A DNA stretch of 64,000 nucleotides from Microbacterium testaceum StLB037 (GTDB taxonomy: Bacteria; Actinomycetota; Actinomycetes; Actinomycetales; Microbacteriaceae). Position 1 is the first letter of the stretch, and each line of letters begins with the position of its first letter. The notes under the pieces were generated by a model that was not told the DNA's origin, did not search any database, and saw only the letters and a list, made by a program, of their open reading frames with translations. Position numbers and translations under genes: made by a program. Positions 1 through 64,000 of this stretch are shown here, one piece after another. Location of the stretch: NCBI RefSeq assembly GCF_000202635.1, contig NC_015125.1, forward strand, positions 1,178,001 to 1,242,000, read 5' to 3'.

Positions 1-143
1 ATGACGATCGGGTAGATCATCGCGATGCTGAGCACGATCAGCAGCAGGTTGATCGGGATGCGGCGGGCCAGGCGGAGCAGGGAGCGTGTGTTCACGCGGG
101 TGGTCACGCGGGTGGTCACGCGGGTGTTCGCTTGCGTGCTCAT
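1..143 (-). CDS. Sugar ABC permease, MalG type (5' end only)
   Basis: The gene reads leftward out of the window, so only about 47 N-terminal residues are visible. They comprise a short Arg/Thr-rich cytoplasmic tail followed by the first hydrophobic segment (NLLLIVLSIAMIYPIV), as in the inner-membrane permeases of CUT1 carbohydrate importers. The ATG at 143 overlaps the stop of the upstream permease by ATGA, so the two permeases are translationally coupled and probably form the heterodimeric channel. The tail contains three near-identical TRVT units made by a 12-bp DNA repeat. The identity rests mainly on context, because most of the protein lies outside the window. Confidence 0.85.
   Translation of the reverse strand, partial: MSTQANTRVTTRVTTRVNTRSLLRLARRIPINLLLIVLSIAMIYPIV
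92..127. repeat. Three tandem 12-bp units in permease start
   Basis: The unit TCACGCGGGTGG occurs at 92-103 and 104-115, with a last copy ending in GT at 116-127. Because the unit is 12 bp, gain or loss of a copy would keep the reading frame and only change the length of the Thr/Arg/Val tail of the second permease. Confidence 0.85.
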
Positions 144-1129
144 CGGTTGCCCTCCTCGGCGGCGACGCGGTTGTTGAGTCGGTTCTGCACGGCGGCGATC
201 GCGATCAGCACGATCAGCACCAGGACGGCCATGGCCGAGGCGTACCCGAAGTTGTTGTTGACCAGGCCCTCCTGGAACACCTGGGTCATGAACAGCTGGG
301 TCGAATTGCCCGGCCCTCCTCGCGTCATCAGGTAGACGGTGTCGAAGGCCCTCAGCGCGCCGTTGATCGAGAGCACGAGCACGAGTCCGATCGAGGGGAT
401 CATGAGCGGGATCGTGATGAAGCGCATCGCCTTCCACCCCCGGGCGCCGTCGACCTTGGCCGCCTCGAGGATCTCGCCGGGGATGGTCGACAGCCCCGCC
501 AGGAAGATGACGACGTTGAAGCCGAGACCGCTCCACAGGTCGACGAGGATGACGCTGTACAGGGCGAGGTCGTAGTTGCCGAGCCAGTCCTGCGCGAGTC
601 CCCCGAGCCCGATGCTGCGCAACAGTGTGTTGAACGTGCCCGAGGTCGGGTCGTACATGAAGCTCCACGTGAACACGATCGCCACGGGCGAGATGACCAT
701 CGGCGCGAAGAAGATCGCGCGATAGATGTTGCCGAGCCGGAGCTGGCGGTGCAGGAGGACAGCGATCAGGAACGCCAGGATCGTCTGCACGACGATCTTG
801 AAGAACCCGTAGATCGCGGTGTTCCCGATCGCCTCCATCAGGACGGGGTCACCCGAGAAGATGCGCACGAAGTTGTCGGCGCCGACGAAGTCCCACGCGC
901 GGTTGAACCCGCGGGCGTCGGTGAAGCTCGCGACGATCACCTGCCCCATGGGGTACACCGTGAAGACGGTGTAGAGCACGAGCGCGGGGGCGACGGCGAT
1001 CCAGAACTTGCCCGCGGTCGAACGGCCGGTCCACAGGCGCGCCTTCAGCGAGCGCGTGGTCACCGCCTGGGTGGCGGTGGGGTCGTCCAGGGCGAGGACC
1101 CGCGGGTCCTCGACGCGTGTGCTGCTCAT
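140..1129 (-). CDS. Sugar ABC permease, MalF type
   Basis: This 329-residue inner-membrane permease is one half of a CUT1 carbohydrate importer. A 40-residue cytoplasmic start (begins MSSTRVEDPRV) precedes a first membrane helix (FWIAVAPALVLYTVFTVYPMG), a typical MalF-like beginning, and five further hydrophobic segments follow. The EAA loop that contacts the ATPase is visible as EILEAAKVDGARGWKAMRFITIPLM. The start ATG at 1129 overlaps the stop of the glycosidase by ATGA, and its own stop overlaps the second permease. No ATPase gene is seen nearby; Gram-positive importers of this class often share an MsmX-type ATPase encoded elsewhere, which I infer here. Confidence 0.93.
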   Translation of the reverse strand: MSSTRVEDPRVLALDDPTATQAVTTRSLKARLWTGRSTAGKFWIAVAPALVLYTVFTVYPMGQVIVASFTDARGFNRAWDFVGADNFVRIFSGDPVLMEAIGNTAIYGFFKIVVQTILAFLIAVLLHRQLRLGNIYRAIFFAPMVISPVAIVFTWSFMYDPTSGTFNTLLRSIGLGGLAQDWLGNYDLALYSVILVDLWSGLGFNVVIFLAGLSTIPGEILEAAKVDGARGWKAMRFITIPLMIPSIGLVLVLSINGALRAFDTVYLMTRGGPGNSTQLFMTQVFQEGLVNNNFGYASAMAVLVLIVLIAIAAVQNRLNNRVAAEEGNR

Positions 1130-3195
1130 AGCGATCCAATCGAGTCGAGAGAGGGGATGACGACGGTTGCGCTCCGGGCGGGCACGTCGATGCGCCCGTC
1201 CGAGACCGGGGCGCGGAGCCCGTCGAGGTCGTCGGTCTCGGCGTCGCCGAGTCCGGGAAGGCGGAGGGAGAGCACCTCGTCGCCATCGTTGGCCACGACG
1301 AGGGCGCGGGCCCCGTCGGCTCCCTCCCACACGGTGAGGAGGTCGTGGGGCGCGCCGTCGGGGCGAAGCGCGACGATGTCGTGGTCGACGACGAGGCGCC
1401 CGTTCCAGAGCACGTCGCGGTGGCGCTCGCGCAGCGCGTCGGCCGCGCGGGCGAGGGCCACGGTCGCGGGCATGTCGCCCGGCCGTCCCTTGAAGTTGTA
1501 GGGCTCGAGGCTCATCGCGTAGCCGTAGAGCAGGCACTGCGCGACCATCGAACGGTCGTCGAATCCGGTGAGGGCGGTGACGATGCGGGCGTCCGGCCGC
1601 AGCTGGCGGCCGAGCGGACGGTGCGTCGGCGACGCGCTGCGGAAGTACGACACGTCGTAGTGCGCGAACTGATCGTCGTACGCGCCCTCGGCGGCGATGA
1701 CGAAGGTGTCGGCGCGGTCGCCGAGCCCCGCGCGGATGTCGTCCACGAAGGCGGCATCCCAGGTGAATGCGCTGGCACCCACGGGATGACCGTGGTCGTC
1801 GGCGAAGCAGAGCAGCGCACGACCGTGATAGAGCGACTCGTCGGCCAGGATGCCATCGGCCCCCCACGCGGCCATCTCGGCGACCTCGTCGGCGAAGCGT
1901 CGCCGCAGCGCCTCGACGCCGAAGCACAGCGGCACGTACCAGGGGGTGTTGATGCCGTAGCGCTTCCGGGACGAGAGGTAGACCGGGCCGGGCTGGGCGT
2001 AGGGCTGCCCGTTCGGGTCGCGCGAGACGAAGGGCTCGAGCTCGTCCCAGAGGGGTCCGGGCTTCTCGACCCACACGTACTTCACGTACAGCACGGTGGC
2101 GACGTCGAGCTCGCGCGCCCGGGCGAGGGCGCGGCGGAGGCCCTCTTCGCCGCCCAGCTTGGCGGCGGGCCGGTGCTGGGGCACGAGACCGTCCTGACCG
2201 CCCTCGTTCCAGCCCACGATCTGAATCGCGCCGATGCCCTCGCGCGCGCACTCCTCGATGATGTCGACGAGGGCGTCGAAGTCGTATCGGGGCTCGCCCT
2301 CGGTCGACATGAGCTGCACCTGCAGCCACGAGCGCGGCTCTCGGAGCCAGGATGCCGCACTCCGCCGCGTCGGCTCCTGCGTGGGCAGGTAGGCCGCGAG
2401 GCCGTCCCGCCACTCCCCCGCGTACGGCGCCAGGGCCATCTCGGGAAGCGTCGCCTCGACGCCGTCCCCCTCGGGGAAGTGGATGGCGTCGAGGGTGACG
2501 GCCGCGTCCTCGGCCGCGGTGCGACGCAGGCTGTCGGCGAACCCCGGGACGAGGCTCGCCCGCCACCCGATGAAGTCCAGGGTGCGGGCAGCGGGCTGCA
2601 CGGTGAGCCCGCCCGCCTCGGTCGCGAGCACGACGAAGGGCGACGTCGGCGTCCCCACCAGCTCGGGGCGCAGGTTGCCGCTGGCGTAGTCGGGGTACAG
2701 CGTTCCCCAGTACGGGGCGTTGGAGTCGAACACCGGCAGCAGCGACACGCGCGTACCCGTGGAGTAATCGACGCCGCGGAGTTCGAGCGTGCCCTCGACC
2801 GGACGGATGCCGCCGAGCGAAGGGAAGCGCACGGCCTCGACGCCGCCCTCGTCGAAGCGGAAGGACAGCGACAATCGCAGGGCTCCGTCGCGCACGCGCG
2901 CACCGACGACGATCTCGCCGGTGAGCCGCTCGCCGGCAGAGGTCACAGGATCGCGCCACACCAGGCGCAGCGCGCCGTCCCCCTCACGCTCGATGCTCGA
3001 CAGCGTCTGCGCGGCCGTCTCGACGACGGTCGTGCGGTCGCCTCCCCGCGGGATCTCGACCACGAACAGAGAAGGGTGCCCGCCCGCGAGGGGCGCCAGG
3101 CCGGTGTTCGGGCCGTCGAGCGCGAGCAGTCCGCCCGTCTCGGGGTCGAAGGTCGCGGTGGTGCGATCGTCGGCGATCGTCAGCAGGGAGGTCAC
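1126..3195 (-). CDS. DUF6259-like intracellular glycoside hydrolase
   Basis: The product is about 689 residues with no signal peptide. An N-terminal beta-rich part (roughly 1-270) is followed by a probable TIM barrel containing GIGAIQIVGWNEGGQDG and WGADGILADESLYHG, then a short beta domain at the end. This layout and these motifs resemble DUF6259 proteins, which are distant relatives of clan-D/GH31-type glycosidases; I recall the family rather than have a search result. I chose the GTG at 3195 because GAGGA lies seven bases upstream; an open frame extends further but runs through the operator at 3218-3232. The gene is followed by the two permeases, so it probably cleaves imported oligosaccharides. 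The catalytic acids are not certain. Confidence 0.75.
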   Translation of the reverse strand: MTSLLTIADDRTTATFDPETGGLLALDGPNTGLAPLAGGHPSLFVVEIPRGGDRTTVVETAAQTLSSIEREGDGALRLVWRDPVTSAGERLTGEIVVGARVRDGALRLSLSFRFDEGGVEAVRFPSLGGIRPVEGTLELRGVDYSTGTRVSLLPVFDSNAPYWGTLYPDYASGNLRPELVGTPTSPFVVLATEAGGLTVQPAARTLDFIGWRASLVPGFADSLRRTAAEDAAVTLDAIHFPEGDGVEATLPEMALAPYAGEWRDGLAAYLPTQEPTRRSAASWLREPRSWLQVQLMSTEGEPRYDFDALVDIIEECAREGIGAIQIVGWNEGGQDGLVPQHRPAAKLGGEEGLRRALARARELDVATVLYVKYVWVEKPGPLWDELEPFVSRDPNGQPYAQPGPVYLSSRKRYGINTPWYVPLCFGVEALRRRFADEVAEMAAWGADGILADESLYHGRALLCFADDHGHPVGASAFTWDAAFVDDIRAGLGDRADTFVIAAEGAYDDQFAHYDVSYFRSASPTHRPLGRQLRPDARIVTALTGFDDRSMVAQCLLYGYAMSLEPYNFKGRPGDMPATVALARAADALRERHRDVLWNGRLVVDHDIVALRPDGAPHDLLTVWEGADGARALVVANDGDEVLSLRLPGLGDAETDDLDGLRAPVSDGRIDVPARSATVVIPSLDSIGSL

Positions 3196-3217
3196 AAGCA
3201 CATCCTCGTTCTCGTTG

Positions 3218-3232
3218 TGTAGCCATACTACA
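3218..3232 (-). promoter_or_regulatory. RpiR-type operator with embedded -10
   Basis: On the gene strand the site reads TGTAGTATGGCTACA, a perfect TGTAG-N5-CTACA inverted repeat. It contains TAGTAT, a good actinobacterial -10, placed about 30 bases before the GTG start of the glycosidase. The identical 15-mer occurs at 12605-12619 in front of the RpiR gene. A bound repressor would cover the -10. Confidence 0.75.
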
Positions 3233-3439
3233 TGTTCTGGTCGATTGCGCCGCTGTGGATCCGGCATTCACGCACGAACATGGCATTTCGCGTAGCAGCG
3301 CTACCGTCTGCGCGGCGGCATCCATCGTCCAGTGAGGGGTTCGGGTGCGTTGCGCCGGGCGGGGCCGAAAACACTCGCCCCGACCGGAGGAACGCGCCCC
3401 GAACCCGAGAAGACGGGGGCGGATGCCACGGGCACCGGC

Positions 3440-4705
3440 TCAGTCGGCGTTGGCGCGGACCTCGACGAGGGTGGCGTCGAGCTCCGCGATCACCGTCTCG
3501 ACGTCGCTGCGCCCCGCGATGAGGTTCTGCATGCCCACGAGCAGCGTCTCCTGCAGCTGGGGGTGCGCGGGGATCACCACGGGGCGGAAGGTCTTCCCCT
3601 CCCACGCCGCCGTCATGGCGGGGAACAGCGGGTCGTTCGCCGAGACGTCGATGCCCCCGGTCGTGGGGAACGCCTTCACCGAGGTGAGGAAGCCGGTGTA
3701 CACCTCGTCCTGGAAGAAGAAGTCGATGAAGCTCTCGGCGGCTTCGACCCGATCGTTGCCGGGGTTGATCCCCCACGCGACGAGGTAGCTGCCCCACATG
3801 TCGGCGACGTCGGCGTCGAGCGTGGGGAAGTTCATGTAGCCGGGCTCCACCCCCGCCGCGCGCGCATCGGAGAGGATCCAGGTCGCGGGGAACATCGCCG
3901 CCTGCCCGCTGAGGAAGGCGGACTTCGCGGCCGACTGGTTCGTCCCGAGGGGGTCGGGCATGTAGGCCGGGACGAGGTCCTTCACGACCTCGAGCGACTC
4001 GGCGTAGCCGGGGATGTCCGCGAAGGTCTTCTCCCCGGCGAGCAGTTCCTCGATCGCACCCGGGTCGTCGGGGAACACGTGCTGGGCCATCGCGTAGTAG
4101 GCGATGAACTGGGGCCACCAACTGTCCTGGGCGCTCATCGCGATCGGCGTGATGCCCGCGGCCGACAGCTTCTCGGTCGCGGCCTTCAGCTCCGTGTAGG
4201 TCTGCGGCACCTCGGTGATGCCCGCCCTCTCGAACAGCGCGGTGTTGTAGATGATGCCGTTCCCCGACTGCGAGATGGGCACCGAGTACGCGGCATCCCC
4301 CTCCGCTCCCCGGCGGGCTTCCTGCGCGGCGGCCGCGTCGAGGCGCGAGAAGAAGTCGGCCCCCGACAGATCGGCGGCGAACCCGTCGCGGACGAAATCG
4401 GTCAGGTTCTTCGGGTCGAACCCGTAGACGTCGGGGCCGGCGCCGCCGGAGAGGCGCGTCTTGAGGACGTTGTCGTAGTCGTTCGTGTTGACGAACTCGG
4501 CGTTCACGGTGATGCCGGGGTTCTCGGCCTCGAACGCGTCGATGACCTTCTCGTACGCCTTCTGCGTGTCCCCACCGTCACCCCACATCAGGAAGCTGAG
4601 GGTGGTCGTGTCGCTCGAGGAGGCTTGGCATCCGGTGAGGGATGCCAGAGCCAGGGCGCTCAGCGCCGTCGCGGTCGTGACGGTCAGGGCGAGGGAACGG
4701 GGCAT
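3440..4705 (-). CDS. Sugar-binding lipoprotein, second paralogue
   Basis: This 421-residue extracellular lipoprotein captures sugar for the ABC importer. The signal peptide ends in LTGC, a lipobox, and the mature part has the extracellular solute-binding family 1 fold signature (LSFLMWGDGGDTQKAYEKVIDAFEAENP, then GGAGPDVYGFD and FPATW). The ATG at 4705 is preferred to an upstream TTG because it puts GGAAAG at a usable distance and gives a normal signal peptide. It is closely similar along its whole length to the next upstream protein (4772-6034), so the pair looks like a tandem duplication. A strong hairpin lies between them. Confidence 0.93.
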   Translation of the reverse strand: MPRSLALTVTTATALSALALASLTGCQASSSDTTTLSFLMWGDGGDTQKAYEKVIDAFEAENPGITVNAEFVNTNDYDNVLKTRLSGGAGPDVYGFDPKNLTDFVRDGFAADLSGADFFSRLDAAAAQEARRGAEGDAAYSVPISQSGNGIIYNTALFERAGITEVPQTYTELKAATEKLSAAGITPIAMSAQDSWWPQFIAYYAMAQHVFPDDPGAIEELLAGEKTFADIPGYAESLEVVKDLVPAYMPDPLGTNQSAAKSAFLSGQAAMFPATWILSDARAAGVEPGYMNFPTLDADVADMWGSYLVAWGINPGNDRVEAAESFIDFFFQDEVYTGFLTSVKAFPTTGGIDVSANDPLFPAMTAAWEGKTFRPVVIPAHPQLQETLLVGMQNLIAGRSDVETVIAELDATLVEVRANAD

Positions 4706-4721
4706 GGGGGATCGTCTTTCC

Positions 4722-4765
4722 AAAAAGGAACCGCCTCGCCCGGGATCTCCCGGGCGAGGCGGTTC
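4722..4765 (-). terminator. Intra-operon rho-independent terminator
   Basis: A perfect 18-bp stem (4728-4745 with 4748-4765, rich in GCCTCGCCCGGGA) is followed on the minus strand by five T residues. It lies just past the stop of the first binding-protein gene and directly before the ribosome-binding site of the second. It should reduce read-through and so lower expression of the second paralogue and, unless they have their own promoters, genes beyond it. Confidence 0.88.
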
Positions 4766-4771
4766 GGTCGT

Positions 4772-6034
4772 TCAGCGGTTGTTGGCGCGGTACTGCTCGA
4801 GGGCCACGTCGAGGTCGCCCAGCACCTGCTCGGTGGTCTTCTGACCACTGATGATGTTCTGCAGTCCGACGAGCAGCGCATCCTGGATGCTCGGGTCGGT
4901 CGGCGAGAACGCCGCCACGAAGGTCTTGCCCTCCCAGGCCGCCTGCATCTCGGGGAAGAGCGGGTCGACATCGGCGCCGATCTCGACGTCCTTCGTGGTG
5001 GGGAACAGCTTCACCTTGTCGAGGAACGCCTTGTAGGTGTCGTCCTGGAGGAAGAAGTCGAGGAACTTCTGCGAGGCGGCGAGCTTGGCATCCCCGTTGT
5101 TCGGGTTCACCCCGAACCGCACCTGGTAGGTGCCCCACAGGTCGTTCGACGGCTTGTCGACGGTCGGGAAGTTCATGTACCCGAGGTCGAGGCCGGCCTC
5201 ACGGGCGTCGGAGAGGATCCACGTCGCCGGGAACATCGCCGCCTGGCCCCCGAGGAACGCCGACTGCGCGGCGGTCTGGCTCGTGCCCACCGGGTTGGGC
5301 ATGTAGTACGGCGTCAGGTCGCGGACGACGTCGAGCGATTCGGCCCAGGCCTGACTCTGGGAGAAGGTGGTCTCGCCCGCGGCCATCTGCGCGCCGAGCT
5401 CTTCGTTCGCCCCGTGCTCGGCGAGCGCGTAGTAGACGATGAACTGCGGCCACCAGTTGTCCTGCGCGCTCATCGCGAAGGGGATGATCCCGGCATCCGA
5501 CAGCTTCTTGGAGTCCGCCAGCAGCTCGCTGTAGGTCGTGGGCGGGGCGTCGATGCCCGCCTTCTCGAACAGCGCCTTGTTGTAGATGATGCCGTTGCCC
5601 GACAGGGAGATGGGCAGGTTGTAGGTTCCGCCGGCGCGCTGGCTGTCCTTCGCCGCCTCGGGGGTCAGCTTCGACAGGTAGCTCTCGCCCCCGTCGGAGA
5701 GGTCGGCGGCGAAGCCGTCGGCGACGAAGGTGTCGATGTTGCCGAGGTCGAATCCGTAGACATCCGGGCCGGCGCCGCCGGAGAGGCGGGTCTTGAGGAT
5801 GTTGTCGTAGTCGTTGGTGTTGAAGAACTCCGCGTTGACCGTGATGTCGGGGTTGGCCGCTTCGAACTTCGTGATGACGTCTTCGTACGCCGTCTGCGTG
5901 TCGCCGCCGTCGCCCCACATCAAGAAGCTGAGCTCGGTGGGACCGCCGCCGGCACCTCCCGCGCAGCCGCTCAGCGCGCCTACGGTGGTCAATGCGACCG
6001 CCGCTACCGCCGTGTGCCTCAGCCACTTCGTCAT
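4772..6034 (-). CDS. Sugar-binding lipoprotein, first paralogue
   Basis: This 420-residue lipoprotein is the substrate-binding subunit of the CUT1 importer. The signal peptide ends in LSGC. The body shows the family 1 solute-binding pattern: TELSFLMWGDGGDTQ, GGAGPDVYGFD, PISLSGNGIIYN and AMSAQDNWWPQF. The ATG at 6034 has AGGGAG five bases upstream; a GTG at 6040 would leave no room for one. It is the first gene of a leftward operon with its own operator-bearing promoter and its own terminator, so it is probably the more abundant of the two binding proteins. Differences from its paralogue may mean a different oligosaccharide range; this is inference. Confidence 0.94.
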   Translation of the reverse strand: MTKWLRHTAVAAVALTTVGALSGCAGGAGGGPTELSFLMWGDGGDTQTAYEDVITKFEAANPDITVNAEFFNTNDYDNILKTRLSGGAGPDVYGFDLGNIDTFVADGFAADLSDGGESYLSKLTPEAAKDSQRAGGTYNLPISLSGNGIIYNKALFEKAGIDAPPTTYSELLADSKKLSDAGIIPFAMSAQDNWWPQFIVYYALAEHGANEELGAQMAAGETTFSQSQAWAESLDVVRDLTPYYMPNPVGTSQTAAQSAFLGGQAAMFPATWILSDAREAGLDLGYMNFPTVDKPSNDLWGTYQVRFGVNPNNGDAKLAASQKFLDFFLQDDTYKAFLDKVKLFPTTKDVEIGADVDPLFPEMQAAWEGKTFVAAFSPTDPSIQDALLVGLQNIISGQKTTEQVLGDLDVALEQYRANNR

Positions 6035-6090
6035 GGCCACTCCCTATCTCCGTCGATCGTCGCGCGGTCCGTTCCGCGGGACGTGGTGTC

Positions 6091-6105
6091 GGTAGCAAGA
6101 CTACA
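6091..6105 (-). promoter_or_regulatory. RpiR-type operator, binding-protein promoter
   Basis: On the gene strand it reads TGTAGTCTTGCTACC, one mismatch from the perfect palindrome. It contains TAGTCT, a likely -10, and lies 57 bases before the ATG of the first binding-protein gene. Its centre is 73 bp from the centre of the next operator at 6164-6178, which serves the divergent gene. Confidence 0.7.
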
Positions 6106-6163
6106 CAAAATCGGTTCATTCGCCCATATCGAATACATAACGGGCGCTGTTGGCCCGATAATT

Positions 6164-6178
6164 GCTAGTGCGACTACG
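6164..6178 (+). promoter_or_regulatory. RpiR-type operator, divergent promoter
   Basis: The sequence GCTAGTGCGACTACG matches the TAG-N5-CTA core with changes at the outer bases, so it is the weakest of the eight sites. It lies 35 bases before the ATG at 6213. No clear -10 is embedded in it; it may be an auxiliary site. Confidence 0.55.
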
Positions 6179-6212
6179 TGAATCGCGACCTCGACGGCTA
6201 GGGTGAGGCCCC

Positions 6213-7520
6213 ATGCAGACACGCCCGCCCCTCGGCCGACGACTGACCATCAACACCATCGTCCGCCGCCACCAGATCGAGGCGACGAGGAACACCTCCC
6301 TCTGGGAAGACGAGACCGCGCTGCACTCCGCCGCCCTCGTCGAGCGGTTCTCCGACGCCGTGCGTTCCGCGGTCCCGGATGCCTCCCTCACGTGGGCCCT
6401 CTCGTGGGGTGCGCTCACCGACGGTTCCCCGCGCTACCGCGACATCCGCCGCACGCTCGCCCGCCTCGCCGCCGAGCACGGCGACGACATCACGTTCGTC
6501 CCCGGCGGATTCTTCGCCAACCTCTACGGCACGCGCGACGAAGTCGCCCGCGACATCTCCGACGCGGTCGACCTGCTGCACACGCATTTCGACCGCCCGA
6601 CCACCGCACTGGTCGCCGGGTTCCTCTCGGCGGCGAACATCGCGGGAGCGCGCGATCTCGGCATCCGTACCGTCCAGGGCAACATCTGGAGCCAGTTCGA
6701 CATCGACCTGCAGGACGGCGACGGCTCGCTCGCGTACCCCTACTACCCCTCACGGAACCACTTCCTCGTGCCCGGCCGCGGCGACGACCGCATCGACGCG
6801 GTTCAGCTCGACGGCTGGACGGTCGATCTCGTGGCCGCCCGCACCGCGGGCATGTCGTCCGAGTACAACTCACGGCTCGGACTCGGCCCCATCGAGACGC
6901 TCCACCGCCTGCCGCGCCAGGACGCGCTGAGAGAACTGGATGCCACGAGCGAGGCGCACCTGAACGACCGCAACGTCGCGCGCAACGGCCTCGGCTGGCT
7001 GACCGTCAACTACGAGATCAGCGAGGTCGCGCGCGGGCTCGAGCACGACCCCACCACGCTCGATGCCTGGGCGGGCTGGCTCGGGGGCCTGCGCGAGCGG
7101 TGGAGCGATCTCGAGCTGACGACGATCGGCCGCTTCGGCGACGAGTGGCGCGCCCGGCACGCCGACAACGAGGACCTCGCCTACCTCCTGCAGCAGAGCG
7201 GCAGCGGCGTCCAGGCCTCGCGCGCGGGAGAGACGGTGACGTGGTTCATGTGCGCCGACTTCCGCCTCGGTGTCGTTCAGGTCGGCGACACGGTCGAGGT
7301 CTTCGACTACACGTCCTATGCGGGTGCGTTCGTCGAGCCCGCGGAGCGGGGGGATCGCCGATGGAGCCTGCTCGGCGAGATCAACCAGAAGCAGACGCGC
7401 CCGCAGGACCGTCCGGTCGCCCTGGCCGCCTTCCTCGCCCGGCACCCGGACGTTGATGCCGCCCTGGACCAGCGCTGGGGCGGCGCTCCCGAACTCCGCG
7501 CGCTGCGGGACGCCGCATGA
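6213..7520 (+). CDS. Uncharacterised protein coupled to rhamnosidase
   Basis: The 435-residue product has no signal peptide or membrane helix, so it should be cytoplasmic. I do not firmly recognise it. Its beginning (INTIVRRHQI), the segment LTWALSWGALTDGSPRYRDIRRTLARLAAEHGDDITF and the motif GFFANLY recall DUF3863/DUF3864 proteins, some of which have deacetylase-like barrels, but this is from memory and not verified. The start has GTGAGG just upstream. The stop overlaps the GH78 start by ATGA, so the two are co-translated and probably act on the same imported glycoside. It is controlled by the shared operator pair between it and the binding-protein gene. Confidence 0.7.
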   Translation: MQTRPPLGRRLTINTIVRRHQIEATRNTSLWEDETALHSAALVERFSDAVRSAVPDASLTWALSWGALTDGSPRYRDIRRTLARLAAEHGDDITFVPGGFFANLYGTRDEVARDISDAVDLLHTHFDRPTTALVAGFLSAANIAGARDLGIRTVQGNIWSQFDIDLQDGDGSLAYPYYPSRNHFLVPGRGDDRIDAVQLDGWTVDLVAARTAGMSSEYNSRLGLGPIETLHRLPRQDALRELDATSEAHLNDRNVARNGLGWLTVNYEISEVARGLEHDPTTLDAWAGWLGGLRERWSDLELTTIGRFGDEWRARHADNEDLAYLLQQSGSGVQASRAGETVTWFMCADFRLGVVQVGDTVEVFDYTSYAGAFVEPAERGDRRWSLLGEINQKQTRPQDRPVALAAFLARHPDVDAALDQRWGGAPELRALRDAA

Positions 7521-10024
7521 TCGCGGTCACCGACCTCACCGTCGAGCACGCCACGGATCCGGTGGGCATCCCGGCATCCCCCCGCTTCGGGTGGACCCTA
7601 CGCTCCGACATCGACGGCGTCCGGCAGCTCTCCTACCGCCTGAGCGTGCGCCGCGGCGCCGAGACGCTGTGGTGGAGCGGCCCCGTCACCTCCGACCGCA
7701 GTGTCGACATCGCCTACGACGGCCCGCCGCTGGCCCCGCTCCGCCGCTACGAGTGGACGGTCGTGGTCACCACGACCGCCGGAGACGCCGCCGCTACGGG
7801 AACCTTCGTCACCGCGGTCCTCGACGACGACTGGCGGGGCGCGACCTTCATCGGCGCCGCCGACGACGGCGCGGCCGCTCCCCTGCTCCGCACGGAGTTC
7901 GACGTGGATGCCACCCCCGACGAGGCGTACCTCGTGGTCGGGGCCGGGGGTCTCGCCCACGTCGAGATCGACGGCGCTGTTGTGGACGACAGCGTCCTCG
8001 GTCCCGGCTTCACCGATTACGAGGTGAGCGCGCAGTACACCGTGGTCGACGTGACCGCTCGGCTCACGCCCGGCCGCCACGCGATCGGCGTCGAGCTCGG
8101 CCGCGGGTTCTACGGCATGCGCGGGCGCAACACGTGGAACTGGGAGACCGCGCCCTGGCACGCCGACCCCTCCGCGCGCGTGCTGCTGCTCCTGCGCGAT
8201 GCCCGCGGCGAGCGCGTCATCGCGAGCGACTCCGCGTGGAGGACCGCGGCGGGCCCGACGCGTCTCGACGACCTCTACGCCGGCGAGGACTACGACGCGC
8301 GCCTCGAGCAGCCCGGGTGGAGCACCGCCGGGTTCGACGACCGCGCGTGGCCGAGCGCCCGTGAGGTCGAGGGCCCGCGCGGGGTTCCCGTCCCCGAGCG
8401 TCAGCCCCCGATCGTCGAGGGCGAGCTGCTCGAACCGACGCGGGTCACACAGCTCGGCGAGGGCCGCTGGGTCGTCTCTTTCCCCCGCGTGATCGCCGGA
8501 TGGGTCGAAGTCGACGCCGAAGCGGATCCCGACGGGGAGATCGAGCTGCGATTCGGTGAGAGCCTCCGCGCGGACGGGACCCCGAACTCCGACGACGAGA
8601 AGGGGTACTTCGACGGTCGCTTCCAGACCGATCGCCTGACGCTCGCGGACCGGCCGCTGCGGTGGCATCCGCGATTCACGTGGCACGGGTTCCAGCACGT
8701 CGACGTGCGCGCGCGCCGGCTGCCGACCCTGCGCGCGCGCGTCGTGCACACGCGCGCCGCGCGCACCGGCCGCGTCGAAACCTCGTCGCCGATGCTCAAC
8801 ACCCTGCACGAGCTCACGGTGCGGACAATCCTCAACAACCTGCACGGCATCCCGACCGATACGCCGAAGTACGAGAAGAACGGGTGGACGGGCGACGGCA
8901 TGGTCGGCGCCCGGATGATGCTGCTCAACCTCGACACGCACGAGCTGCTCGCCAAGTGGGTCGCCGACATCGCGGCATCCCGTCATGGCGAGGGAGCACC
9001 CGAGGTGATCGCCCCGCACGGGGGGTGGAGCATGGACTGGACGCCCGCTCCGACGTGGCACTCCGCGCTGCTCCTCGTGCCGTGGGACATCTACGCGCTC
9101 CGCGGCGACGCCCGCGTGCTCGAGGACGTGTGGCCCGACGCCCGTGACTACCTGCGTTTCGAGCTCGCGCGGGGCGTCGAGGGTCTCTTCGACACGACTC
9201 TCGGCGACTGGGTGAGTCCCGAGACCGACCCGGGCGGCGGCAACGCCCCCGAGGACACCCGGGTCGCGGCGACGGCGTTCGTCATCGCGATGTGCGACAC
9301 GGCAGCCGCGATCGCGCGCGTGCTCGGCGACGACCCCGCCGAGTGGCAAGCCGCCGCCGCGCGCTCCCGCTCCGCGTTCGTCGCGGAGTTCTGGGATTCC
9401 GAGACCGCCGAGGTCCGCGGCCGGGGCGACGCCGGGTACCGCCAGGCGCACACCGCGCTGGCCCTGGCCTTCGACATCCTCCCCGAGGCCGACCGTCAGC
9501 GCGCGGCCGACCGGCTCGCGGCCGACGTCGTCGAGCGCGGGCACCACCTGTCGACCGGTGCTCTCGCGACCAAGCACCTCCTGCCCCAGCTGACGCGCTT
9601 CGGCCACGCCGACGCGGCTGTGGGGGTCGCGCTGCAGACGACGTTCCCGAGCTGGGGCTTCTGGGTCGAGCGCGGCGCGACCTCGCTCTGGGAGCACTGG
9701 AGGGAGGAGTCGCGCTCGCGCGGGCACTACTTCCTCGGCACGATCGAGGACTGGCTCTACGCCGACGTGGCAGGTCTCCAGCCCGTCTCCCCGGGGTGGC
9801 GCGAGGCGCGGATCGCCCCGCGGGTGCTCGGGACGGCGCTGTCATCGGCGAGCGCGGCCGTCCGCACGCCGTACGGCGAGCTAGCGGTGCAGTGGCGCGT
9901 CGAGGACGGCGAGGTGACGCTGTCGTGCGAGGTGCCGATCGGCGTGCGCGCCGAGATCGAGCTGCCGGGCTTCCGCCGCCGCGTGGACGCCGGGAGCTAC
10001 GAGGTGCGCGTGGCCCTCTATTGA
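7517..10024 (+). CDS. Alpha-L-rhamnosidase, GH78
   Basis: This 835-residue enzyme should release terminal L-rhamnose from oligosaccharides or glycosides in the cytoplasm; there is no signal peptide. It starts with a fibronectin-like Bac_rhamnosid_N region (GIPASPRFGWTLRS), then a carbohydrate-binding beta domain with the hallmark ELGRGFYGMRGRNTWNW. The helical (alpha/alpha)6 catalytic barrel contains IPTDTPKYEKNGWTGDG, the counterpart of the usual DCPQRERLGWTGD motif, with Glu at about residue 453 as probable general acid. A C-terminal beta domain closes the protein. The motif is divergent (YEKNGW instead of RERLGW), so a related rhamnose-like or uronic substrate is possible. It is coupled to the preceding gene by ATGA. 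Confidence 0.88.
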   Translation: MIAVTDLTVEHATDPVGIPASPRFGWTLRSDIDGVRQLSYRLSVRRGAETLWWSGPVTSDRSVDIAYDGPPLAPLRRYEWTVVVTTTAGDAAATGTFVTAVLDDDWRGATFIGAADDGAAAPLLRTEFDVDATPDEAYLVVGAGGLAHVEIDGAVVDDSVLGPGFTDYEVSAQYTVVDVTARLTPGRHAIGVELGRGFYGMRGRNTWNWETAPWHADPSARVLLLLRDARGERVIASDSAWRTAAGPTRLDDLYAGEDYDARLEQPGWSTAGFDDRAWPSAREVEGPRGVPVPERQPPIVEGELLEPTRVTQLGEGRWVVSFPRVIAGWVEVDAEADPDGEIELRFGESLRADGTPNSDDEKGYFDGRFQTDRLTLADRPLRWHPRFTWHGFQHVDVRARRLPTLRARVVHTRAARTGRVETSSPMLNTLHELTVRTILNNLHGIPTDTPKYEKNGWTGDGMVGARMMLLNLDTHELLAKWVADIAASRHGEGAPEVIAPHGGWSMDWTPAPTWHSALLLVPWDIYALRGDARVLEDVWPDARDYLRFELARGVEGLFDTTLGDWVSPETDPGGGNAPEDTRVAATAFVIAMCDTAAAIARVLGDDPAEWQAAAARSRSAFVAEFWDSETAEVRGRGDAGYRQAHTALALAFDILPEADRQRAADRLAADVVERGHHLSTGALATKHLLPQLTRFGHADAAVGVALQTTFPSWGFWVERGATSLWEHWREESRSRGHYFLGTIEDWLYADVAGLQPVSPGWREARIAPRVLGTALSSASAAVRTPYGELAVQWRVEDGEVTLSCEVPIGVRAEIELPGFRRRVDAGSYEVRVALY

Positions 10025-10049
10025 GGGTCGGGCCGGGCCGCCGTGGTGT

Positions 10050-10421
10050 TCACGACGATGGTCGCGCGTGGCCCCGGAGCCACGCGGCGATGTCTTCCAC
10101 CGAGGGCGGGCTCGCTCCCGCCACGCGGCGGATGAAGAGATCACCCTCGTCCGCCGCCACCATCAGGTCATAGCCGTTGAAGTCGTAGAAGACCGCGGTG
10201 ACATACCAGCTCAGCCGCTTGTTGCCGTCGAGCAGCGGATGGTTGCTGTTGATGGCCGCGAGGAGGACGGCTGCCTTGCGGTGGATCCCCACATGCACTT
10301 CCTCGCCGAACACCGGGAGCGGCGCGGCGAGAGCCGACAGGAGACCGTTGCGATCCCGGTAGTGAAATCCCTTCGCGCGGACGAGACCGTCCACGTCATC
10401 AGGATCGAGGTACTCCGTCAC
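10050..10421 (-). CDS. doc: Doc-family toxin (Fic fold)
   Basis: This 123-residue protein is the toxin of a type II system. Residues 61-69 are HPLLDGNKR, the Fic/Doc nucleotide-transfer motif (H-x-F/L-x-D-G-N-K-R), with the catalytic His intact. Doc of phage P1 phosphorylates elongation factor Tu; that activity is known for the family, not shown here. The GTG start at 10421 overlaps the stop of the antitoxin gene by GTGA, and residue 1 aligns with typical Doc starts (EYLDPDDVDGLV). The pair lies inside the sugar locus and is unrelated to it, which suggests insertion. Confidence 0.9.
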   Translation of the reverse strand: MTEYLDPDDVDGLVRAKGFHYRDRNGLLSALAAPLPVFGEEVHVGIHRKAAVLLAAINSNHPLLDGNKRLSWYVTAVFYDFNGYDLMVAADEGDLFIRRVAGASPPSVEDIAAWLRGHARPSS

Positions 10422-10621
10422 CGCGACAGGCGGTCGAGCAGATCGGCGTCGCGCTCGTCGACGCGAGCGATGGCTTCCGCGAACCGTCGACGTCGTTCCG
10501 CCCGCTCGTCCATGTTGAGGACCGCCTGCTCGAGCACGCTGTTCTTGCTCATCTTGAGCACGGACGCGAGATGTTCGAGCCGCTCTTCCGCCTCGGGAGA
10601 AAGTCGAACCGTCATAGCCAT
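10418..10621 (-). CDS. Ribbon-helix-helix antitoxin
   Basis: This 67-residue protein begins MAMTVRLSPEAEERLEHLAS and continues with KMSKNSVLEQAVL, the strand-helix-helix pattern of a small DNA-binding antitoxin. The C-terminal 30 residues are charged and helical, as expected for the part that wraps the toxin. The ATG at 10621 has GGAGGA at the right distance; an internal ATG two codons later is too far from it. It probably represses its own operon and neutralises the Doc protein that follows. Confidence 0.88.
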   Translation of the reverse strand: MAMTVRLSPEAEERLEHLASVLKMSKNSVLEQAVLNMDERAERRRRFAEAIARVDERDADLLDRLSR

Positions 10622-10727
10622 GGGGGTTCCTCCCTCGATGTGGTTGCACCATGATACCGCCGCGACGTTCCCCGCACGTTCACCCGCCCGCGCTATCGTC
10701 GGCCGTCCGACGACGGGAGGCCGACGG

Positions 10728-11573
10728 ATGCCGATGACCACACGCGCCCGCATCGGGATCGCCGCCGCCGTCCTGGGGACGGTCGCCGTCGGCGGCGCCG
10801 CCGTGGTGATGTTCGGCTGGATGATCGACGAGACGCGCTTCGACCGCCCGGACCCCGCGTTCGACGCGCTCGCCTCCGAGATCGCCGCGGTTCCCGGGGT
10901 GACCGACGTCCAGAAGCAGCGCTGGGTCGAAGCCCCCGCGTTCCTCGCCACCTCGTCCTGGGTGCAGGTCACCGCCGAGGCATCCGCGTTCCCCGAGGTC
11001 CGCGAGATCGCGTGCGAGACCACGTATCCGGATGCCGTGGAGTGGGGCTTCGACCTCGAGAGCGCCGGAGGCACCCGGGTCTCGGCCTTCGCGGACGCCG
11101 CGCGCGGCTGCCCCGCGTTCGGCTTCGACCTCGAGCCCGTGGCATCCGAGATCTTCCGGGTCGCACCCGGGAGCGTGATCCAGGCGGCGATCTGGGATGC
11201 CGAGCGCTTCGCGCTGTCCTCACTCGACGGCGGGGCGTCGGAGGTCGTGGCGCACCTCCTGCCCCTCGTCGCGCACGCCGACACGCTGCGCGAGGCCGCG
11301 GGGGTCGATCCGGCGATGCCGGTCGAGGTCTCGGGACCGCGGCTCGGCGTCGAGATCGGCCCCGGCGAGGCGGCGGGCTACCACGCCCTCCTCACGACGT
11401 TGATCGGCGACCACGACGTGAGCTTCTTCTCATTCGGCGGCGGCGGAACGCCGATCGACGGCGTCGAGAAGGTGCAGGTGACCGCCCCCGACGCGCAGCA
11501 CGCCGCGATCGAGCGGCTGATCGCCGACTCGGGTCTGCCGGTCGCCGACCTGCCGGTGGCGTTTCTGGAGTGA
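10728..11573 (+). CDS. Hypothetical exported or membrane-anchored protein
   Basis: The 281-residue product starts with Arg-containing MPMTTRAR and one hydrophobic helix (IGIAAAVLGTVAVGGAAVVMFGWMI), consistent with a membrane anchor or uncleaved signal with the rest outside. The remainder is acidic and soluble, with two cysteines (EIACETTYP and ARGCPAFGFD) that could form a disulfide. I do not recognise a family. The ATG is supported by GGGAGG seven bases upstream. It has no operator of the sugar regulon and lies with the toxin-antitoxin pair, so it may be part of the same inserted segment. Confidence 0.75.
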   Translation: MPMTTRARIGIAAAVLGTVAVGGAAVVMFGWMIDETRFDRPDPAFDALASEIAAVPGVTDVQKQRWVEAPAFLATSSWVQVTAEASAFPEVREIACETTYPDAVEWGFDLESAGGTRVSAFADAARGCPAFGFDLEPVASEIFRVAPGSVIQAAIWDAERFALSSLDGGASEVVAHLLPLVAHADTLREAAGVDPAMPVEVSGPRLGVEIGPGEAAGYHALLTTLIGDHDVSFFSFGGGGTPIDGVEKVQVTAPDAQHAAIERLIADSGLPVADLPVAFLE

Positions 11574-11592
11574 GGCGGCGCCGTCACCCCCA

Positions 11593-11661
11593 CCGATAAA
11601 CGCTTCCCGTGCTCAGAAACGGTCTCTCACCGCGTTTCTCAGCACAGAGAGCGTTTATCGG
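11593..11661. repeat. Nested intergenic inverted repeat
   Basis: Outer arms CCGATAAACGCT (11593-11604) and its exact complement ending at 11661 enclose inner arms GTGCTCAGAAACG and CGTTTCTCAGCAC, which pair with one mismatch. The whole can fold into one long hairpin. It follows a rightward gene and precedes a leftward one, so it may act as a bidirectional terminator, but it has no T tract and may instead be a dispersed palindromic element. Confidence 0.8.
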
Positions 11662-11662
11662 C

Positions 11663-11785
11663 GGCGGGGCGCGGGGCGGGGGCTGGCGCGGCGCGGGAGC
11701 GGGGCCGGCGCGGGGCGGGGCGGGCGCGGGCGCGGGGCCGGCGCGGGGCCGGCGCGGGGCCGGCGCGCGCGGGGACGGGGCGGAG
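11663..11785. repeat. GC-only low-complexity tract
   Basis: The stretch between the hairpin and the SDR stop is almost entirely G and C, with tandem units of GGCGCGGGGCC near 11735-11765. No gene is supported here. Such tracts are prone to copy-number change. Confidence 0.7.
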
Positions 11786-11793
11786 CCCGCGCG

Positions 11794-12552
11794 TCACCAG
11801 GCCGAGTAGCCGCCGTCGATCAGCACCACCGAGCCGGTCATGTACGACGCCGCGTCCGACGCGAGGAACGCCACGAGAGAACCGATCTCTTCGGGGGCGC
11901 CGAGGCGCCCCATCGGGGTGCGGCGCACCCAGTCGTCCCACCAGTCGGTGGGGACGCCCTCTTTGGTCAGCTCCGTGCCGACGTAGCCGGGGGCGACCGC
12001 GTTGACGCGGATGCCCTGCTCGGCGAACTCGATCGCGAGCGACTTCACGGCGAGGTGCACCGCCCCCTTCGAGGCGTTGTACGCGGCCTGACGCTGGGGC
12101 GCGTTCGCGAGTTCGCCCGACATCGAACCGATGGCGACGATCGAGCCGCCGCTCTCCTGCATGTGACGCGCGGCCTCGCGCGCGCACCAGAACGTTCCGG
12201 TCGCGTTGACGGCGAGCACGCGGTCCCAGGTCTCGCGCTCGAGGTCGAGCGACGGCTGGTGGTTGGCGATGCCGGCCGAGGTGACGAGGATGTCGACCGA
12301 TCCGAGACGCGTGGCCACGTCGGCGAAGACGCGCTCCACCTCGGCGGCATCCGTGACGTCGAGATGCACGTACGACACGCGCCCGCTCGCGAACGACGCT
12401 GCGGCCGCGGTACCCGCCTCGTCGAGCACGTCGGCGATGACGACGATCGCCCCGAACTCCTCGAGAGCGGTCACCACCGCGAGTCCGATGCCGCGGGATC
12501 CTCCCGTCACGACCGCCACCCGGTCGGTGAGTTCCAGCCTTTGTCGGTACAT
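11794..12552 (-). CDS. SDR oxidoreductase, divergent from rpiR-type gene
   Basis: The 252-residue cytoplasmic enzyme is a classical short-chain dehydrogenase. TGGSRGIG near residue 19 binds NAD(P), and a Ser-Tyr-Lys set is visible (SIVAIGSMSG, then YNASKGAVHLAVKSLA). The C-terminal SVVLIDGGYSAW is typical of FabG-like sugar or polyol dehydrogenases. A strong AGGAGGA lies five bases before the ATG at 12552. It is transcribed away from the RpiR gene, with an operator between them whose minus-strand reading contains TAGTAT, 60 bases before this start. It probably oxidises a sugar or sugar acid in the pathway; the substrate is not known. Confidence 0.9.
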   Translation of the reverse strand: MYRQRLELTDRVAVVTGGSRGIGLAVVTALEEFGAIVVIADVLDEAGTAAAASFASGRVSYVHLDVTDAAEVERVFADVATRLGSVDILVTSAGIANHQPSLDLERETWDRVLAVNATGTFWCAREAARHMQESGGSIVAIGSMSGELANAPQRQAAYNASKGAVHLAVKSLAIEFAEQGIRVNAVAPGYVGTELTKEGVPTDWWDDWVRRTPMGRLGAPEEIGSLVAFLASDAASYMTGSVVLIDGGYSAW

Positions 12553-12604
12553 CTTCGTCCTCCTGTGCTGTCGCGCTGTGCGGGAGAGCCCGCATCGGCT
12601 AAGA

Positions 12605-12619
12605 TGTAGCCATACTACA
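12605..12619. promoter_or_regulatory. RpiR-type operator between SDR and regulator
   Basis: The site TGTAGCCATACTACA is a perfect TGTAG-N5-CTACA palindrome, identical to the one at 3218-3232. It ends 15 bases before the RpiR ATG and 53 bases before the SDR start. One site in this position would allow autoregulation and control of the divergent gene together. Confidence 0.78.
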
Positions 12620-12634
12620 TGGAAGGAGCTCGCG

Positions 12635-13540
12635 ATGACCCTCGACGTCGAGCAGGCCAGCGAAGAGTCCACCGACACGCTTCTCGAGCGCATCACCCGT
12701 CAGCTGCCGCACCTGCGCCGCTCCGAGCAGCGCGTCGCGGCGATCGTCCTCGACAACCCCGTGGGCGCCGCGCAGTACACGATGGCGGGCCTCGCCGAAG
12801 CCGCCGAGGTCAGCGAACCCACCGTCATGCGCTTCTGCAGCTCGGTCGGGTGCGAGGGCTTCCAGGACTTCAAGATCCAGCTCGCCCAGACGCTCGCGCT
12901 CGGACTGCCGGTCACGCACTCGACCATCACCGCGTCCGACTCCTCCGGCGATGTCGCCGAGAAGATCTTCGACCACACGATCTCGAGCCTCGACCGCGCA
13001 CGCCGCACTCTCGCGCCCGCCGCCGTCGAGCGCGCGATCGAGGCGATCCTGGATGCCAGCGACATCCTCTTCATCGGCTTCGGCGCCAGCGGCATCATCG
13101 CGCAGGACGCCCAGCAGAAGTTCCCCCTCTTCGGAGTCCCCTGCCAGGCGCCCGAGGACTTCCACCAGCAGTTCATCGCCGCGACGATGTCGGGGCCCCG
13201 CAGCGTGACCGTCGCGATCTCCAACACCGGGCACACCGAGCAGACGCTCACGGTCGCGCGCGCCGCGCACAAGGCCGGCGGCACGGTCATCTCGCTCACC
13301 GGTCGCGTGAGCCCGCTGTCGGAACTCGCCGATATTCCCCTGGTCGTGCGTACTTTCGAAGACACCGACGTGTACACGCCGTCGACGAGCCGCCTCGCGG
13401 GCCTCGTCGTCATCGACATCCTCGCCACCGGTGTCGCCCTGCGCCGCTCCCCCGCGCACACCGAGGCCATCCGCCGAATGAAGAGCGAACTCGCCGCCAT
13501 GCGCCACGCCGAGGGCGACGCCGCCGAGGCCCAGTCGTGA
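12635..13540 (+). CDS. RpiR-family transcriptional regulator
   Basis: The 301-residue protein has an N-terminal helix-turn-helix domain (about residues 12-90, with LAEAAEVSEPTVMRFCSSVGCEGFQDFKIQLAQ) and a C-terminal SIS domain (about 120-265, with DILFIGFGASGIIAQDAQQKF and SNTGHTEQT) that binds a sugar phosphate. AAGGAG precedes the ATG by six bases. Proteobacterial HexR, a member of this family, binds TGTAA-N5-TTACA-like palindromes and responds to KDPG; the sites found here (TGTAG-N5-CTACA) have the same geometry, so I infer that this protein binds them. The operon continues with a dehydrogenase and a lactonase-like gene, coupled by GTGA and ATGA overlaps. Confidence 0.93.
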   Translation: MTLDVEQASEESTDTLLERITRQLPHLRRSEQRVAAIVLDNPVGAAQYTMAGLAEAAEVSEPTVMRFCSSVGCEGFQDFKIQLAQTLALGLPVTHSTITASDSSGDVAEKIFDHTISSLDRARRTLAPAAVERAIEAILDASDILFIGFGASGIIAQDAQQKFPLFGVPCQAPEDFHQQFIAATMSGPRSVTVAISNTGHTEQTLTVARAAHKAGGTVISLTGRVSPLSELADIPLVVRTFEDTDVYTPSTSRLAGLVVIDILATGVALRRSPAHTEAIRRMKSELAAMRHAEGDAAEAQS

Positions 13541-14493
13541 CCGGGGTCGTGCTGGTCACCTCCCGCTCGTTCGGGTCGGGCGAGTACGACCCCGAGGCGG
13601 TGCTCGCGGAGGCGGGATACCGCGTCGTGCGCGCCGGATCGTCGCACGAGCTCGATGAGCTCGCGCCGCTCTTGGCGGACGCGGACGGGTGGATCGCGGG
13701 CACGGGTCCCGTGACCGCCGCGCACCTCGATCTCGCACCGAGGCTCCGGGGGATCGCCCGTTACGGCGTCGGCGTCGACAACGTGGATCTGGCCGCGGCG
13801 GCGGCGCGCGGCATCCCGGTCACGAACACCCCCGGCGCGAACTCGGCCGCCGTGGCCGAGCACACCCTCGCGCTCCTGCTGACGGCGCTGCGGGGAATCC
13901 CCGCGGCCGACCGTCGCGTGCGAGCCGGAGACTGGTCGGGACAGCCCGCCCGCGAGCTGTCCGCGCTGACGGTCGGGGTGGTGGGGCTGGGCCGGATCGG
14001 ACGCCTCGTGACCGAGCGCCTGCGCGCCTTCGGCGCCACCGTCCTCGGAGCCGATCCGTGGGTCGACGCCCGCGATCCGCTGTTCGAGACGGTGGAGCGC
14101 GCCGACACCGAGACTCTTTCGACGCGCTGCGATGTTGTGACACTACATGCGCCGGGGGGTCAGAAGGTCATCGACGAGCGGTGGCTCTCCGCCGCCGACC
14201 GCCCGGTCCTGCTCGTGAACACGGCCCGTGCCGACCTGGTCGACGAGGAAGCGGTCGCCCGCGCCGCCCGTCGCGGGCGCGTGGCCGCGTACGCCGCCGA
14301 CACCCTCGCCATCGAGACGACCGGCGACGCCGCGTCGCCGCTTCTCGCCGACGACCTGGCCGACCGCGTGGTCGTCACCGCGCACCTCGGCGCGCAGACC
14401 CGCGAGGGTGTCGACGGCATGGGGCGCATGGCCACCACCGACATGGTGGCGTTGCTGCGCGGGCACGCTCCCGCGCACCCCGTGCCCGCATGA
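13537..14493 (+). CDS. D-2-hydroxyacid dehydrogenase
   Basis: The 318-residue NAD(P)-dependent enzyme belongs to the phosphoglycerate/glyoxylate reductase family. The nucleotide-binding GLGRIG lies at 150-155 with the family-typical GVVGLGRIGRLV, and the catalytic set is Arg231 (VNTARADLVDE), Glu260 and His283 (TAHLGAQT). It probably reduces or oxidises a 2-keto or 2-hydroxy sugar acid, or glyoxylate-like product, of the pathway. The GTG start overlaps the stop of the regulator gene by GTGA and its stop overlaps the next gene, so the three are one transcriptional unit. Confidence 0.88.
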   Translation: MTGVVLVTSRSFGSGEYDPEAVLAEAGYRVVRAGSSHELDELAPLLADADGWIAGTGPVTAAHLDLAPRLRGIARYGVGVDNVDLAAAAARGIPVTNTPGANSAAVAEHTLALLLTALRGIPAADRRVRAGDWSGQPARELSALTVGVVGLGRIGRLVTERLRAFGATVLGADPWVDARDPLFETVERADTETLSTRCDVVTLHAPGGQKVIDERWLSAADRPVLLVNTARADLVDEEAVARAARRGRVAAYAADTLAIETTGDAASPLLADDLADRVVVTAHLGAQTREGVDGMGRMATTDMVALLRGHAPAHPVPA

Positions 14494-15419
14494 GCGGGTT
14501 CGTCCGGTCCGCCACGGGCGACCTCGCCCCCGAGGCGCTCGGGACCGTCGATTATCACGAGCACCTCTTCCAGGTCTCGCCGCTCCTGCCGGACGACGAC
14601 CTCGACGACGAGGAAGCCAGCACCGAAGAGACCCGCCAGTTCGCGGCATCCGGATTCCGTACCCTCGTGGATGCCACTCCCCTGGGCCTCGGTCGGCGCC
14701 CCGCGGCGGCACGGCGCATCGCCGAAGCCACGGGAGTCACGGTCGTGCTGACGACCGGGCTGCACCGGCGCGAGCACTACGCCGAGGGCCATCCCCTCCT
14801 GTCCGCCGACGTCGACACGCTCACCGCGGCCTTCATGGACGACCTCGTGCGCGGCGCCGCGGAACCCGGCGAGGCCCGCGACCCGTCGGTCCGGGCGGGG
14901 GTGCTCAAGGCGGGCATGGGGTACTGGCGAATGGATGCCGTCGCCCGACGCTCCCTCGAGGCGATCGGCCGCGCGCACGCGGCGACCGGCGCGCCCGTCA
15001 TGGTGCACCTCGAGCACGGGACGGCGGCGTTCGAGACGCTCGAGGCGCTGGCATCCGTCGGCGTGCCCGCGCACCGCGTGGCCCTGGCGCACATCGACCG
15101 CAATCCCGACCCGGGGCTGCACGCCGAGCTCGCGGCGACGGGCGCATTCCTCGGCTACGACGGCCCCGCTCGCGCGCGCGAGCATCCGGATTCCGTCGTC
15201 CTGTCGTGCCTGATCGCCACGGCCGCGGCCGGCGGCGCGGATCGCATCCTGCTCGGCGGCGACGTCGCTCGCCGGACGCGGTACATCGCGTACGGCGGCA
15301 TGCCCGGGCTGCGCTACCTCGGCGACCGGTTCGTTCCGCGCCTGCGCGCCGAGGGCGGCGACGATCTCGCGGACGCCGTCCTGCGCCGCAACCCCGCCGC
15401 CTGGCTGACCTGGGGCTGA
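14490..15419 (+). CDS. Phosphotriesterase-family lactonase (probable)
   Basis: This 309-residue amidohydrolase-superfamily protein has all metal ligands of the phosphotriesterase family: His23 and His25 (VDYHEHLF), Lys140 (GVLKAGMG, the carbamylated lysine), His173, His201 (ALAHIDRNPD) and Asp258 (LGGDVAR). Many relatives in sugar operons are lactonases, including enzymes that open phosphorylated furanose lactones. In this setting, hydrolysis of an aldonolactone made by one of the SDR enzymes is the most economical guess. The ATG overlaps the preceding stop by ATGA. Confidence 0.85.
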   Translation: MSGFVRSATGDLAPEALGTVDYHEHLFQVSPLLPDDDLDDEEASTEETRQFAASGFRTLVDATPLGLGRRPAAARRIAEATGVTVVLTTGLHRREHYAEGHPLLSADVDTLTAAFMDDLVRGAAEPGEARDPSVRAGVLKAGMGYWRMDAVARRSLEAIGRAHAATGAPVMVHLEHGTAAFETLEALASVGVPAHRVALAHIDRNPDPGLHAELAATGAFLGYDGPARAREHPDSVVLSCLIATAAAGGADRILLGGDVARRTRYIAYGGMPGLRYLGDRFVPRLRAEGGDDLADAVLRRNPAAWLTWG

Positions 15420-15702
15420 ACAGGGGCGCCGGCGTCGCGAGCCGACGCGCGGCGAGGCGCCGGGGCGTCGCGCACCCCGGGGCGTCGCGCGCACCGGGGA
15501 TGGCGTCACCCCCGGTGCGGCGCGCGTCGGCGCCCCGGGGCTGTGTGCGCCCCGGTGCCGCGAGTCCATGCGGCCCTGTCCGCGCTCAACACGTGGCGAA
15601 CGGAGGAGATCTGGCGAGCGGAGGACGCGGGAGCGCTCACACATCCTCCGCTCGCTACATGTCCTCCGCTCACCCCAGATTCGCGCGGCACCCCGCGGGC
15701 GA
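15420..15702. other. Intergenic stretch with inverted repeats
   Basis: No gene is supported between the lactonase stop and the operators. The first 150 bases are a GC-rich tract with several copies of GGGGCGTCGCGC-like words. At 15594-15675 two direct copies of GAACGGAGGA/GAGCGGAGGA are followed by two inverted copies of TCCTCCGCTC, giving an imperfect hairpin with arms of about 30 bases. It could end the upstream operon or be a dispersed palindrome. Confidence 0.6.
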
Positions 15703-15717
15703 AGTAGCCGAACTACG
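15703..15717 (+). promoter_or_regulatory. RpiR-type operator, upstream copy
   Basis: The site AGTAGCCGAACTACG matches the palindrome except at the outer pair. Its centre is exactly 73 bp upstream of the next operator's centre, the same spacing as the 6091/6164 pair, so both would lie on nearly the same face of the DNA. Confidence 0.65.
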
Positions 15718-15775
15718 CGCAAAGCCCCGCCATCGACACCGTAGCCCCCGAGATTGCCCAAACTCGCCCACTTCT

Positions 15776-15790
15776 TGTAGTGTTACTACG
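15776..15790 (+). promoter_or_regulatory. RpiR-type operator with embedded -10
   Basis: The site TGTAGTGTTACTACG contains TAGTGT as a probable -10 and lies 43 bases before the first gene of the six-gene operon. The upstream copy at 15703-15717 would assist by looping or cooperative binding. Confidence 0.72.
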
Positions 15791-15832
15791 CACGACGACG
15801 CACCCCGGTCGTCGGCGAAGGGAAACGACTGT

Positions 15833-16435
15833 ATGTGCGCCGCTGCACGACTGGCCGAACCGGCCCGGATGACCGTCGACATCGCCCGCGGCCTCCTCGC
15901 CGGAGGATCCGAGCGTTACGAGAAGCACCTGCCCGACCTCGTCGGCGTCTACCGCGACGACGCGGCCTACGCCGAAGCGGTCGCTCGCGATGACGGCGAG
16001 CCGGTCTACTGGGTCGAGAGCAGCACGCCCGAGACCGGGCGCGGAGCGCTCACGATCGGCCTCAGCGTCCTCCGGCCCGGACGCGTCGGCGACGAGTTCG
16101 CGATGACCCGCGGGCACCTGCACGCCCAGTCCGAGTTCGCCGAGCTGTACTACGGCGTCGCGGGCTCCGGAGTGATGCTGCTCGAGTCCGTCGAGGGCGA
16201 GTCCCGCGCCCTGCCGATCACCCCGGGCGTGGTCGTCCACGTCCCCGGTGGCTGGATCCACCGCAGCGTCAACGTCGGCGACGACACCCTCGTCACCCTC
16301 TTCACCTACGCGACCGAAGCCGGTCAGGACTACGGCATCATCGCCGACGCCGGCGGGATGCGGCAGCTCGTCGTGGCCGACGGCGACGACTGGACGACCC
16401 GCCCGAACCCCGACCACGGAGGCTACCGTGCCTGA
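15833..16435 (+). CDS. Cupin-type sugar-phosphate isomerase
   Basis: The 200-residue protein is a small cupin related to the archaeal-type glucose-6-phosphate isomerase family (GPI). The metal-binding motif is visible as TRGHLHAQSEFAELYYGVAGSGVML, and the second cupin motif as HVPGGWIHRSVNVGDDTLVTLF. It probably interconverts an aldose and ketose, free or phosphorylated. The ATG at 15833 has AAGGGAA upstream and follows the operator by 42 bases. It is the first gene of a six-gene unit; its stop overlaps the GTG of the next gene by eight bases. Confidence 0.85.
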   Translation: MCAAARLAEPARMTVDIARGLLAGGSERYEKHLPDLVGVYRDDAAYAEAVARDDGEPVYWVESSTPETGRGALTIGLSVLRPGRVGDEFAMTRGHLHAQSEFAELYYGVAGSGVMLLESVEGESRALPITPGVVVHVPGGWIHRSVNVGDDTLVTLFTYATEAGQDYGIIADAGGMRQLVVADGDDWTTRPNPDHGGYRA

Positions 16436-17117
16436 CCCCGGTCCCGTCCTGGCCGACCTCGCTCGGCACATCGACATCAGCTGCGTCCAGGCGCAGCACG
16501 CGCGCGCCGATATCGACGAGCTCGTCCGGCAGGCGGTGGCGGGCGGTTTTGTCAGCGCCCACGTCCTGCCCGAGTGGCTCGGCTACCTGCGCGAGCGGTT
16601 GGACGGCACGAGCGTCCTCGCCGGGTCGCCGGTGTCGTTCCCGAGCGGCGGCGCCACGACCGCGACGAAGGTGGCCGAGGCATCCGAACTCCTCTCCCTC
16701 GGCGCTCAAGAACTCGACGTGGTCGTCGCGATCGGGCGCCTGCGCTCGGGCGACGACGCCTACGTGACGAACGAGCTCGCCGCGATCGTCGAGGTCGTCG
16801 ACGGCCGCGTGCCGCTGCGCGCGATCCTCGAGGTGGGCCGTCTCGACGACGACGACATCCGACGGGGAGTGGATGCCGCCATCGAGGCCGGAGTGCCCTG
16901 GATCAAGACCGGCACCGGCTGGTCGGGCGTGGCCACCTCGATCGCACACATCCGCCTGATCGCCGACCGGGCCGACGGCCGCGCCGCCCTGAAGGCCGCC
17001 GGCGGCATCCGCGACCTCGAGACCGTCCGCGCGATGGCCGAGCTCGGCGTGACCCGATTCGGCATGAACGCCACCGCCGCGCTGGCCGCGGTCGACGCCT
17101 CGAAGGACCACCGATGA
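16428..17117 (+). CDS. DeoC-like class I aldolase
   Basis: The 229-residue protein follows the deoxyribose-phosphate aldolase pattern. The three catalytic residues of E. coli DeoC (Asp102, Lys167, Lys201) have counterparts at Asp97 (QELDVVVAIG), Lys160 (WIKTGTGW, the Schiff-base lysine) and Lys189 (ALKAAGGIR). The phosphate-binding Gly-Gly region is present. It differs from true DeoC at the start (HIDISCVQ for the usual DHT-L-K) and in its operon partners, so its substrate may not be deoxyribose 5-phosphate. The start is GTG at 16428, overlapping the isomerase stop. Confidence 0.85.
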   Translation: MPDPGPVLADLARHIDISCVQAQHARADIDELVRQAVAGGFVSAHVLPEWLGYLRERLDGTSVLAGSPVSFPSGGATTATKVAEASELLSLGAQELDVVVAIGRLRSGDDAYVTNELAAIVEVVDGRVPLRAILEVGRLDDDDIRRGVDAAIEAGVPWIKTGTGWSGVATSIAHIRLIADRADGRAALKAAGGIRDLETVRAMAELGVTRFGMNATAALAAVDASKDHR

Positions 17118-18082
17118 CTTTTCCCACCCTGACCGCCGCGACCCTGCGTCCGGCAACGGCTCCCACCCTCTATTTCATCGGCGTCACGACGGGGAGCTCC
17201 TCGATCCAGCACGTCTTCCCCCGGTGGGCCGCGCATCTCGGACTTCAGGATGCCGTGCTGCAGGGCATCGACCTGCCCCTGCACGCACCGGCCGAGGACT
17301 ACCGCGCCGTCGTGCGCTTCATCGCGGAGGACCCGCTGAGCCTGGGCGCCCTCGTCACCACGCACAAGATCGACCTCTTCGCCGCGTGCCGCGACATGTT
17401 CGACGAGATCGACGCCTTCGCCGCGCTCATGGGCGAGACGAGCTGCATCTCCAAGCGCGACGGCCGGCTCGTCTGCCACGCCAAGGACCCGATCTCGAGC
17501 GGCCTCGCCCTCGACGCGTTCCTCCCCGCCGGCTTCTGGTCGCGAGGCCCCGCCGACGCCCTCTGCCTCGGCGCGGGCGGATCGTCGATCGCGATCAGCT
17601 GGTACCTCTCCCAGCAGGAGCGGGGGCTCGACCGCCCCGCGCGCATCATCGTCACCAACCGCTCGGCCGCGCGCCTCGACCACCTGCGCGAGATCCACGC
17701 GGCGCTGCCGACCGACACGCTCTTCGAGTACCGCCTGACCCCGACCCCGGCCGACAACGCGCGCGTGCTGGCCGACCTCGCGCCGCGCTCGCTCGTGGTC
17801 AACGCCACCGGCCTCGGCAAGGACGCCCCCGGCTCCCCCCTCCCCGATGACGCCGTGTTCCCCCTCGACGGCGTCGCATGGGACCTCAACTACCGCGGCG
17901 ACCTCGTCTTCCTCGACCAGGCGCGGGCGCAGAGCGCCGAGCGCCGCCTGCAGGTCGAGGACGGGTGGATCTACTTCGTGCACGGGTGGACGCAGGTCAT
18001 CGCCGAGGTGTTCGACATCGAGATCCCCACCTCGGGTCCCGCGTTCGAGCGGTTGAGCGAGCTCGCCCTGGCCACCCGCTGA
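17114..18082 (+). CDS. Shikimate dehydrogenase-like oxidoreductase
   Basis: The 322-residue protein has the AroE layout: an N-terminal substrate domain with FIGVTTGSSSIQHVFPRW and VTTHKIDLF, where Lys85 matches the catalytic lysine, then Asp125 (AKDPISSG) matching the catalytic aspartate, and a Rossmann domain with CLGAGGSS at 151-158. It is longer than normal AroE (about 270-290) and sits in a sugar operon rather than with aromatic genes, so I infer that it oxidises or reduces a polyhydroxylated carbohydrate intermediate. The start overlaps the DeoC-like stop by ATGA. Confidence 0.83.
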   Translation: MTFPTLTAATLRPATAPTLYFIGVTTGSSSIQHVFPRWAAHLGLQDAVLQGIDLPLHAPAEDYRAVVRFIAEDPLSLGALVTTHKIDLFAACRDMFDEIDAFAALMGETSCISKRDGRLVCHAKDPISSGLALDAFLPAGFWSRGPADALCLGAGGSSIAISWYLSQQERGLDRPARIIVTNRSAARLDHLREIHAALPTDTLFEYRLTPTPADNARVLADLAPRSLVVNATGLGKDAPGSPLPDDAVFPLDGVAWDLNYRGDLVFLDQARAQSAERRLQVEDGWIYFVHGWTQVIAEVFDIEIPTSGPAFERLSELALATR

Positions 18083-18085
18083 CCC

Positions 18086-19597
18086 ATGGGACCCCTCGCT
18101 CTCGCCCTCGACCTCGGCACCGGTGGCTGCAAAGCCTCGCTCTGGTCGGCCGACGGTCGCGCGGTCGCCGAGACGGTCGTGGCGTATCCGACGCGGCATC
18201 CCGGTCCCGGCCGTGCCGAACAGCGTCCGCAGGAGTGGTGGGATGCCGTCGTCTCGGCGACCCGCGAGGTCGTCGCCCAGACTCCCGGCGCGCGCGAAGC
18301 CGTCGTCGGGATCGCCCTGTCGGGGCAGAGTCTCGGCGTCGTGCAGGTCGACGCCGCCGGAGAACTCGTCGCCCGCGACACCCCGATCTGGTCGGACACC
18401 CGCGGGCGCACGGGCGAGATCCTCGACCGCATCGACGAGGACGCCTGGTACCTGCGCACGGGCAACGGCTTCGGCGCGCAGCTGTATCCGGTCTTCAAGG
18501 CCCAGACGATGCGCGCCGAAGACCCCGAGGGGTGGGCGCGCACCCGGTCGCTTCTCGGGTCGAAGGACTGGATCACCCTGCGGCTCACCGGCGAGATCGC
18601 CACCGACCACTCGATGGCATCCGGATCCGGTGCCTACGACCTCACCCGCGGCGACTACGACGACACGATCCTCGACGCGGCCGAGCTCGACCGCTCTCTC
18701 CTGCCGACCCCGCGCGAGTCCGCCGACGTCGTCGGGACCCTGCGGCCCGCGGCCGCCGACGCGCTCGGCCTTCCCGCGGGCGTCCCCGTGCACGCGGGCG
18801 CCGTGGACAACGCGGCCATGGCCCTCGGCTCGCGCGGCACCACCGACGGCCGGATCTACGCCGCGCTCGGCTCGTCGAGCTGGATGACGGTGACCTCGAG
18901 CGTCCCCGTGCTCGACGTCGAGACGCGCCCCTACGTCTTCCGTCACGCCGTGCCCGGTCTGTACGTCAGCGCCCTCTCGACCTTCAGCAGCGGCACGACC
19001 GTGACGTGGCTCCGCGACGTGCTGCGTCCGGGCGCCGACATCGGCGCGTTCATCGACGGCGCCGCGGCGAGCCCGCGCGGCGCTCGCGGCGCGGTGTTCG
19101 TCCCGACGCTCGCCGGCGGCACTCCGCTCGAGGGGGGAAGCGGCATCCGCGGCACGCTCGCCGGCATCGAGCTCGGCACTGCGGCGGAGGATCTCGTGCG
19201 CGCGTGCCTCGAGGGCATCGCCTTCGCCCTGGATCGGAGCCTGCGCCACATCCGCTCGCTCAGCGGGCTTCCCGCCGACACCGACCTGCTCATCTCCGGC
19301 GGGGGCAGCCGCTCCGACGTGTGGAACCGCATCTACGCCGACGTCCTCGACACGGCACTCCTGCGCACCACCGTCGATCAGCAGGCGGCGACCCTCGGCG
19401 CCGCGGCCCTCGTGTTCGCCGGGTCGGGGGTGTGGTCCTCGCTCGGCGTCGCCGACGACGCCCACCGGCTGATCGAACGCCTCGAGCCCGACCCCGACGG
19501 GGTGCGCGCCTACGCCGCCTCCCGCGACCGCTACTCCGCCGCGGCCGATGCCGCGGTGCTCTTCGCCCGATCCACCCCCTCCCAGGAGACCGCATGA
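18086..19597 (+). CDS. FGGY-family carbohydrate kinase
   Basis: The 503-residue cytoplasmic enzyme phosphorylates a sugar, ketose or sugar acid with ATP. The N-terminal FGGY domain starts with LALDLGTGGCKASLW, followed by GIALSGQSLGVV. The second domain has Asp241 as catalytic base (HAGAVDNAAMALGS) and the ATP-binding LISGGGSRSDVWNRIYADVL. It is closest in feel to xylulokinases, but specificity cannot be read from sequence. The ATG is three bases past the stop of the AroE-like gene, and its stop overlaps the following SDR gene. Confidence 0.92.
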   Translation: MGPLALALDLGTGGCKASLWSADGRAVAETVVAYPTRHPGPGRAEQRPQEWWDAVVSATREVVAQTPGAREAVVGIALSGQSLGVVQVDAAGELVARDTPIWSDTRGRTGEILDRIDEDAWYLRTGNGFGAQLYPVFKAQTMRAEDPEGWARTRSLLGSKDWITLRLTGEIATDHSMASGSGAYDLTRGDYDDTILDAAELDRSLLPTPRESADVVGTLRPAAADALGLPAGVPVHAGAVDNAAMALGSRGTTDGRIYAALGSSSWMTVTSSVPVLDVETRPYVFRHAVPGLYVSALSTFSSGTTVTWLRDVLRPGADIGAFIDGAAASPRGARGAVFVPTLAGGTPLEGGSGIRGTLAGIELGTAAEDLVRACLEGIAFALDRSLRHIRSLSGLPADTDLLISGGGSRSDVWNRIYADVLDTALLRTTVDQQAATLGAAALVFAGSGVWSSLGVADDAHRLIERLEPDPDGVRAYAASRDRYSAAADAAVLFARSTPSQETA

Positions 19598-20319
19598 CCG
19601 CCCTGCCCCTCGTCGTCATCACCGGAGCCAGCTCCGGGATCGGCGCCGCGACCGCCCGCGCCTTCTCGGCCGCCGGCCACCCCCTGCTGCTCATCGCCCG
19701 ACGCCTCGCGCCCATGGAAGAACTCGGTCTTCCGGATGCCGAACTCGCGGAGGCCGACGTCACCGACACGGCCGCGGTGGCCGCGGCCATCGCGCGCGCC
19801 GAGGAACGGTTCGGCCCCGTCGACCTGCTCGTCAACAACGCCGGCCTGATGGCGCTCTCGGCGGTCGCCGAGCAGGATCCCGCGCTCGTGCAGGAGCAGT
19901 TCGACGTCAACTGCGTCGCGCTGGTGAAGAACAGCCAGCTCGTCCTCCCGGGCATGCAGGAACGCCGTCACGGAACGATCGTCAACATCGGCTCGATCGC
20001 CGGGAAGCAGCTCTACGAGAACCACGTCGTCTACAACGGGACGAAGTACGCCGTGCACGCGATGACCGAGGGACTGCGTCGAGAGAACGCGGCGCACGGC
20101 GTCCGCGTGCTCCTCGTCGCCCCCGGAATGGTCGACACCGCCCTGCTGAGCAACACCGGCGAGGGCGACGTCCTCGACGGCTACCGCGAGTACAAGCAGA
20201 GCATCGGCGGCGGACTCGTCCCCGACGACATCGCCCGTGCGATCCTCGCGGCGTACCAGCTCCCGCAGCACGTGAGCTTCCGCGAGATCGTGGTCGCCCC
20301 GACCTCGCAAGACGCATGA
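19594..20319 (+). CDS. SDR oxidoreductase in sugar operon
   Basis: The 241-residue classical SDR has TGASSGIG at the nucleotide-binding loop, LLVNNAGLMAL, Ser in VNIGSIAGKQLYENH and the active-site YNGTK. It resembles enzymes annotated as serine or sugar-alcohol dehydrogenases (YdfG-like). Its ATG overlaps the kinase stop and its stop overlaps the aldolase start, so it probably prepares the substrate for the aldolase or makes the lactone for the phosphotriesterase-like enzyme. Confidence 0.9.
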   Translation: MTALPLVVITGASSGIGAATARAFSAAGHPLLLIARRLAPMEELGLPDAELAEADVTDTAAVAAAIARAEERFGPVDLLVNNAGLMALSAVAEQDPALVQEQFDVNCVALVKNSQLVLPGMQERRHGTIVNIGSIAGKQLYENHVVYNGTKYAVHAMTEGLRRENAAHGVRVLLVAPGMVDTALLSNTGEGDVLDGYREYKQSIGGGLVPDDIARAILAAYQLPQHVSFREIVVAPTSQDA

Positions 20320-20945
20320 GCGCGCCCCTCGACGTGCTGCACGGCAGCCGCATCGTGCCCGTGGTGGTCCTCGACGACGCGTCCTTCGCGCCCGACCTCG
20401 CCGACGCGCTCCTGGCCGGTGGCATCCCCACCGCCGAGATCACCCTCCGCACGCCCGCCGCCCTCGACGCGATCCGCGCGGTCTCCGGCCGCCCCGGCTT
20501 CGCCGTCGGCGCCGGTACGGTGACGACCGTCGCCCAGGTCGAGGCGGCCGTCGACGCCGGAGCGACGTACCTCGTCTCGCCGGGGTTCGACGACGCCGTG
20601 GTCGAGCGGGCGGCGGCCCTCGGCATCCCCTTCATCCCCGGGGTCGCGACCGCCACCGAGATCCAGCGGGCCGTCGCCGCGGGCCTGGACCGCCTCAAGC
20701 TGTTCCCCGCCGCAGCCGTGGGCGGGCCCACCGCGCTGAAGGCGTTCGCGGGGCCGTTCCCCGACGTGCGCTTCCTGCCGTCCGGGGGCGTGTCGGCGTC
20801 GAACGCCGCCGAGTACCTCGCCCTGGGCAACGTCTTCGCGGTGAGCGGGTCGTGGATGGTCCCGTCCGCCGCGCTCACGGCACGGGATGCCGAGACCGTC
20901 CGCGCCCTGTCGGCCGAGGCGTCCGCGGCGGTCGCCGTCCTCTGA
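20316..20945 (+). CDS. eda: KDPG/KHG-type aldolase
   Basis: The 209-residue class I aldolase cleaves a 2-keto-3-deoxy sugar acid phosphate to pyruvate and an aldehyde. Catalytic residues fit E. coli Eda: Glu41 and Arg45 (AEITLRT) and the Schiff-base Lys128 (DRLKLFPAAAVGG), with SPGFDDAV and PSGGVSASNAAEY also conserved. It is the last gene of the operon. Its product pyruvate, and the likely precursor KDPG or an epimer, fit an RpiR regulator of HexR type, though the exact substrate is not known. Confidence 0.93.
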   Translation: MSAPLDVLHGSRIVPVVVLDDASFAPDLADALLAGGIPTAEITLRTPAALDAIRAVSGRPGFAVGAGTVTTVAQVEAAVDAGATYLVSPGFDDAVVERAAALGIPFIPGVATATEIQRAVAAGLDRLKLFPAAAVGGPTALKAFAGPFPDVRFLPSGGVSASNAAEYLALGNVFAVSGSWMVPSAALTARDAETVRALSAEASAAVAVL

Positions 20946-21148
20946 CCGGCCGCCCCGAGAGGGTCTCGGCCGCCGCGTCGGGCCCGCGGCGCGGCGTGCC
21001 GTCGCGCGGAGTCCGGCCACCGCCGCCGGGCGACGCGCCGTCCCGCGGGGTCCGTGCCCGACACGCCGAGTTCCGGCATCCTGAACCGGCATGTCGACCC
21101 TCGACTCCGCGAGATGGCGCCGAGCACAGCTCGCAGAACCCCGGATTG
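20946..21148. other. Non-coding leader upstream of secreted glycosidase
   Basis: With the operators that follow, the gap between the aldolase and the glycosidase is 378 bases. This first part is GC-rich with repeated CGCGG/GCCGC words and no supported gene, and no clear terminator hairpin with a T tract was seen. Confidence 0.6.
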
Positions 21149-21163
21149 AGTAGCTGCACTACA
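21149..21163 (+). promoter_or_regulatory. RpiR-type operator, distal copy
   Basis: The site AGTAGCTGCACTACA matches the palindrome except at the first base. It is 107 bp (centre to centre) upstream of the proximal copy, close to ten helical turns. Confidence 0.65.
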
Positions 21164-21255
21164 CAAATGTAGCGCCACCCGAGCGGCGGACGGCCGTAAA
21201 TCCGCGCTTGCGCATCCAAAGCAACCGCCATAGCCTCGCTGATACATCCCCTCGG

Positions 21256-21270
21256 CGTAGCATTACTACA
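21256..21270 (+). promoter_or_regulatory. RpiR-type operator with embedded -10
   Basis: The site CGTAGCATTACTACA contains TAGCAT as a probable -10 and lies 53 bases before the ATG of the secreted glycosidase, linking extracellular digestion to the same regulon. Confidence 0.7.
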
Positions 21271-21323
21271 GATTCAGCGATGAGTCACCGCGACGCCTCC
21301 CATCACCGGCGATAGGAGAACTC

Positions 21324-24221
21324 ATGAGACGACGGCGCACCGCCCTCGCCTTGACCGCGACGACCAGCGTCGTCGCCGCCGCCCTGCTCGTCCCCGCGAC
21401 CGCGGCATCCGCCGCCGACGAGCAGCGCACCGTCACCGTCCACCTCGATCAGACCGTGCAGGAGGACTACCTCGGGGTCGGCGTCAACGTCATCCCGTGG
21501 AGCCTGCTCGAGGGCACGACGAAGTACGGGTACGACGACGCCGACTGGGAGGTCGACGTCGAGCGCATCCACACCCTGCAGCCGAAGGTCGCCCGCATCT
21601 GGTTCCAGATCGATTGGATGGAGCTCGAGAAGGGCCGGTACGACTTCGAGAGCCCCGAGATGAAGGCGTTCTACCGGTACCTGGATGCCTTCAAGGCCGC
21701 CGGCACCGAGATCGAACTGAACTTCGGGTGGAAGGTCGGCGCCCGCGTCCACGACTGGTTCACGATCCCCGGCGCTCCTGACCCCTACATCTCGGCGCCC
21801 GCCGACCTGCCCGCGTACGGCGCCTCCGCCTCCGCCCTGCTGCAGAACCTCTTCGATCGCGGGTACGACGACGTCGACCACCTCACCTTCTACAACGAGC
21901 CCAACGGCAGTTGGGACTTCTGGGCACCCGGCGACGAGAAGGCGTACTACGCCGACATGGCGCGCGCGGTGAGCGACCGCCTGACCGCGGACGGCCTGCG
22001 CGACGAGGTCGACATCTGGGGCCCCGAAGAGGTCAACGCCGTCGCCTGGACGCAGTACATGGCCGAGAACGCCGGCGACGTCTTCGACCAGTACTCGTTC
22101 CACCTGTACGGCGAGTCGTACGACGCGATGGGGGATGCCATTGCCCAGCGCCGCGCGGTGATCGGCGACGCTCCCCTCAACCTCTCCGAGATGGGCTGGA
22201 CCAACCCGGGTACGAGCGTCTGGGAGACCGGCTACGCGAACTACATCATCCGCAGCGCCAACGACGGGGTGCACTCCAACCTCATCTGGCAGCTCAACGG
22301 CGTCATGACGGGCGACCCGGCGGGTGACACGAACGGCTCCTACAACCTGTGGGACTCGCTCATCCTGGGACTCGAGCCCACGGCCGCGTTCTCCGAGGCC
22401 GGCCCGCTCATGCGGTACGTGCCCACGCGCAGCACGGTGCTCGGCACGGAGATCTCCGATGCCGATGTCCGCGCGACCGCGTTCCGGGCACCGGACGGCG
22501 AGCTGACGGTGCTCGTCGAGACCCAGTCGGGCTCGTCGAAGGACGTGCGCGTGCAGTTCGAGGGCGGCGACGCCGCCGGCGACTTCACCCGCATCGCGTA
22601 CACGGATGCGATCGCGCAGCCCGGCGAGAACGCGCTCCTGCCGGCCTCCAGCGGAACCCTGACCCCGGATGCCAACGCCTTCACCGACACCGAGATCGGC
22701 GACGAGCACACCTACGCGATCTACACCACGGCCCCCGCAGCCACGCAGGTCGAGATGACGCCCGTGCGCACCTCGGTCGCCGGCGGTTCGCGGGTGCAGC
22801 TCGGCGCGAACGTCATCGACGGCACCGGCACGCCGACGTGGTCGGTCGTCGGATCCGACAACGGCACCATCGATGCGAACGGTGTCTTCACCGCCCCCTC
22901 GGTGACCACCGAACGCACCGTCGCGGTGCGGGCGACCCTCGCCGACGGCGAGTACGGGGTCGCACAGGTCGAGGTCACCCCGGCCAGCACGGCCGGTGTC
23001 ACCGATGCTCCCGTGTTCAGCCTCGAACGCGGCGTCTACGACTCGATCGAGGCCGTGACGATCACGAGCGCCACCCCCGACGCGCAGATCTTCTACACGA
23101 CGGACGGCAGTGAGCCCACGGCATCCTCCACCCCCTACACCGGGCAGATCTTCCTCGAGCCGCTCAAGACGACCTACCTGCGGGCCGTCGCGGTGGCGCC
23201 CGGGGCGGACGCGTCGGGCGTGACCTCACGGCTCTACAAGGTGAGAGACGTGCAGAACGCGCCCGACGGGTACTCGTTCTGCCAGTACGCCGGCGGCGGC
23301 GAGTGCGCCTTCGAGGGCGAGGCCAACGTCGCCTTCGGCTCGGACGGGCTGTTCGTCTTCGGGACCTTCACCGATGGCGTGGACTGCGCGGTCGCCTCGT
23401 TCGGCTCCGACCCGAACCCGGGCGGCGACAACCGCTGCTTCGTCAACCCGGACGTGTCGGAGGAGCCGCCGCTGGTGAGCATCCTCAACGCCGGCTTCGA
23501 GCGCCCCGCGACCGGCGGGACGGCGAACGGACCGATGGTGAACGGATGGACGTTCAGCGCCCGCGCCGGAATCCAGCACGACAACAGCGTCTTCGTCCCC
23601 GCCTCGCCCGCCCCGCAGGGTGAGCGCACGGCGTACCTGAAGAGCGACTCGGGGCTGGCCAGCCGCATCGACCAGACCGTGGTGTTCCCTGCTGGTACGT
23701 TCGCGATCACGTTCGCCGCGGCGAACCGCGTCGGCTTCGGCGGTCAGCAGGAGTTCGACGTCGAGGTCGACGGGCAGAAGCTCGGTCACTACGTTCCGGT
23801 GGGCGGCGACTACCGGTACTACGAGACCGCACCGTTCACGGTGACGCAGGGCGAGCACACGATCTCGTTCGTGGCGACGACCACCGAGGGCGACAACACC
23901 GGGTTCGTCGACGACGTCCGCGTGGTCGCCGCGGAGGAAGAGCCGGGCGACACGACGGCTCCGACGGTCACGGTCAAGGAGGGCGCTGCGTTCACGCAGG
24001 GCACCGCCGAGGCCTACGACAAGGTGAGCTTCAAGCTCTACGACGAGGGCAAGATCGACCGCGCCGTGCTCAACGGCGTCGTGAAGGACCTCGCCGACAA
24101 CACCTGGTCGGATGTGAACTTCGTCGCCCCGGGAGTGTTCGGGGCCGTGTCGGGCGAGAACACGCTCGTCGTCTCCGACGTCGCGGGCAACAGCACGACC
24201 GTCACGTTCACGCTGCGCTGA
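21324..24221 (+). CDS. Secreted multidomain clan-A glycoside hydrolase
   Basis: The 965-residue protein has a Sec signal peptide (RRRR start, hydrophobic core, cleavage near ATAASAADE). A TIM-barrel catalytic domain (about 40-380) carries Glu192 in TFYNEPNGSW as probable acid/base and Glu289 in NLSEMGWT as probable nucleophile, the arrangement of clan GH-A (GH39/GH5/GH30-like). A beta domain follows, then an Ig-like segment, a chitobiase C-terminal-type domain (VFSLERGVYDSIEAVTITSATPDAQIFYTTDG), a jelly-roll carbohydrate-binding-like domain (ILNAGFERPA) and a C-terminal Ig-like domain. GGAGA precedes the ATG. Being secreted and under the shared operator, it probably starts polysaccharide breakdown; the family number is uncertain. 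Confidence 0.88.
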   Translation: MRRRRTALALTATTSVVAAALLVPATAASAADEQRTVTVHLDQTVQEDYLGVGVNVIPWSLLEGTTKYGYDDADWEVDVERIHTLQPKVARIWFQIDWMELEKGRYDFESPEMKAFYRYLDAFKAAGTEIELNFGWKVGARVHDWFTIPGAPDPYISAPADLPAYGASASALLQNLFDRGYDDVDHLTFYNEPNGSWDFWAPGDEKAYYADMARAVSDRLTADGLRDEVDIWGPEEVNAVAWTQYMAENAGDVFDQYSFHLYGESYDAMGDAIAQRRAVIGDAPLNLSEMGWTNPGTSVWETGYANYIIRSANDGVHSNLIWQLNGVMTGDPAGDTNGSYNLWDSLILGLEPTAAFSEAGPLMRYVPTRSTVLGTEISDADVRATAFRAPDGELTVLVETQSGSSKDVRVQFEGGDAAGDFTRIAYTDAIAQPGENALLPASSGTLTPDANAFTDTEIGDEHTYAIYTTAPAATQVEMTPVRTSVAGGSRVQLGANVIDGTGTPTWSVVGSDNGTIDANGVFTAPSVTTERTVAVRATLADGEYGVAQVEVTPASTAGVTDAPVFSLERGVYDSIEAVTITSATPDAQIFYTTDGSEPTASSTPYTGQIFLEPLKTTYLRAVAVAPGADASGVTSRLYKVRDVQNAPDGYSFCQYAGGGECAFEGEANVAFGSDGLFVFGTFTDGVDCAVASFGSDPNPGGDNRCFVNPDVSEEPPLVSILNAGFERPATGGTANGPMVNGWTFSARAGIQHDNSVFVPASPAPQGERTAYLKSDSGLASRIDQTVVFPAGTFAITFAAANRVGFGGQQEFDVEVDGQKLGHYVPVGGDYRYYETAPFTVTQGEHTISFVATTTEGDNTGFVDDVRVVAAEEEPGDTTAPTVTVKEGAAFTQGTAEAYDKVSFKLYDEGKIDRAVLNGVVKDLADNTWSDVNFVAPGVFGAVSGENTLVVSDVAGNSTTVTFTLR

Positions 24222-24229
24222 CGCGTACC

Positions 24230-24267
24230 GCGGGCCCGTCCCGCCCTTCGGGGTGGGGCGGGCCCGC
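24230..24267 (+). terminator. Hairpin after secreted glycosidase
   Basis: Arms 24230-24246 and 24251-24267 pair over 17 positions (two G-U pairs), core GCGGGCCCG, eight bases after the stop codon. There is no T tract, so termination is likely but unproven. Confidence 0.65.
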
Positions 24268-24300
24268 TCCCGTGTACCGGGATGCCACGGCGCGATCGTG

Positions 24301-24378
24301 CGACGAGAACAGGCGATGCGTCCGGAACAGGTCGGATCCTCGCGGATCGCCCTGTTCTCGGCGCATCGCCTGTTCTGG
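24301..24378. repeat. Dispersed GAGAACAGG palindromic element, copy 1
   Basis: The element contains GAGAACAGGCGATGC, GGAACAGG, then CCTGTTCTC and GCATCGCCTGTTCT, which pair as nested inverted repeats. Two further copies with the same order lie at 49914-49989 and 50061-50140. All are intergenic. Confidence 0.75.
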
Positions 24379-24439
24379 TACTGCCCGGAAGCGGGAAGCG
24401 CGCGGGCGGCAGTCCCCCACGGCCGCCGCCCGCGCGCGC

Positions 24440-26542
24440 TTACTTCGCCGGCTTCTTCTCCGGCACGGGCGCGTTGCCCGAGGCCCGCAGCTCGGCGTAG
24501 TACGCCGCCGCTTCGTTCTGACGGTCGTCCTCGACACCGGTGGCGATCGATGCGCGCACGTGCTCCGGGCCGTAGCCGAAGGCATCCACGAGGTCCTGCG
24601 CATGCGGGCGGAGCCGCGCGCAGAGACGGTCGATGTAGCTCGAGACCGCCGCCGCGCGCTGCGTCGACAGGCGCCCGTTGATGAGGTGCCAGGCGAGGTG
24701 CTTCTCGATGAGCTGGAGGCCGAACAGGTCCCGCAGCCATGTCATCACCTGCAGGGTGCCGCGGTCTTCGATGCGGTTGATCGCGTCGGTGAACGCCTCC
24801 CACTGGAGCAGCTCTCCGTGCGCGCGCGCCGCCTCGATCAGCTCGGACTGGTTCGCGTTGAAGAGCGCGGCCGCATCTTCCCGGGAGAGCTTGGATGCCG
24901 GACGCAGACGACCCGCGATGTCGGCGATCATCTGCTGGACGCGACCGGCGAGCAGCTCGTGCTGCTGATCGGCGCGGAGTCCGCGCTCGACCGAGCGGGC
25001 CGTGGACCCGAGGTCGGTGACGGCCTGGCCGAGCTGACGCAGCCCCGCCCCGTGGAAGAGCTTGCCCGCGGTCTGCCCGACGGCGAACGCGGCGAGGGCC
25101 TTGGCATCCTTGCCCTTGAACTGGCGGGCGTAATCGGCGAGCAGGCGCTTGCCGACGAGCTGCAGGAGGATGTTGTTGTCGCCCTCGAACGTGACGAAGA
25201 TGTCGAGGTCGGCGCGCAGCCCCACGAGACGGTTCTCGAACAGGAACCCCTGGCCGCCGCAGGCCTCGCGGGCCTCCTGCAGCGTGTCGAGCGCGTGCCA
25301 GGTCGACAGCGGCTTGAGGGCCGCGGCGAGCGTCTCGAGGTCTTCGCGGTCGGCGTCCGTGTCGAGCGCGCCGCTGAAGACGCCGTCGAATTTCTGCAGG
25401 AACTCGTCGTGCGCGAAGATCTCGGCGTAGGTCGTCGCCAGGCGGGGCAGAAGGCGCCGCTGGTGCTTGCCGTAGTCGAGCAGGGTGACCTCGGGGGTGC
25501 CGCTGCCGGAGTCGAACTGGCGACGCTGATTGCCGTAGGTGATCGCGATGATGAGGCCGATGGCCGACGCCCAGGCGGCGGCGCCGTCGAGCGAGACACG
25601 ACCCTGGACGAGGGTGCCGAGCATCGTGAAGAAGCGACGGCCGGGGCTGGCGATGTCGCTCGAGTAGGTGCCGTCGGCGGCGACGTCGCCGTACCGGTTG
25701 AGGAGGTTCGTGCGCGGGATGCGGACGTGGTCGAAGTGCAGGCGACCGTTGTCGATGCCGTTCAGACCGCCCTTGAGGCCGTCGTCCTCGCCGCCGATAC
25801 CGGGGAGGAAGGTGCCGTCCTCGTCCCGCAGGGGCACGTAGAAGCAGTGCACACCGTGGTTGACGCCGTTGGTGATGAGCTGGGCGAACACCGTGGCGGC
25901 TTTGCCGTGAAGCGCGGCGTTGCCGAGGTAGTCCTTCCACGCCCCGCGGAACGGCGTGTGGATGACGAACTCCTCCGTCTCGGGGTCGTAGGTCGCGGTC
26001 GTGCCGATCGCCGCGACGTCCGAGCCGTGACCGGTCTCGGTCATCGCGAAGGCGCCGGGGATCTCAAGGCTCATGATGCCGGGAAGCCACTTGTCGTGGT
26101 GCTCGGCCGTGCCCAGCTGCAGCACGGCGGAGCCGAAGAGGCCCCACTGCACGCCGGACTTGATCTGCAGGCTCGGGTCGGCGGCGACGAGTTCCTCGAA
26201 GCCGGCGATGTTCGCGCCGTTGTTCTCTTCGCCCCCGAAACGCTTCGGGAAGGCGCGGTGCACCGCGTTGTTCTGCACGAGCAGGTGCAACTGGCTCAGG
26301 GTGCGCTCGCGGTGAGCGTCCATCCCCAGGCTGTCGTCACGCCACAGCGCGGGATCTTTCAGCATCTCGCGCGCCTGGCGACGGGTGTCACCCCACGTGC
26401 CGAGCAGCAGGTCGGTGACCCGGTCGATGTCAATGCGCGCTTCGGCGGCTTCGGCGGCGGAGTGCGGAGCGGACGGGGCACCCCCGACGGGTGTGCGCGT
26501 GCTCGTGGCGGGCGTGGTGGGACGGACGGCGGCGTCGGTCAT
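24440..26542 (-). CDS. Acyl-CoA oxidase/dehydrogenase-like flavoprotein
   Basis: The 700-residue protein has the size and order of acyl-CoA oxidases: an N-terminal helical domain, the middle beta domain with AFAMTETGHGSDVAAIGTTATYD (flavin and substrate contacts), and two C-terminal helical parts with ACGGQGFLFENRL and TFEGDNNILLQLVGKRLL, the latter carrying the family Glu region. It should introduce the trans-2 double bond in fatty acyl-CoA. The ATG at 26542 has AAAGG upstream; an extension to 26593 lacks one. It stands alone between intergenic repeats. Confidence 0.9.
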   Translation of the reverse strand: MTDAAVRPTTPATSTRTPVGGAPSAPHSAAEAAEARIDIDRVTDLLLGTWGDTRRQAREMLKDPALWRDDSLGMDAHRERTLSQLHLLVQNNAVHRAFPKRFGGEENNGANIAGFEELVAADPSLQIKSGVQWGLFGSAVLQLGTAEHHDKWLPGIMSLEIPGAFAMTETGHGSDVAAIGTTATYDPETEEFVIHTPFRGAWKDYLGNAALHGKAATVFAQLITNGVNHGVHCFYVPLRDEDGTFLPGIGGEDDGLKGGLNGIDNGRLHFDHVRIPRTNLLNRYGDVAADGTYSSDIASPGRRFFTMLGTLVQGRVSLDGAAAWASAIGLIIAITYGNQRRQFDSGSGTPEVTLLDYGKHQRRLLPRLATTYAEIFAHDEFLQKFDGVFSGALDTDADREDLETLAAALKPLSTWHALDTLQEAREACGGQGFLFENRLVGLRADLDIFVTFEGDNNILLQLVGKRLLADYARQFKGKDAKALAAFAVGQTAGKLFHGAGLRQLGQAVTDLGSTARSVERGLRADQQHELLAGRVQQMIADIAGRLRPASKLSREDAAALFNANQSELIEAARAHGELLQWEAFTDAINRIEDRGTLQVMTWLRDLFGLQLIEKHLAWHLINGRLSTQRAAAVSSYIDRLCARLRPHAQDLVDAFGYGPEHVRASIATGVEDDRQNEAAAYYAELRASGNAPVPEKKPAK

Positions 26543-26712
26543 TTCGGCACCTTTCGACGTTGCAAAGGGATGCCACCACGGTAGGAGTCCCACAACGCAC
26601 CGGCAAACAGTGTGTGCGGTGTCGACAATGCGTCGGGGCGACGGGAGGCGCGGTCGTTGTGGGGGGTCAACATTCCCGTGCGGTGGCTGTGGACGCGGCG
26701 AGGGCGGCCGGC

Positions 26713-26882
26713 GGCTTCGACGGGCTCAGTCACCCGGGGCGGGTGCGCGGGGCGCGGGGCCGAGGGGGCTTCGACGGGCTCAGCCACCCCAGGCGCGCGG
26801 GGCCGAGGGGGCTTCGACGAGCTCAGCCACCGCGGGGACGCATCCCCTCGAGCCACGGCCCCTGAGCCCGTCGAAGGGACCG
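26713..26882. repeat. Cluster of CTTCGACGGGCTCAG elements
   Basis: The 349-base gap between the flavoprotein and RecQ genes holds three direct copies of GGCTTCGACGRGCTCAGYCACC (near 26713, 26767 and 26810) and one inverted copy CCTGAGCCCGTCGAAGGGACC (26861-26881). This word family is widespread between genes in Micrococcales. I see no gene in the gap. Confidence 0.85.
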
Positions 26883-26891
26883 GAACCCGCG

Positions 26892-28928
26892 TCAGTTCGC
26901 GGCGACCACCGTCAGGATGCCGTCACCGTAAGCCTCGCGCTTCTTCGCGCCGATGCCGGTGATGCCGTCGAGGTCGTCGACCGATCCGGGCCGCGCGGCC
27001 GCGATGGCCCGCAGCGTCGCGTCGCCGAAGACGATGTAAGCCGGCACCCCCTGCTCCCGCGCCTTCTCGGCGCGCCAGGCGCGAAGCGCCTCGAAGAGGT
27101 CGCGGTCGCCGGGGGCCACGTCGTCGGCGCTCGACTTCCTCTGCCGGGAGGACCCGCCCCCGCCGGTGCGGCCGAGCGCGTCGCGCCGGAGCGGCACCGG
27201 CGTCTCTCCGCGCAGCACCCCGGCCGACGCCTCGCTGAGCGCGAGCGTGCCGTAGTCGCCCTGGGCGACGATGATGCCTCGGGCCAGAAGCTGACGGATG
27301 ACGCTGCGCCAGTCCTGGTCGGAGAGGTCGGCGCCGAGGCCGTACGTGCTGAGCCGGTCGTGGCCCTGCTGCGAGATGCGCTCGGTCTTCGCTCCGCGCA
27401 GGATGTCGATCAGGTGCCCCGCGCCGAAGGCCTGACCCCGTTCGCGCTGAAGACGCACGATGGTCGAGAGCAGCTTCTGCGAGGCGATGAGTCCGTCCCA
27501 CGTCTCGGGAGGGGTGAGGCAGGTGTCGCAGTTGCCGCACGGCTCCGACTTCTGGCCGAAGTAATCGAGGAGGTTCTGGCGGCGGCATCCGACCGTCTCG
27601 CACAGGGCGAGCATCGCGTCGAGGTGCTGGCCCAGACGCATCTTGTAGGAGCGATCGCCGGGCGATTGATCGATCATGCGGCGCTGCTGCACGACGTCTC
27701 CGAGCCCGTACGCCATCCACACGACCGAGGGATCCCCGTCGCGTCCCGCACGACCGGTCTCCTGGTAGTAGCCCTCGACCGACTTGGGCAGGTCGATGTG
27801 GGCGACGAACCGCACGTCGGGCTTGTCGATCCCCATGCCGAACGCGATGGTGGCGACCATGATCACCCCGTCTTCGCGCAGGAAGCGCGACTGATTCGCC
27901 GCGCGCACGGACGTGTCGAGGCCCGCGTGGTACGGCAGGGCGTCGAGGCCCTGCGTGCAGAGGTACGCCGCCATCTGCTCGACGCTCTTGCGGCTCAGCG
28001 CGTAGACGATGCCGGCCGCCCCCTCGGGCTGGCTCTTGATGAACTGCACGAGCTGACGGCGCGGGTCGACCTTGGCGTCGATGCGGTACTGGATGTTCGG
28101 GCGGTCGAAGCTCGCGACGAAACCGCGCGCATCGCGGAGGCGCAGGCGCTCGACGATCTCTTGCGCGGTCGCGGGGGTCGCAGTGGCCGTGAGCGCCATG
28201 CGCGGCACCCCGGGGAACCGGTCGGCGAGATCGCCCAGGGCGAGGTAGTCGGGCCGGAAGTCGTGACCCCACTGCGACACGCAGTGCGCCTCATCGATCG
28301 CGATCACGCTGAGGCGGCCGCGCGAGAGCAGACCGAGGGTCTGTGCGCCGTTGAGACGCTCGGGGGCGACGTAGAGCAGGTCGAGTTCGCCCGACAGATA
28401 CGCCTGCTCGACGGCTTGGCGCTCGGCCGGAGCCTGCGTGGAGTTGAGGTACCCGGCACGCACGCCGTTGGCGATGAGCGCCTCGACCTGGTCGTGCATG
28501 AGCGCGATCAGTGGACTGACGACGAGCCCCGTTCCGGGGCGGACGAGAGCGGGCACCTGATACGTGACGCTCTTGCCGCCGCCCGTGGGCATGAGGACGA
28601 CCGCGTCTCCGCCGTCGACGACGTGCTGCACGATGTCGGCCTGGTCGCCACGGAAGGCGTCGTACCCGTAGACCTCGTGGAGCACTTCGCGCGGGTCGCG
28701 ACCGGTGAAGTCGCGCACGGCCGGGAGCTCACGGGCCGTACCCGTCGCGGCGACCGCGCGCGCGAACGCGGACGTGGGGTCGACGGGCGGGGGTGGGGCG
28801 TCGAGGTCGTCGGGCGGGGCGAAGAGATCAGGGTCCCAGTCGGCGTCCGCGTAGGGGTCGTCGTACCCGCCGAACGGCTCGGGCGGCGCGTCGGCGTAGG
28901 GCTCGGGGGCGGCGCCGGAAGAAGTCAC
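26892..28928 (-). CDS. recQ: RecQ-type ATP-dependent DNA helicase
   Basis: The protein (about 678 residues) has an acidic Pro-rich N-terminal extension of some 75 residues, then the RecQ core: MPTGGGKSVTYQVP (Walker A), IDEAHCVSQWGHDFRPDY (DEAH box plus aromatic loop), QETGRAGRDG (motif VI), the zinc-binding cysteines in CRRQNLLDYFGQKSEPCGNCDTC, a winged-helix part and a C-terminal HRDC domain ending LTVVAAN. It unwinds DNA in recombination and replication repair. The start is uncertain: the GTG at 28928 has only a weak ribosome site and the real start could be internal to the extension. Confidence 0.94.
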   Translation of the reverse strand: MTSSGAAPEPYADAPPEPFGGYDDPYADADWDPDLFAPPDDLDAPPPPVDPTSAFARAVAATGTARELPAVRDFTGRDPREVLHEVYGYDAFRGDQADIVQHVVDGGDAVVLMPTGGGKSVTYQVPALVRPGTGLVVSPLIALMHDQVEALIANGVRAGYLNSTQAPAERQAVEQAYLSGELDLLYVAPERLNGAQTLGLLSRGRLSVIAIDEAHCVSQWGHDFRPDYLALGDLADRFPGVPRMALTATATPATAQEIVERLRLRDARGFVASFDRPNIQYRIDAKVDPRRQLVQFIKSQPEGAAGIVYALSRKSVEQMAAYLCTQGLDALPYHAGLDTSVRAANQSRFLREDGVIMVATIAFGMGIDKPDVRFVAHIDLPKSVEGYYQETGRAGRDGDPSVVWMAYGLGDVVQQRRMIDQSPGDRSYKMRLGQHLDAMLALCETVGCRRQNLLDYFGQKSEPCGNCDTCLTPPETWDGLIASQKLLSTIVRLQRERGQAFGAGHLIDILRGAKTERISQQGHDRLSTYGLGADLSDQDWRSVIRQLLARGIIVAQGDYGTLALSEASAGVLRGETPVPLRRDALGRTGGGGSSRQRKSSADDVAPGDRDLFEALRAWRAEKAREQGVPAYIVFGDATLRAIAAARPGSVDDLDGITGIGAKKREAYGDGILTVVAAN

Positions 28929-28992
28929 CCGTCCACGGTAACCCGGGGTTCCGACACCCGCGCGAGCCGACCGGGCATCTGGGGACGGGGCG

Positions 28993-30447
28993 TCAGGAAT
29001 CCGGGGTGTGCAGACGCGCCAGGTAGCGCTCGACGCGGAACGGCACGCCCGCCCGGTCGCGCAGCGACACCCCCACGATGACGGCGGTGGTCAGCGGGAT
29101 CGTCCAGGCCGCGGGCTGAGCGAGGAGCGCAGCCCACGGTCCGGCATCCGGGATCATTCCTCCGCCGACGAACGCGGCCCCGCACGCCAGCGCGCCCACG
29201 ACCATGCCGGCGACCGCGCCGCGAGCCGTCAGTCGCGGCCACCAGACTCCGAGCAGGAGCACGGGAGACAGGGTGGATGCCGCGAAGACGAAGACCGCGC
29301 CGACACTGGAGACGAGGCCCGCCGGCTCGGTGAGCAGGGCGACCGCGAGCGGCACCACCGTGCACAGCACCGCCGACAGGCGGAAGGAGCGGACGCTGCC
29401 GCCGAACACGTCCTGACTCACGACACCCGCGAGCGAGACCACCAGACCCGAGGAGGTCGCGAGGAACGCGGCGAACGCCCCCGCGACGATGAGCGCCGTG
29501 AGCAGTTCGCCCACCAGGCCCGGGAAGAGTCGCGCGGGGAGAGCGAGCACCACCGTGTCGGCGAGGCCGCGCACCGCCAGATCCGGGGCCACCACGCGAG
29601 CGATGAGCCCCATCGTCGACGACACCGCGTAGAACGCCCCGATGAGCACGATGACGACCACGGTCGTGCGCCGCGCCGATCCCCCGTTCGGGCTGGTGTA
29701 GAAGCGCACGAGGACGTGCGGGAGACCGATCGTCCCGAGCAGGAGGGCGAGGAGCAGCGAGACGGTCGCGTACGTGTCGACCGACGCGGGCCCGTACGCG
29801 GTCGGGAAGATCGTCGCCGGATCGTGCTCGCGTCCGCCCTGCGAGAGCACGACCAGCAGGAAGACCGCGGGGACGAGCAGCGCGGTCAGCTTCAGCCAGT
29901 ACTGGAACGCCTGCACCGCGGTGATCGCCCTCATCCCGCCGGCCGCGACGATGGCCGCGACGAGGGTGGCGACGACCACGGCGCCCACCCACCCGGGCAC
30001 GTCCGCCACGACGCCGAGCGCGAGGCTCGCGCCGTGCAACTGCGGCACGATGTACAGCCAGCCGATCACGAGCACGACGACGCTCGTGACCCCGCGGGCG
30101 GCCCGCGACTCGAGCCGCGCCTCGATGAAGTCGGGGATCGTGTACGCGCCGCTGCGCCGGAGCGGGGCGGCGACGAAGAGGAGGACGAGCAGATACCCCG
30201 CGGCGTACCCGATGGGGAACCAGAACCCCTCGGCGCCCGAGAGCAGCACGAGGCCGGCGAGGCCCAGGAACGTCCCGGCCGAGAGGTATTCGCCGCTGAT
30301 CGCCGAGGCGTTCCACACGCTTCCGACGCTGCGGGAAGCGACGAAGAAATCGCCGGTCGTGCGGGACAGACGCACGCCCGAGAACCCCAGGACCGCGGTG
30401 ACGACGATCAACAGCCCCACCGCGGTGAGGTCGAAGGCGGGGTTCAC
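28993..30447 (-). CDS. Sodium:monocarboxylate symporter (ActP/MctC type)
   Basis: The 484-residue inner-membrane protein of the sodium:solute symporter family has about 13 hydrophobic segments. The start DLTAVGLLIVVTAVLGFSGVRLSRTTGDFFVASRSVGSVWNASAISGEYLSAGTFLG is typical of acetate/pyruvate/propionate carriers such as ActP and MctC. The GTG overlaps the stop of a small membrane-protein gene by GTGA, as ActP genes often follow a small DUF485-type partner. A pyruvate-type sensor system and CstA lie 1.3-6 kb away, which supports a role in monocarboxylate uptake. Confidence 0.9.
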   Translation of the reverse strand: MNPAFDLTAVGLLIVVTAVLGFSGVRLSRTTGDFFVASRSVGSVWNASAISGEYLSAGTFLGLAGLVLLSGAEGFWFPIGYAAGYLLVLLFVAAPLRRSGAYTIPDFIEARLESRAARGVTSVVVLVIGWLYIVPQLHGASLALGVVADVPGWVGAVVVATLVAAIVAAGGMRAITAVQAFQYWLKLTALLVPAVFLLVVLSQGGREHDPATIFPTAYGPASVDTYATVSLLLALLLGTIGLPHVLVRFYTSPNGGSARRTTVVVIVLIGAFYAVSSTMGLIARVVAPDLAVRGLADTVVLALPARLFPGLVGELLTALIVAGAFAAFLATSSGLVVSLAGVVSQDVFGGSVRSFRLSAVLCTVVPLAVALLTEPAGLVSSVGAVFVFAASTLSPVLLLGVWWPRLTARGAVAGMVVGALACGAAFVGGGMIPDAGPWAALLAQPAAWTIPLTTAVIVGVSLRDRAGVPFRVERYLARLHTPDS

Positions 30448-30836
30448 GCGTCGGACCCGGGTTCGGCAAGGTGGCGGTAGCGCCGTTCGTTGCGCGCCGC
30501 CGCCCGCACGAAGATGAGCGCGAACACGAGGATCACCGGATAGAACGCGTAAGCCTGCGCGAGCCACGACAGCGGGACGCCGAGAACGACGGGGTCCCCC
30601 AGCTCGGGCAGGATCGCGATCACGACGGCGAGCGCTCCCGCGACCACGAGGAACGCGGCGACGCAGCCGATCGCGAGCCGCAGCTGCGCCCGGACGAGTC
30701 CTCGCGAGAAGACGTCGTCGGCCTCGGCGGGCGCGCGTCCCGGCAGAGCGAAGCCGCGCGTGGAGGGGCGCGGCACCCGATGCGATCCGGATGCCGTGAC
30801 CCGCACGCGCGGCAGGCGCGGCGGCTCGTCGGTCAT
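30444..30836 (-). CDS. Small membrane partner of symporter
   Basis: The 130-residue protein has a basic soluble start and two hydrophobic helices (LAIGCVAAFLVVAGALAVVIAIL and AYAFYPVILVFALIFVRAAA). Position and topology resemble the DUF485/DUF4212 subunits that accompany sodium:acetate symporters, but the sequence match is only general. The ATG at 30836 has GGGAGG very close; an ATG at 30854 is the alternative. Its stop overlaps the symporter start. Confidence 0.75.
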   Translation of the reverse strand: MTDEPPRLPRVRVTASGSHRVPRPSTRGFALPGRAPAEADDVFSRGLVRAQLRLAIGCVAAFLVVAGALAVVIAILPELGDPVVLGVPLSWLAQAYAFYPVILVFALIFVRAAARNERRYRHLAEPGSDA

Positions 30837-30890
30837 GGCCTCCCATCGTGGCATCCGGAGCGTCCGTCGTCGATGCGCGTTCCCCGCCGC

Positions 30891-31082
30891 TCACACCTCG
30901 CGCGAGAGGCGGACCGGGGGCATCGCGGCGGCGGGATCGAGATCGACGCGGCGGGCGAGGCATCCGGTGCACCGCACGTATCGCACGCGCCCCTCGCTCG
31001 TGACGTGCGCGGACTCGGTGACCCACGCGTGTTCGTGGACGGATGCCGCGACGGGCAGCGACAGGGTTTCGGGGGCACTCAT
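30891..31082 (-). CDS. Small hypothetical protein
   Basis: The 63-residue reading frame (begins MSAPETLSLPVAAS) contains a single C-x-x-C (RYVRCTGCLARRVDL) and no membrane segment. No Shine-Dalgarno sequence precedes the ATG at 31082, so if real it may be leaderless. It is divergent from the CGNR gene with 25 bases between start codons. The assignment rests on codon pattern and position only. Confidence 0.5.
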   Translation of the reverse strand: MSAPETLSLPVAASVHEHAWVTESAHVTSEGRVRYVRCTGCLARRVDLDPAAAMPPVRLSREV

Positions 31083-31095
31083 GATGTCAGCGTGC

Positions 31096-31101
31096 TGTAA
31101 T
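31096..31101 (+). promoter_or_regulatory. Probable -10 of a leaderless gene
   Basis: TGTAAT ends six bases before the ATG of the CGNR zinc-finger gene, the distance from a -10 to a transcription start. With no ribosome-binding site present, this predicts a leaderless mRNA. Confidence 0.5.
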
Positions 31102-31107
31102 GCCGTT

Positions 31108-31623
31108 ATGCATCTCAACCCTTACGGTGAGTACGCGGTCCTGCTCGCGGCCTCGCTCGCGAACGACTGGCCCGGCGACCGCGACGGCGTCGAGGAACGA
31201 GCACGGCTGCTGGGCATGTCGATGGATTTCCCGGTCGGCGTCGACGACCACGAGCGCACACGCGACGTCATCGACGACTGGCTGCGCGTCGTGGACGAGC
31301 CCGACCCCGACGCCCGAGCCGCCCTCCTCAACGCGCAGATGGCCGCGGTCACCGCCTACCCGCGGCTCACCAACCACAACGGCGAAGGGTGGCACCTGCA
31401 CTATCGCGACGAGAACGACGCGCTCCCCCGGGTCTTGGCCGCGGTCATCTCGGTCGGCACGGCGCTGCATCTCGTCACGCGCGGGCAGGACCGCCTCGCC
31501 CGGTGCGCGGCGGAGCCGTGCGTCAACGTCGTCGTCGACGTCACGCGCAACGGACGCCAGCGGTACTGCTCGGTGCGCTGCGCGAACCGCGCGGCCGTGC
31601 GCCGGCATCGCGCGCGGGCGTAA
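31108..31623 (+). CDS. CGNR zinc-finger (ABATE-type) regulator
   Basis: The 171-residue protein has an N-terminal ABATE-like helical domain (HLNPYGEYAVLLAASLAND, a probable ligand-binding part) and a C-terminal zinc finger with CAAEPCVNVVVDVTRNGRQRYCSVRCANRAAVRRHRARA. This matches the CGNR family (here CANR), thought to be stress or ligand-responsive DNA-binding proteins in actinobacteria. No target site is evident. A hairpin follows the stop. Confidence 0.88.
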   Translation: MHLNPYGEYAVLLAASLANDWPGDRDGVEERARLLGMSMDFPVGVDDHERTRDVIDDWLRVVDEPDPDARAALLNAQMAAVTAYPRLTNHNGEGWHLHYRDENDALPRVLAAVISVGTALHLVTRGQDRLARCAAEPCVNVVVDVTRNGRQRYCSVRCANRAAVRRHRARA

Positions 31624-31645
31624 TCCCGGCGCCCGACGAGAGCGT

Positions 31646-31715
31646 GTCCCACTTTTGGCCACGTGAGTCCGTCCACAGCCGCACTTTTCGGGACATCCTC
31701 CGCGAAAAGTGGGAC
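31646..31715. terminator. Bidirectional hairpin between convergent genes
   Basis: GTCCCACTTTT (31646-31656) pairs perfectly with AAAAGTGGGAC (31705-31715), with a second CACTTTTCGGGAC copy inside. It lies between the convergent CGNR and response-regulator genes. A terminator role fits the position, but the loop is long. Confidence 0.55.
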
Positions 31716-31743
31716 GAGGGGTACGCCGCGAGGAATGCCCGCC

Positions 31744-32442
31744 TCAGCGCAGCAGAGCGTCGCGCACCGACGGCACGAGCCGGCGACTGACCGGCAGCTC
31801 GATCTCGGGCAGGACCACCGAGGGCGCCGAACCCGACAGACGCACCTCGACGATGGCATCCCGATGCACGAGGGTCGACCGGTGCACGCGGACGAAGCCG
31901 ACCTCGGCCCACCGCTCGGCGAGCTCCGACAGCGAGACGCGGACGAGGTGATCGGATGCCGCCGTGTACAACCGCGAGTAGTCTCCCTGCGCCTGCACCC
32001 ACCGCACGTCGGCCCGGCGGACCATACGCGTCACTCCGCCGACCGTGACCGGGATCGCCTCATCGGCGGACGGTGCGGGACCGGCGTCGATGGCGCGATC
32101 GAGAGCACGGCGGAGGCGCTCGACGCGGACGGGCTTGAGCACGTAGTCGACCGCCTCGACGTCGAACGCCTCGACCGCCCCCGCGTCGTCGGCGGTGACG
32201 AACACGATCGCGGGCCGCTCCCGCAGGCGCGCGAGCGCGCGGGCGAGGTCGAACCCCGAGAGCCCCGGCATGTGCACGTCGAGGAACGCGACCGCGACGT
32301 CGACCCGCTCGAGAACCCGAAGCGCCTCGGCCCCGCTCGCGGCGGCGTGCACCTCGCCCACCCGCGGGTCGGCCGACAGGAGCGCCACCAACTCGGCACG
32401 CGCGGGGGCCTCGTCGTCGGCGACCAGGACGTCGACGCTCAC
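31744..32442 (-). CDS. LytTR-family response regulator
   Basis: The 232-residue protein has an N-terminal receiver domain (VLVADDEAPARAELV with paired acids, phospho-acceptor in VAFLDVHMPGLSG, and VDYVLKPV with the conserved Lys) and a C-terminal LytTR DNA-binding domain (VRWVQAQGDYSRLYT, FVRVHRSTLVHRDAI). LytTR proteins bind pairs of short direct repeats. The GTG start overlaps the kinase stop by GTGA. In enteric bacteria the homologous BtsR/YpdB regulators control CstA-type pyruvate carriers, and cstA is two genes away here. Confidence 0.93.
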   Translation of the reverse strand: MSVDVLVADDEAPARAELVALLSADPRVGEVHAAASGAEALRVLERVDVAVAFLDVHMPGLSGFDLARALARLRERPAIVFVTADDAGAVEAFDVEAVDYVLKPVRVERLRRALDRAIDAGPAPSADEAIPVTVGGVTRMVRRADVRWVQAQGDYSRLYTAASDHLVRVSLSELAERWAEVGFVRVHRSTLVHRDAIVEVRLSGSAPSVVLPEIELPVSRRLVPSVRDALLR

Positions 32443-33611
32443 GGGTGCGCCGTCTCGTGCCGCGGCTGCGACTTGGGCACGCGCAAGCGCACCGCGGTGC
32501 CCGCGCCGACGTTCGTCTCGACGACCAGGCCGCCGGCCGGACCGTAGAGCTGGCGCAAGCGCGCGTCGACGTTGCGGAGCCCCACGTGGGTGGACGCGGC
32601 GTCGAGGTCGAGGAGGGCAGCGAGCTCGTCCGGATCCATGCCCACGCCGTCGTCGTCGACCACGACCTCGGTGTGCGTCCCGTCGTCGATCGAGGTCACG
32701 GTGATGACCCCGCCCCGCTCGCCCGGCTCGAGTCCGTGCCGCACGGCGTTCTCGACGAGCGGTTGCACGGACAGGAACGGGATGACCGTCGCCAGGGTCT
32801 CGGGCGCGATCCGCAGACGCACCGACAGGCGGTCTCCGAACCGTGCGCGTTCGAGCTCGAGGTAAGAGTGGATGCTGCGGAGTTCTTCGGCGAGGGTCGT
32901 GAACTCTCCCTGACGGCGGAACGAGTACCGCGTGAAGTCGGCGAACTCGAGGACGAGGTCGCGGGCGCGCGGCGGGTCCGTCGAGATGAAGGAGGCGATC
33001 GCGGTCAGCGCGTTGTAGATGAAGTGCGGGCTGATCTGCGCCCGCAGAGCGCGCAGCTCCGCCTCGGCGAGCGCGGCACGCGACGCGTCGAGCCCGGCGA
33101 GCTCGAGCTGTGCCGCGCACCACTCGGCGACGTCGCCCGCCGCGCGCACGAGCGGCCCGCGCACGGGCGACGCGAAGGCGATCACCGCTCCCCAGACGCG
33201 CCCGTCGACGACGATGGGTGCCCCCACGGCCTCGCCGTCGCTCTCGGTGAACACCTGCCGGCGACCGGTCTCGCGCACGCGCGCGGCGATCCGGCGAGCC
33301 GAAGCGGTCAGCGCCTCCGGGCCGTCCAACGCCACACGATCCTCGGCCGCGTCGACGATCGCCACCGCCTCCGCCGCGAGGAGCGTACGCAGATGCTTGG
33401 CCGCGCGGGTGGCATCCGGTTCATCCCGTCCCCCGCGGAGAGCGGATGCCGCTGCCACGGCGAGGTGCAGGGTACGGTGCGTCGCCCGCTCCGCGTCGCT
33501 GCCGAGGTCGCGCGGCGCGAGGGCGAAGCGGCGCGCGAAGACCAGGGCGAGGGTCAGCGCCGCACCGACGACGACCCCCGCGGCTCCGGCGAGCAGCGGT
33601 GCGTCGAGCAT
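32439..33611 (-). CDS. LytS-type sensor histidine kinase
   Basis: The 390-residue protein has one clear N-terminal membrane helix (LLAGAAGVVVGAALTLALVFA), a GAF-like sensor region (about 60-180, with GAPIVVDGRVWGAVIAFASPVRG), the His_kinase motif LRAQISPHFIYNAL with the phospho-accepting His, and a HATPase domain (VQPLVENAVRHGL, DDDGVGMD). It lacks the many membrane helices of E. coli BtsS or LytS, so the signal is probably sensed inside by the GAF-like part. It pairs with the LytTR protein, to which it is coupled. Confidence 0.92.
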   Translation of the reverse strand: MLDAPLLAGAAGVVVGAALTLALVFARRFALAPRDLGSDAERATHRTLHLAVAAASALRGGRDEPDATRAAKHLRTLLAAEAVAIVDAAEDRVALDGPEALTASARRIAARVRETGRRQVFTESDGEAVGAPIVVDGRVWGAVIAFASPVRGPLVRAAGDVAEWCAAQLELAGLDASRAALAEAELRALRAQISPHFIYNALTAIASFISTDPPRARDLVLEFADFTRYSFRRQGEFTTLAEELRSIHSYLELERARFGDRLSVRLRIAPETLATVIPFLSVQPLVENAVRHGLEPGERGGVITVTSIDDGTHTEVVVDDDGVGMDPDELAALLDLDAASTHVGLRNVDARLRQLYGPAGGLVVETNVGAGTAVRLRVPKSQPRHETAHP

Positions 33612-33624
33612 GCTCGCAGCCTAG

Positions 33625-33858
33625 TCAGCAGCAGCGGGCGCCGGGATTCGCGTCCTGCTCGGCCGCCCGCTGCCGCCAGAACTGCCGCTCGGTCAGCGGG
33701 ACGTCGCCCCGGTGGTGCACCCGGTGGTGCGCGACGTACACGTCGTAGGCGCGATCGCCCATGAGCGTCGTCACGTACCACCGGATGCCACGCCCCACCC
33801 GCACCAGCCCCTCCCCCAGGCGGGCAAGGGCGGAACGCGTCTCCACCGAGTCGCTCAT
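33625..33858 (-). CDS. YbdD/YjiX small protein
   Basis: The 77-residue protein matches the short YbdD/YjiX family that is nearly always encoded directly after CstA-type carriers: GRGIRWYVTTLMGDRAYDVYVAHHRVHHRGDVPLTERQFWRQR. A Cys-Cys pair ends the protein. It starts seven bases after the cstA stop and is followed by the LytS gene, so carrier, small protein and sensor system are adjacent on one strand. Its function is unknown; it may modulate the carrier. Confidence 0.9.
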   Translation of the reverse strand: MSDSVETRSALARLGEGLVRVGRGIRWYVTTLMGDRAYDVYVAHHRVHHRGDVPLTERQFWRQRAAEQDANPGARCC

Positions 33859-33865
33859 GACGCCC

Positions 33866-36130
33866 TCAGTGGTGCGCCGACGCGGTCGGACGATCCGGGT
33901 GGTCGGCCGGGAGGGCCTCCCACTCCTTCTCGATCTCGCGCTCGGCCCGGGTGGCGAGGAAGCCGGCGGGGGCGAATCGACGGGATGCCACGGGGGCGTC
34001 CTCGAGGTCGGCGCCGCCGCCGTTTCGCAGGGCCTTCACCGTCACGATCACGGCCATGAGGATGACGACGATCGCCAGCGTCACGAAGATCACCGACAGC
34101 ACCCCCTGGACGAACGTGTTGCGGACGACGGCCTCCATCGCCGCGACCGTCTTCGCGGTGCCGAACTCGGTCTTGCCCGCGGCGAGCGCGTCGCGGAACG
34201 CGATGTGGTTCGCCCAGTATCCGACCGCCGGGACCGGCGAGAAGATCTTGTACATGGATGCCGTGATCGTCACGACCGCGGCGAACGCCAGGGGCAGCGC
34301 GACGATCCACAGCCACCGGAAGTACGACCGTCCGCGCTTGGCGACGATCGCGAGCACCACGGCGAGCGCGATCGCGGCGAGCAGCTGGTTGGCGATGCCG
34401 AACAGCGGGAAGAAGGTGTTGATGCCGCCCAGCGGGTCGGTGACACCGAGGATGAGGATCGACCCCCACCCGGCGACCATGATCGCCGTGCAGATCCAGA
34501 CGCCGGGACGCCAGGAGAGGTCCTTGAACTTCGGGAGAACGGTGCCGATCGAGTCCTGGAGCATGAAGCGGGCGACGCGGGTGCCGGCATCCACCGCCGT
34601 CAGGATGAACAGGGCCTCGAACATGATGGCGAAGTGGTACCAGAACGCCATCATCGCCTGGCCGCCCAGGGCCTGTTGCATGATGTGCGCGAGGCCGAGG
34701 GCGAGCGTCGGCGCTCCACCGGTGCGCGAGACGATCGAGCCCTCGCCGACCGCTGCGGCGGTGGTCGTGAGCATGTCGGGGGTCAGGTTGACGCCCGCGA
34801 GTCCGAGGCCGTTCACGAACGCGACCGCACCCTCGACCGTGCCGAGGGTGGCGGCCGGAGAGGCGTTCATCGCGAAGTAGATGCCGCGGTCGATCGACAG
34901 GGCGGCGACGAGCGCCATGATCGCGACGAACGACTCCATGAGCATGCCGCCGTAGCCGATGAAGCGCGTCTGGCGCTCCTTCTCGATGAGCTTCGGCGTG
35001 GTCCCCGAGGCGATGAGCGCGTGGAATCCGCTGAGCGCTCCGCACGCGATCGTGACGAAGAGGAACGGGAAGATCGGGCCGCTGAAGACCGGGCCGGTCT
35101 CCCCACCCGCGAACTCGCTGAACGCGGGAACCGAGATCTCGGGCCGCACGAGGACGATGGCGCCGGCGAGCATCACGATGACGCCGACCTTCATGAACGT
35201 CGACAGGTAGTCGCGGGGAGCGAGGAGCAACCACACCGGCAGGACCGCGGCGACGAACCCGTAGATGATGATGCCCCACGCGATGATGGAGCGGTCGAGG
35301 TGGAAGGCCGCGTAGCCCCACTCGGTCGAGGCGACCCAGCCGCCCGCGACGATCGCGCCGATCAGGAGCACGAAGCCGATGATCGAGATCTCGGTGATGC
35401 GCCCCGGGCGGATGTAGCGCAGGTAAAGGCCCATGAAGAGGGCGATCGGGATCGTCATCGAGACGCTGAACACACCCCACGGGCTCTCGCCCAGGGCGTT
35501 CACGACGACGAGCGCGAGGATCGCGACGATGATCAGCATGATGAGCAGGCTCGCGAGGATCGCGGCGGTGCCGCCGATCTTCCCGAGCTCGTCGCGGGCC
35601 ATCTGGCCGATCGTGCGGCCGCCGCGGCGCATGGAGAAGAACAGCACGAGGTAGTCCTGCACCGCGCCGGCGAGGATCACGCCGACGATGATCCAGATCG
35701 TGCCGGGTAGGTAGCCCATCTGCGCGGCGAGTACGGGACCGACGAGGGGTCCGGCGCCGGCGATGGCGGCGAAGTGGTGGCCGTAGAGCACGCGACGGTC
35801 GGTGGGGACGTAGTCCTTGCCGTCCTGCTTGCGCTCGGCGGGGGTGGCCCGACGGTCGTCGGGACGCGTGATGTAGCGCTCGATGACCTTGGAGTAGAAG
35901 CGGTAACCGATCAGGTAGGTGCAGATCGCGGCGAACACGAACCAGATCGCGTTCACCGTCTCTCCGCGCACGATCGCGAGCATCGTCCACGCGAGGCCGC
36001 CGAGCAGGGCGATCCCGACCCACAGGGCGATCTTCGCGGGCGTCCATCGGCTGCGGAGCCGATCGGGAGGGACGGCGACCGGGGGAAGGTTCGGGTCGGT
36101 GACGACGTCATCGTCGACGGAAGCGCTCAT
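33866..36130 (-). CDS. cstA: CstA-family carbon-starvation carrier
   Basis: The 754-residue membrane protein has about 16 hydrophobic segments and family landmarks such as VPTDRRVLYGHHFAAIAGAGPLVGPVLAAQMGYLPGTIWIIVG and GGQAMMAFWYHFAIMFEALFILTAVDAGTRVARFMLQD. E. coli CstA and BtsT import pyruvate (and peptides have been suggested). The ATG at 36130 has AGGAGA five bases before it. Repeats resembling LytTR sites lie about 85-115 bases upstream. Confidence 0.95.
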   Translation of the reverse strand: MSASVDDDVVTDPNLPPVAVPPDRLRSRWTPAKIALWVGIALLGGLAWTMLAIVRGETVNAIWFVFAAICTYLIGYRFYSKVIERYITRPDDRRATPAERKQDGKDYVPTDRRVLYGHHFAAIAGAGPLVGPVLAAQMGYLPGTIWIIVGVILAGAVQDYLVLFFSMRRGGRTIGQMARDELGKIGGTAAILASLLIMLIIVAILALVVVNALGESPWGVFSVSMTIPIALFMGLYLRYIRPGRITEISIIGFVLLIGAIVAGGWVASTEWGYAAFHLDRSIIAWGIIIYGFVAAVLPVWLLLAPRDYLSTFMKVGVIVMLAGAIVLVRPEISVPAFSEFAGGETGPVFSGPIFPFLFVTIACGALSGFHALIASGTTPKLIEKERQTRFIGYGGMLMESFVAIMALVAALSIDRGIYFAMNASPAATLGTVEGAVAFVNGLGLAGVNLTPDMLTTTAAAVGEGSIVSRTGGAPTLALGLAHIMQQALGGQAMMAFWYHFAIMFEALFILTAVDAGTRVARFMLQDSIGTVLPKFKDLSWRPGVWICTAIMVAGWGSILILGVTDPLGGINTFFPLFGIANQLLAAIALAVVLAIVAKRGRSYFRWLWIVALPLAFAAVVTITASMYKIFSPVPAVGYWANHIAFRDALAAGKTEFGTAKTVAAMEAVVRNTFVQGVLSVIFVTLAIVVILMAVIVTVKALRNGGGADLEDAPVASRRFAPAGFLATRAEREIEKEWEALPADHPDRPTASAHH

Positions 36131-36214
36131 GGTGTCTCCTGCTCGCGGCGTTGCGGACTCGGACAGTGAACCGGATGCCGCGGGCCCGACGCCGTGGCAT
36201 CCGGTCATCGTGCG

Positions 36215-36244
36215 GTGAGCGGCGTGAACGGTGCGGTGAACGGT
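36215..36244. promoter_or_regulatory. Direct repeats, candidate LytTR binding site
   Basis: GTGARCGGY occurs at 36215, 36224 and 36236. Read on the cstA strand this is ACCGTTCAC, which fits the published LytTR half-site pattern (W-M-M-GTT-N-R-K) at eight of nine positions. The first and third copies start 21 bp apart, two helical turns, the usual LytTR arrangement. Confidence 0.5.
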
Positions 36245-36250
36245 GCGGCT

Positions 36251-36340
36251 GGTCCCTTGAGCCTGTCGAAGGGACCGGGGGCTTCGACGAGCTCAGCCAC
36301 CTACGACGCGGCGGAGGTCCCTGAGCCCGTCGAAGGGACC
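36251..36340. repeat. CTTCGACGAGCTCAG/CCTGAGCC elements
   Basis: Three copies of the dispersed word family lie here: two of the GAGCCYGTCGAAGGGACC kind (ending near 36276 and 36340) and one GGCTTCGACGAGCTCAGCCACC (36280-36301). They are the same family as at 26713-26882 and lie between divergent genes. Confidence 0.85.
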
Positions 36341-36421
36341 GGATGCCGCGGTGTCGAGGGGGTGCGGAACACCGCGCGCGCCCCGTACGTTGCTGGAGAG
36401 AACCCGACGACAGGAGGCGCC

Positions 36422-36760
36422 ATGACCGACGCACTGACCGTGACCCGCAACGATGAGGCCCACCGCTACGAGATCCACGTGGACGACGAGCTGGGCGGGT
36501 TCCTCGAGTTCCGCCCGGCCGGTGAGGGCCGGGTCGTCCTCCCGCACACCGAGGTCGACCCCGCGTTCAAGGGACGCGGCCTCGGCTCCGCACTCGCGAG
36601 CGACGCGCTCGCCGACCTCGCCCGTCGCGGCGACAGCATCATCCCCTCGTGCCCGTTCGTCGCCCACTATCTGCGCGAGAACGACGTCCCGGGCCTCATC
36701 ATCGAGTGGCCGGAAGACCACGACGCGGCCGACTCGGCAGACCCCAGCGAACCGGCATGA
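36422..36760 (+). CDS. Small GNAT-type N-acetyltransferase (YidJ/NATD1-like)
   Basis: The 112-residue protein is of the short acetyltransferase type: RYEIHVDDELGGFLEFRPAG, then VVLPHTEVDPAFKGRGLGSALASDALADLARRGDSIIPSCPFVAHYLREN, where GRGLGSAL is the acetyl-CoA loop. AGGAGG precedes the ATG by four bases. Its stop overlaps the pirin start by ATGA. The substrate is unknown for the family. Confidence 0.9.
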   Translation: MTDALTVTRNDEAHRYEIHVDDELGGFLEFRPAGEGRVVLPHTEVDPAFKGRGLGSALASDALADLARRGDSIIPSCPFVAHYLRENDVPGLIIEWPEDHDAADSADPSEPA

Positions 36761-37779
36761 CCCGCCTCGACGTCGCCCCTCCGGAATCCGAGAGCCCCGT
36801 CGACTGCGACGGCCCGCGCGCCCTCGTGGTCGAGGCGCGGGAGGTTCCGCTCGGCGGCGTGCGCGGCATGGAGGTGCACCGCACGCTCCCCCACCGCGCG
36901 CTGCCGATGGTCGGGGCGTGGTGCTTCCTCGACCGGTTCGGCCCGCAAGAGACCACCATGCGCGTCGAGCCCCACCCCCACATCGGGCTGCAGACGGTGA
37001 CCTGGCCGATCATCGGCGAGGTCCGCCATCGGGATGCCGTGGGCAGCGACGTCGTCGTCCGCCCCGGCGCGCTCAACCTCATGACCAGCGGCGAGGGGAT
37101 CGCGCACTCGGAGTACTCACTCGGCCAGGGACCCGTCGCTCTCGACGCCCTGCAGCTGTGGGTCGCTCTGCCCGAATCGCGGCGCCACGGCGGACCGGCC
37201 TTCGAGCGCCACGAGAACCTCCCCGTTCTCGACCTCGGCGAGGGCGCCGACGCCGTCGTCGTGATGGGCGAGCTGGGTGCTGTGAGCTCTCCCGCAACGG
37301 TGCACACGCCGATCGTCGGGGCCGAGATCCGCCTGCCCGCCGGCGTGCGGGTGCGGCTCCCGTTGCGGCCGGGGTGGGAGCATGCGCTCTACGGCATGAC
37401 CGGAACCACGGATGTCCAGACAGGAATGGATGCCGTCGACGCCGACGCCGCGCGACGCTCGGAGCCGCTCCCGGCTGGAGCAGATGGCGCGGTCTCGGTG
37501 GACGGAAGCCGCCTGCTGTACCTCGGGAAGGGGCGGGACCACGTCGATCTCGTCAGCCCCAAAGGTGCCCGCGTGTTCCTCCTCGGCGGAGAGCCGTTCG
37601 AGGCCGACATCGTGATGTGGTGGAACTTCGTCGGACGCACGCACGACGAGATCGTCGAGGCTCGCGAGGCTTGGGAGGCGCACGCTCCCCGCTTCGGCCA
37701 GGTCATCGACCACGGCCCCGAGCGCATCCCCGCTCCACCGCTCCCGGCGGTGCGCCTCACGCCCCGTCGCCGGCGCTGA
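36757..37779 (+). CDS. Pirin family protein
   Basis: The 340-residue bicupin has the pirin metal site MRVEPHPHIGLQTVTW and GEGIAHSE, after the typical AWCFLDRFGPQ. Pirins are iron-binding; some are quercetin dioxygenases and others regulators. The C-terminal domain is longer than usual but has no extra motif that I recognise. It is coupled to the GNAT gene by ATGA. Confidence 0.93.
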   Translation: MTRLDVAPPESESPVDCDGPRALVVEAREVPLGGVRGMEVHRTLPHRALPMVGAWCFLDRFGPQETTMRVEPHPHIGLQTVTWPIIGEVRHRDAVGSDVVVRPGALNLMTSGEGIAHSEYSLGQGPVALDALQLWVALPESRRHGGPAFERHENLPVLDLGEGADAVVVMGELGAVSSPATVHTPIVGAEIRLPAGVRVRLPLRPGWEHALYGMTGTTDVQTGMDAVDADAARRSEPLPAGADGAVSVDGSRLLYLGKGRDHVDLVSPKGARVFLLGGEPFEADIVMWWNFVGRTHDEIVEAREAWEAHAPRFGQVIDHGPERIPAPPLPAVRLTPRRRR

Positions 37780-37856
37780 CCCGCCCGCCCGAGCCACGCG
37801 CGGCGCCCTCCTCACCCCGCGTCGTCGCCCGCACCGCGCGGCGGTGCGCACTCCCA

Positions 37857-37916
37857 TCGAGTGTCCAAGAAACCCGGGAATCGCCCGCACTCTTTCCGGG
37901 TTTCTTGGACACTCGA
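37857..37916. repeat. Perfect 21-bp inverted repeat
   Basis: Arms 37857-37877 and 37896-37916 are exact complements (core GTGTCCAAGAAACCCGG) around an 18-base loop. It lies between the pirin gene and the ECF transporter operon. It may terminate the pirin transcript, though no T tract follows, or be a dispersed element. Confidence 0.8.
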
Positions 37917-37967
37917 CGTCGAGAGACACGGGCGCGGGCAAGACGGGGCCGCCGATACGCTGAGGCC

Positions 37968-38525
37968 ATGGCCTCGGCATCCGTTCTCTCCACCCGCGTG
38001 CTGCTCGTCTGCGCGGCGATCGGGGTCGGAACGGGCATTCTCGGCGGAGCGGCGGGATGGCTGACCCTCGCGGTGCTCGCCGCGGCGCCGTGGGCCTACG
38101 GTCTCGTCCTCGGGTCGCACGTGCTGCCCGGGATCATCGCGCAGCAGGTGGTCCGCCGGCCCTGGGTCGCCCTCGTCACGCACGTGCTCGCCGCCCTCGT
38201 CGCGAGCGCCATGGCGCCGCAGTGGACCTTCCGTTTCCTCGGGACGGCGATCCTCATCGGCGGCATCCAGGAGGGGGTCGCGGCCCTCACCCGCTACCGC
38301 GTGTGGGCACCGGCGCGCTTCTTCATCTCCGCGGTCATCGTCGGCATCGTCATCGCGGTGCCGGTGTGGTTCGCGGGCGACATCGCGAGTCTCGTCCCGG
38401 TCGCCCGGGTCGCGGCGGTGGCGATCAGCATCCTGGGTCCCGTCGCGTGGACCGCCGTCGGACTCGGCATCGGCTCGGGCCTGCGCGGCGCCGGGGTCGC
38501 CCGGGGTCTCTCGACGCCGAGATGA
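37968..38525 (+). CDS. ykoE: ECF transporter S component, YkoE type
   Basis: The 185-residue membrane protein has five or six hydrophobic segments and the YkoE-like stretch APWAYGLVLGSHVLPGIIAQQVVRRPWVALVTHVLAALVAS followed by IGGIQEGVAALTRYR. In Bacillus YkoE binds thiamine or its pyrimidine HMP. The ATPase and T subunits follow at once. TACGCT ends six bases before the ATG, so a leaderless transcript is possible; TGAGG is only two bases from it. I found no thiamine riboswitch in the upstream 188 bases. Confidence 0.85.
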   Translation: MASASVLSTRVLLVCAAIGVGTGILGGAAGWLTLAVLAAAPWAYGLVLGSHVLPGIIAQQVVRRPWVALVTHVLAALVASAMAPQWTFRFLGTAILIGGIQEGVAALTRYRVWAPARFFISAVIVGIVIAVPVWFAGDIASLVPVARVAAVAISILGPVAWTAVGLGIGSGLRGAGVARGLSTPR

Positions 38526-38589
38526 GCTCGAACAACCGAAGTTAGGGCGCACTAAGTTGGGGAGCGTACGCGCCCCCGAGGACTCGCCC

Positions 38590-40335
38590 GTGACCACCCG
38601 CCCCCACCCCGTCGCCGCCCCCGCCCCGTCGGACACCGACGCGCTGCTGAGCCTGCGCGACGTGGCGATCACGCATCTCGACGCGCCCGCGGCGACGCCG
38701 TCCGCCGTGAGCTTCGACGTCGAGCCCGGAGAGGTCGTGCTGGTGCTCGGCCCCAGCGGTTCCGGCAAGTCGACGCTCGCTCTCGCGCTGAACGGCCTGA
38801 TCCCGCACTCCGTTCCGGCCACGGTCGAGGGCACGGTGCGGGTGGCGGGACAGGATGCCGCGACCGCGACGATCGCCCAGCTCGCGGTCACGGTGGGCAT
38901 GGTGTTCCAGGATCCCGATGCCCAGCTCATCACCGGCACGCTGCTCGACGAGGTCTGCTTCGGTCCCGAGAACCTCCGACTGCCGGTCGACGTCGTCCTC
39001 GCCCGCGCGGAGGCGGCCCTGCGGCGCATGGGGCTCTGGGAGCGACGACACGAATCCCCCGACGTCCTCTCCGGCGGTGGGCGCCAGCGCCTGGCCATCG
39101 CCTGCGCGCTCGCGATGGGCTCACCGGTGCTCGTCCTCGACGAGCCCACCGCCAACCTCGATCCGCGCGGCGTCGACGACGTGTACGCAGCCCTGCGCGA
39201 GATCGTCGCCGAGGGCGATCGCGCTCTGGTCCTCGTGGAGCACAACCTCGACGCGGCGATGGGGCTCGTCGAACGCGTCGTCGTCCTGGACGGCGAGGGA
39301 TGCCTCGTCGCCGACGGTCCGGTCGACGACGTGTTGCGCGCTCGCGCCGACGAGCTCCACGCCCTCGGAGTCTGGCTGCCGACCGCGACGCTCGCGGCCC
39401 TGCGCCTGCGGGACGCCGGATACCCCTTCGAGCGGCTCCCGCTCACCCCGGCCGAGCTGAGGGACGCGCTCGAGGGGATGCCCGCCCGGGGCGTGGCATC
39501 CCTCCCCCGTCCGCAAGAGCGACACCACGGCGACGCTCTCGTGAAGGTCGAGGGGTTGCGCCTCTCGCGCGGGCGCACGCCCGTGCTCCACGGGATCGAC
39601 CTCGAAGTCGCGGCGGGCGAGTTCGTCGCGGTGGTCGGGGCGAACGGCGCCGGCAAGACGACGCTGGTCCAGGCGATCGCGGGAGTCCTCCGTCCCCCGC
39701 CCGGGACGGTGCGGGTCGACGGTCTGGACGTGGGCCGCACCCGCGCCCGCACACTGGCGCGGCACGTCGGGTTCGTGTTCCAGAATCCCGAGCACCAGTT
39801 CATCGCGACGACCGTGTTGGACGAGATCGCGCACGGCCTGCGGGCGCAGCGTCTCGGCGACGCCGAGGTGCGGCGCCGCGCGGAGGAGTTGCTCGCCCGC
39901 TTCGGGCTCGCCGACAAGGCCGGCATCCATCCGTTCCTCCTCTCCGGGGGTCAGAAGCGGCGTCTCTCGGTCGGCACCGCGCTCGTCGGGGGCGCGCGCC
40001 TGCTCGTGTTGGACGAGCCGACGTTCGGCCAGGATCGTGCGCGTGCCGAGGAGCTACTCACGCTGCTCGACGACCTGCGCGAGGACGGCACGACGATCAT
40101 CGTCGTCACGCACGACATGCAGGTGGTCGCCGAGCACGCCGACCGGCTGATCGTCGTGGACGAGGGACGGATAGCGGCCGACGGCCTCGTCGCGGACGCG
40201 TTCTCCGACCCGGCGCTCATCGCGCGCGCGGGGCTGCGCACGCCGCCCCTGCGCGAGGCCTTCGCGGGGCTGCGGAGACACCCGGAGCTCGCGACGGTCG
40301 AGCGCCTGCGCGACCTTCCCGAAGGCACCCGATGA
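38590..40335 (+). CDS. ykoD: ECF transporter duplicated ATPase, YkoD type
   Basis: The 581-residue cytoplasmic protein fuses two ABC ATPase domains. The first has GPSGSGKS (54-61), LSGGGRQRLA (Gln of the signature replaced by Gly) and VLVLDEPTANLD. The second has GANGAGKT (350-357), LSGGQKRRLS and LLVLDEPTFGQD. It powers the import of the substrate bound by the preceding S component. The GTG at 38590 is chosen because GAGGA lies seven bases upstream; a TTG at 38557 has no site. It is coupled to the T component gene by ATGA. Confidence 0.92.
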   Translation: MTTRPHPVAAPAPSDTDALLSLRDVAITHLDAPAATPSAVSFDVEPGEVVLVLGPSGSGKSTLALALNGLIPHSVPATVEGTVRVAGQDAATATIAQLAVTVGMVFQDPDAQLITGTLLDEVCFGPENLRLPVDVVLARAEAALRRMGLWERRHESPDVLSGGGRQRLAIACALAMGSPVLVLDEPTANLDPRGVDDVYAALREIVAEGDRALVLVEHNLDAAMGLVERVVVLDGEGCLVADGPVDDVLRARADELHALGVWLPTATLAALRLRDAGYPFERLPLTPAELRDALEGMPARGVASLPRPQERHHGDALVKVEGLRLSRGRTPVLHGIDLEVAAGEFVAVVGANGAGKTTLVQAIAGVLRPPPGTVRVDGLDVGRTRARTLARHVGFVFQNPEHQFIATTVLDEIAHGLRAQRLGDAEVRRRAEELLARFGLADKAGIHPFLLSGGQKRRLSVGTALVGGARLLVLDEPTFGQDRARAEELLTLLDDLREDGTTIIVVTHDMQVVAEHADRLIVVDEGRIAADGLVADAFSDPALIARAGLRTPPLREAFAGLRRHPELATVERLRDLPEGTR

Positions 40336-41120
40336 CCGCCGTCGTGGAAGCCGATCGTCCGACGGCGCGACGGGGACTCGGGGCGCTCAACCCGCTGGCG
40401 AAGATCGCCGGCCCCGCCCCCGCCATGATCGCCCTCGTCTTCGTCCGCGACCTGTCCACACCGCTCGTGTTCCTCTGTCTCGCGTACGCCGCGCTGCTGC
40501 TCGGCGCCCGTCTCACGCGCCGGGGGCTCGGCATCCTGATCGGGGTGATCCCCGTCGCGATCGTCGTTGTCGCCGCGGGATTCGCCCTGTGGGTCGACCC
40601 CGCGCGGGTTGCGGGCACGAGCGAGGTCGTCCGGCTCGGCGACGGGGCGGTGACGCAGGGGGCGCTCATGATCGGGCTCGCCACCGGTCTGCGGCTCGCG
40701 GCGATCATGGCGCTCGCGTTCATCGGCGGGCTCACGACGGAGGGGTCCGATCTCGTCCGTTCCCTCGTGCAGCAGCTGCGCGTGCCGTCCCGCATCGGGT
40801 ACGCGGCTCTCGCGGCGATCCGCTTCGTCCCGCGCTTCGGACACGAACTCGCCGTGATCCGGCAGGCGCACCGCGTGCGCGGTGCCCGGGGTGGAATCTG
40901 GTCGGCCCCGGCGCGGGCGGCGGGATACGTCGTGCCGCTGTTGGCCGGAGCGATCCGTCACGCCGAGCGCGTCGCCCTCGCGATGGACGCGCGGGCCTTC
41001 GGCGCGCACCCCGACCGCACCGAGCGGCACCTGGTCCCGTGGCGTCGGCGCGACACGGTGTTCGTCGGGGCGTTCTGGGCGGTGTCGGCCGCCGTCTTCG
41101 TCGTCGTGCGCCCGTTCTGA
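40332..41120 (+). CDS. ykoC: ECF transporter T component, YkoC type
   Basis: The 262-residue membrane protein has the EcfT arrangement: LNPLAKIAG near the start, four to five hydrophobic helices, and two coupling helices with the Ala-Arg-Gly-type motif visible as RVRGARGG and AMDARAFGAHPDRT. It links the S component to the ATPase. The start overlaps the ATPase stop. Confidence 0.9.
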   Translation: MTAVVEADRPTARRGLGALNPLAKIAGPAPAMIALVFVRDLSTPLVFLCLAYAALLLGARLTRRGLGILIGVIPVAIVVVAAGFALWVDPARVAGTSEVVRLGDGAVTQGALMIGLATGLRLAAIMALAFIGGLTTEGSDLVRSLVQQLRVPSRIGYAALAAIRFVPRFGHELAVIRQAHRVRGARGGIWSAPARAAGYVVPLLAGAIRHAERVALAMDARAFGAHPDRTERHLVPWRRRDTVFVGAFWAVSAAVFVVVRPF

Positions 41121-41184
41121 GCGATCCGGGTCCCGGAGCCGTGGCATCCGTCCCCCTAGACTCGGGGAAACCTGAGGAGAAGCC

Positions 41185-42423
41185 ATGCCCCGGCGCCGTC
41201 GCACCGTCGCGCAACACGCTCGCCTGCGCTCCCCGCATCCGTTCTCCCAACTGGCCAAGCTGCTGGCCGTCGCCGCCACGGTCGTCCTCGTCGCGGTCGT
41301 CGGCGTCACGGCGTACACCGCGGTCGATCTGACCTCGGACTACGTCGCCGAAGCGGTCGCCGTCGAGAACCAGCCGGCCATTCCGCCCGACCTCGGACAG
41401 CTCGAGGGCGGCGTGAACATGATGGTCGTCGGGATCGACGCGTGCGAGGAGCACCTGAAGGCGCTGTTCGGCGAGCGATGCGAGGGCGCGGATGCCGAGG
41501 GCCAGCTCAACGACGTCAACATCCTGATGCACATCTCCGACGCTCCGCGGCGGGTCACGGTGGTGTCGTTCCCGCGCGACCTGCTCTTCGACGCCCCCGC
41601 GTGCGACACCCCCGACGGCGGCCGGTGGGGCGGCGGCTTCGTGCAGATCAACGAGATCTACACGTACGGCGGCCTGTCGTGCGTGATGACGGCCATCTCG
41701 GACCTGAGCGAGCAGCAGGTGCAGTTCGGTGCCATGGTCACCTTCGGCGGGGTGATCGAGATCACGAACGCGATCGGCGGTGTCGAGATCTGCCTCGCGA
41801 GCCCCATGCGCGACGAGAACACCGCGATCGACTGGCCCGCCGGCCCGCGCACGATCCAGGGCTACGAGGCACTGCAGTTCCTCCGCACGCGCTACGGCGT
41901 CGGCGGTAGCGACCTCGCGCGCATCAGCAACCAGCAGCAGTACATGTCACGACTGGCGCGGAAGCTCGTCAGCGAAGAGGTGCTGTCGAATCCCGCGACG
42001 GTGTTCCGGCTGGCATCCACGGGGCTGCGCAATGTCACGCCCACGCAGAGCCTCACGAACCCCCTGACCCTCGTGCAGATCGCCTCCGCGGTGAAGGACG
42101 TGCCGTTCGAAGACATCGTGTTCGTGCAGTACCCGACCGTGACGGCGAGCTCCGACGCGAACCGGGTCGAGCCGAACGACGCGGCGGCCCAGGTGCTGTG
42201 GGACGCTCTGTCGGCGAATCAGGCGATCGAGGTCACCGGTGACGTGGGCGCGAACGGGGGCGTGATCGCCGAGCCCTCGCCCGACGAGACGGCCGCGCCG
42301 ACCGACGCCCCCGAGGTCGAGGCGGGATCGGTCGATCCGACCACCGGTGCCGTCGCCCTGCCCGAGTCGATCACCGGGTCGAGCGCGGCGCAGCAGACGT
42401 GCAGCAACGGCGTCGTGAACTGA
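41185..42423 (+). CDS. LytR-CpsA-Psr family phosphotransferase
   Basis: The 412-residue protein has a basic cytoplasmic tail, one membrane helix (LLAVAATVVLVAVVGVTAYTAV) and an extracellular LCP domain: GVNMMVVGIDACEE, DVNILMHIS, VVSFPRDLLFDAP and FLRTRYGVGGSDLARISNQQQYMSRL. LCP enzymes attach wall glycopolymers to peptidoglycan. The C-terminal 60 residues are Pro/Glu/Thr-rich and probably disordered. AGGAGA supports the ATG. It converges on a wall carboxypeptidase gene. Confidence 0.94.
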   Translation: MPRRRRTVAQHARLRSPHPFSQLAKLLAVAATVVLVAVVGVTAYTAVDLTSDYVAEAVAVENQPAIPPDLGQLEGGVNMMVVGIDACEEHLKALFGERCEGADAEGQLNDVNILMHISDAPRRVTVVSFPRDLLFDAPACDTPDGGRWGGGFVQINEIYTYGGLSCVMTAISDLSEQQVQFGAMVTFGGVIEITNAIGGVEICLASPMRDENTAIDWPAGPRTIQGYEALQFLRTRYGVGGSDLARISNQQQYMSRLARKLVSEEVLSNPATVFRLASTGLRNVTPTQSLTNPLTLVQIASAVKDVPFEDIVFVQYPTVTASSDANRVEPNDAAAQVLWDALSANQAIEVTGDVGANGGVIAEPSPDETAAPTDAPEVEAGSVDPTTGAVALPESITGSSAAQQTCSNGVVN

Positions 42424-42432
42424 CGCTCGGGG

Positions 42433-43623
42433 TCAGTAGCTCGGCGCGGCCGGGAGGTTGAAGAACGCCTCGAGGGTCGAGTAGCCGCCGTCGTGGTACG
42501 CCTGGGCGAGCTCGGGGCCGATGTAGCGCAGGTGCCAGGCCTCGGGTTCGTATCCCGAGACGCTCTCCTGCCCGTCGACGTAGCGGATGACGAAGCCGTA
42601 CTCCCAGGCGTGCTCGCGCACCCACGCGCCCTGCGACGAGCCGGCGACGTCGTCGAGCGACCCGCACGAACCGCTGCACGGCACGATGTCGACCGCGAGG
42701 CCGGACTGGTGCTCGCTGAAACCGGCGCGGGCGCTCTCGCGGTCGGCGGCCGCCACCCCGCCCACGGCGACGCGGCCGGCGTAGGTCTCCTGCTGGGTCC
42801 CGTACGAGCGGAACGCACTGAGGTACCCGATCTCACCCGCCCCCGCATCGTCGGCCGCCCGCACGAGCGTGGTGAGGGCCTTCGCCGCCGAGGACCGCAT
42901 CGCGCTCTGCTCGAGCGCGCGGACGCCGTCGGGCATGACGAGGTCGTCGGGGCGCCAGTCGACGGGGTCGTACGGACGCTGCTTGTTGACCACGACCCAC
43001 TGGTGCGTCGGGTCGCTGAGCGACACGCACGGAGCGATCCCGGATGCCACGGCGTCACGGAATGCTGCCCCGCCCCCGGCCGCGGCGATCGCCGCTCCAT
43101 CGTCCTTCGCCGCGAGGGCGGAGGTGAACGCGGGGTTGTCGCACGGGGTCGTGGCGGCCGGAGCCGCGGCGAGGGTCGGGACCGGCAGACCCTCGGCGGG
43201 GACGGCCGGGGGGCCCTGGACCGAGGCCACCGCGTCGGGGCCGGCGGCGTTGGCCGGGCCCGTGGCATCCTGTCCCCCGCCGGACGCGGCGATTCCGATG
43301 GCGATAGCGCACGCGGCGACGACGACGGCCCCCGCGGCGGCGACCGCGAGGCGTCGGCGCAGGAGCAGGGCGCCGAGGGCGGCGCGCGGTGTCTCGCGCA
43401 GGGCGCGACGCGAGGGGGTGCCGAGCTCCCCGCCGGATGCCGGCGGGGTCTCCCGCCGACGGAGCCGGGAGCCCTCGTCGGGCATCGGCTCCTCGAAGGT
43501 GGAACGGCGCCGAGAGGACGCGGGCTCGGGAATCGGAATGGCTGCCGTCGCCCGACGTTCGGCCTCCGCGCGCGCGGCGCGACGGGTCGGAAACGTCGGA
43601 TCGGAGGGACTCATTCCGTCCAT
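42433..43623 (-). CDS. VanY-type D-Ala-D-Ala carboxypeptidase (M15B)
   Basis: The protein (about 396 residues) has a long charged, Arg-rich cytoplasmic tail (some 95 residues), one membrane helix (LAVAAAGAVVVAACAIAIGIAA), a linker and an extracellular M15 peptidase domain. Zinc ligands and active site are visible in SEHQSGLAVDI (His, Asp) and EAWHLRYIG (His). It trims the stem peptide of peptidoglycan. Two starts are possible, ATG at 43623 or 43614; GGGGGA precedes the first. Only nine bases separate it from the convergent LCP gene. Confidence 0.93.
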   Translation of the reverse strand: MDGMSPSDPTFPTRRAARAEAERRATAAIPIPEPASSRRRSTFEEPMPDEGSRLRRRETPPASGGELGTPSRRALRETPRAALGALLLRRRLAVAAAGAVVVAACAIAIGIAASGGGQDATGPANAAGPDAVASVQGPPAVPAEGLPVPTLAAAPAATTPCDNPAFTSALAAKDDGAAIAAAGGGAAFRDAVASGIAPCVSLSDPTHQWVVVNKQRPYDPVDWRPDDLVMPDGVRALEQSAMRSSAAKALTTLVRAADDAGAGEIGYLSAFRSYGTQQETYAGRVAVGGVAAADRESARAGFSEHQSGLAVDIVPCSGSCGSLDDVAGSSQGAWVREHAWEYGFVIRYVDGQESVSGYEPEAWHLRYIGPELAQAYHDGGYSTLEAFFNLPAAPSY

Positions 43624-43749
43624 TGTCCCCCGCACCGTCTCTCGGGTCGACCCGCCGCCCGGCTCGTTCGGCTCATTCCCGGTTGCACCCCGGAGATGCC
43701 GACGGCACGCTGAGGGGAACCGTGTCACGATCCCGGGAAGGGAGCGATC

Positions 43750-45183
43750 ATGCTCGAAGACGAAGATCGCGAGCTCATGCGCGCCGTCAAGCGCTACCTG
43801 CAGCGCGTCGATCGGCTGGCCGCCACCGAAGCCGCCGAGGAGCGCACGCCGCTGGGCATCGCGCTCAGCGATCACCTCGGGGTCGACGCGGCATCCGTCC
43901 CCGTCCTGACCGAGTCCGTGCCCCCGCACCGGCTCGTCGACGCCGATGTCGCGCTCGACGAGCTGACGGCAGAGCGCGGCGGAACCCTCCTGGGCGTCAG
44001 CGGCGGCGAACAACGCCATCACTCGTCGGTCGCCGACCTGATCAGCAACGCCCACACCCGCTTCGCTCCGGGGCCGGTGTCGTACGAGATGAGGGCGACG
44101 GGCCCGCACACCGAGCGCCGCATCGTGGCCTTCGGTGTGCGTCTGCTGTCGTTCGCGGGTCACCCGATCGCGATCGTCCAGCGCGGCGCCTCCCCGCGCC
44201 ATGGCGAGCAGACCGCGCGCCTCGAGATCCTGAGCGCGGACCAGGATGCCGCGACCGAGCTCGTCACCGAGCTCCGGCGCCTGATGGTCGAGAGGAGCGT
44301 CCTCAAGGGACGCGTGCTCTCGTTCGTCCCCACCGAGTACGGGCACGACGCGGGTGCGACGTTCCTGGATCGCCCCGACGTGCCGGCCGACGACATCGTG
44401 CTCGAGGACGGGGTGCTCAAGCGGGTCGTCGAGCACGTCGTCGGGGTCGGCGAGCATCGCGATGCCCTCCGCGCGGCGGGGCAGCACCTCAAGCGCGGCG
44501 TACTCCTCTACGGACCGCCCGGAACCGGCAAGACCCTCACCGTCCGGCACCTCCTGTCGCGCACCCCCGACACGACCGCCGTCGTCCTCACCGGCTCGAG
44601 CATCCGCTTCATCGCCGCGGCGGCGGAGATCGCCCGCACCTTCCCGCCGTCGCTCGTCGTGCTGGAGGACATCGACCTCGTCGCCGCGGACCGGGGCTAC
44701 TCGCCGCAACCGATCCTGTTCGAGGTGCTCGACGCGCTCGACGGGCTGGAAGGCGACGCCGACGTGGCCTTCGTCATGACGACCAACCACGTGCACATCC
44801 TCGAGGAGGCGCTGGCCGCGCGACCGGGTCGCGTCGATCTCGGCGTCGAGATCCCCCTCCCCGGAGCGGACGCGCGGCGACGACTGTTCCGTCGGTACGC
44901 CGCCGACCTCCCTCTCTCGGATCGGGCCCTGGATGCCGCGGCCGACCGCGCCGAGGGCACCACCGGCTCGTTCGCGAAGGAGCTCATCCGCCGCACGGTG
45001 CTGATCGCCGCCGTGCGGGGCGACGGCGCCGGGGTGACCGATACCGACCTCGAGACCGCGCTGGACGACCTGCTGTCGTCGGGAGCGGCGCTCACGCGGC
45101 TCCTCCTCGGGGCACCGGGAGAGGATGCCGCGGCGCCGGGCGATCACGTCCACATTCACCACGGCGCCTCGTACCATCCCTAA
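43750..45183 (+). CDS. AAA-family ATPase
   Basis: The 477-residue protein has an uncharacterised N-terminal half (about 1-230) and a single AAA module: LLYGPPGTGKT (Walker A), SLVVLEDIDLVA (Walker B), MTTNHVHILEEALAARPGRVDLGVEIPLP (sensor and Arg-finger region) and a C-terminal helical lid. It ends with HVHIHHGASYHP, a His-rich tail. Single AAA modules of this kind work as hexameric unfoldases or remodelling machines; the target is not known. AGGGAG precedes the ATG. Confidence 0.88.
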   Translation: MLEDEDRELMRAVKRYLQRVDRLAATEAAEERTPLGIALSDHLGVDAASVPVLTESVPPHRLVDADVALDELTAERGGTLLGVSGGEQRHHSSVADLISNAHTRFAPGPVSYEMRATGPHTERRIVAFGVRLLSFAGHPIAIVQRGASPRHGEQTARLEILSADQDAATELVTELRRLMVERSVLKGRVLSFVPTEYGHDAGATFLDRPDVPADDIVLEDGVLKRVVEHVVGVGEHRDALRAAGQHLKRGVLLYGPPGTGKTLTVRHLLSRTPDTTAVVLTGSSIRFIAAAAEIARTFPPSLVVLEDIDLVAADRGYSPQPILFEVLDALDGLEGDADVAFVMTTNHVHILEEALAARPGRVDLGVEIPLPGADARRRLFRRYAADLPLSDRALDAAADRAEGTTGSFAKELIRRTVLIAAVRGDGAGVTDTDLETALDDLLSSGAALTRLLLGAPGEDAAAPGDHVHIHHGASYHP

Positions 45184-45227
45184 GGGGATCCGCGTACGAA
45201 CTTTGCGGGCATGCGGTTGCCTCACTA

Positions 45228-45243
45228 TCGAATCTGTGTTCGA
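45228..45243. promoter_or_regulatory. Putative LexA (SOS) box
   Basis: TCGAATCTGTGTTCGA is one mismatch from the actinobacterial SOS consensus TCGAAC-N4-GTTCGA and lies eight bases before the ATG of the radical SAM gene. I recall that the M. tuberculosis homologue Rv2578c is among LexA-controlled genes, which agrees. Confidence 0.7.
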
Positions 45244-45251
45244 ATGTGGTG

Positions 45252-47387
45252 ATGAGATGGCAAGGTCAGCAACTCGGCGTCGATGACACCGCGGCGCTCC
45301 CCGGAATGGAGCGGATGGACGGTCTCGTGCGCTCGGTCACGACGCCCGAGTTCGCCGGCATGACCTTCCACGAGGTGCTCTGCAAGAGCGCGCTCAACCG
45401 CGTCCCCGGTGTCTCGGCGATGCCGTTCGACTGGACGGTGAATCCGTATCGGGGCTGCACCCACGCGTGTTCGTATTGCCTGTCCCCCGACACACTGATC
45501 CTTCGAGCCGACGGACGCCACGTCCCCCTGTCGGAACTCCGCGTCGGCGACGAGATCATCGGAACAGAACAAGGACCGACATACCGTCATTACGCCCGCA
45601 CAACGGTCCTGGCGAAGTGGGCGACTCGCAAGCGTGCACACCGCGTGACTCTCGCAGACGGCACCGAGATCGTTGCCAGCGAAGACCACCGCTTCCTGAG
45701 CAATCGAGGCTGGAAGAGCGTGCGGGGGGCGATGAGTGGGCGTGAGCGGCGACCGCACCTGACCCTGATGAACCGGCTCCAGGGTTTCGGCACCGGCCAC
45801 CGCGCTGACTCATCCGGTCCAGGGCCTGACTGGAAGCGCGGTTACCTCACCGGCATGATCCGCGGCGACGGCATGGTGTTCCACAAGAGCTACGACGACG
45901 GCCGTCGGGTCCGACTCGTTCACCGATTCCGACTCGCGCTGGCCGACCGCGAGGCCCTCGACCTCACTCGCGCGTTCCTCGAGGAGATCGACGTGCCGAC
46001 GATGGTCCGACCGTTCGCCGTTCGCCCAGGCCGCAAGCCGATGACGGCGCTGCACACCGCTCGGCGCGACGCCGTCGCGCGCGTGGAAGAGTTCATCACG
46101 GTCCCCCCGGACCGTTCGATGGATTGGCTGGCGGGCTTCCTCGGTGGGATATTCGACGCAGAGGGAGCGCATTCCGGAGGCATCGTTCGAATCTCGAACT
46201 CCAACACGGAGCTTCTTGATCTGACGGAACAGGCGATGCGTGCCTTCCGTTTCGACGCTGTCAGGGAGCCAACGCGGCCCAACGGTGTCGTCTACATTCG
46301 GCTGAGGGGCGGTCACGCGGCGCGAGATCGGTTCTTCAGCGTCGCCCGCCCCGCCATCACTCGCAAGCTCGATCTGATCGGCCGAGCCGTCAAGACCAGC
46401 TCAGACCTGCGTGTCATCTCGATAGACGACCTCGGGCATGAGATCGACATGATCGATATCACCACCGGTACCGGTGACTTCATCGCCAACGGCGTCGTCA
46501 GTCACAACTGCTTCGCCCGGAAAACCCACGAGTATCTCGACCTCGACTACGGTGCCGACTTCGACTCGCAGATCGTCGTCAAAGTCAACGTCGCAGAGGT
46601 ACTCCGGACGGAGCTCCAGCGCGGGTCGTGGTCCCGCGAGCCGGTCATGCTCGGCACGAACACCGACCCGTATCAACGCGCGGAGGGGCGCTATCGATTG
46701 ATGCCCGAGATCATCGGAGCGCTGACCGAGAACCGCACCCCGTTCTCGATCCTCACCAAGGGCACGCTGCTGCGGCGCGACCTTCCCCTGCTCACGGACG
46801 CCGCCCGAGAGGTGAAGGTGTCCCTCGCGATGTCGATCGCCGTCTTCGACGACGCCCTGCAGCACTCGATCGAGCCGGGAACCCCCAGCGCCGAGGCACG
46901 GCTCGAGACGGTTCGGGCGGCGACGGCGGCGGGTTTCCGCGTGACGGTGTTCCTGATGCCGATCATGCCGCACCTCACCGATTCGGTCGCCGCTCTCGAC
47001 GACGCCCTCGCCCGGATCCGCGCGGCCGGAGCGGCACGCGTGGTCTACGGGGCGCTGCACCTTCGCCCCGGGGCCAAGCAGTGGTTCCTGCAGTGGCTCG
47101 AGCGAGAGCACCCGCACCTCGTGTCGTCGTATCGGGGGCTGTACCCCGGCGTCTCCGTCTCGGCCCCCAAGGCCTACCGCACGTGGCTCGGCAAGCGCAT
47201 GCGTCCGCTCCTGCGGATGCACCGTCTCGACGGGTGGGACGAGGACGACCACCCCCGCGGGCGCCCGCAGCCCGGCCTGGCCGCGCGGACGCCGCCGGTG
47301 AGCAGCCTCGGCCCGTTGCGCAGCACCGGGGTCCCGGCATCCGTGAGGCCTCGGGTCGCCCCCGCGAGCGAGCCGACCCTCTTCTGA
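45252..47387 (+). CDS. Rv2578c-family radical SAM protein with intein
   Basis: The precursor is 711 residues; removing the intein (residues 76-419) leaves a 367-residue radical SAM enzyme. The spliced protein reads [21 protein letters not shown], giving the CX3CX2C iron-sulfur motif, then [30 protein letters not shown] and a C-terminal [14 protein letters not shown]. The family (Rv2578c of M. tuberculosis) is conserved in actinobacteria and its reaction is unknown to me. The ATG at 45252 starts MRWQGQQLG as in homologues, and an SOS box lies just upstream. Without splicing, the third cluster cysteine is separated from the other two and the enzyme should be inactive. Confidence 0.96.
   Translation: [711 protein letters not shown]
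45477..46508 (+). mobile_element. Intein with LAGLIDADG homing endonuclease
   Basis: The 344-residue intein begins at Cys1 ([13 protein letters not shown], block A) and ends VVSHN before Cys+1. Block B is [15 protein letters not shown] with its His, block F is [17 protein letters not shown], and the penultimate His and terminal Asn are intact, so splicing should work. Two endonuclease motifs are complete: LTGMIRGDG and [13 protein letters not shown], both with their acidic residue. The segment looks less GC-rich than the exteins, as expected for a mobile element. The +1 Cys is the third ligand of the host iron-sulfur motif. Confidence 0.96.
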
Positions 47388-47393
47388 ACGCGA

Positions 47394-47423
47394 GAACCCC
47401 CGCCGCGGCTGCGACGGGGGTTC
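47394..47423. terminator. Bidirectional terminator hairpin
   Basis: GAACCCCCGCCG (47394-47405) pairs with CGACGGGGGTTC (47412-47423) with one mismatch around a six-base loop. It lies between the convergent radical SAM and helicase genes. No T tract is present on either side. Confidence 0.7.
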
Positions 47424-47441
47424 CGGGATCCGCGGAGCGGA

Positions 47442-49682
47442 TTACGACGTGACGTCGGCCAGCTGACGACCCGAGATCTCTTCGATCAGGTCATCCCCGA
47501 GCTGGGCCGACTCGAACGGAGCGTCGATCTCGGCACGGTCGAGCAGCTCGGTCATGCGGCGCTGACGCTGCCGCGTGATCAAGGTCACGACGGTGCCGCT
47601 GCGGCCGGCGCGGCCGGTGCGACCCGACCGGTGCAGGTACGTCTTGTACTCGTCGGGGGCGTCGGCCTGGATGACCAGGTCGATGTCGTCGACGTGGATG
47701 CCACGGGCGGCGACGTCGGTGGCCACGAGCACGTTCACGCGGCCCGAGGTCAACTTCTCGAGGTTGCGCGTGCGCTTCTGCTGGTTGAGGTCGCCGTGGA
47801 GGGCGACCGCCGCGATGCCGGCTTCGTCGAACTGCTCGGCGAGCATCTCGGCGTACGCGCGGGTCCGCGCGAAGACGAGGGTCTTGCCGTCGCGGTCGAC
47901 GAGCGAGTCGAGGATCTGCGCCTTGTCGCGGTGCTCGATGACGAGGACGCGGTGCTCGATGGTGCCCGAGTCCTGGTCTTCGCCGGCGACCTCGTAGACG
48001 GCCGGCTCGACGAGGAACTCGTCGACGAGGGCCGCGACCTCGCGGTCGAGGGTGGCCGAGAAGAGGAGCTTCTGGCTGCCGTCCGCGGTCGCGCGCAGGA
48101 TGCGCTGCACCGGCTCGAGGAAGCCGAGCTCGCACATGTGATCGCCCTCATCGAGAACGGTCACCTGCACCTGGGAGAGGTCGAGCTTGCCCTGCTTGAG
48201 GAGGTCCTCGATACGGCCGGGCGTGCCGATGATGATGTCGACGCCCTTCTTCAGCGCACCCACCTGGCGCGCCTGGGGCACGCCGCCGTAGATCTGGGTG
48301 GTGAACAGGCCGACGCTGCGCGCGATGGGCTGCACGGTGCGGTCGATCTGCAGGGCGAGCTCGCGCGTGGGCGCCAGGATGAGCGCCTTGGGGGCGCGTC
48401 CGAACTCACGGCGCTGGCCCGCCTGCGCGCGCAGGATGCGCTCGACGAGAGGGGCACCGAAGGCGATGGTCTTGCCCGAGCCGGTGCGGCCGCGGGCGAG
48501 GACGTCGCGTCCCTCGAGGATCGGCTTCACCGTCGCCGCCTGGATGGGGAAGGGGCTCGCCGCACCGAGAGCGGCGAGGGCGCGCACGATGTTGTCGCCG
48601 AGGCCGAGCTCGCCGAATCCGGCGCCCGTCTCGGTCGCGGCGTCGACGGCCTGAGCCTGCAGACGCTCGTGGACGACGTCGACGCGCTGCTCGTGCTCGG
48701 CGGAGCGCTTCGGGGTGGCGTTCCAATCACTCCGGCTGGGGCCGTCGGTGCGGCGGGGACGGTCGTCGAACGAGCGGGCCGGGCGGTCGCTGCGGTCGAA
48801 CGAACGCGCAGGACGGTCGCCGAAGTCGCGACGGGGACGGTCGTCGAACGAGCGCGCGGGACGCTCGCCGGCATCGCGACGGGGACGCTCATCACGATCG
48901 AACGAACGGGCCGGGCGGTCGCTGCGGTCGAAGGAACGCGCGGGACGGTCGCTGCGGTCGAAGGAACGCGCGGGACGGTCGTCACGACGGGGGCGGTCGT
49001 CGAACGAGCGCGCCGGACGGTCGCTGTGATCGAACGAACGAGCCGGGCGCTCGCCGGCGTCACGACGGGGACGCTCGTCACGGTCGAACGAGCGCGCCGG
49101 ACGGTCGCCCGCGTCACGACGGGGACGCTCGTCACGGTCGAACGAACGAGCGGGACGGTCGTTGCGGTCGAACGAACGCGCCGGACGGTCGCTCCGGTCG
49201 AAGGAACGAGCCGGGCGGTCGCTGCGGTCGAACGAACGCGCCGGGCGGTCGCCCGCGTCACGACGGGGACGCTCGTCACGGTCGAACGAACGTGCGGGAC
49301 GGTCGTTGCGGTCGAACGAACGCGCCGGACGGTCGCCGAAGTCGCGACGGGGACGGTCGTCGAACGAACGCGCGGGACGCTCGTCGCGGCGCCCGGCCGT
49401 GGCATCCCGATCCGAACGGCCGAAACGGTCGTCGCGCGCCGAGGTGCGGATGTCGCGGGCCTCGGTGCGGCCGGCGCGGTCGGCCGCGTTCCAGCGGCCC
49501 TTCGCGGGCGCGGCCTCGGTCTCGGCGCGGTAGCCGCGGTGGCCGGGGCTCTTGCTGCCGGGCTTGGCCGGGCCCTCGGTACCGGGGCGGCGCTTGCGGT
49601 CCTGGAACGAGGTCTGCGCGGCGTAGCGCGGCTCGAAGTTCTTGGCGGGTCGGCCGCCGGCGGGCTTCTTGTTCTTGGGCAT
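47442..49682 (-). CDS. DEAD-box-type RNA helicase with long RGG-like tail
   Basis: The 746-residue protein has a disordered N-terminal half (about 1-340) and a DEAD-box core (about 350-710): SPFPIQAATVKPILEGRDVLARGRTGSGKT, APTRELALQ, GTPGRIEDLL, VLDEGDHMCELGF, FSATLD, ARGIHVDDIDLVI and HRSGRTGRAGRSG. Motif II reads DEGD instead of DEAD. The N-terminal half contains 16 copies of RPARSFD. Such Arg-rich tails bind RNA and can drive condensate formation. It should remodel RNA or ribosomes, perhaps in the cold. The ATG at 49682 has AAGGA seven bases upstream. Confidence 0.94.
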   Translation of the reverse strand: MPKNKKPAGGRPAKNFEPRYAAQTSFQDRKRRPGTEGPAKPGSKSPGHRGYRAETEAAPAKGRWNAADRAGRTEARDIRTSARDDRFGRSDRDATAGRRDERPARSFDDRPRRDFGDRPARSFDRNDRPARSFDRDERPRRDAGDRPARSFDRSDRPARSFDRSDRPARSFDRNDRPARSFDRDERPRRDAGDRPARSFDRDERPRRDAGERPARSFDHSDRPARSFDDRPRRDDRPARSFDRSDRPARSFDRSDRPARSFDRDERPRRDAGERPARSFDDRPRRDFGDRPARSFDRSDRPARSFDDRPRRTDGPSRSDWNATPKRSAEHEQRVDVVHERLQAQAVDAATETGAGFGELGLGDNIVRALAALGAASPFPIQAATVKPILEGRDVLARGRTGSGKTIAFGAPLVERILRAQAGQRREFGRAPKALILAPTRELALQIDRTVQPIARSVGLFTTQIYGGVPQARQVGALKKGVDIIIGTPGRIEDLLKQGKLDLSQVQVTVLDEGDHMCELGFLEPVQRILRATADGSQKLLFSATLDREVAALVDEFLVEPAVYEVAGEDQDSGTIEHRVLVIEHRDKAQILDSLVDRDGKTLVFARTRAYAEMLAEQFDEAGIAAVALHGDLNQQKRTRNLEKLTSGRVNVLVATDVAARGIHVDDIDLVIQADAPDEYKTYLHRSGRTGRAGRSGTVVTLITRQRQRRMTELLDRAEIDAPFESAQLGDDLIEEISGRQLADVTS
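48757..49385 (-). repeat. Tandem coding repeats (RPARSFD units)
   Basis: Units of 24-27 bp encode variations of DRPARSFDR, with interspersed DERPRRDAG and DDRPRRDFG spacers. Sixteen RPARSFD heptapeptides are seen. The units keep the frame, so copy number can vary by recombination. The repeats produce long spurious open frames on the other strand. Confidence 0.92.
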
Positions 49683-49721
49683 GACGATGTCCTTCTGGGT
49701 TCTGTTTCGCGCGAGACAGCA

Positions 49722-49738
49722 GCACCGCACGGCGGTGC
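49722..49738 (-). other. Hairpin in helicase mRNA leader
   Basis: GCACCG (49722-49727) and CGGTGC (49733-49738) form a perfect six-bp stem with a five-base loop, 40 bases before the helicase ATG on its own strand. A possible -10 (GATAGT near 49750) would place this hairpin at the very 5' end of the mRNA, where it could stabilise the transcript. Confidence 0.45.
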
Positions 49739-49913
49739 AAAACCCGGACTATCGTCGGCCGGGGGCCATTCACTGATGATGGTCGAGGCCGCGATCGCGT
49801 CCTGTCCATCGGCCCCTTGGACTCACAAACCCATCCGCGCATCACACGCGGTGTCCAGAGCCGACCGCCCCACGCTACAGGTCGCGCCTGGGAATGGCAT
49901 CCACGTCCCACGC

Positions 49914-49989
49914 GACGAGAACAGGGGATGCCACCGAAACAGGCCAAATCGGCACCTGTCTCCCTGTTCTCGTCGCGGCCCCTGTTCTG
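49914..49989. repeat. Dispersed GAGAACAGG palindromic element, copy 2
   Basis: It begins GACGAGAACAGGGGATGCCA and ends with CCCCTGTTCTGGTGGC, with the same inner AACAGG and CCTGTTCTC words as the copy at 24301. The gap 49683-50185 (503 bases) between helicase and the next gene holds this copy, copy 3 and the helicase leader; no gene is seen in it. Confidence 0.78.
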
Positions 49990-50060
49990 GTGGCAGCCCC
50001 GGTCTCAGACGATCCCGAGGCCCGCGGCACTCCCCGCGTCCCGACGCGAGCGCCGCGCCC

Positions 50061-50140
50061 GACGAGAACAGGGGATGCCACGGAAACAGGCCGTATCGGC
50101 ACCAAACAGCCTGTTCTCACGACATCCCCTGTTCTCGTGG
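50061..50140. repeat. Dispersed GAGAACAGG palindromic element, copy 3
   Basis: Copy 3 starts with the same 20 bases as copy 2 and ends with CATCCCCTGTTCTCGTGG. The left arm pairs with the right arm over more than 15 bases. It lies 45 bases before the ATG of the next gene. Confidence 0.8.
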
Positions 50141-50185
50141 CGAGCGGACGGCGGGATACACGCGCTCCTCGACGAAAATGGACGC

Positions 50186-50809
50186 ATGGCAGACACCGAC
50201 GCCCACCCCATCACGGTGGCGATCGAGCGGCGCATCGACCCGACGCGCACCGCCGAAGCGACCTCCTGGATGCAGGCCGGCACCGACCTCGCGACCGCTT
50301 TCCCGGGCTTCCTCGGCTCGGGCTGGGTGCGCGCGGGTGAAGAGAGCGACCTCTGGTACATGCTGTACCGCTTCCGCGACATCACCACGCTCGAGGGGTG
50401 GGAGACCTCGTCGCAGCGCCAGTGGTGGCTCGACTCGGGCCGCCCGTTCGCGCGCGAGGAGCGCGTCGAGCGCCGCACCGGCATCGAGGGCTGGTTCGAC
50501 GCCTCGTTCGGCTCGGTGCTGGAGCCTACGGATGCCACGACCTCGCCCGTGCAGCAACCCGTACCGCCCGCGCCGCCCCGGTGGAAGCAGGCGGTCACCA
50601 TCTGGGTCGGATTCTTCCCCACCAACCTCCTCGCATCGTGGCTTCTGGGCTTCATCCCGGGGTTCACCGAGATCCCCCTCGTCGTGCGCGTGCTCGCGAC
50701 CACCCTCATGCTCACCCCCGTGATGACCTACGCGGTCCTCCCCTGGGTCACCCGCCTGCTGCGCCCGTGGCTGCAGCGCCCACCCCGCTTACGAAAGGCC
50801 TCGTCATGA
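50186..50809 (+). CDS. ABM-domain membrane protein
   Basis: The 207-residue protein has an N-terminal dimeric alpha-beta barrel like antibiotic biosynthesis monooxygenases (TVAIERRIDPTRTAEATSWMQAGTDLATAFPGFLGSGWVRAG, then SDLWYMLYRFRDITTLEGWETSSQRQWWLD) and a C-terminal pair of membrane helices (AVTIWVGFFPTNLLASWLLGF and VLATTLMLTPVMTYAVLPW). This combination is seen in small bacterial proteins of unknown role. No ribosome-binding site is evident before the ATG. Its stop overlaps the epimerase start by ATGA. Confidence 0.85.
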   Translation: MADTDAHPITVAIERRIDPTRTAEATSWMQAGTDLATAFPGFLGSGWVRAGEESDLWYMLYRFRDITTLEGWETSSQRQWWLDSGRPFAREERVERRTGIEGWFDASFGSVLEPTDATTSPVQQPVPPAPPRWKQAVTIWVGFFPTNLLASWLLGFIPGFTEIPLVVRVLATTLMLTPVMTYAVLPWVTRLLRPWLQRPPRLRKASS

Positions 50810-51711
50810 CCGCCGATCCCACCGGCCAGCGCTTCACCCTGCGCGGTCCGCGCTCGTCCGCCGAGATCACCCAGGTGGGCGCGGCGCTGCGCGGCCTCAC
50901 CGTCGACGGCGTCGACCTCGTGCCGCCCTACCCGGACGATCAGCCGACGCCCGCGGCATCCGGGGTCGTTCTCGTCCCCTGGCCGAACCGCATCCGCGAC
51001 GGCAAGTACACCTTCGAGGGCGAAGAGCTGCAGCTCGCGATCAGCGAGCCGAAGTTCGGCAACGCCAGTCACGGCCTCCTGCGTTTCGGTACGTACCAGC
51101 CGATCGAGCACACCGACGAGCGACTCGTGCTCGGCGCCGACGTGGTGCCGCAGACGGGGTACCCGTTTCACCTGCGCACCCGGGTGACGTTCACGCTGCT
51201 CGCCGACGGCCTGCACGTCGCGCACCACATAGAGAACGTCGGGGCGAGGACCGCGCCCGTCGCGCTCGGCGTCCACCCCTATCTGCAGATCGGCGGCGTC
51301 GCGACCGCCGACCTCGTGATCCGCTCCACCGGGACGACGACACTCGTGCTCGACGACCGCAACATCCCCGTCGACGAGGTTCCGGTCGACGACCGCACCG
51401 ACCTGCGCGGGGGCCGGCGCCTCGGTGACGCGTCGCTCGACAACGGCTACCGGGGGCTGGAACGGGATGCCGAGGGCCGCGCGGTCCACACCCTCACCGC
51501 CCCGGACGGCCGCGTCCTCGAGCTCTGGCAGGACGCCGGATTCGGCTGGGCACAGGTCTTCACGACCGACCGCTACCCCGGGCAGCCGCTCGCGGTCGCG
51601 ATCGAACCCATGACCGCGCCGGCGAATGCATTCGCCTCGGGAATCGACGTGCACGCATTGACGCCGGGAAACACATCGGTGCGCGAGTGGGGAATTCGGT
51701 TTAGCGCTTAA
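50806..51711 (+). CDS. Aldose 1-epimerase family protein
   Basis: The 301-residue enzyme of the galactose mutarotase family interconverts anomers of aldoses. Signatures include PWPNRIRDGKYTFEGEELQL, NASHGLLRFGTYQ with the catalytic His, ALGVHPYLQIGG with the second His, and the Glu near the end in AVAIEPMTAPANAF. It is cytoplasmic. A perfect terminator hairpin follows the stop. Confidence 0.92.
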   Translation: MTADPTGQRFTLRGPRSSAEITQVGAALRGLTVDGVDLVPPYPDDQPTPAASGVVLVPWPNRIRDGKYTFEGEELQLAISEPKFGNASHGLLRFGTYQPIEHTDERLVLGADVVPQTGYPFHLRTRVTFTLLADGLHVAHHIENVGARTAPVALGVHPYLQIGGVATADLVIRSTGTTTLVLDDRNIPVDEVPVDDRTDLRGGRRLGDASLDNGYRGLERDAEGRAVHTLTAPDGRVLELWQDAGFGWAQVFTTDRYPGQPLAVAIEPMTAPANAFASGIDVHALTPGNTSVREWGIRFSA

Positions 51712-51717
51712 TCAATG

Positions 51718-51747
51718 AATATGTCCCCCTTTTGGGGGACATATTTT
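51718..51747 (+). terminator. Rho-independent terminator after epimerase
   Basis: A perfect 12-bp stem (51718-51729 with 51734-51745, arm AATATGTCCCCC) with a TTTT loop starts seven bases after the stop codon and ends in T residues. It is AT-richer at its base than most of the window. Confidence 0.85.
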
Positions 51748-51946
51748 CCGCCCGCGACCAGGGCTTATTTTCAGTCAAGACTTTCCCGTTGGAGCGAGAG
51801 AAAAGTTAGCATTCTGCTGACGGTCTCCGTCGACGCCGGGGATCAAAGCGACGCGATTCTCGGCATTACCCGAATTAGCCGACGGAGGCCGAGGGTCTCG
51901 CGGCGCCGGGGGACTTTCGGTCCGCCCCCAGCGAAAGCGCCCGAAA

Positions 51947-53155
51947 ATGAGCATCGCGGTCCGACCAGCCGTTTCCACCCCGTCCCTCACCTTCTCGCGG
52001 GAGATGCTCGCGGCATCACGCCGTCTGGCGCGCCGGGCGATCGCTCTGTCGACGATGCAGTTGGCCGCCCTGGTGCTGGTCGTGCTCGTGGGCGGCATCC
52101 TGGCGTCGATCCTCACCACGACCGATCCCCTGTGGTGGCAGCTGCATTTCAGCCAGCTCGGGACGTTCCACGACCTGTCCGGCGCCCTGTTCAACACCAC
52201 GCTCAAGGTCGGCGGCGCGCTCGTCGTCGTCTACGCCGTGCGCGTGCGTCGCGAGCTGCGTCGCCTGGGATCGCGGGCGGGTCGACGAGGAGCCGCGACG
52301 GTCGCCTTCGTCTGCCTCACCGTGATCGGCGTCAACCTCGCCCTCGTGGGGTGCGTGCCCCTGAACAGCAACAAGGACCTGCACGACAAGGTCGCCGGCA
52401 TGATGGTGCTCGGCTTCGCCGCACTGCTGATCACCACGCCCGTGCTGCTGCACCGCCTGAACCGACGCCTCGCGGTCTCGACGGCTCTCGTCTTCGTGTT
52501 CCTGTTCGCCGGGGCGTGGCTGTTCGTCACCGCCACGATCAATCTCGCGCTCTTCGAGGTGATCGCCTTCGCCGCGATGTTCGGCTGGTCGGGGATCTTC
52601 ACGTGGATGCTCTCGCGAGCGGGCGTCCCCGCGGCGCCGACCGAGGCGGCCGCGATGCACGCGGGGAACCCGGATGCCGCAGCCGCGAACGCCGCGACGG
52701 CGCACATCGCCACACCGGCCCCGGTGACGTCCGACGCCGCTGCGCGTGCGGCGGCTCGGCGCGTCGCCGGATGGGTCGCGGCGCAGCGACTCGCATCGCC
52801 GCGCGGCACGGCACCGCAGGCGCCGGCACCGTCGGTCACCGGGCAGGCGCCCACGCTGCGGCCGGTCGCGGCGCACCGTACGGCGACGTGTCACCCCGCG
52901 GCGCGCCTGCGCCTCGCGTCCCTCAGTACCGGTCGCGCAGCTCTCGCCGGCTCAGCGGGTGCCCGTCCTCCGCAACGGCCTCAGCCGCGCCCCCTGATGC
53001 GTCGACACTGTCCGTGTTGCGCGCCGCGCGCCGCGCGAGGCGCCGCTCCCGGGCTCCCTCGACGAGGTTGTACAGCGTCGGGAGCACGAGCAGGGTCAGG
53101 AACGTCGACGACACCAGCCCGCCGATCACCACGACGGCCAGCGGCTGCGAGATGA
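51947..53155 (+). CDS. DUF998-like membrane protein, doubtful 3' end
   Basis: The reading frame gives 402 residues. Residues about 33-225 form five or six membrane helices with WWQLHFSQLGTFHDLSGALFNTTLKVGGALVVVYAVRV, reminiscent of DUF998 membrane proteins. The last 175 residues are Ala/Arg/Pro-rich, and the final 233 bases run antisense through the end of the RND pump gene. That tail has the composition of an antisense frame, so the natural gene may end earlier and a frameshift or lost stop is possible. No good ribosome-binding site precedes the ATG. Confidence 0.7.
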   Translation: MSIAVRPAVSTPSLTFSREMLAASRRLARRAIALSTMQLAALVLVVLVGGILASILTTTDPLWWQLHFSQLGTFHDLSGALFNTTLKVGGALVVVYAVRVRRELRRLGSRAGRRGAATVAFVCLTVIGVNLALVGCVPLNSNKDLHDKVAGMMVLGFAALLITTPVLLHRLNRRLAVSTALVFVFLFAGAWLFVTATINLALFEVIAFAAMFGWSGIFTWMLSRAGVPAAPTEAAAMHAGNPDAAAANAATAHIATPAPVTSDAAARAAARRVAGWVAAQRLASPRGTAPQAPAPSVTGQAPTLRPVAAHRTATCHPAARLRLASLSTGRAALAGSAGARPPQRPQPRPLMRRHCPCCAPRAARGAAPGLPRRGCTASGARAGSGTSTTPARRSPRRPAAAR

Positions 53156-56108
53156 AGCCGCCGTGCCCGGTGATGCCCAGCGCCATCGGCACGAGCGCGA
53201 AGATCGCCGCGAGCGCGGTCATGAGGATGGGGCGCAGACGCCGTGAGCCGCCGACGATCGTCGCCTCGTAGACACTGAGACCGCGAGCGCGGTATTGGTT
53301 CACGAGGTCGATGAGCACGATCGCGTTGGTCACGACGATCCCGACCAGCATCAGCGCACCGATCATTCCGGCGACTCCGAGCGGCACCCCGGTCACCAGC
53401 AGCAGGAGGATCGCGCCGGTCGCCGCGAACGGCACCGAGACGAGCAGTTCGAGCGGCTGACGCAGGGACTTGAACGTGGCGACCATGACGACGTAGACGA
53501 TGAGGATCGCCGCGAGCAGGGCGAGCCCGAGCTGGCCGAACGCGTCCTGCTGCGAGGTCACCGCGCCGCCGACCTTCGCCGTCGCCCCCTCCGGCAGCTG
53601 GACGTCGGCGAGCGCCGCGTTCACGCTGGCGGAGGAGCTGCCGAGGTCGTCGGTGGTCGGGGTGACCGTCACGGTGGCCGTGCGCAGCCCTCGAGCCGTC
53701 GTGATCGACGGGGGCGTCTGGCTCTGCTCGACCGTCGCGATCTCGTCGAGACGAACCGTGCCGGTCGCGGTCGGGATCTCGAGGGCGCGCAGCGCGTCGA
53801 CGGTTGCGGGCGGGTTGGCGGCGGCGACGTAGACCGTCACACCGCGACCGTTGATCTCGACGGTGCCGGCCTGGCGTGGCTGCATCGTGTTCGACACGAG
53901 CGCTCCGACCGTGCGCTCCGATAGACCGCGCTCGGCTGCGGCCGCGCGATCGACGCGCACCGAGACGTACGGCAGCGACGCCGAGAGGCTGCTCGTGACC
54001 TGGCCGATGCCGTCACGCCCCTGCAGACCCGCGACGACGGCGTCGTTCGCCTGCTGCAGCGCCTGCCCGTCGGCGGCGCTCACGTCCACGGTGATGTCGG
54101 TGGACCCCAGGCCGCCGCCGCCGGAAGCGGCGACCTCGATCTCTCCGGCATCCGTGATCTTCTCCAGCTCGGTGCGCACGCGGTCGCGCAGGTCGACCTG
54201 GTCGACGCCCGACTGCGAGGTGATCGAGTAGGTGATGCCCGAGCCGCCGCCCGAGAACGCGTCGCGCAAGGCCGACCCGGTCGAGCCGATCGACGTCTGC
54301 ACGGTCTCGACGCCCGGGGTGTCGAGCAGCACGGCCTCGACCTTCTGCGCCGCGGCGTCTTCGGCATCCAGGCTCGGAGCGGATCCGATCTTCTGCGTGA
54401 CGGTGAACGTGTTCTGGCCGGAGTCGCCGAGGAAGTCGGTCTTGAGCAGGGGCACCGCCGCGAGGGTCCCCCCGAGGACCAGCACAGCCACGGTGAGAGT
54501 GACCCATGAGTGCTTCAGCGTCCAGCTCAGCACGGGCACGTAGGCCTTCTGCAGACGCGAGGGCGGTGCGTCGGGGGCTTCGGGATCGATCGGGTTGCCC
54601 TCGGCATCCCGGATCACCTTCCCGGGCTTCAGGAACCACGACGCCAGCACGGGCACGATCGTCAGCGAGACGAGGAGCGACGCGGCCATCGCGATCGTGA
54701 CGGTGAGCGAGAAGGGACGGAACAGCTCACCGGTCACGTCTCCGACGAACGCGATGGGCAGGAACACCGCGACCGAGGTGATCGTGGATGCCGTGATCGC
54801 GGCCGCCACCTCCCGCACCGCGCGGACGATGGTCGGGATCTTCTCGGCGTCGCCGACGTAGTGCCGTTTGATGTTCTCGATCACGACGATGGAGTCGTCG
54901 ACGACGCGGCCGATCGCGATCGTGAGGGCGCCGAGCGTCAGGATGTTGAGCGAGTAGCCGAACGCCTGGAGACCCACGAAGGTGATCAGCACGCTCGTCG
55001 GGATCGAGATCGCGGTGACGAGGGTGGAGCGCACCGACATCAGGAAGATGAGGATGATGACGACCGCGAAGACGAGGCCGAGGAGCCCCTCCTGCGCCAG
55101 CGCCTCGATCGACTGCTCCACGAACGGCGCCTGATCGAAGACGACGGTGAAGGTGGCACCGTCGCCGAGGGTCGACTCGAGCCCCGGGAGCGCGGCGAGG
55201 ACTCCGCGCGACACGTCCACGGTGTTGGCCGCGGGGAGCTTGGTCACGGCGATCGTGAGGGCCGGCTTCCCGTCGACGCGCGACAGGGTGGTGGTGGGGT
55301 CGGCCTGGAGGGCCACACTCGCGACGTCGGCGATCGTCGTGGCACCGGCGCGGAGCTGCGCGGCATCCGAGGGCACGAGAGGAAGCGCTGAAATCTCATC
55401 GACGCTGGTGAGCTTGGCGCCGGTCTGCACCGTGAGGGTCTGATCGCCCTCGGTGATCGACCCGCCCGGGAAGAGGACGCCGTTCGCGTCCAGGGCGTCG
55501 GTGATCGACTGCTGGGTGTAGCCGCGCTCGGCGAGCTTCGTGGCGTCGGGCGTGATCGTCACGCGCTGGGCGGTGCCACCGACGATCTGCGCACCGTTGA
55601 CGCCCTTCACGTCCTCGAGGTCGGGGATGATGCTCGTCTGCAGCGTGGACTGCACGGCCTCGGCATCGCTGAAGCCGGTGACGGCGAGCTGGATGACCGG
55701 GAAGTCGTCGATGCTGGCCGACGCAACGGTGGTGTCGGCGGACTCGGGGAGCTGGTCCTTGATGCGCGCGATCGCCGCGAGGATCTTCTGCTGCGCCGAG
55801 GCGAGGTCGGTGCCGTAGGTGAAGGACGCCGAGACGATCGACGAGTTGGTCGTGCTCGTGGCGGTCGTGGACTCGAGCCCGTCGACACCGCGGATCGCGT
55901 TCTCGATCGGCGTGGAGACGTCGGCTTCGACCACCTCGGGCGAGGCGCCGGGGTAGGTGGTGACGACGGCCAGCTGCGGGAACTGGATCGACGGGATCAG
56001 CTCCTGCTTCAGGTTCGTCAGCGCGAGGCCGCCGAAGATCGCCGCAACGATCGTGACGAGGGCGATGAGGGCGCGGTTCTTCAGGCTCAGGACGGCCAGA
56101 TACGACAC
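52923..56108 (-). CDS. RND-superfamily efflux transporter (AcrB/SwrC type)
   Basis: The 1061-residue inner-membrane pump has the duplicated RND layout: a first helix in SLKNRALIALVTIVAAIFGGLAL, a large extracytoplasmic domain (QFPQLAVVTTYPGASPEVVEADVSTPIENAIRGVDGLES), helices with the proton-relay pair in AIGRVVDDSIVVIENIKRHY, and a second half with the same plan. No fusion-protein or outer-membrane partner is encoded nearby, as usual in Gram-positive members such as SwrC. The start is GTG at 56108 with AGAGG six bases upstream. A 20-bp palindrome in its promoter suggests control by a TetR-type repressor. Confidence 0.94.
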   Translation of the reverse strand: MSYLAVLSLKNRALIALVTIVAAIFGGLALTNLKQELIPSIQFPQLAVVTTYPGASPEVVEADVSTPIENAIRGVDGLESTTATSTTNSSIVSASFTYGTDLASAQQKILAAIARIKDQLPESADTTVASASIDDFPVIQLAVTGFSDAEAVQSTLQTSIIPDLEDVKGVNGAQIVGGTAQRVTITPDATKLAERGYTQQSITDALDANGVLFPGGSITEGDQTLTVQTGAKLTSVDEISALPLVPSDAAQLRAGATTIADVASVALQADPTTTLSRVDGKPALTIAVTKLPAANTVDVSRGVLAALPGLESTLGDGATFTVVFDQAPFVEQSIEALAQEGLLGLVFAVVIILIFLMSVRSTLVTAISIPTSVLITFVGLQAFGYSLNILTLGALTIAIGRVVDDSIVVIENIKRHYVGDAEKIPTIVRAVREVAAAITASTITSVAVFLPIAFVGDVTGELFRPFSLTVTIAMAASLLVSLTIVPVLASWFLKPGKVIRDAEGNPIDPEAPDAPPSRLQKAYVPVLSWTLKHSWVTLTVAVLVLGGTLAAVPLLKTDFLGDSGQNTFTVTQKIGSAPSLDAEDAAAQKVEAVLLDTPGVETVQTSIGSTGSALRDAFSGGGSGITYSITSQSGVDQVDLRDRVRTELEKITDAGEIEVAASGGGGLGSTDITVDVSAADGQALQQANDAVVAGLQGRDGIGQVTSSLSASLPYVSVRVDRAAAAERGLSERTVGALVSNTMQPRQAGTVEINGRGVTVYVAAANPPATVDALRALEIPTATGTVRLDEIATVEQSQTPPSITTARGLRTATVTVTPTTDDLGSSSASVNAALADVQLPEGATAKVGGAVTSQQDAFGQLGLALLAAILIVYVVMVATFKSLRQPLELLVSVPFAATGAILLLLVTGVPLGVAGMIGALMLVGIVVTNAIVLIDLVNQYRARGLSVYEATIVGGSRRLRPILMTALAAIFALVPMALGITGHGGFISQPLAVVVIGGLVSSTFLTLLVLPTLYNLVEGARERRLARRAARNTDSVDASGGAAEAVAEDGHPLSRRELRDRY

Positions 56109-56131
56109 GAAGGACCTCTCGGGAGCATCAT

Positions 56132-56151
56132 TCGATACAGAAATGTATCGA
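56132..56151. promoter_or_regulatory. TetR-type operator before RND pump
   Basis: TCGATACAGAAATGTATCGA is a perfect 8-bp inverted repeat with a 4-base spacer, 24 bases before the GTG start of the pump gene. The geometry is usual for TetR-family operators of efflux genes. No regulator gene is adjacent. Confidence 0.7.
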
Positions 56152-56189
56152 CGCTCAGTATCCCACGGGCCGTTGCGCGGGAGGCCGCG

Positions 56190-56555
56190 TCACAGCAGTG
56201 AGCCGATGCCGATCCCGGCGAGCGCGGCGACGACCGACCCGACGAACGAGGCCACCGCGTAGACCGTCGCCGTGCGCGTCCGACCCTCCTCGGCGAACAG
56301 CGCGGTCGCCACCGCGACGGCACTGAACGTCGTGTAGCCGCCGAGGAGCCCCGTCCCCAGGATCCAGCGCCACGCTTCGTCCGCGGGAAGACGACTCAGG
56401 ATGCCGAGCACCAGCGCCCCGGAGAGGTTGACCACGAGGATGCCCCACGGAAAGCTCTCGCCGGTGCGGCGACGGATGGCGACGTCGAGCACATACCGCG
56501 CCGCCGCGCCGACTCCCCCGGCGAGAGCGACGGCGACGAAGACGAGCGGGGTCAC
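56190..56555 (-). CDS. crcB: Fluoride channel CrcB/Fluc
   Basis: The 121-residue four-helix protein is a dual-topology fluoride exporter. Family marks are GGVGAAARYVLD, FPWGILVVNLSGALVLGIL (with the conserved Asn) and GLLGGYTTFSAVAVATALF. The start is GTG at 56555 with no Shine-Dalgarno sequence; TAGATT six bases upstream predicts a leaderless mRNA and overlaps the stop of the pentapeptide gene. A fluoride riboswitch would not fit in this arrangement. Confidence 0.94.
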   Translation of the reverse strand: MTPLVFVAVALAGGVGAAARYVLDVAIRRRTGESFPWGILVVNLSGALVLGILSRLPADEAWRWILGTGLLGGYTTFSAVAVATALFAEEGRTRTATVYAVASFVGSVVAALAGIGIGSLL

Positions 56556-56564
56556 GCGGCCAAT

Positions 56565-57227
56565 CTAGTCGTCGACCGTGATCCCGCGGTCAGCGGCGAG
56601 CAACGGGGCCAACTGCTGCAGTTGCCACGACGAGATCGTCGCCCCTCGCAGAGCGCTCAGCCCCGCGATGCCGCCCAGTTCCGCTTCCCGCAGGTCGGCG
56701 TGCTGGAGGGTCGCGTGTTCCACGATGAGGTTCGAGATGCGCGTACCCGGCGCGGCGAAACGGGTGATCCGGGACTGACCCACGTCGAGTTCATCGATGG
56801 TGCAGTCGGTGAAGGCGACGTCCTGCAGGACCGCCCCTCGGAGATTGACGAATCCGAGACGGCAGTTCCGGAAGTGCACCCCGCTCCACGTCGACTCGAA
56901 CGCCTCGACCGATCCGAAACGGGATGCCGCGACCTCGACGTCACGCCATGCCCCGCGCGAGGTCGTCAGAATGGGCACGTCGACACCGGTGATCGACACC
57001 TCCGCGAGGCGCGCGTGACGCAACGTGAGGGTGGATGCCCGCAGGCCGTCGATACGGGATACCGTCAGCTCCGCGCTCTCGAGGTCGACGGCATCCTGAC
57101 CGACGTTGTCGAACGACACGCCTTCCAGATGAGCCCGGGGCATGAGACCCGCGGAGTCCCCCTGCAGCAGGTCGTCGAGGACGAGGGTGCCGAACGACGG
57201 GGCGACGAGGGTGGGGCGCTTCGGCAT
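56565..57227 (-). CDS. Pentapeptide-repeat-like protein
   Basis: The 220-residue protein shows the five-residue periodicity of pentapeptide repeats, with hydrophobic centres spaced by five (for example LRGAVLQDVAFTDCTIDELDV and TLQHADLREAELGGIAGLSALRGATIS). It should fold as a right-handed beta helix. Some relatives mimic DNA and protect gyrase, but no such role can be read here. AGGAGA supports the ATG at 57227. Confidence 0.85.
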   Translation of the reverse strand: MPKRPTLVAPSFGTLVLDDLLQGDSAGLMPRAHLEGVSFDNVGQDAVDLESAELTVSRIDGLRASTLTLRHARLAEVSITGVDVPILTTSRGAWRDVEVAASRFGSVEAFESTWSGVHFRNCRLGFVNLRGAVLQDVAFTDCTIDELDVGQSRITRFAAPGTRISNLIVEHATLQHADLREAELGGIAGLSALRGATISSWQLQQLAPLLAADRGITVDD

Positions 57228-57309
57228 GGGTCTCCTGGATCGCGGGACGGGGTGGAGAGAGCCTAGCCACTCCCGCTCGACCCTCTCCCGCACTCCGGTG
57301 ACGGGGACC

Positions 57310-57534
57310 TCAGGCCTCCAGAGCCTCGACCCGACGACGGAGCTCCGCGGCCTTCTCGGCACCGAGCTGCGCGGCCGCCAGCTGCAGGGCGGCGCTCGCG
57401 GTGAGCGTCTTGGCGACGAGGTACGTCGGGCTCTTCTTCAGGTCGGGGATGACGTCGAGGATGATCGCCTCGGCATCCGGGTCCGTCATGAGCTTGCCGA
57501 GCTTCACCTTGGCGAGGTCGTATCGAGCGGCCAT
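57310..57534 (-). CDS. Small helical hypothetical protein
   Basis: The 74-residue protein starts MAARYDLAKVKLGKLMTDPDAEAIIL with AGGAGA four bases upstream and ends in a charged helix (AEKAAELRRRVEALEA), probably a coiled coil. No cysteine or membrane segment is present. I do not recognise the family. A TTGCAC-N4-GTAC element lies 46 bases upstream of its start. Confidence 0.7.
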   Translation of the reverse strand: MAARYDLAKVKLGKLMTDPDAEAIILDVIPDLKKSPTYLVAKTLTASAALQLAAAQLGAEKAAELRRRVEALEA

Positions 57535-57579
57535 CGTGTCTCCTGATCCGGGTGCACCGTCGTCACCCTGGCGAGATTG

Positions 57580-57595
57580 TTGCACGTTTGTACAG
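57580..57595. promoter_or_regulatory. Candidate TetR operator, copy 1
   Basis: TTGCACGTTTGTACAG matches the element TTGYAC-N4-GTRYAA at all but the last two bases. Two more copies flank the 3' side of the TetR gene at 61046 and 61119. This copy lies between the hydrolase stop and the small gene at 57310-57534. Confidence 0.5.
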
Positions 57596-58492
57596 TTATG
57601 TCATCACGCGGAACAAGGATTCGGCCAGATCCCCGACCCGCGCGTAGGCGGCGCGGGCCTCCGGCGTCCAGTGCGCCCCGACGTAGACGTGGAAACCTCC
57701 GGCCGCCGCGACGAGCGACACCGGCGCACCCGCCTTGCGAGCGCGCCGGACGAAAGCCGCCACGTCGTCGAAGAAGATGTCGTTTCCCCCTTGGAAGATC
57801 AGCGTGGGTGGGAGGGTGGACACGTCGCTCCGAGCCGGGTCGACCTCCGGATCGTCCCGCGATCCCCCGCCCACCCACGCGCGTGCCGCGGCACGCAATC
57901 CGGGCGCACGTAGGGACGGATCGCGGCGCGAGCGGCGAGCGATCGCGGGATTGTCGAGGGCGAGGTCCACCCACGGAGAGAAGAGCACGAGAGCGTCCGG
58001 AGACCGCTCGGCCCGCGCGGACAGCCCGAGGGCGACCGTGCCGCCCGCGGAGTCCCCCGCGACGATCAGCCGCCCCGACCCCACGCGCTCGGCCAGTCGC
58101 GCGTACTCGGCGTCGACGAACGCGGCCGTCTCCGCCGCGCGGTGCTCCGGCGCGAGCGGGTAGTTCACCACCGTGACGGCCGCCCCGGTCGCCCGCGCCA
58201 GGCGTTCGACGATCCACCAGTGCTCGGCGACGAGCGGGTTCACCAGCCCACCGCCCGGCAGATACATGAGCTCGAGGGCCGCCCGGCGGCGGGCCGGCTC
58301 GTACCGGACCACCTCGTGACCACCGCGCCGCGTCACGCGCAGTCGACCCGTTCGACGCAGACGAGCGGGAGGCGGCGCCGGCGCGCGATTGGGGTCGAGG
58401 GTGGAGAGGTAGTCGTCTCGCGACAGGGCTCGACGGGTCGGAGCGGCCTTCACCCACAGGGCGAGCGTGGTCAGCGCCAGCGACAGCGACAC
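57596..58492 (-). CDS. HSL-type alpha/beta hydrolase
   Basis: The 298-residue protein belongs to the hormone-sensitive-lipase-like esterases. It has YLPGGG (oxyanion loop, His of HGGG replaced), nucleophile serine in VAGDSAGGTVAL, acid in FQGGNDIFFDD and His in GGFHVYVGAH. A hydrophobic start (SLSLALTTLALWVKAA) may be a membrane anchor. The GTG at 58492 is supported by GTGAGG five bases upstream and lies seven bases past the SRPBCC gene. It probably cleaves an ester in the pathway of the cluster. Confidence 0.88.
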   Translation of the reverse strand: MSLSLALTTLALWVKAAPTRRALSRDDYLSTLDPNRAPAPPPARLRRTGRLRVTRRGGHEVVRYEPARRRAALELMYLPGGGLVNPLVAEHWWIVERLARATGAAVTVVNYPLAPEHRAAETAAFVDAEYARLAERVGSGRLIVAGDSAGGTVALGLSARAERSPDALVLFSPWVDLALDNPAIARRSRRDPSLRAPGLRAAARAWVGGGSRDDPEVDPARSDVSTLPPTLIFQGGNDIFFDDVAAFVRRARKAGAPVSLVAAAGGFHVYVGAHWTPEARAAYARVGDLAESLFRVMT

Positions 58493-58499
58493 GACCGCC

Positions 58500-58934
58500 T
58501 CACCCCGCGGCCATGTCGGCCAGGGCGTTCGTGGTGACCAGACGCACGACCGCGGGCAGGCCCGCAGCGATCTTGCGCCCCACCAGCGGCCCGAGAACCA
58601 CCGCCAGCGGACCCGAGATCTCGACACCGTGAGTCACCGACAGCCCGTTCGGCGTCTCCCGCATGTGGTGCGGGAACGACAGCACCGCCCCCGGGAGGCG
58701 GATCCGGAAGTTCATCGCGACCCCCGGCTGCAGCTCGGTGAAGGTGAACGTCTGCGCCGGCGTGCCGTGATTGATCACGCGACCGGTCGCGCCCACGCGC
58801 GGCGGGGCGGCGAACTCGGCCACGCGCAGGTCGGGGTCGTCGACCGCCCAGTCCTCGGGGGTGGTCCAGCGCTTCCACACCGCCTCGGGAGACGCGGTGG
58901 TCAGGTGGGTGTACTGGCGACGCCATGTCGTCAT
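58500..58934 (-). CDS. SRPBCC (START-like) ligand-binding protein
   Basis: The 144-residue protein has the helix-grip pattern YTHLTTASPEAVWKRWTTPEDWAVDDPDLRVAEF, then GATGRVINHGTPAQTFTFTELQPGVAMNFRIRLPGA and a long C-terminal helix. Such proteins hold hydrophobic ligands. Its ATG overlaps the amine oxidase stop by ATGA, so both act together. Confidence 0.88.
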   Translation of the reverse strand: MTTWRRQYTHLTTASPEAVWKRWTTPEDWAVDDPDLRVAEFAAPPRVGATGRVINHGTPAQTFTFTELQPGVAMNFRIRLPGAVLSFPHHMRETPNGLSVTHGVEISGPLAVVLGPLVGRKIAAGLPAVVRLVTTNALADMAAG

Positions 58935-60352
58935 GCGGACGCTCCCGTTCGTGCGTGATCCGGCGAGGTGGAGGTGACGAAGCCGCGGGCCTGGAGAGCG
59001 GCCCGCTCCCCGGCCCGGACGGCTCCGTCCATGAATCCGGTCCAGCGGTCGGACGACTCCGTGCCGGCCCAGACCACCCGACCGACCGGGGCGGCGAGCG
59101 CCCCCGCGTAGGGGACGACCACGCCCGGCCCCGGAGCCGCGGTCGGGCCGCCCCCGACCCAGGGCTCGGCGCCCCATCGCTGGTCGATGAAGCCCGTGGC
59201 ATCCAGTGCTCGGGGGCCGAAGAGGTCGGCGAACGACGACAGTACGCGCACGCGCCGCTCCTCGGCCGGGAGACCGTCCCACTCGCGGGCGTACACACCG
59301 CCCACGAACCCCAGGAGCACGCCGGGACCGCCCGTCCCGGGCGGGCTGGCGTCGAAGGTGATGAACGCCGGGCCGGTGTCGGAGAGGCCCTGACCGGACA
59401 GGTCGCGCTCGCGCCAGAACGGCGTCTCGTAGACGGCGTAGGCCTTCGAGAGCACACCGGCCGGCCACCGCTGCGACATCTGCGCGTTGACCGGGGGCAG
59501 TGCGGGCGAGAACGCGATGCGCGAGCGCAGCGCCGGAGGCACCGCCACGACGACGGCATGCGCCGAGACGCGCTCGTCGCCCGCGGAGACGAGCACTCCG
59601 TCATCCGTCGTCTCGATCCGCTGGACGGGGGCGTTCCGGCGCACCGCGTCGCCCAGGTCGGCGGCGATCCGCAGGGCGATCTCGTGCGAGCCTTCGACGA
59701 AGTGCTCCTCCTGCGCCCCGCCCTCGGTGTCGAGCATCGACGAGAGCCCGCCCGCCTGATGGATGTAGTGCAGGGCGTGCAGCAGCGACACCTCGTCGGG
59801 CTCGCAGCCCCAGGTGGTGCGACTCGCGATGGCGATGAGGTCGCGGGCCGTGGTCGAGGCGTGCGAGCGACGGAGCCACGATCCGAGACTGTCGGCGTCG
59901 AGCTCGGCCGCCCGGGGTGCCGCGGCCGGGTTCCCGCGCGGGACGGTTCGCGCGAGTCGGTCCAGGGCGAGCTGGATGCGACCGACGTCGAGGAGGTTCG
60001 CCCCCATCGGGGGCACGGTGCCGCGGTAGCGGCGGTGCTGGCCGCGCCACCGGATGACGTTCTGCCCTGCCGAGTGCGTGGGGAAGCGGCGCACACCGAC
60101 CTCGTCGGCGAGTGCGATGATGCGATCCTGTCCGGGGCCGACGAAGGTGCCGCCGAGATCGACGTGCACCCCCGCGACGGTGGCGGAGCTCACGCGGCCA
60201 CCGACCCGGGACGACGCCTCGAAGACGGCGACGCGCAGGCCGAGCTGGTGGAGTCGGCGAGCGGCGGTGAGGCCGGACAACCCGGCCCCGACGACCACCA
60301 CGTCGACGTCGGGGGCCGTGGCGCGATCGACGGCTTCGGGGGTGACGGTCAT
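58931..60352 (-). CDS. Flavin monoamine oxidase
   Basis: The 473-residue FAD enzyme resembles monoamine and putrescine oxidases. The dinucleotide-binding start is DVVVVGAGLSGLTAARRLHQLGLRVAVFEASSRVGGRV; VDLGGTFVGPGQDRI and the C-terminal GRVVWAGTESSDRWTGFMDGAVRAGERAAL close the FAD site. It oxidises an amine to an aldehyde with release of ammonia and peroxide; the aldehyde dehydrogenase at the window end could take the product. GGAG lies seven bases before the ATG. It diverges from the TetR gene. Confidence 0.92.
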   Translation of the reverse strand: MTVTPEAVDRATAPDVDVVVVGAGLSGLTAARRLHQLGLRVAVFEASSRVGGRVSSATVAGVHVDLGGTFVGPGQDRIIALADEVGVRRFPTHSAGQNVIRWRGQHRRYRGTVPPMGANLLDVGRIQLALDRLARTVPRGNPAAAPRAAELDADSLGSWLRRSHASTTARDLIAIASRTTWGCEPDEVSLLHALHYIHQAGGLSSMLDTEGGAQEEHFVEGSHEIALRIAADLGDAVRRNAPVQRIETTDDGVLVSAGDERVSAHAVVVAVPPALRSRIAFSPALPPVNAQMSQRWPAGVLSKAYAVYETPFWRERDLSGQGLSDTGPAFITFDASPPGTGGPGVLLGFVGGVYAREWDGLPAEERRVRVLSSFADLFGPRALDATGFIDQRWGAEPWVGGGPTAAPGPGVVVPYAGALAAPVGRVVWAGTESSDRWTGFMDGAVRAGERAALQARGFVTSTSPDHARTGASA

Positions 60353-60408
60353 AGGCTTGCTCCGTTTCTGGTGCGATCTCGGGCGGTCGGGCCGTGGAAG
60401 GGGACGCC

Positions 60409-61044
60409 GTGAGCGAGACGACGAGCCGGTCGATGCGGGCGCGAGGGCGCGCGCGACGGGAGCTGCTGCTGGACGCGACGCTGGCGATCATCGCCGAGCG
60501 CGGCATCGCCGGTGTCACGCACCGCTCGGTGGCCGCCGCCGCCGACGTGCCGCACTCCTCCACCACGTACTTCTTCGATTCGCTCGACGACATGATCGGC
60601 GAGGCCGTCGCCCACGCGATGGATGCCGAGTTCGAGCGGCTGCAGCAGTTCCGCGCCGTCCTCGAGAGCGGCGCGGGGTCGCCGGGCGCCGCGATCGACG
60701 AGTTCGTCGAGATCGTGCGGCAGCAGTCCGACGAGCACACCGTGGCGCAGTTCGAGATCTACCTCTTCGCCTCGCGGCATCCGGCTCTGCGCGCGCACGT
60801 CGAACGCATCCTCGACGAGACGAGGGAATTGGCCGGGAGCGTGCTGCGCGTCAACGGCGTGACCGATCCGCACGCCGCCGCGGCGGTCGTCGCCCTCATC
60901 GATGGATTCGCTCTTCATCGCATCGCCCGTTCCGAAGTCGTCCAGTACCAGTCCCTGGCGCGCGCCCTGCGCGCCACTCTCGTCGGATTCGTGACCCTCG
61001 CCGCCACCACCTCGCTGGGGGAGTCCGCGTCACCGCTCGAGTAA
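60409..61044 (+). CDS. TetR-family transcriptional regulator
   Basis: The 211-residue protein has the TetR helix-turn-helix at about 15-60 (RRELLLDATLAIIAERGIAGVTHRSVAAAADVPHSSTTYFFDSLDDMI) and a helical ligand domain. The GTG at 60409 has AAGGGG five bases upstream; an upstream GTG at 60394 does not. It lies between the amine oxidase operon and the hydrolase/MFS operon and probably represses both. Confidence 0.93.
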   Translation: MSETTSRSMRARGRARRELLLDATLAIIAERGIAGVTHRSVAAAADVPHSSTTYFFDSLDDMIGEAVAHAMDAEFERLQQFRAVLESGAGSPGAAIDEFVEIVRQQSDEHTVAQFEIYLFASRHPALRAHVERILDETRELAGSVLRVNGVTDPHAAAAVVALIDGFALHRIARSEVVQYQSLARALRATLVGFVTLAATTSLGESASPLE

Positions 61045-61045
61045 T

Positions 61046-61061
61046 TTGCACAAACGTACTA
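61046..61061. promoter_or_regulatory. Candidate TetR operator, copy 2
   Basis: TTGCACAAACGTACTA follows the TetR stop codon directly. It pairs as an inverted repeat with the copy at 61119-61134 (13 of 14 bases), and lies 128 bases before the hydrolase ATG. The whole 61045-61188 gap is clearly AT-richer than its surroundings. Confidence 0.5.
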
Positions 61062-61118
61062 CTTACGGCGTGTGCATCTCGACCTTGCGCGGCAATTTCA
61101 CACGTTCGACACACAATC

Positions 61119-61134
61119 TTGTACGTGTGTGCAA
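61119..61134. promoter_or_regulatory. Candidate TetR operator, copy 3
   Basis: TTGTACGTGTGTGCAA is the best copy, a TTGYAC-N4-GTRCAA inverted repeat, 54 bases before the ATG of the hydrolase gene and followed by AATAAAGT, a possible -10 region. Confidence 0.55.
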
Positions 61135-61188
61135 TAAAGTGACCCGATAGTCGACCACGACGATGTGTTCGAGGAAAGGGTGCGATCG

Positions 61189-62259
61189 ATGGCGCGTCAC
61201 CGCCTGCAAGACCATGCGCTGCGCTGGGGAGCCCGCGCGCTGGGGAGTGTGCCGCACGGCGTCCTCCGCCGCCTGAACGGACGGCCGATCGAGGTGGACG
61301 GGAATCGCCTCCACCCCGCCGTGCAGACCTCCCTCCGGGTCATGAACGCCTCGCCGGGCGCCCACTTCGAACGGATGCCACTGCCCCAGGCGCGGGAGCA
61401 CATCGAGGTCGAAGCCTGGACCTTCGCGAGTTCGACACGGCTGGCCCAACGCCGGGACATCACGATCCCCACGCGCGACGGGCAGGTTCCGGCCCGCGTC
61501 TACCGCGCGCGAACGGACCGCCCGGCGACCGGGACGGTCGTCTACTTCCACGGCGGCGGGTGGGTGCTGGGTTCCCTCGACAGCGCGGATGCCACCTGCC
61601 GAACGCTCGCTGCGACAACCGGTATGACCGTCGTCTCGATCGGCTACCGCCTCGCTCCCGAGGACCCGTTCCCCGCGGCCGTCCATGACGGCGTCGACGC
61701 CTTCCGCTGGACGCGCGACAACGCGCACCGCTTCGGCGGCACGGCGGACACCGTGGGTGTCGGGGGCGAGAGCGCCGGAGGAAATCTGGCGGCGGTCATC
61801 TCGATCGTCACGCGCGACGACGCCGAGGGCGCGCCCGCCTTCCAGATCCTCTTCTGCCCCGTCACCGATCTCTCGCGCAAACACCGCTCGTACGAGCTGT
61901 TCGCCGACGGCTTCTTCCTCACCGAGGCGCAGATGGACTGGTACGCCGCCCACTACCTCCGAGGCGGCGGACGAGCCGACGACCCGCTCGTCTCGCCCCT
62001 GCTCTCCGACGACCTCGGCGGACTCGCCCCGGCGTTCGTCGCCGTGTCGGGCTTCGACGTGCTGCGCGACGAGGGCATCGCGTACGCGCGACGCCTCGAG
62101 GAGGCGGGGGTGGACACGACGCTCGTGACCCACACGGGCCAGATCCACGGCTTCTTCAACGCGTGCGGAGCTCTGAAAGACGCTCGGGATGCCGTGACCG
62201 ACGCCGGCACGTGGGCGCTGGGCCGCCTGTCCGCCCGCGCCGACGGGGCGCGTCGATGA
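61189..62259 (+). CDS. HSL-type carboxylesterase
   Basis: The 356-residue alpha/beta hydrolase has the complete hormone-sensitive-lipase set: HGGGW oxyanion loop (VVYFHGGGWVLGSLDSAD), nucleophile in VGGESAGGNLAAVI, acid in SGFDVLRDEG and His in GQIHGFFN. An N-terminal cap helix region (about 1-85) precedes the core. The ATG at 61189 has AAAGGG upstream. It is coupled to the MFS gene by ATGA, so the substrate or product is probably carried by that transporter. Confidence 0.93.
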   Translation: MARHRLQDHALRWGARALGSVPHGVLRRLNGRPIEVDGNRLHPAVQTSLRVMNASPGAHFERMPLPQAREHIEVEAWTFASSTRLAQRRDITIPTRDGQVPARVYRARTDRPATGTVVYFHGGGWVLGSLDSADATCRTLAATTGMTVVSIGYRLAPEDPFPAAVHDGVDAFRWTRDNAHRFGGTADTVGVGGESAGGNLAAVISIVTRDDAEGAPAFQILFCPVTDLSRKHRSYELFADGFFLTEAQMDWYAAHYLRGGGRADDPLVSPLLSDDLGGLAPAFVAVSGFDVLRDEGIAYARRLEEAGVDTTLVTHTGQIHGFFNACGALKDARDAVTDAGTWALGRLSARADGARR

Positions 62260-63533
62260 CGTCCGACGGCCGGACGGTCCCGGTCGCGGTGTACGCCGAA
62301 CCCACCCGACCGGTCCGCGCCGGGTGGATCGCCGCCTTCGCCGGCGCGTGGCTCGGTCTGTGGATGGCGCAGCTCGTGCCGGTCCAGGTGCTCCTCCCCC
62401 TGCAGATCGCCGCCCAGCACTCTTCGGACGAGTGGCTCACCTCGCTCGTCTCCTACGGCCTGGTCAGCGCGGTCGCCGGGGCGTTCGTCGTGGTCGCCTA
62501 CCCGATCGTGGGGGCGCTCAGCGACCGCACGCGATCACGCTTCGGGCGGCGGCGACCGTGGATCCTCGGCGGATCGCTGACGGCCGGCGTCGGCCTCGCG
62601 CTCCTCGGCATCCAGACCGGGACCGTCGGCACGATCGGGATGTGGACCGTCGTCATGCTGGGGTTCTGCATGGCCTCGGCCGCCCTGACCGCCGTGATGG
62701 CCGACCAGGTCCCGGAGAACCAGCGCGGGCTCGTGTCGGGGTGGATCTCGGCGCCGAACGCGCTGGGGATCCTGCTCGGGATCGTGCTGGTGACGGCGGT
62801 GTTCACCACGATCCCCTCCGGCTACCTCGCGCTCGCCGTGAGCGTGGTCGTGCTCGCCGTGCCGTTCGTGCTGCGCCTGCGCGATGCTCCGCTGAGCCCC
62901 GTGGATGCCGCCCGCCTGGGGCCGCTCACGGTGCGGTCGGTGCTGGCATCCATCTGGGTGGACCCCCGTCGCCATCCCGACTTCGCCTGGACCGTGGCGA
63001 GCCGTGTGCTCATCAACCTCGGCAATGCCATCGCGACGACGATGCTGCTGTACTTCTTCACCTTCGCGCTCGGTGTCGCCGACCCCACCGGGTTCCTCGT
63101 GTTCACGACGGTGATCTACATGGTCGTCACGATCGTGGCATCCATCGCCCTCGGCAAGCTCAGCGACGTGCTGGGGCGACGGCGGGTGTTCGTCCTGGCA
63201 TCCGGAGTCGCCCAGGCGCTGGCGGCGCTGCTGCTCGCCGTCGCTCCCGCCGAGAGCACCTCGATCGTGGGGGCCGTGCTGCTCGGGCTCGGGCAGGGGT
63301 GCTTCTTCGCCGTCGACCAGGCCCTGGCGACCCAGGTGCTCCCGTCCGCCGAGACGCGGGGCAAGGACGTCGGCATCATGAACATCGCGATGGCCGGCCC
63401 TCAGGCCTTCGGACCGCTCCTCGGTGCCGGAGCGGTCGTGCTCTTCGGAGGCTTTCCGGGCCTGTTCATCGCGAGCGGTGTGACCGGGCTGCTCGGCGCG
63501 GCGGTCGTCATGCGGGTGCGCTCGGTGCGCTGA
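62256..63533 (+). CDS. MFS transporter (GPH/SLC45-like)
   Basis: The 425-residue inner-membrane protein has 12 hydrophobic segments. The loop after helix 2 is SDRTRSRFGRRRPWILGGS, characteristic of glycoside/sucrose-type proton symporters, and the mirror loop in the second half is KLSDVLGRRRVFVLASG. It probably imports a glycoside or other small molecule degraded by the surrounding enzymes. Its ATG overlaps the esterase stop. Confidence 0.9.
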   Translation: MTSDGRTVPVAVYAEPTRPVRAGWIAAFAGAWLGLWMAQLVPVQVLLPLQIAAQHSSDEWLTSLVSYGLVSAVAGAFVVVAYPIVGALSDRTRSRFGRRRPWILGGSLTAGVGLALLGIQTGTVGTIGMWTVVMLGFCMASAALTAVMADQVPENQRGLVSGWISAPNALGILLGIVLVTAVFTTIPSGYLALAVSVVVLAVPFVLRLRDAPLSPVDAARLGPLTVRSVLASIWVDPRRHPDFAWTVASRVLINLGNAIATTMLLYFFTFALGVADPTGFLVFTTVIYMVVTIVASIALGKLSDVLGRRRVFVLASGVAQALAALLLAVAPAESTSIVGAVLLGLGQGCFFAVDQALATQVLPSAETRGKDVGIMNIAMAGPQAFGPLLGAGAVVLFGGFPGLFIASGVTGLLGAAVVMRVRSVR

Positions 63534-63576
63534 GGCGCGGGAGCACGGAGGCCGCTGACGGTCCGAGGGCGCGCGC

Positions 63577-64000
63577 TCACCCGTAGAGCAGGCGGATGAT
63601 CCGCTGCACGAGCGCGTCGACGCGGGGCGTGCGCCGCATCGTCGTGAGGGTGAGCAGACGGAAGCGCTGTCGGGTGATGGCCTTGGCGTACGCGAACTCG
63701 CGCAGGCCGTCCGCCCCGTGGATGCGCCCGAACCCGGAATCGCCCACACCCCCGAACGGCAGCGACGGCACGGCGGCGAACGAGATGACCGAATTGATCG
63801 CGATCATGCCCCCGCGCAGGCGCTCGGCGAGAGCGCGTCCCCGCCGACGCGAGAACACGGCACCGGACAGGCCGTACCGGACGGCGTTCGCCTTCGCGAC
63901 GGCTTCGTCCATGGATGCCACGCGGTTGACGACGAGGGTCGGACCGAAGGTCTCCTCGCGCACCGCCGCCGACGACTCGGGCACATCGAGCAGAAGGACC
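63577..64000 (-). CDS. Aldehyde dehydrogenase, C-terminal part
   Basis: Only the last 140 residues are in the window; the gene starts beyond its right edge. VREETFGPTLVV (the conserved Glu-x-Phe-Gly-Pro), ANAVRYGLSGAVFSR, then LPFGGVGDSGFGRIHGADGLREFAYAKAI are typical of class 3-like NAD(P) aldehyde dehydrogenases, and the hydrophobic C-terminus (IIRLLYG) fits membrane-associated forms. It converges on the MFS gene and may oxidise the aldehyde made by the amine oxidase. Confidence 0.92.
   Translation of the reverse strand, partial: VLLLDVPESSAAVREETFGPTLVVNRVASMDEAVAKANAVRYGLSGAVFSRRRGRALAERLRGGMIAINSVISFAAVPSLPFGGVGDSGFGRIHGADGLREFAYAKAITRQRFRLLTLTTMRRTPRVDALVQRIIRLLYG

Follow-up and report, generated by a model that had tools for sequence, protein, structure and literature searches.

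Helically phased operator pairs suggest promoter looping by an RpiR-family regulator at a sugar locus of Microbacterium testaceum

The window analysed here, a stretch of 64,000 nucleotides of Microbacterium testaceum StLB037 (NC_015125.1), carries a sugar locus. On the minus strand lie the genes for an ABC sugar permease (BPD_transp_1; 140..1129), a DUF6259 protein (1126..3195; 30.9 bits, cut-off 28.7) to which we ascribe a probable glycosidase role, and two copies of an SBP_bac_1 sugar-binding protein (3440..4705 and 4772..6034). On the plus strand they are followed by genes for a DUF3863 protein (6213..7520), whose solved relative 3lm3 is itself uncharacterised and for which a literature search on this domain returned nothing naming a substrate, and for an alpha-L-rhamnosidase-like protein with Bac_rhamnosid domains (7517..10024). 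The regulatory gene rpiR (12635..13540, plus strand) is divergent from a short-chain dehydrogenase (SDR) gene (11794..12552, minus) and precedes plus-strand genes for a D-2-hydroxyacid dehydrogenase (13537..14493) and a phosphotriesterase-family, phospho-furanose-lactonase-like protein (14490..15419) that scores below the cut-off of the lactonase NCBIfam.

The remaining plus-strand genes encode a cupin-type protein of the glucose-6-phosphate isomerase family (15833..16435), a DeoC-family aldolase (16428..17117), a shikimate-dehydrogenase-like oxidoreductase (17114..18082; weak matches, under the cut-offs), an FGGY sugar kinase (18086..19597), a short-chain dehydrogenase (19594..20319), a KDPG/KHG-family aldolase (20316..20945) and a secreted-type multidomain protein (21324..24221). 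The latter is a probable glycosidase for which a sequence search gave no solved relative. No tRNA or Rfam match was obtained in the window. The preliminary description of this DNA had spoken of a polysaccharide-use locus, which fits few lineages, whereas the widespread core of related loci is a small sugar pathway in which a KDPG-type aldolase gene is common.

The palindrome GTAG-N5-CTAC occurs in the window in eight exact copies (at 3219, 3292, 6092, 12606, 15704, 15777, 21150 and 21257), and with up to one mismatch it is found 30 times, a number attained in none of 100 shuffles (5.24, sd 2.38). The whole genome (3.98 Mb) holds 10 exact copies, eight at the locus and two distant, while the same letters read backwards occur 246 times, which makes the motif a rare one. 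Both distant copies (2395097 and 2395181) lie upstream of a gene for a paralogue of the 21324-24221 protein (51% identity over 901 aligned positions). The eight-site palindrome described earlier is real, seven of its sites being exact; however, the site numbered 6164 there (CTAGTGCGACTAC) has one mismatch, and the exact copy at 3292 had been overlooked. All nine window sites are located between called genes, as had been stated for the eight, and a genome scan for equally good sites before unrelated genes yielded only the two extra ones mentioned, which precede the paralogue of a locus protein. The pairing and helical phasing of the sites were absent from that description. Among the best 80 RpiR-anchored loci, the motif with a spacer of five was found 169 times, versus 1, 2, 1 and 0 times with spacers of three, four, six and seven and 63 times with the letters read backwards.

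In this genome all sites are paired except for the regulator's own, and the spacings are 73, 73, 73, 84 and 107 bp. The predicted operator at 3219..3231, proximal to the minus-strand DUF6259 gene and containing TAGTAT on the minus strand, has its upstream partner (3292..3304) at 73 bp. The operator predicted at 6092..6104, on the side of the minus-strand solute-binding protein gene (4772-6034), lies 73 bp from the one at 6165..6177, which has its mismatch in the CTAG half and is proximal to the divergent gene 6213-7520. A third pair at 73 bp is formed by the predicted operators 15704..15716 (upstream) and 15777..15789, the latter overlapping a -10-like TAGTGT with TTGCCC 18 bp upstream. The fourth is formed by those at 21150..21162 (upstream) and 21257..21269, 107 bp apart, where the near one overlaps a TAGCAT hexamer and precedes the secreted-protein gene; the paralogue near 2.39 Mb also has paired operators. 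The single predicted operator at 12606..12618, in the region that separates rpiR from the divergent SDR gene, lacks a partner in the 55-125 bp range even when one mismatch is allowed.

In the best 80 loci, ranked by RpiR-protein similarity, the spacings peak near 73, 84, 94 and 105 bp. The 41 exact pairs fall at 72 (1), 73 (22), 74 (4), 82-84 (5), 92-95 (3) and 103-108 bp (6), and among one-mismatch partners in the 60-120 bp range 45 out of 50 lie within a 3-bp-wide part of the 10.5-bp phase starting at 73. With each combination of lineage and spacing counted once, R is 0.717 at 10.5 bp (n=53), and 0.635 when spacings of 72-74 bp are left out (n=38); with one random spacing per lineage (n=27; 2000 draws) the minimum R is 0.63 and the median 0.79, and none of 20000 uniform draws reached this minimum. 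The lineages are related to one another and promoter labels were derived from rough ORF clusters, so that the 75 “distinct” pairs represent an overcount and the lineage-sampled counts (n=27 and n=53) are safer. Clustering by spacer identity at 0.62 was dropped in favour of lineage counting, as nearly all 73-bp pairs chained together. Four control palindromes, present at 63, 97, 41 and 16 sites, yielded 0, 0, 0 and 1 exact pairs versus 41, which together with the uniform draws argues against chance pairing; a fifth, CTAG-N5-CTAG, had zero sites and is uninformative. In the pair searches the reversed letters gave about one pair per genome at any allowed spacing, which is not rarer than the true pairs owing to the frequency of such letters, so the pair evidence rests on spacing and co-occurrence and not on pair number.

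Across 398 genomes of the family, with spacings of 63-93 bp allowed, 21 pairs were found, all at 63, 72-74 or 82-85 bp, in 15 genomes including this one. A class-wide scan (393 genomes, gap 70-100) revealed pairs in three genomes, this one among them; the spacings were 84, 107, 93 and 107 bp. The promoter adjoining the cupin-isomerase gene carries its pair at 73-74, 84-85, 92-94, 104-106 or 115 bp, depending on the lineage. Two operators at whole helical turns, the arrangement expected of a DNA-looping repressor, were thus found here at the promoters other than the regulator's own. A single site at the rpiR promoter is not a rule, since three lineages (L089, L104 and L124) have a pair there. 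Out of 41 exact sites with no partner within 55-125 bp about half (21) precede rpiR, four of them with a 195-196 bp spacing, and about 20 are located elsewhere. A poor fit to the phase series is seen for the spacings of 155 and 195-196 bp and for some pairs at 97, 99, 102 and 110 bp, the 107-bp pair of the window is about 2 bp out of the 10.5-bp phase, and 21 of the 80 RpiR loci lack an exact site, some being short contigs and many proteobacterial.

The pairs follow the regulator. They were present in all five relatives with a close RpiR orthologue and in none of the 37 others; conversely, the orthologue occurs in 12 of 14 pair-bearing and 0 of 18 pair-free genomes. One of the two pair-bearing genomes without it has a 47-50% identical RpiR homologue at the locus, so that 13 of the 14 pair-bearing family genomes besides this one possess an orthologue or a homologue. 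No pairs were detected in those searched relatives whose RpiR homologues are only about 30% identical. Together with the 169 sites of the 80 loci, this co-occurrence agrees with the earlier proposal that the sites would form one regulon under the neighbouring RpiR protein.

In many pairs the near operator overlaps a -10-like hexamer. In 90 phased pairs the centre base of the operator completes an outward TAGNNT in 89 of 180 cases, versus 22 of 180 with A at the centre, in line with what had been suggested from the window alone, where TAGNNT is indeed present at the sites numbered 3218, 6091, 12605, 15776 and 21256 in a putative -10 role. An outward TTG is frequent at 23-25 bases and also at 34-35, 46 and 55-56, which leaves the evidence for a -35 element modest.

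The 301-aa regulator belongs to the RpiR family (Pfam HTH_6, 68.3 bits, cut-off 28.3; SIS, 52.3 bits, cut-off 25). HexR has a 15-bp half-site geometry and shares the RpiR fold, and it had been taken as the model for this protein, a choice that the analysis does not support. HexR differs in its half-site letters and its genes, and the window protein scores about 264 bits (264.1 and 263.8) against the cut-off of 296 of the HexR family NF008451. The Pseudomonas HexR motif is TTGT-N7-8-ACAA, whereas the half-site seen here, TGTAGT/ACTACA, treated in the preliminary description as not known from an actinobacterium, is that of Pseudomonas RccR, which binds the 15-bp palindrome TGTAGT-N3-ACTACA (PMC5489143). 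RccR (8ju9) is also the nearest solved relative (215.9 bits, printed alignment ungapped), and the recognition helices of the two proteins are very similar. RccR resembles the present case in the same palindrome as the predicted operators, in two motif copies before aceE and in its crystal tetramer (PMC10810197), and differs in its control of central metabolism, in sensing KDPG via H148 and R152 among other residues and in having also a 28-bp site. The aceE copies are reported 68 bp apart, or 83 bp start to start if 68 is the gap; this double site shows apparent cooperativity, and hypersensitive, bend-like bands lie between its two copies (PMC5489143). A search for the aceE pair with a stricter pair pattern gave none in 13 and none in 229 genomes, the latter not necessarily including Pseudomonas.

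The passages of PMC4746261 considered here show no such binding motif for Actinobacteria. Our literature search found no work on an RpiR regulon in Microbacterium, and for TGTAGT with RpiR the relevant work among the matches listed concerns Pseudomonas only. Phase-dependent repression is reported for LacI at spacings of 57.5-155.5 bp (PMC1762422), which likewise uses two operators; there the phase comes from engineered spacings and here it is read from natural promoters, and LacI is unrelated to RpiR. Within the RpiR family the reported structures are tetramers, and site bridging has been proposed for MurR and pneumococcal NanR; however, the two MurR sites are 17 bp apart, and for NanR looping is a proposal that involves no conserved phased pair in the account given (PMC12713135). 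MocR regulators bind direct repeats that are separated by two or three helical turns and share one face of the DNA, though these lie inside one operator motif, at far shorter distances, and the protein family is another one (PMC5320631).

The conservation of phased pairs in many different bacteria suggests, at the level of sequence, that the repressor folds promoter DNA into a small loop. We propose that the RpiR protein acts as the local repressor of the locus and of one distant paralogous gene via GTAG-N5-CTAC, with two operators at each regulated promoter, its own excepted, at approximately whole helical turns (7, 8 and 10 here, 6-11 in relatives). The protein would be a tetramer built as a dimer of dimers, as expected from other RpiR proteins, and with one operator per dimer it would pin the promoter into the loop, a -10-like hexamer often lying within the near operator and the -35 presumably inside the loop. 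The loop would be opened by a sugar phosphate arising as an intermediate in the conserved pathway, though probably by one other than KDPG. As the rpiR promoter has one operator, its repression would be weaker. We estimate the probability that a tetrameric RpiR bridges the paired phased operators, looping and repressing the promoter, at about 0.76.

Class I activators touch RNA polymerase, and one may suppose that the near site represses over the -10 while the far one is a phased activator site from which the same protein contacts the polymerase without a loop. With the near site tied to the -10, phase between the sites would equal phase to the promoter, and NanR is an activator (PMC12713135). 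We nevertheless consider this unlikely: in divergent regions a site that is far for one gene is near for its neighbour, as at 6092/6165, the RpiR regulators reported apart from NanR are repressors according to PMC12713135, and the aceE footprints of the closest known regulator are distorted between its two sites (PMC5489143). Still less probable are independent operators, each occupied by a dimer alone without contact, with the phase due to ancestry or to preference for a DNA face. Many loci are related, and the 41 unpaired sites presumably function singly, but the switching of the cupin-isomerase promoter among 73, 84, 94 and 105 bp between lineages is explained by neither ancestry nor independent sites, and control palindromes formed almost no pairs. 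That a different regulator binds the sites is highly improbable. The link between RpiR and the operators is a predicted one, and a further RpiR protein, sharing about 30% identity with the first, is encoded in the genome; however, the pairs track the orthologue of the 12635-13540 protein, they are missing in the searched relatives with homologues of similarly low identity, and RccR, whose recognition helix is very similar, has this motif as its binding site.

Compatible with the loop, though doubtful, is KDPG sensing of the HexR or RccR type, with release by KDPG that the locus produces; the preliminary description had leaned towards the HexR version. RccR is the nearest solved relative, these loci commonly contain a gene for a KDPG-type aldolase, and S152, H177, S196, K283 and R290 are conserved pocket residues (the last two correspond to RccR K270 and R277), with T198 and T201 in place of serines. 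However, KDPG appears an unlikely signal, since RccR H148 and R152, the KDPG-carboxylate residues, are replaced by Q161 and L165, so that the pocket defined by H148, R152, K270 and R277 is incomplete; changing R152 to alanine abolishes KDPG sensing in RccR (PMC10810197). Leucine at the R152 position and Q at the H148 position each occur in 68 of 69 tabulated catabolic-locus relatives. Q alone is uninformative, because 4 of 9 tabulated outgroups combine it with the retained arginine. The HexR cut-off was missed, and in a FastTree phylogeny with one RccR sequence this protein branches outside the clade of 69 members to which the window protein belongs (support 0.96).

Looping by RpiR proteins has been proposed for pneumococcal NanR (PMC12713135), and for one Pseudomonas promoter DNA bending has been deduced (PMC5489143). 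The series of 73, 84, 94 and 105 bp represents comparative evidence for RpiR looping, and it offers promoters ready-made for a direct test. The in-phase palindrome pair also provides a search signature, seen in 15 of the 398 genomes of the family. Both the changes in the ligand pocket and the conservation of the core genes hint at a sugar pathway for whose gene set our literature search found no description; such a pathway would involve the cupin isomerase, the shikimate-dehydrogenase-like enzyme, the FGGY kinase, the lactonase and the KDPG-type aldolase. More tentatively, a large RpiR clade spanning several phyla might consist of loop-forming tetramers, in which a phosphosugar of this pathway opens or closes the loop at the tetramer interface. 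If the looping is true, natural promoters in many bacteria would preserve a trace of the helical repeat that DNA has inside the cell, with whole turns gained or lost between orthologous promoters.

Scanning the window for exact GTAG-N5-CTAC, the predicted RpiR operator, gave sites at 3219, 3292, 6092, 12606, 15704, 15777, 21150, and 21257, with a one-mismatch copy at 6165; allowing up to one mismatch, there are 30 matches versus a shuffle mean of 5.24. Seven of the eight sites in the preliminary description are exact, the one at 6164 is degenerate, and the exact site at 3292 had been overlooked. The sites do all fall between called genes, as described, and equally good sites are not scattered before unrelated genes: the 3.98 Mb genome of M. 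testaceum has 10 exact palindromes versus 246 for a control with the palindrome letters reversed. Eight of these lie in the window and two, at genome coordinates 2395097 and 2395181, precede a gene for a paralogue of the 21324–24221 protein (51% identity across 901 aligned positions). This outlying pair (G000:C1:2395097-2395193, equal to L011:12098-12194) has 84 bp spacing, and the paralogue is about 1021 aa long.

Unseen in the preliminary description, the operators of M. testaceum come in pairs, spaced start to start by 73 bp (3219/3292, 6092/6165, and 15704/15777), 107 bp (21150/21257), or 84 bp (2395097/2395181). The sole partnerless site, 12606, is located between the regulator gene (12635–13540, plus strand) and the divergent dehydrogenase gene. 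A genome search for sites exactly 73 bp apart, each with up to two mismatches, recovered only the three pairs of the window locus, and the same search with reversed letters found no pairs.

The pairing was followed in loci of named genomes chosen on RpiR-family similarity alone, the best 80 of 192 being kept. The N5 palindrome gap accounts for 169 sites, versus 1, 2, 1, and 0 for N3, N4, N6, and N7 (reversed letters gave 63). Exact-pair distances were 72 (1), 73 (22), 74 (4), 82 (1), 83 (2), 84 (2), 92, 93, and 95 (once each), 103 (1), 104 (2), 105 (1), 106 (1), and 108 bp (1); shorter ones were 13, 25, and 44 bp (once each), and longer ones 155, 195, 196, 204, and 255 bp, of which 155 and 195–196 bp are a poor fit to the series. 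One-mismatch partners of exact sites, counted in these loci plus the two of M. testaceum, peak at matching distances (72–74, 20; 84–85, 6; 94–97, 12; 105–107, 8), with single cases at 99, 102, 110, and 115 bp, and 45 of 50 lie inside a 3-bp-wide portion of the 10.5-bp phase. Four control palindromes, which occur 63, 97, 41, and 16 times in these loci, formed 0, 0, 0, and 1 exact pairs versus 41 for the operator; a fifth had zero sites.

With lineage, promoter, and spacing each counted once, 75 pairs (a count inflated by promoter labels taken from rough ORF clusters) gave a phase concentration of R = 0.787, reached by none of 20,000 uniform draws, with a best-fitting period of 10.75 bp. The safer count of lineage and spacing once gave R = 0.717 at 10.5 bp (53 values, 27 lineages), or 0.635 without 72–74 bp (38 values). 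One random spacing per lineage (2000 draws) gave a median R of 0.79 and a minimum of 0.63, which 0 of 20,000 uniform draws reached; these statistics overstate independence because the lineages are related, while spacing switches are unaffected by kinship. At the promoter adjacent to the cupin isomerase gene the distance is 73 bp in Labedella, 84 bp in Frigoribacterium, Modestobacter, and Klenkia, 94 bp in Cryobacterium, Subtercola, and Mycetocola, 105 bp in Dongia, 115 bp in Roseitalea, and 105, 106, or 73 bp in three Pseudonocardia; hence the spacing has changed by approximately whole helical turns. Among 398 family genomes, with 63–93 bp permitted, all 21 pairs lie at 63, 72–74, or 82–85 bp, and 13 pairs in 42 relatives lie at 73 or 83–85 bp, the three pairs of M. 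testaceum being counted in both sets.

Exceptions occur as well. No exact site is present in 21 of the 80 loci, and 41 exact sites are partnerless, about half of them (by manual count) preceding rpiR, the promoter of which is itself paired in three lineages. In Desulfobulbales, two sites 195–196 bp apart precede the regulator gene (L148, 9768 and 9964; L149, 9760 and 9955), and the RpiR relatives there retain the H/R pocket residues of the RccR type. Exact sites are very close in L092 (2731/2756, 25 bp) and L094 (2345/2358, 13 bp); in each locus, one of them is additionally partnered at 84–85 bp by a one-mismatch copy. In several genera, degenerate partners often have the same outer base changed, with CTAG or TTAG in place of GTAG.

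Reading outward from 90 phased pairs, the operator centre base completes TAGNNT in 89 of 180 cases, versus 22 of 180 with A there, and TTG occurs 23–25 bases upstream of TAG 26 times outward versus 8 inward; outward TTG is also frequent at 34–35, 46, and 55–56 bases. This placement suggests that transcription often starts just outside the pair, the near operator probably containing the -10 and the stretch between the operators the -35. GC content is lower in the spacers (0.55) than in the flanks (0.63).

Straight DNA rises 3.4 Å per base pair, so that 73 bp extend over ~248 Å. Since an RpiR tetramer is ~165 Å across (NanR; PMC12713135), one tetramer can span both operators only if the DNA is bent. 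Every crystal structure of an RpiR regulator is reported to show a tetramer (PMC12713135), and footprints of two sites of RccR, a Pseudomonas RpiR-family regulator, at the aceE promoter are described as showing apparently cooperative binding, with hypersensitive bands in the intervening DNA (PMC5489143). The main rival reading, in which the far site would be a phased activator site, is disfavoured by divergent promoters, where the near site of each gene doubles as the far site of the opposite one. The mechanism at the paired operators is most likely repression through a small DNA loop: one RpiR tetramer would occupy both, bending the DNA between them, and the loop would repress the promoter.

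The earlier assignment of the sites to the neighbouring RpiR protein gains support from gene distribution, as pair presence tracks its orthologue. All five relatives whose orthologue is at least 85% identical (M. testaceum among them) have pairs, and the 37 others, including one with a homologue at 50% identity, have none. In the family sample, an orthologue at E ≤ 1e-60 was found in 12 of 14 pair-bearing genomes (M. testaceum not counted) and in 0 of 18 hand-picked pairless ones; of the two remaining pair-bearing genomes, one has a completeness of 63% and the other carries a 47–50% identical homologue at the locus. The nearest solved relatives of the window protein are 8ju9 and 8k3b, the printed aligned stretch looking alike in both; 8ju9 is P. 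aeruginosa RccR (PMC12713135). The reported RccR target, TGTAGT-N3-ACTACA, is the same motif as the window palindrome (PMC5489143), and the recognition helices are very similar (VSEPTIVRFC in RccR, VSEPTVMRFC in the window protein).

The effector pocket differs. Nine RccR residues are reported to contact KDPG, and R152A, K270A, or R277A abolishes sensing (PMC10810197). The window protein has the phosphate residues S152, S196, T198, and T201 and keeps H177, K283, and R290, whereas RccR H148 and R152 are replaced by Q161 and L165. Among the 69 tabulated catabolic-locus relatives (L078–L145 and L157), the first position is Q in 68 (H in L135) and the second is L in 68 (H in L143); three Mycetocola have alanine at R290, a position left unaligned in two others. 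The arginine is retained in RccR and in all nine tabulated outgroup loci (of L147–L156), four of which yet have Q at the first position, so the informative difference is the missing arginine. Judging from these substitutions, the ligand is probably a phosphosugar that lacks the C1 carboxylate, the group held by R152 and H148 when RccR binds KDPG.

Several genes of the locus merit comment. The shikimate-dehydrogenase-like enzyme (17114–18082) is weakly similar to 5-ketofructose reductase (7cok, E = 0.003) and may act on a keto sugar. The first ~560 residues of the 21324–24221 protein matched no Pfam family; 132 of 8000 scored candidates were homologues, many of them in Paenibacillus and one bearing the name glycosyl hydrolase catalytic core. 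A small Fic/DOC-domain protein (10050–10421, minus strand) lies within the sugar locus, and a metallo-beta-lactamase-fold protein is found near the regulator in several proteobacterial loci.

Neighbours were counted by running tblastn with window proteins against 81 loci (L070 plus the 80 above); the counts are lower bounds, as some loci are short, and matches near 35–40% are possibly paralogues. The widespread ones are the shikimate-dehydrogenase-like enzyme (61 loci), cupin isomerase (59), D-2-hydroxyacid dehydrogenase (56), FGGY kinase (55), KDPG-type aldolase (46), and PTE-family lactonase (41), while the rhamnosidase-like (15), DUF6259 (11), and DUF3863 (14) proteins occur in few loci. 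The polysaccharide-use regulon proposed earlier is therefore to be narrowed: its core is a sugar pathway, to which polysaccharide use is only a local addition.
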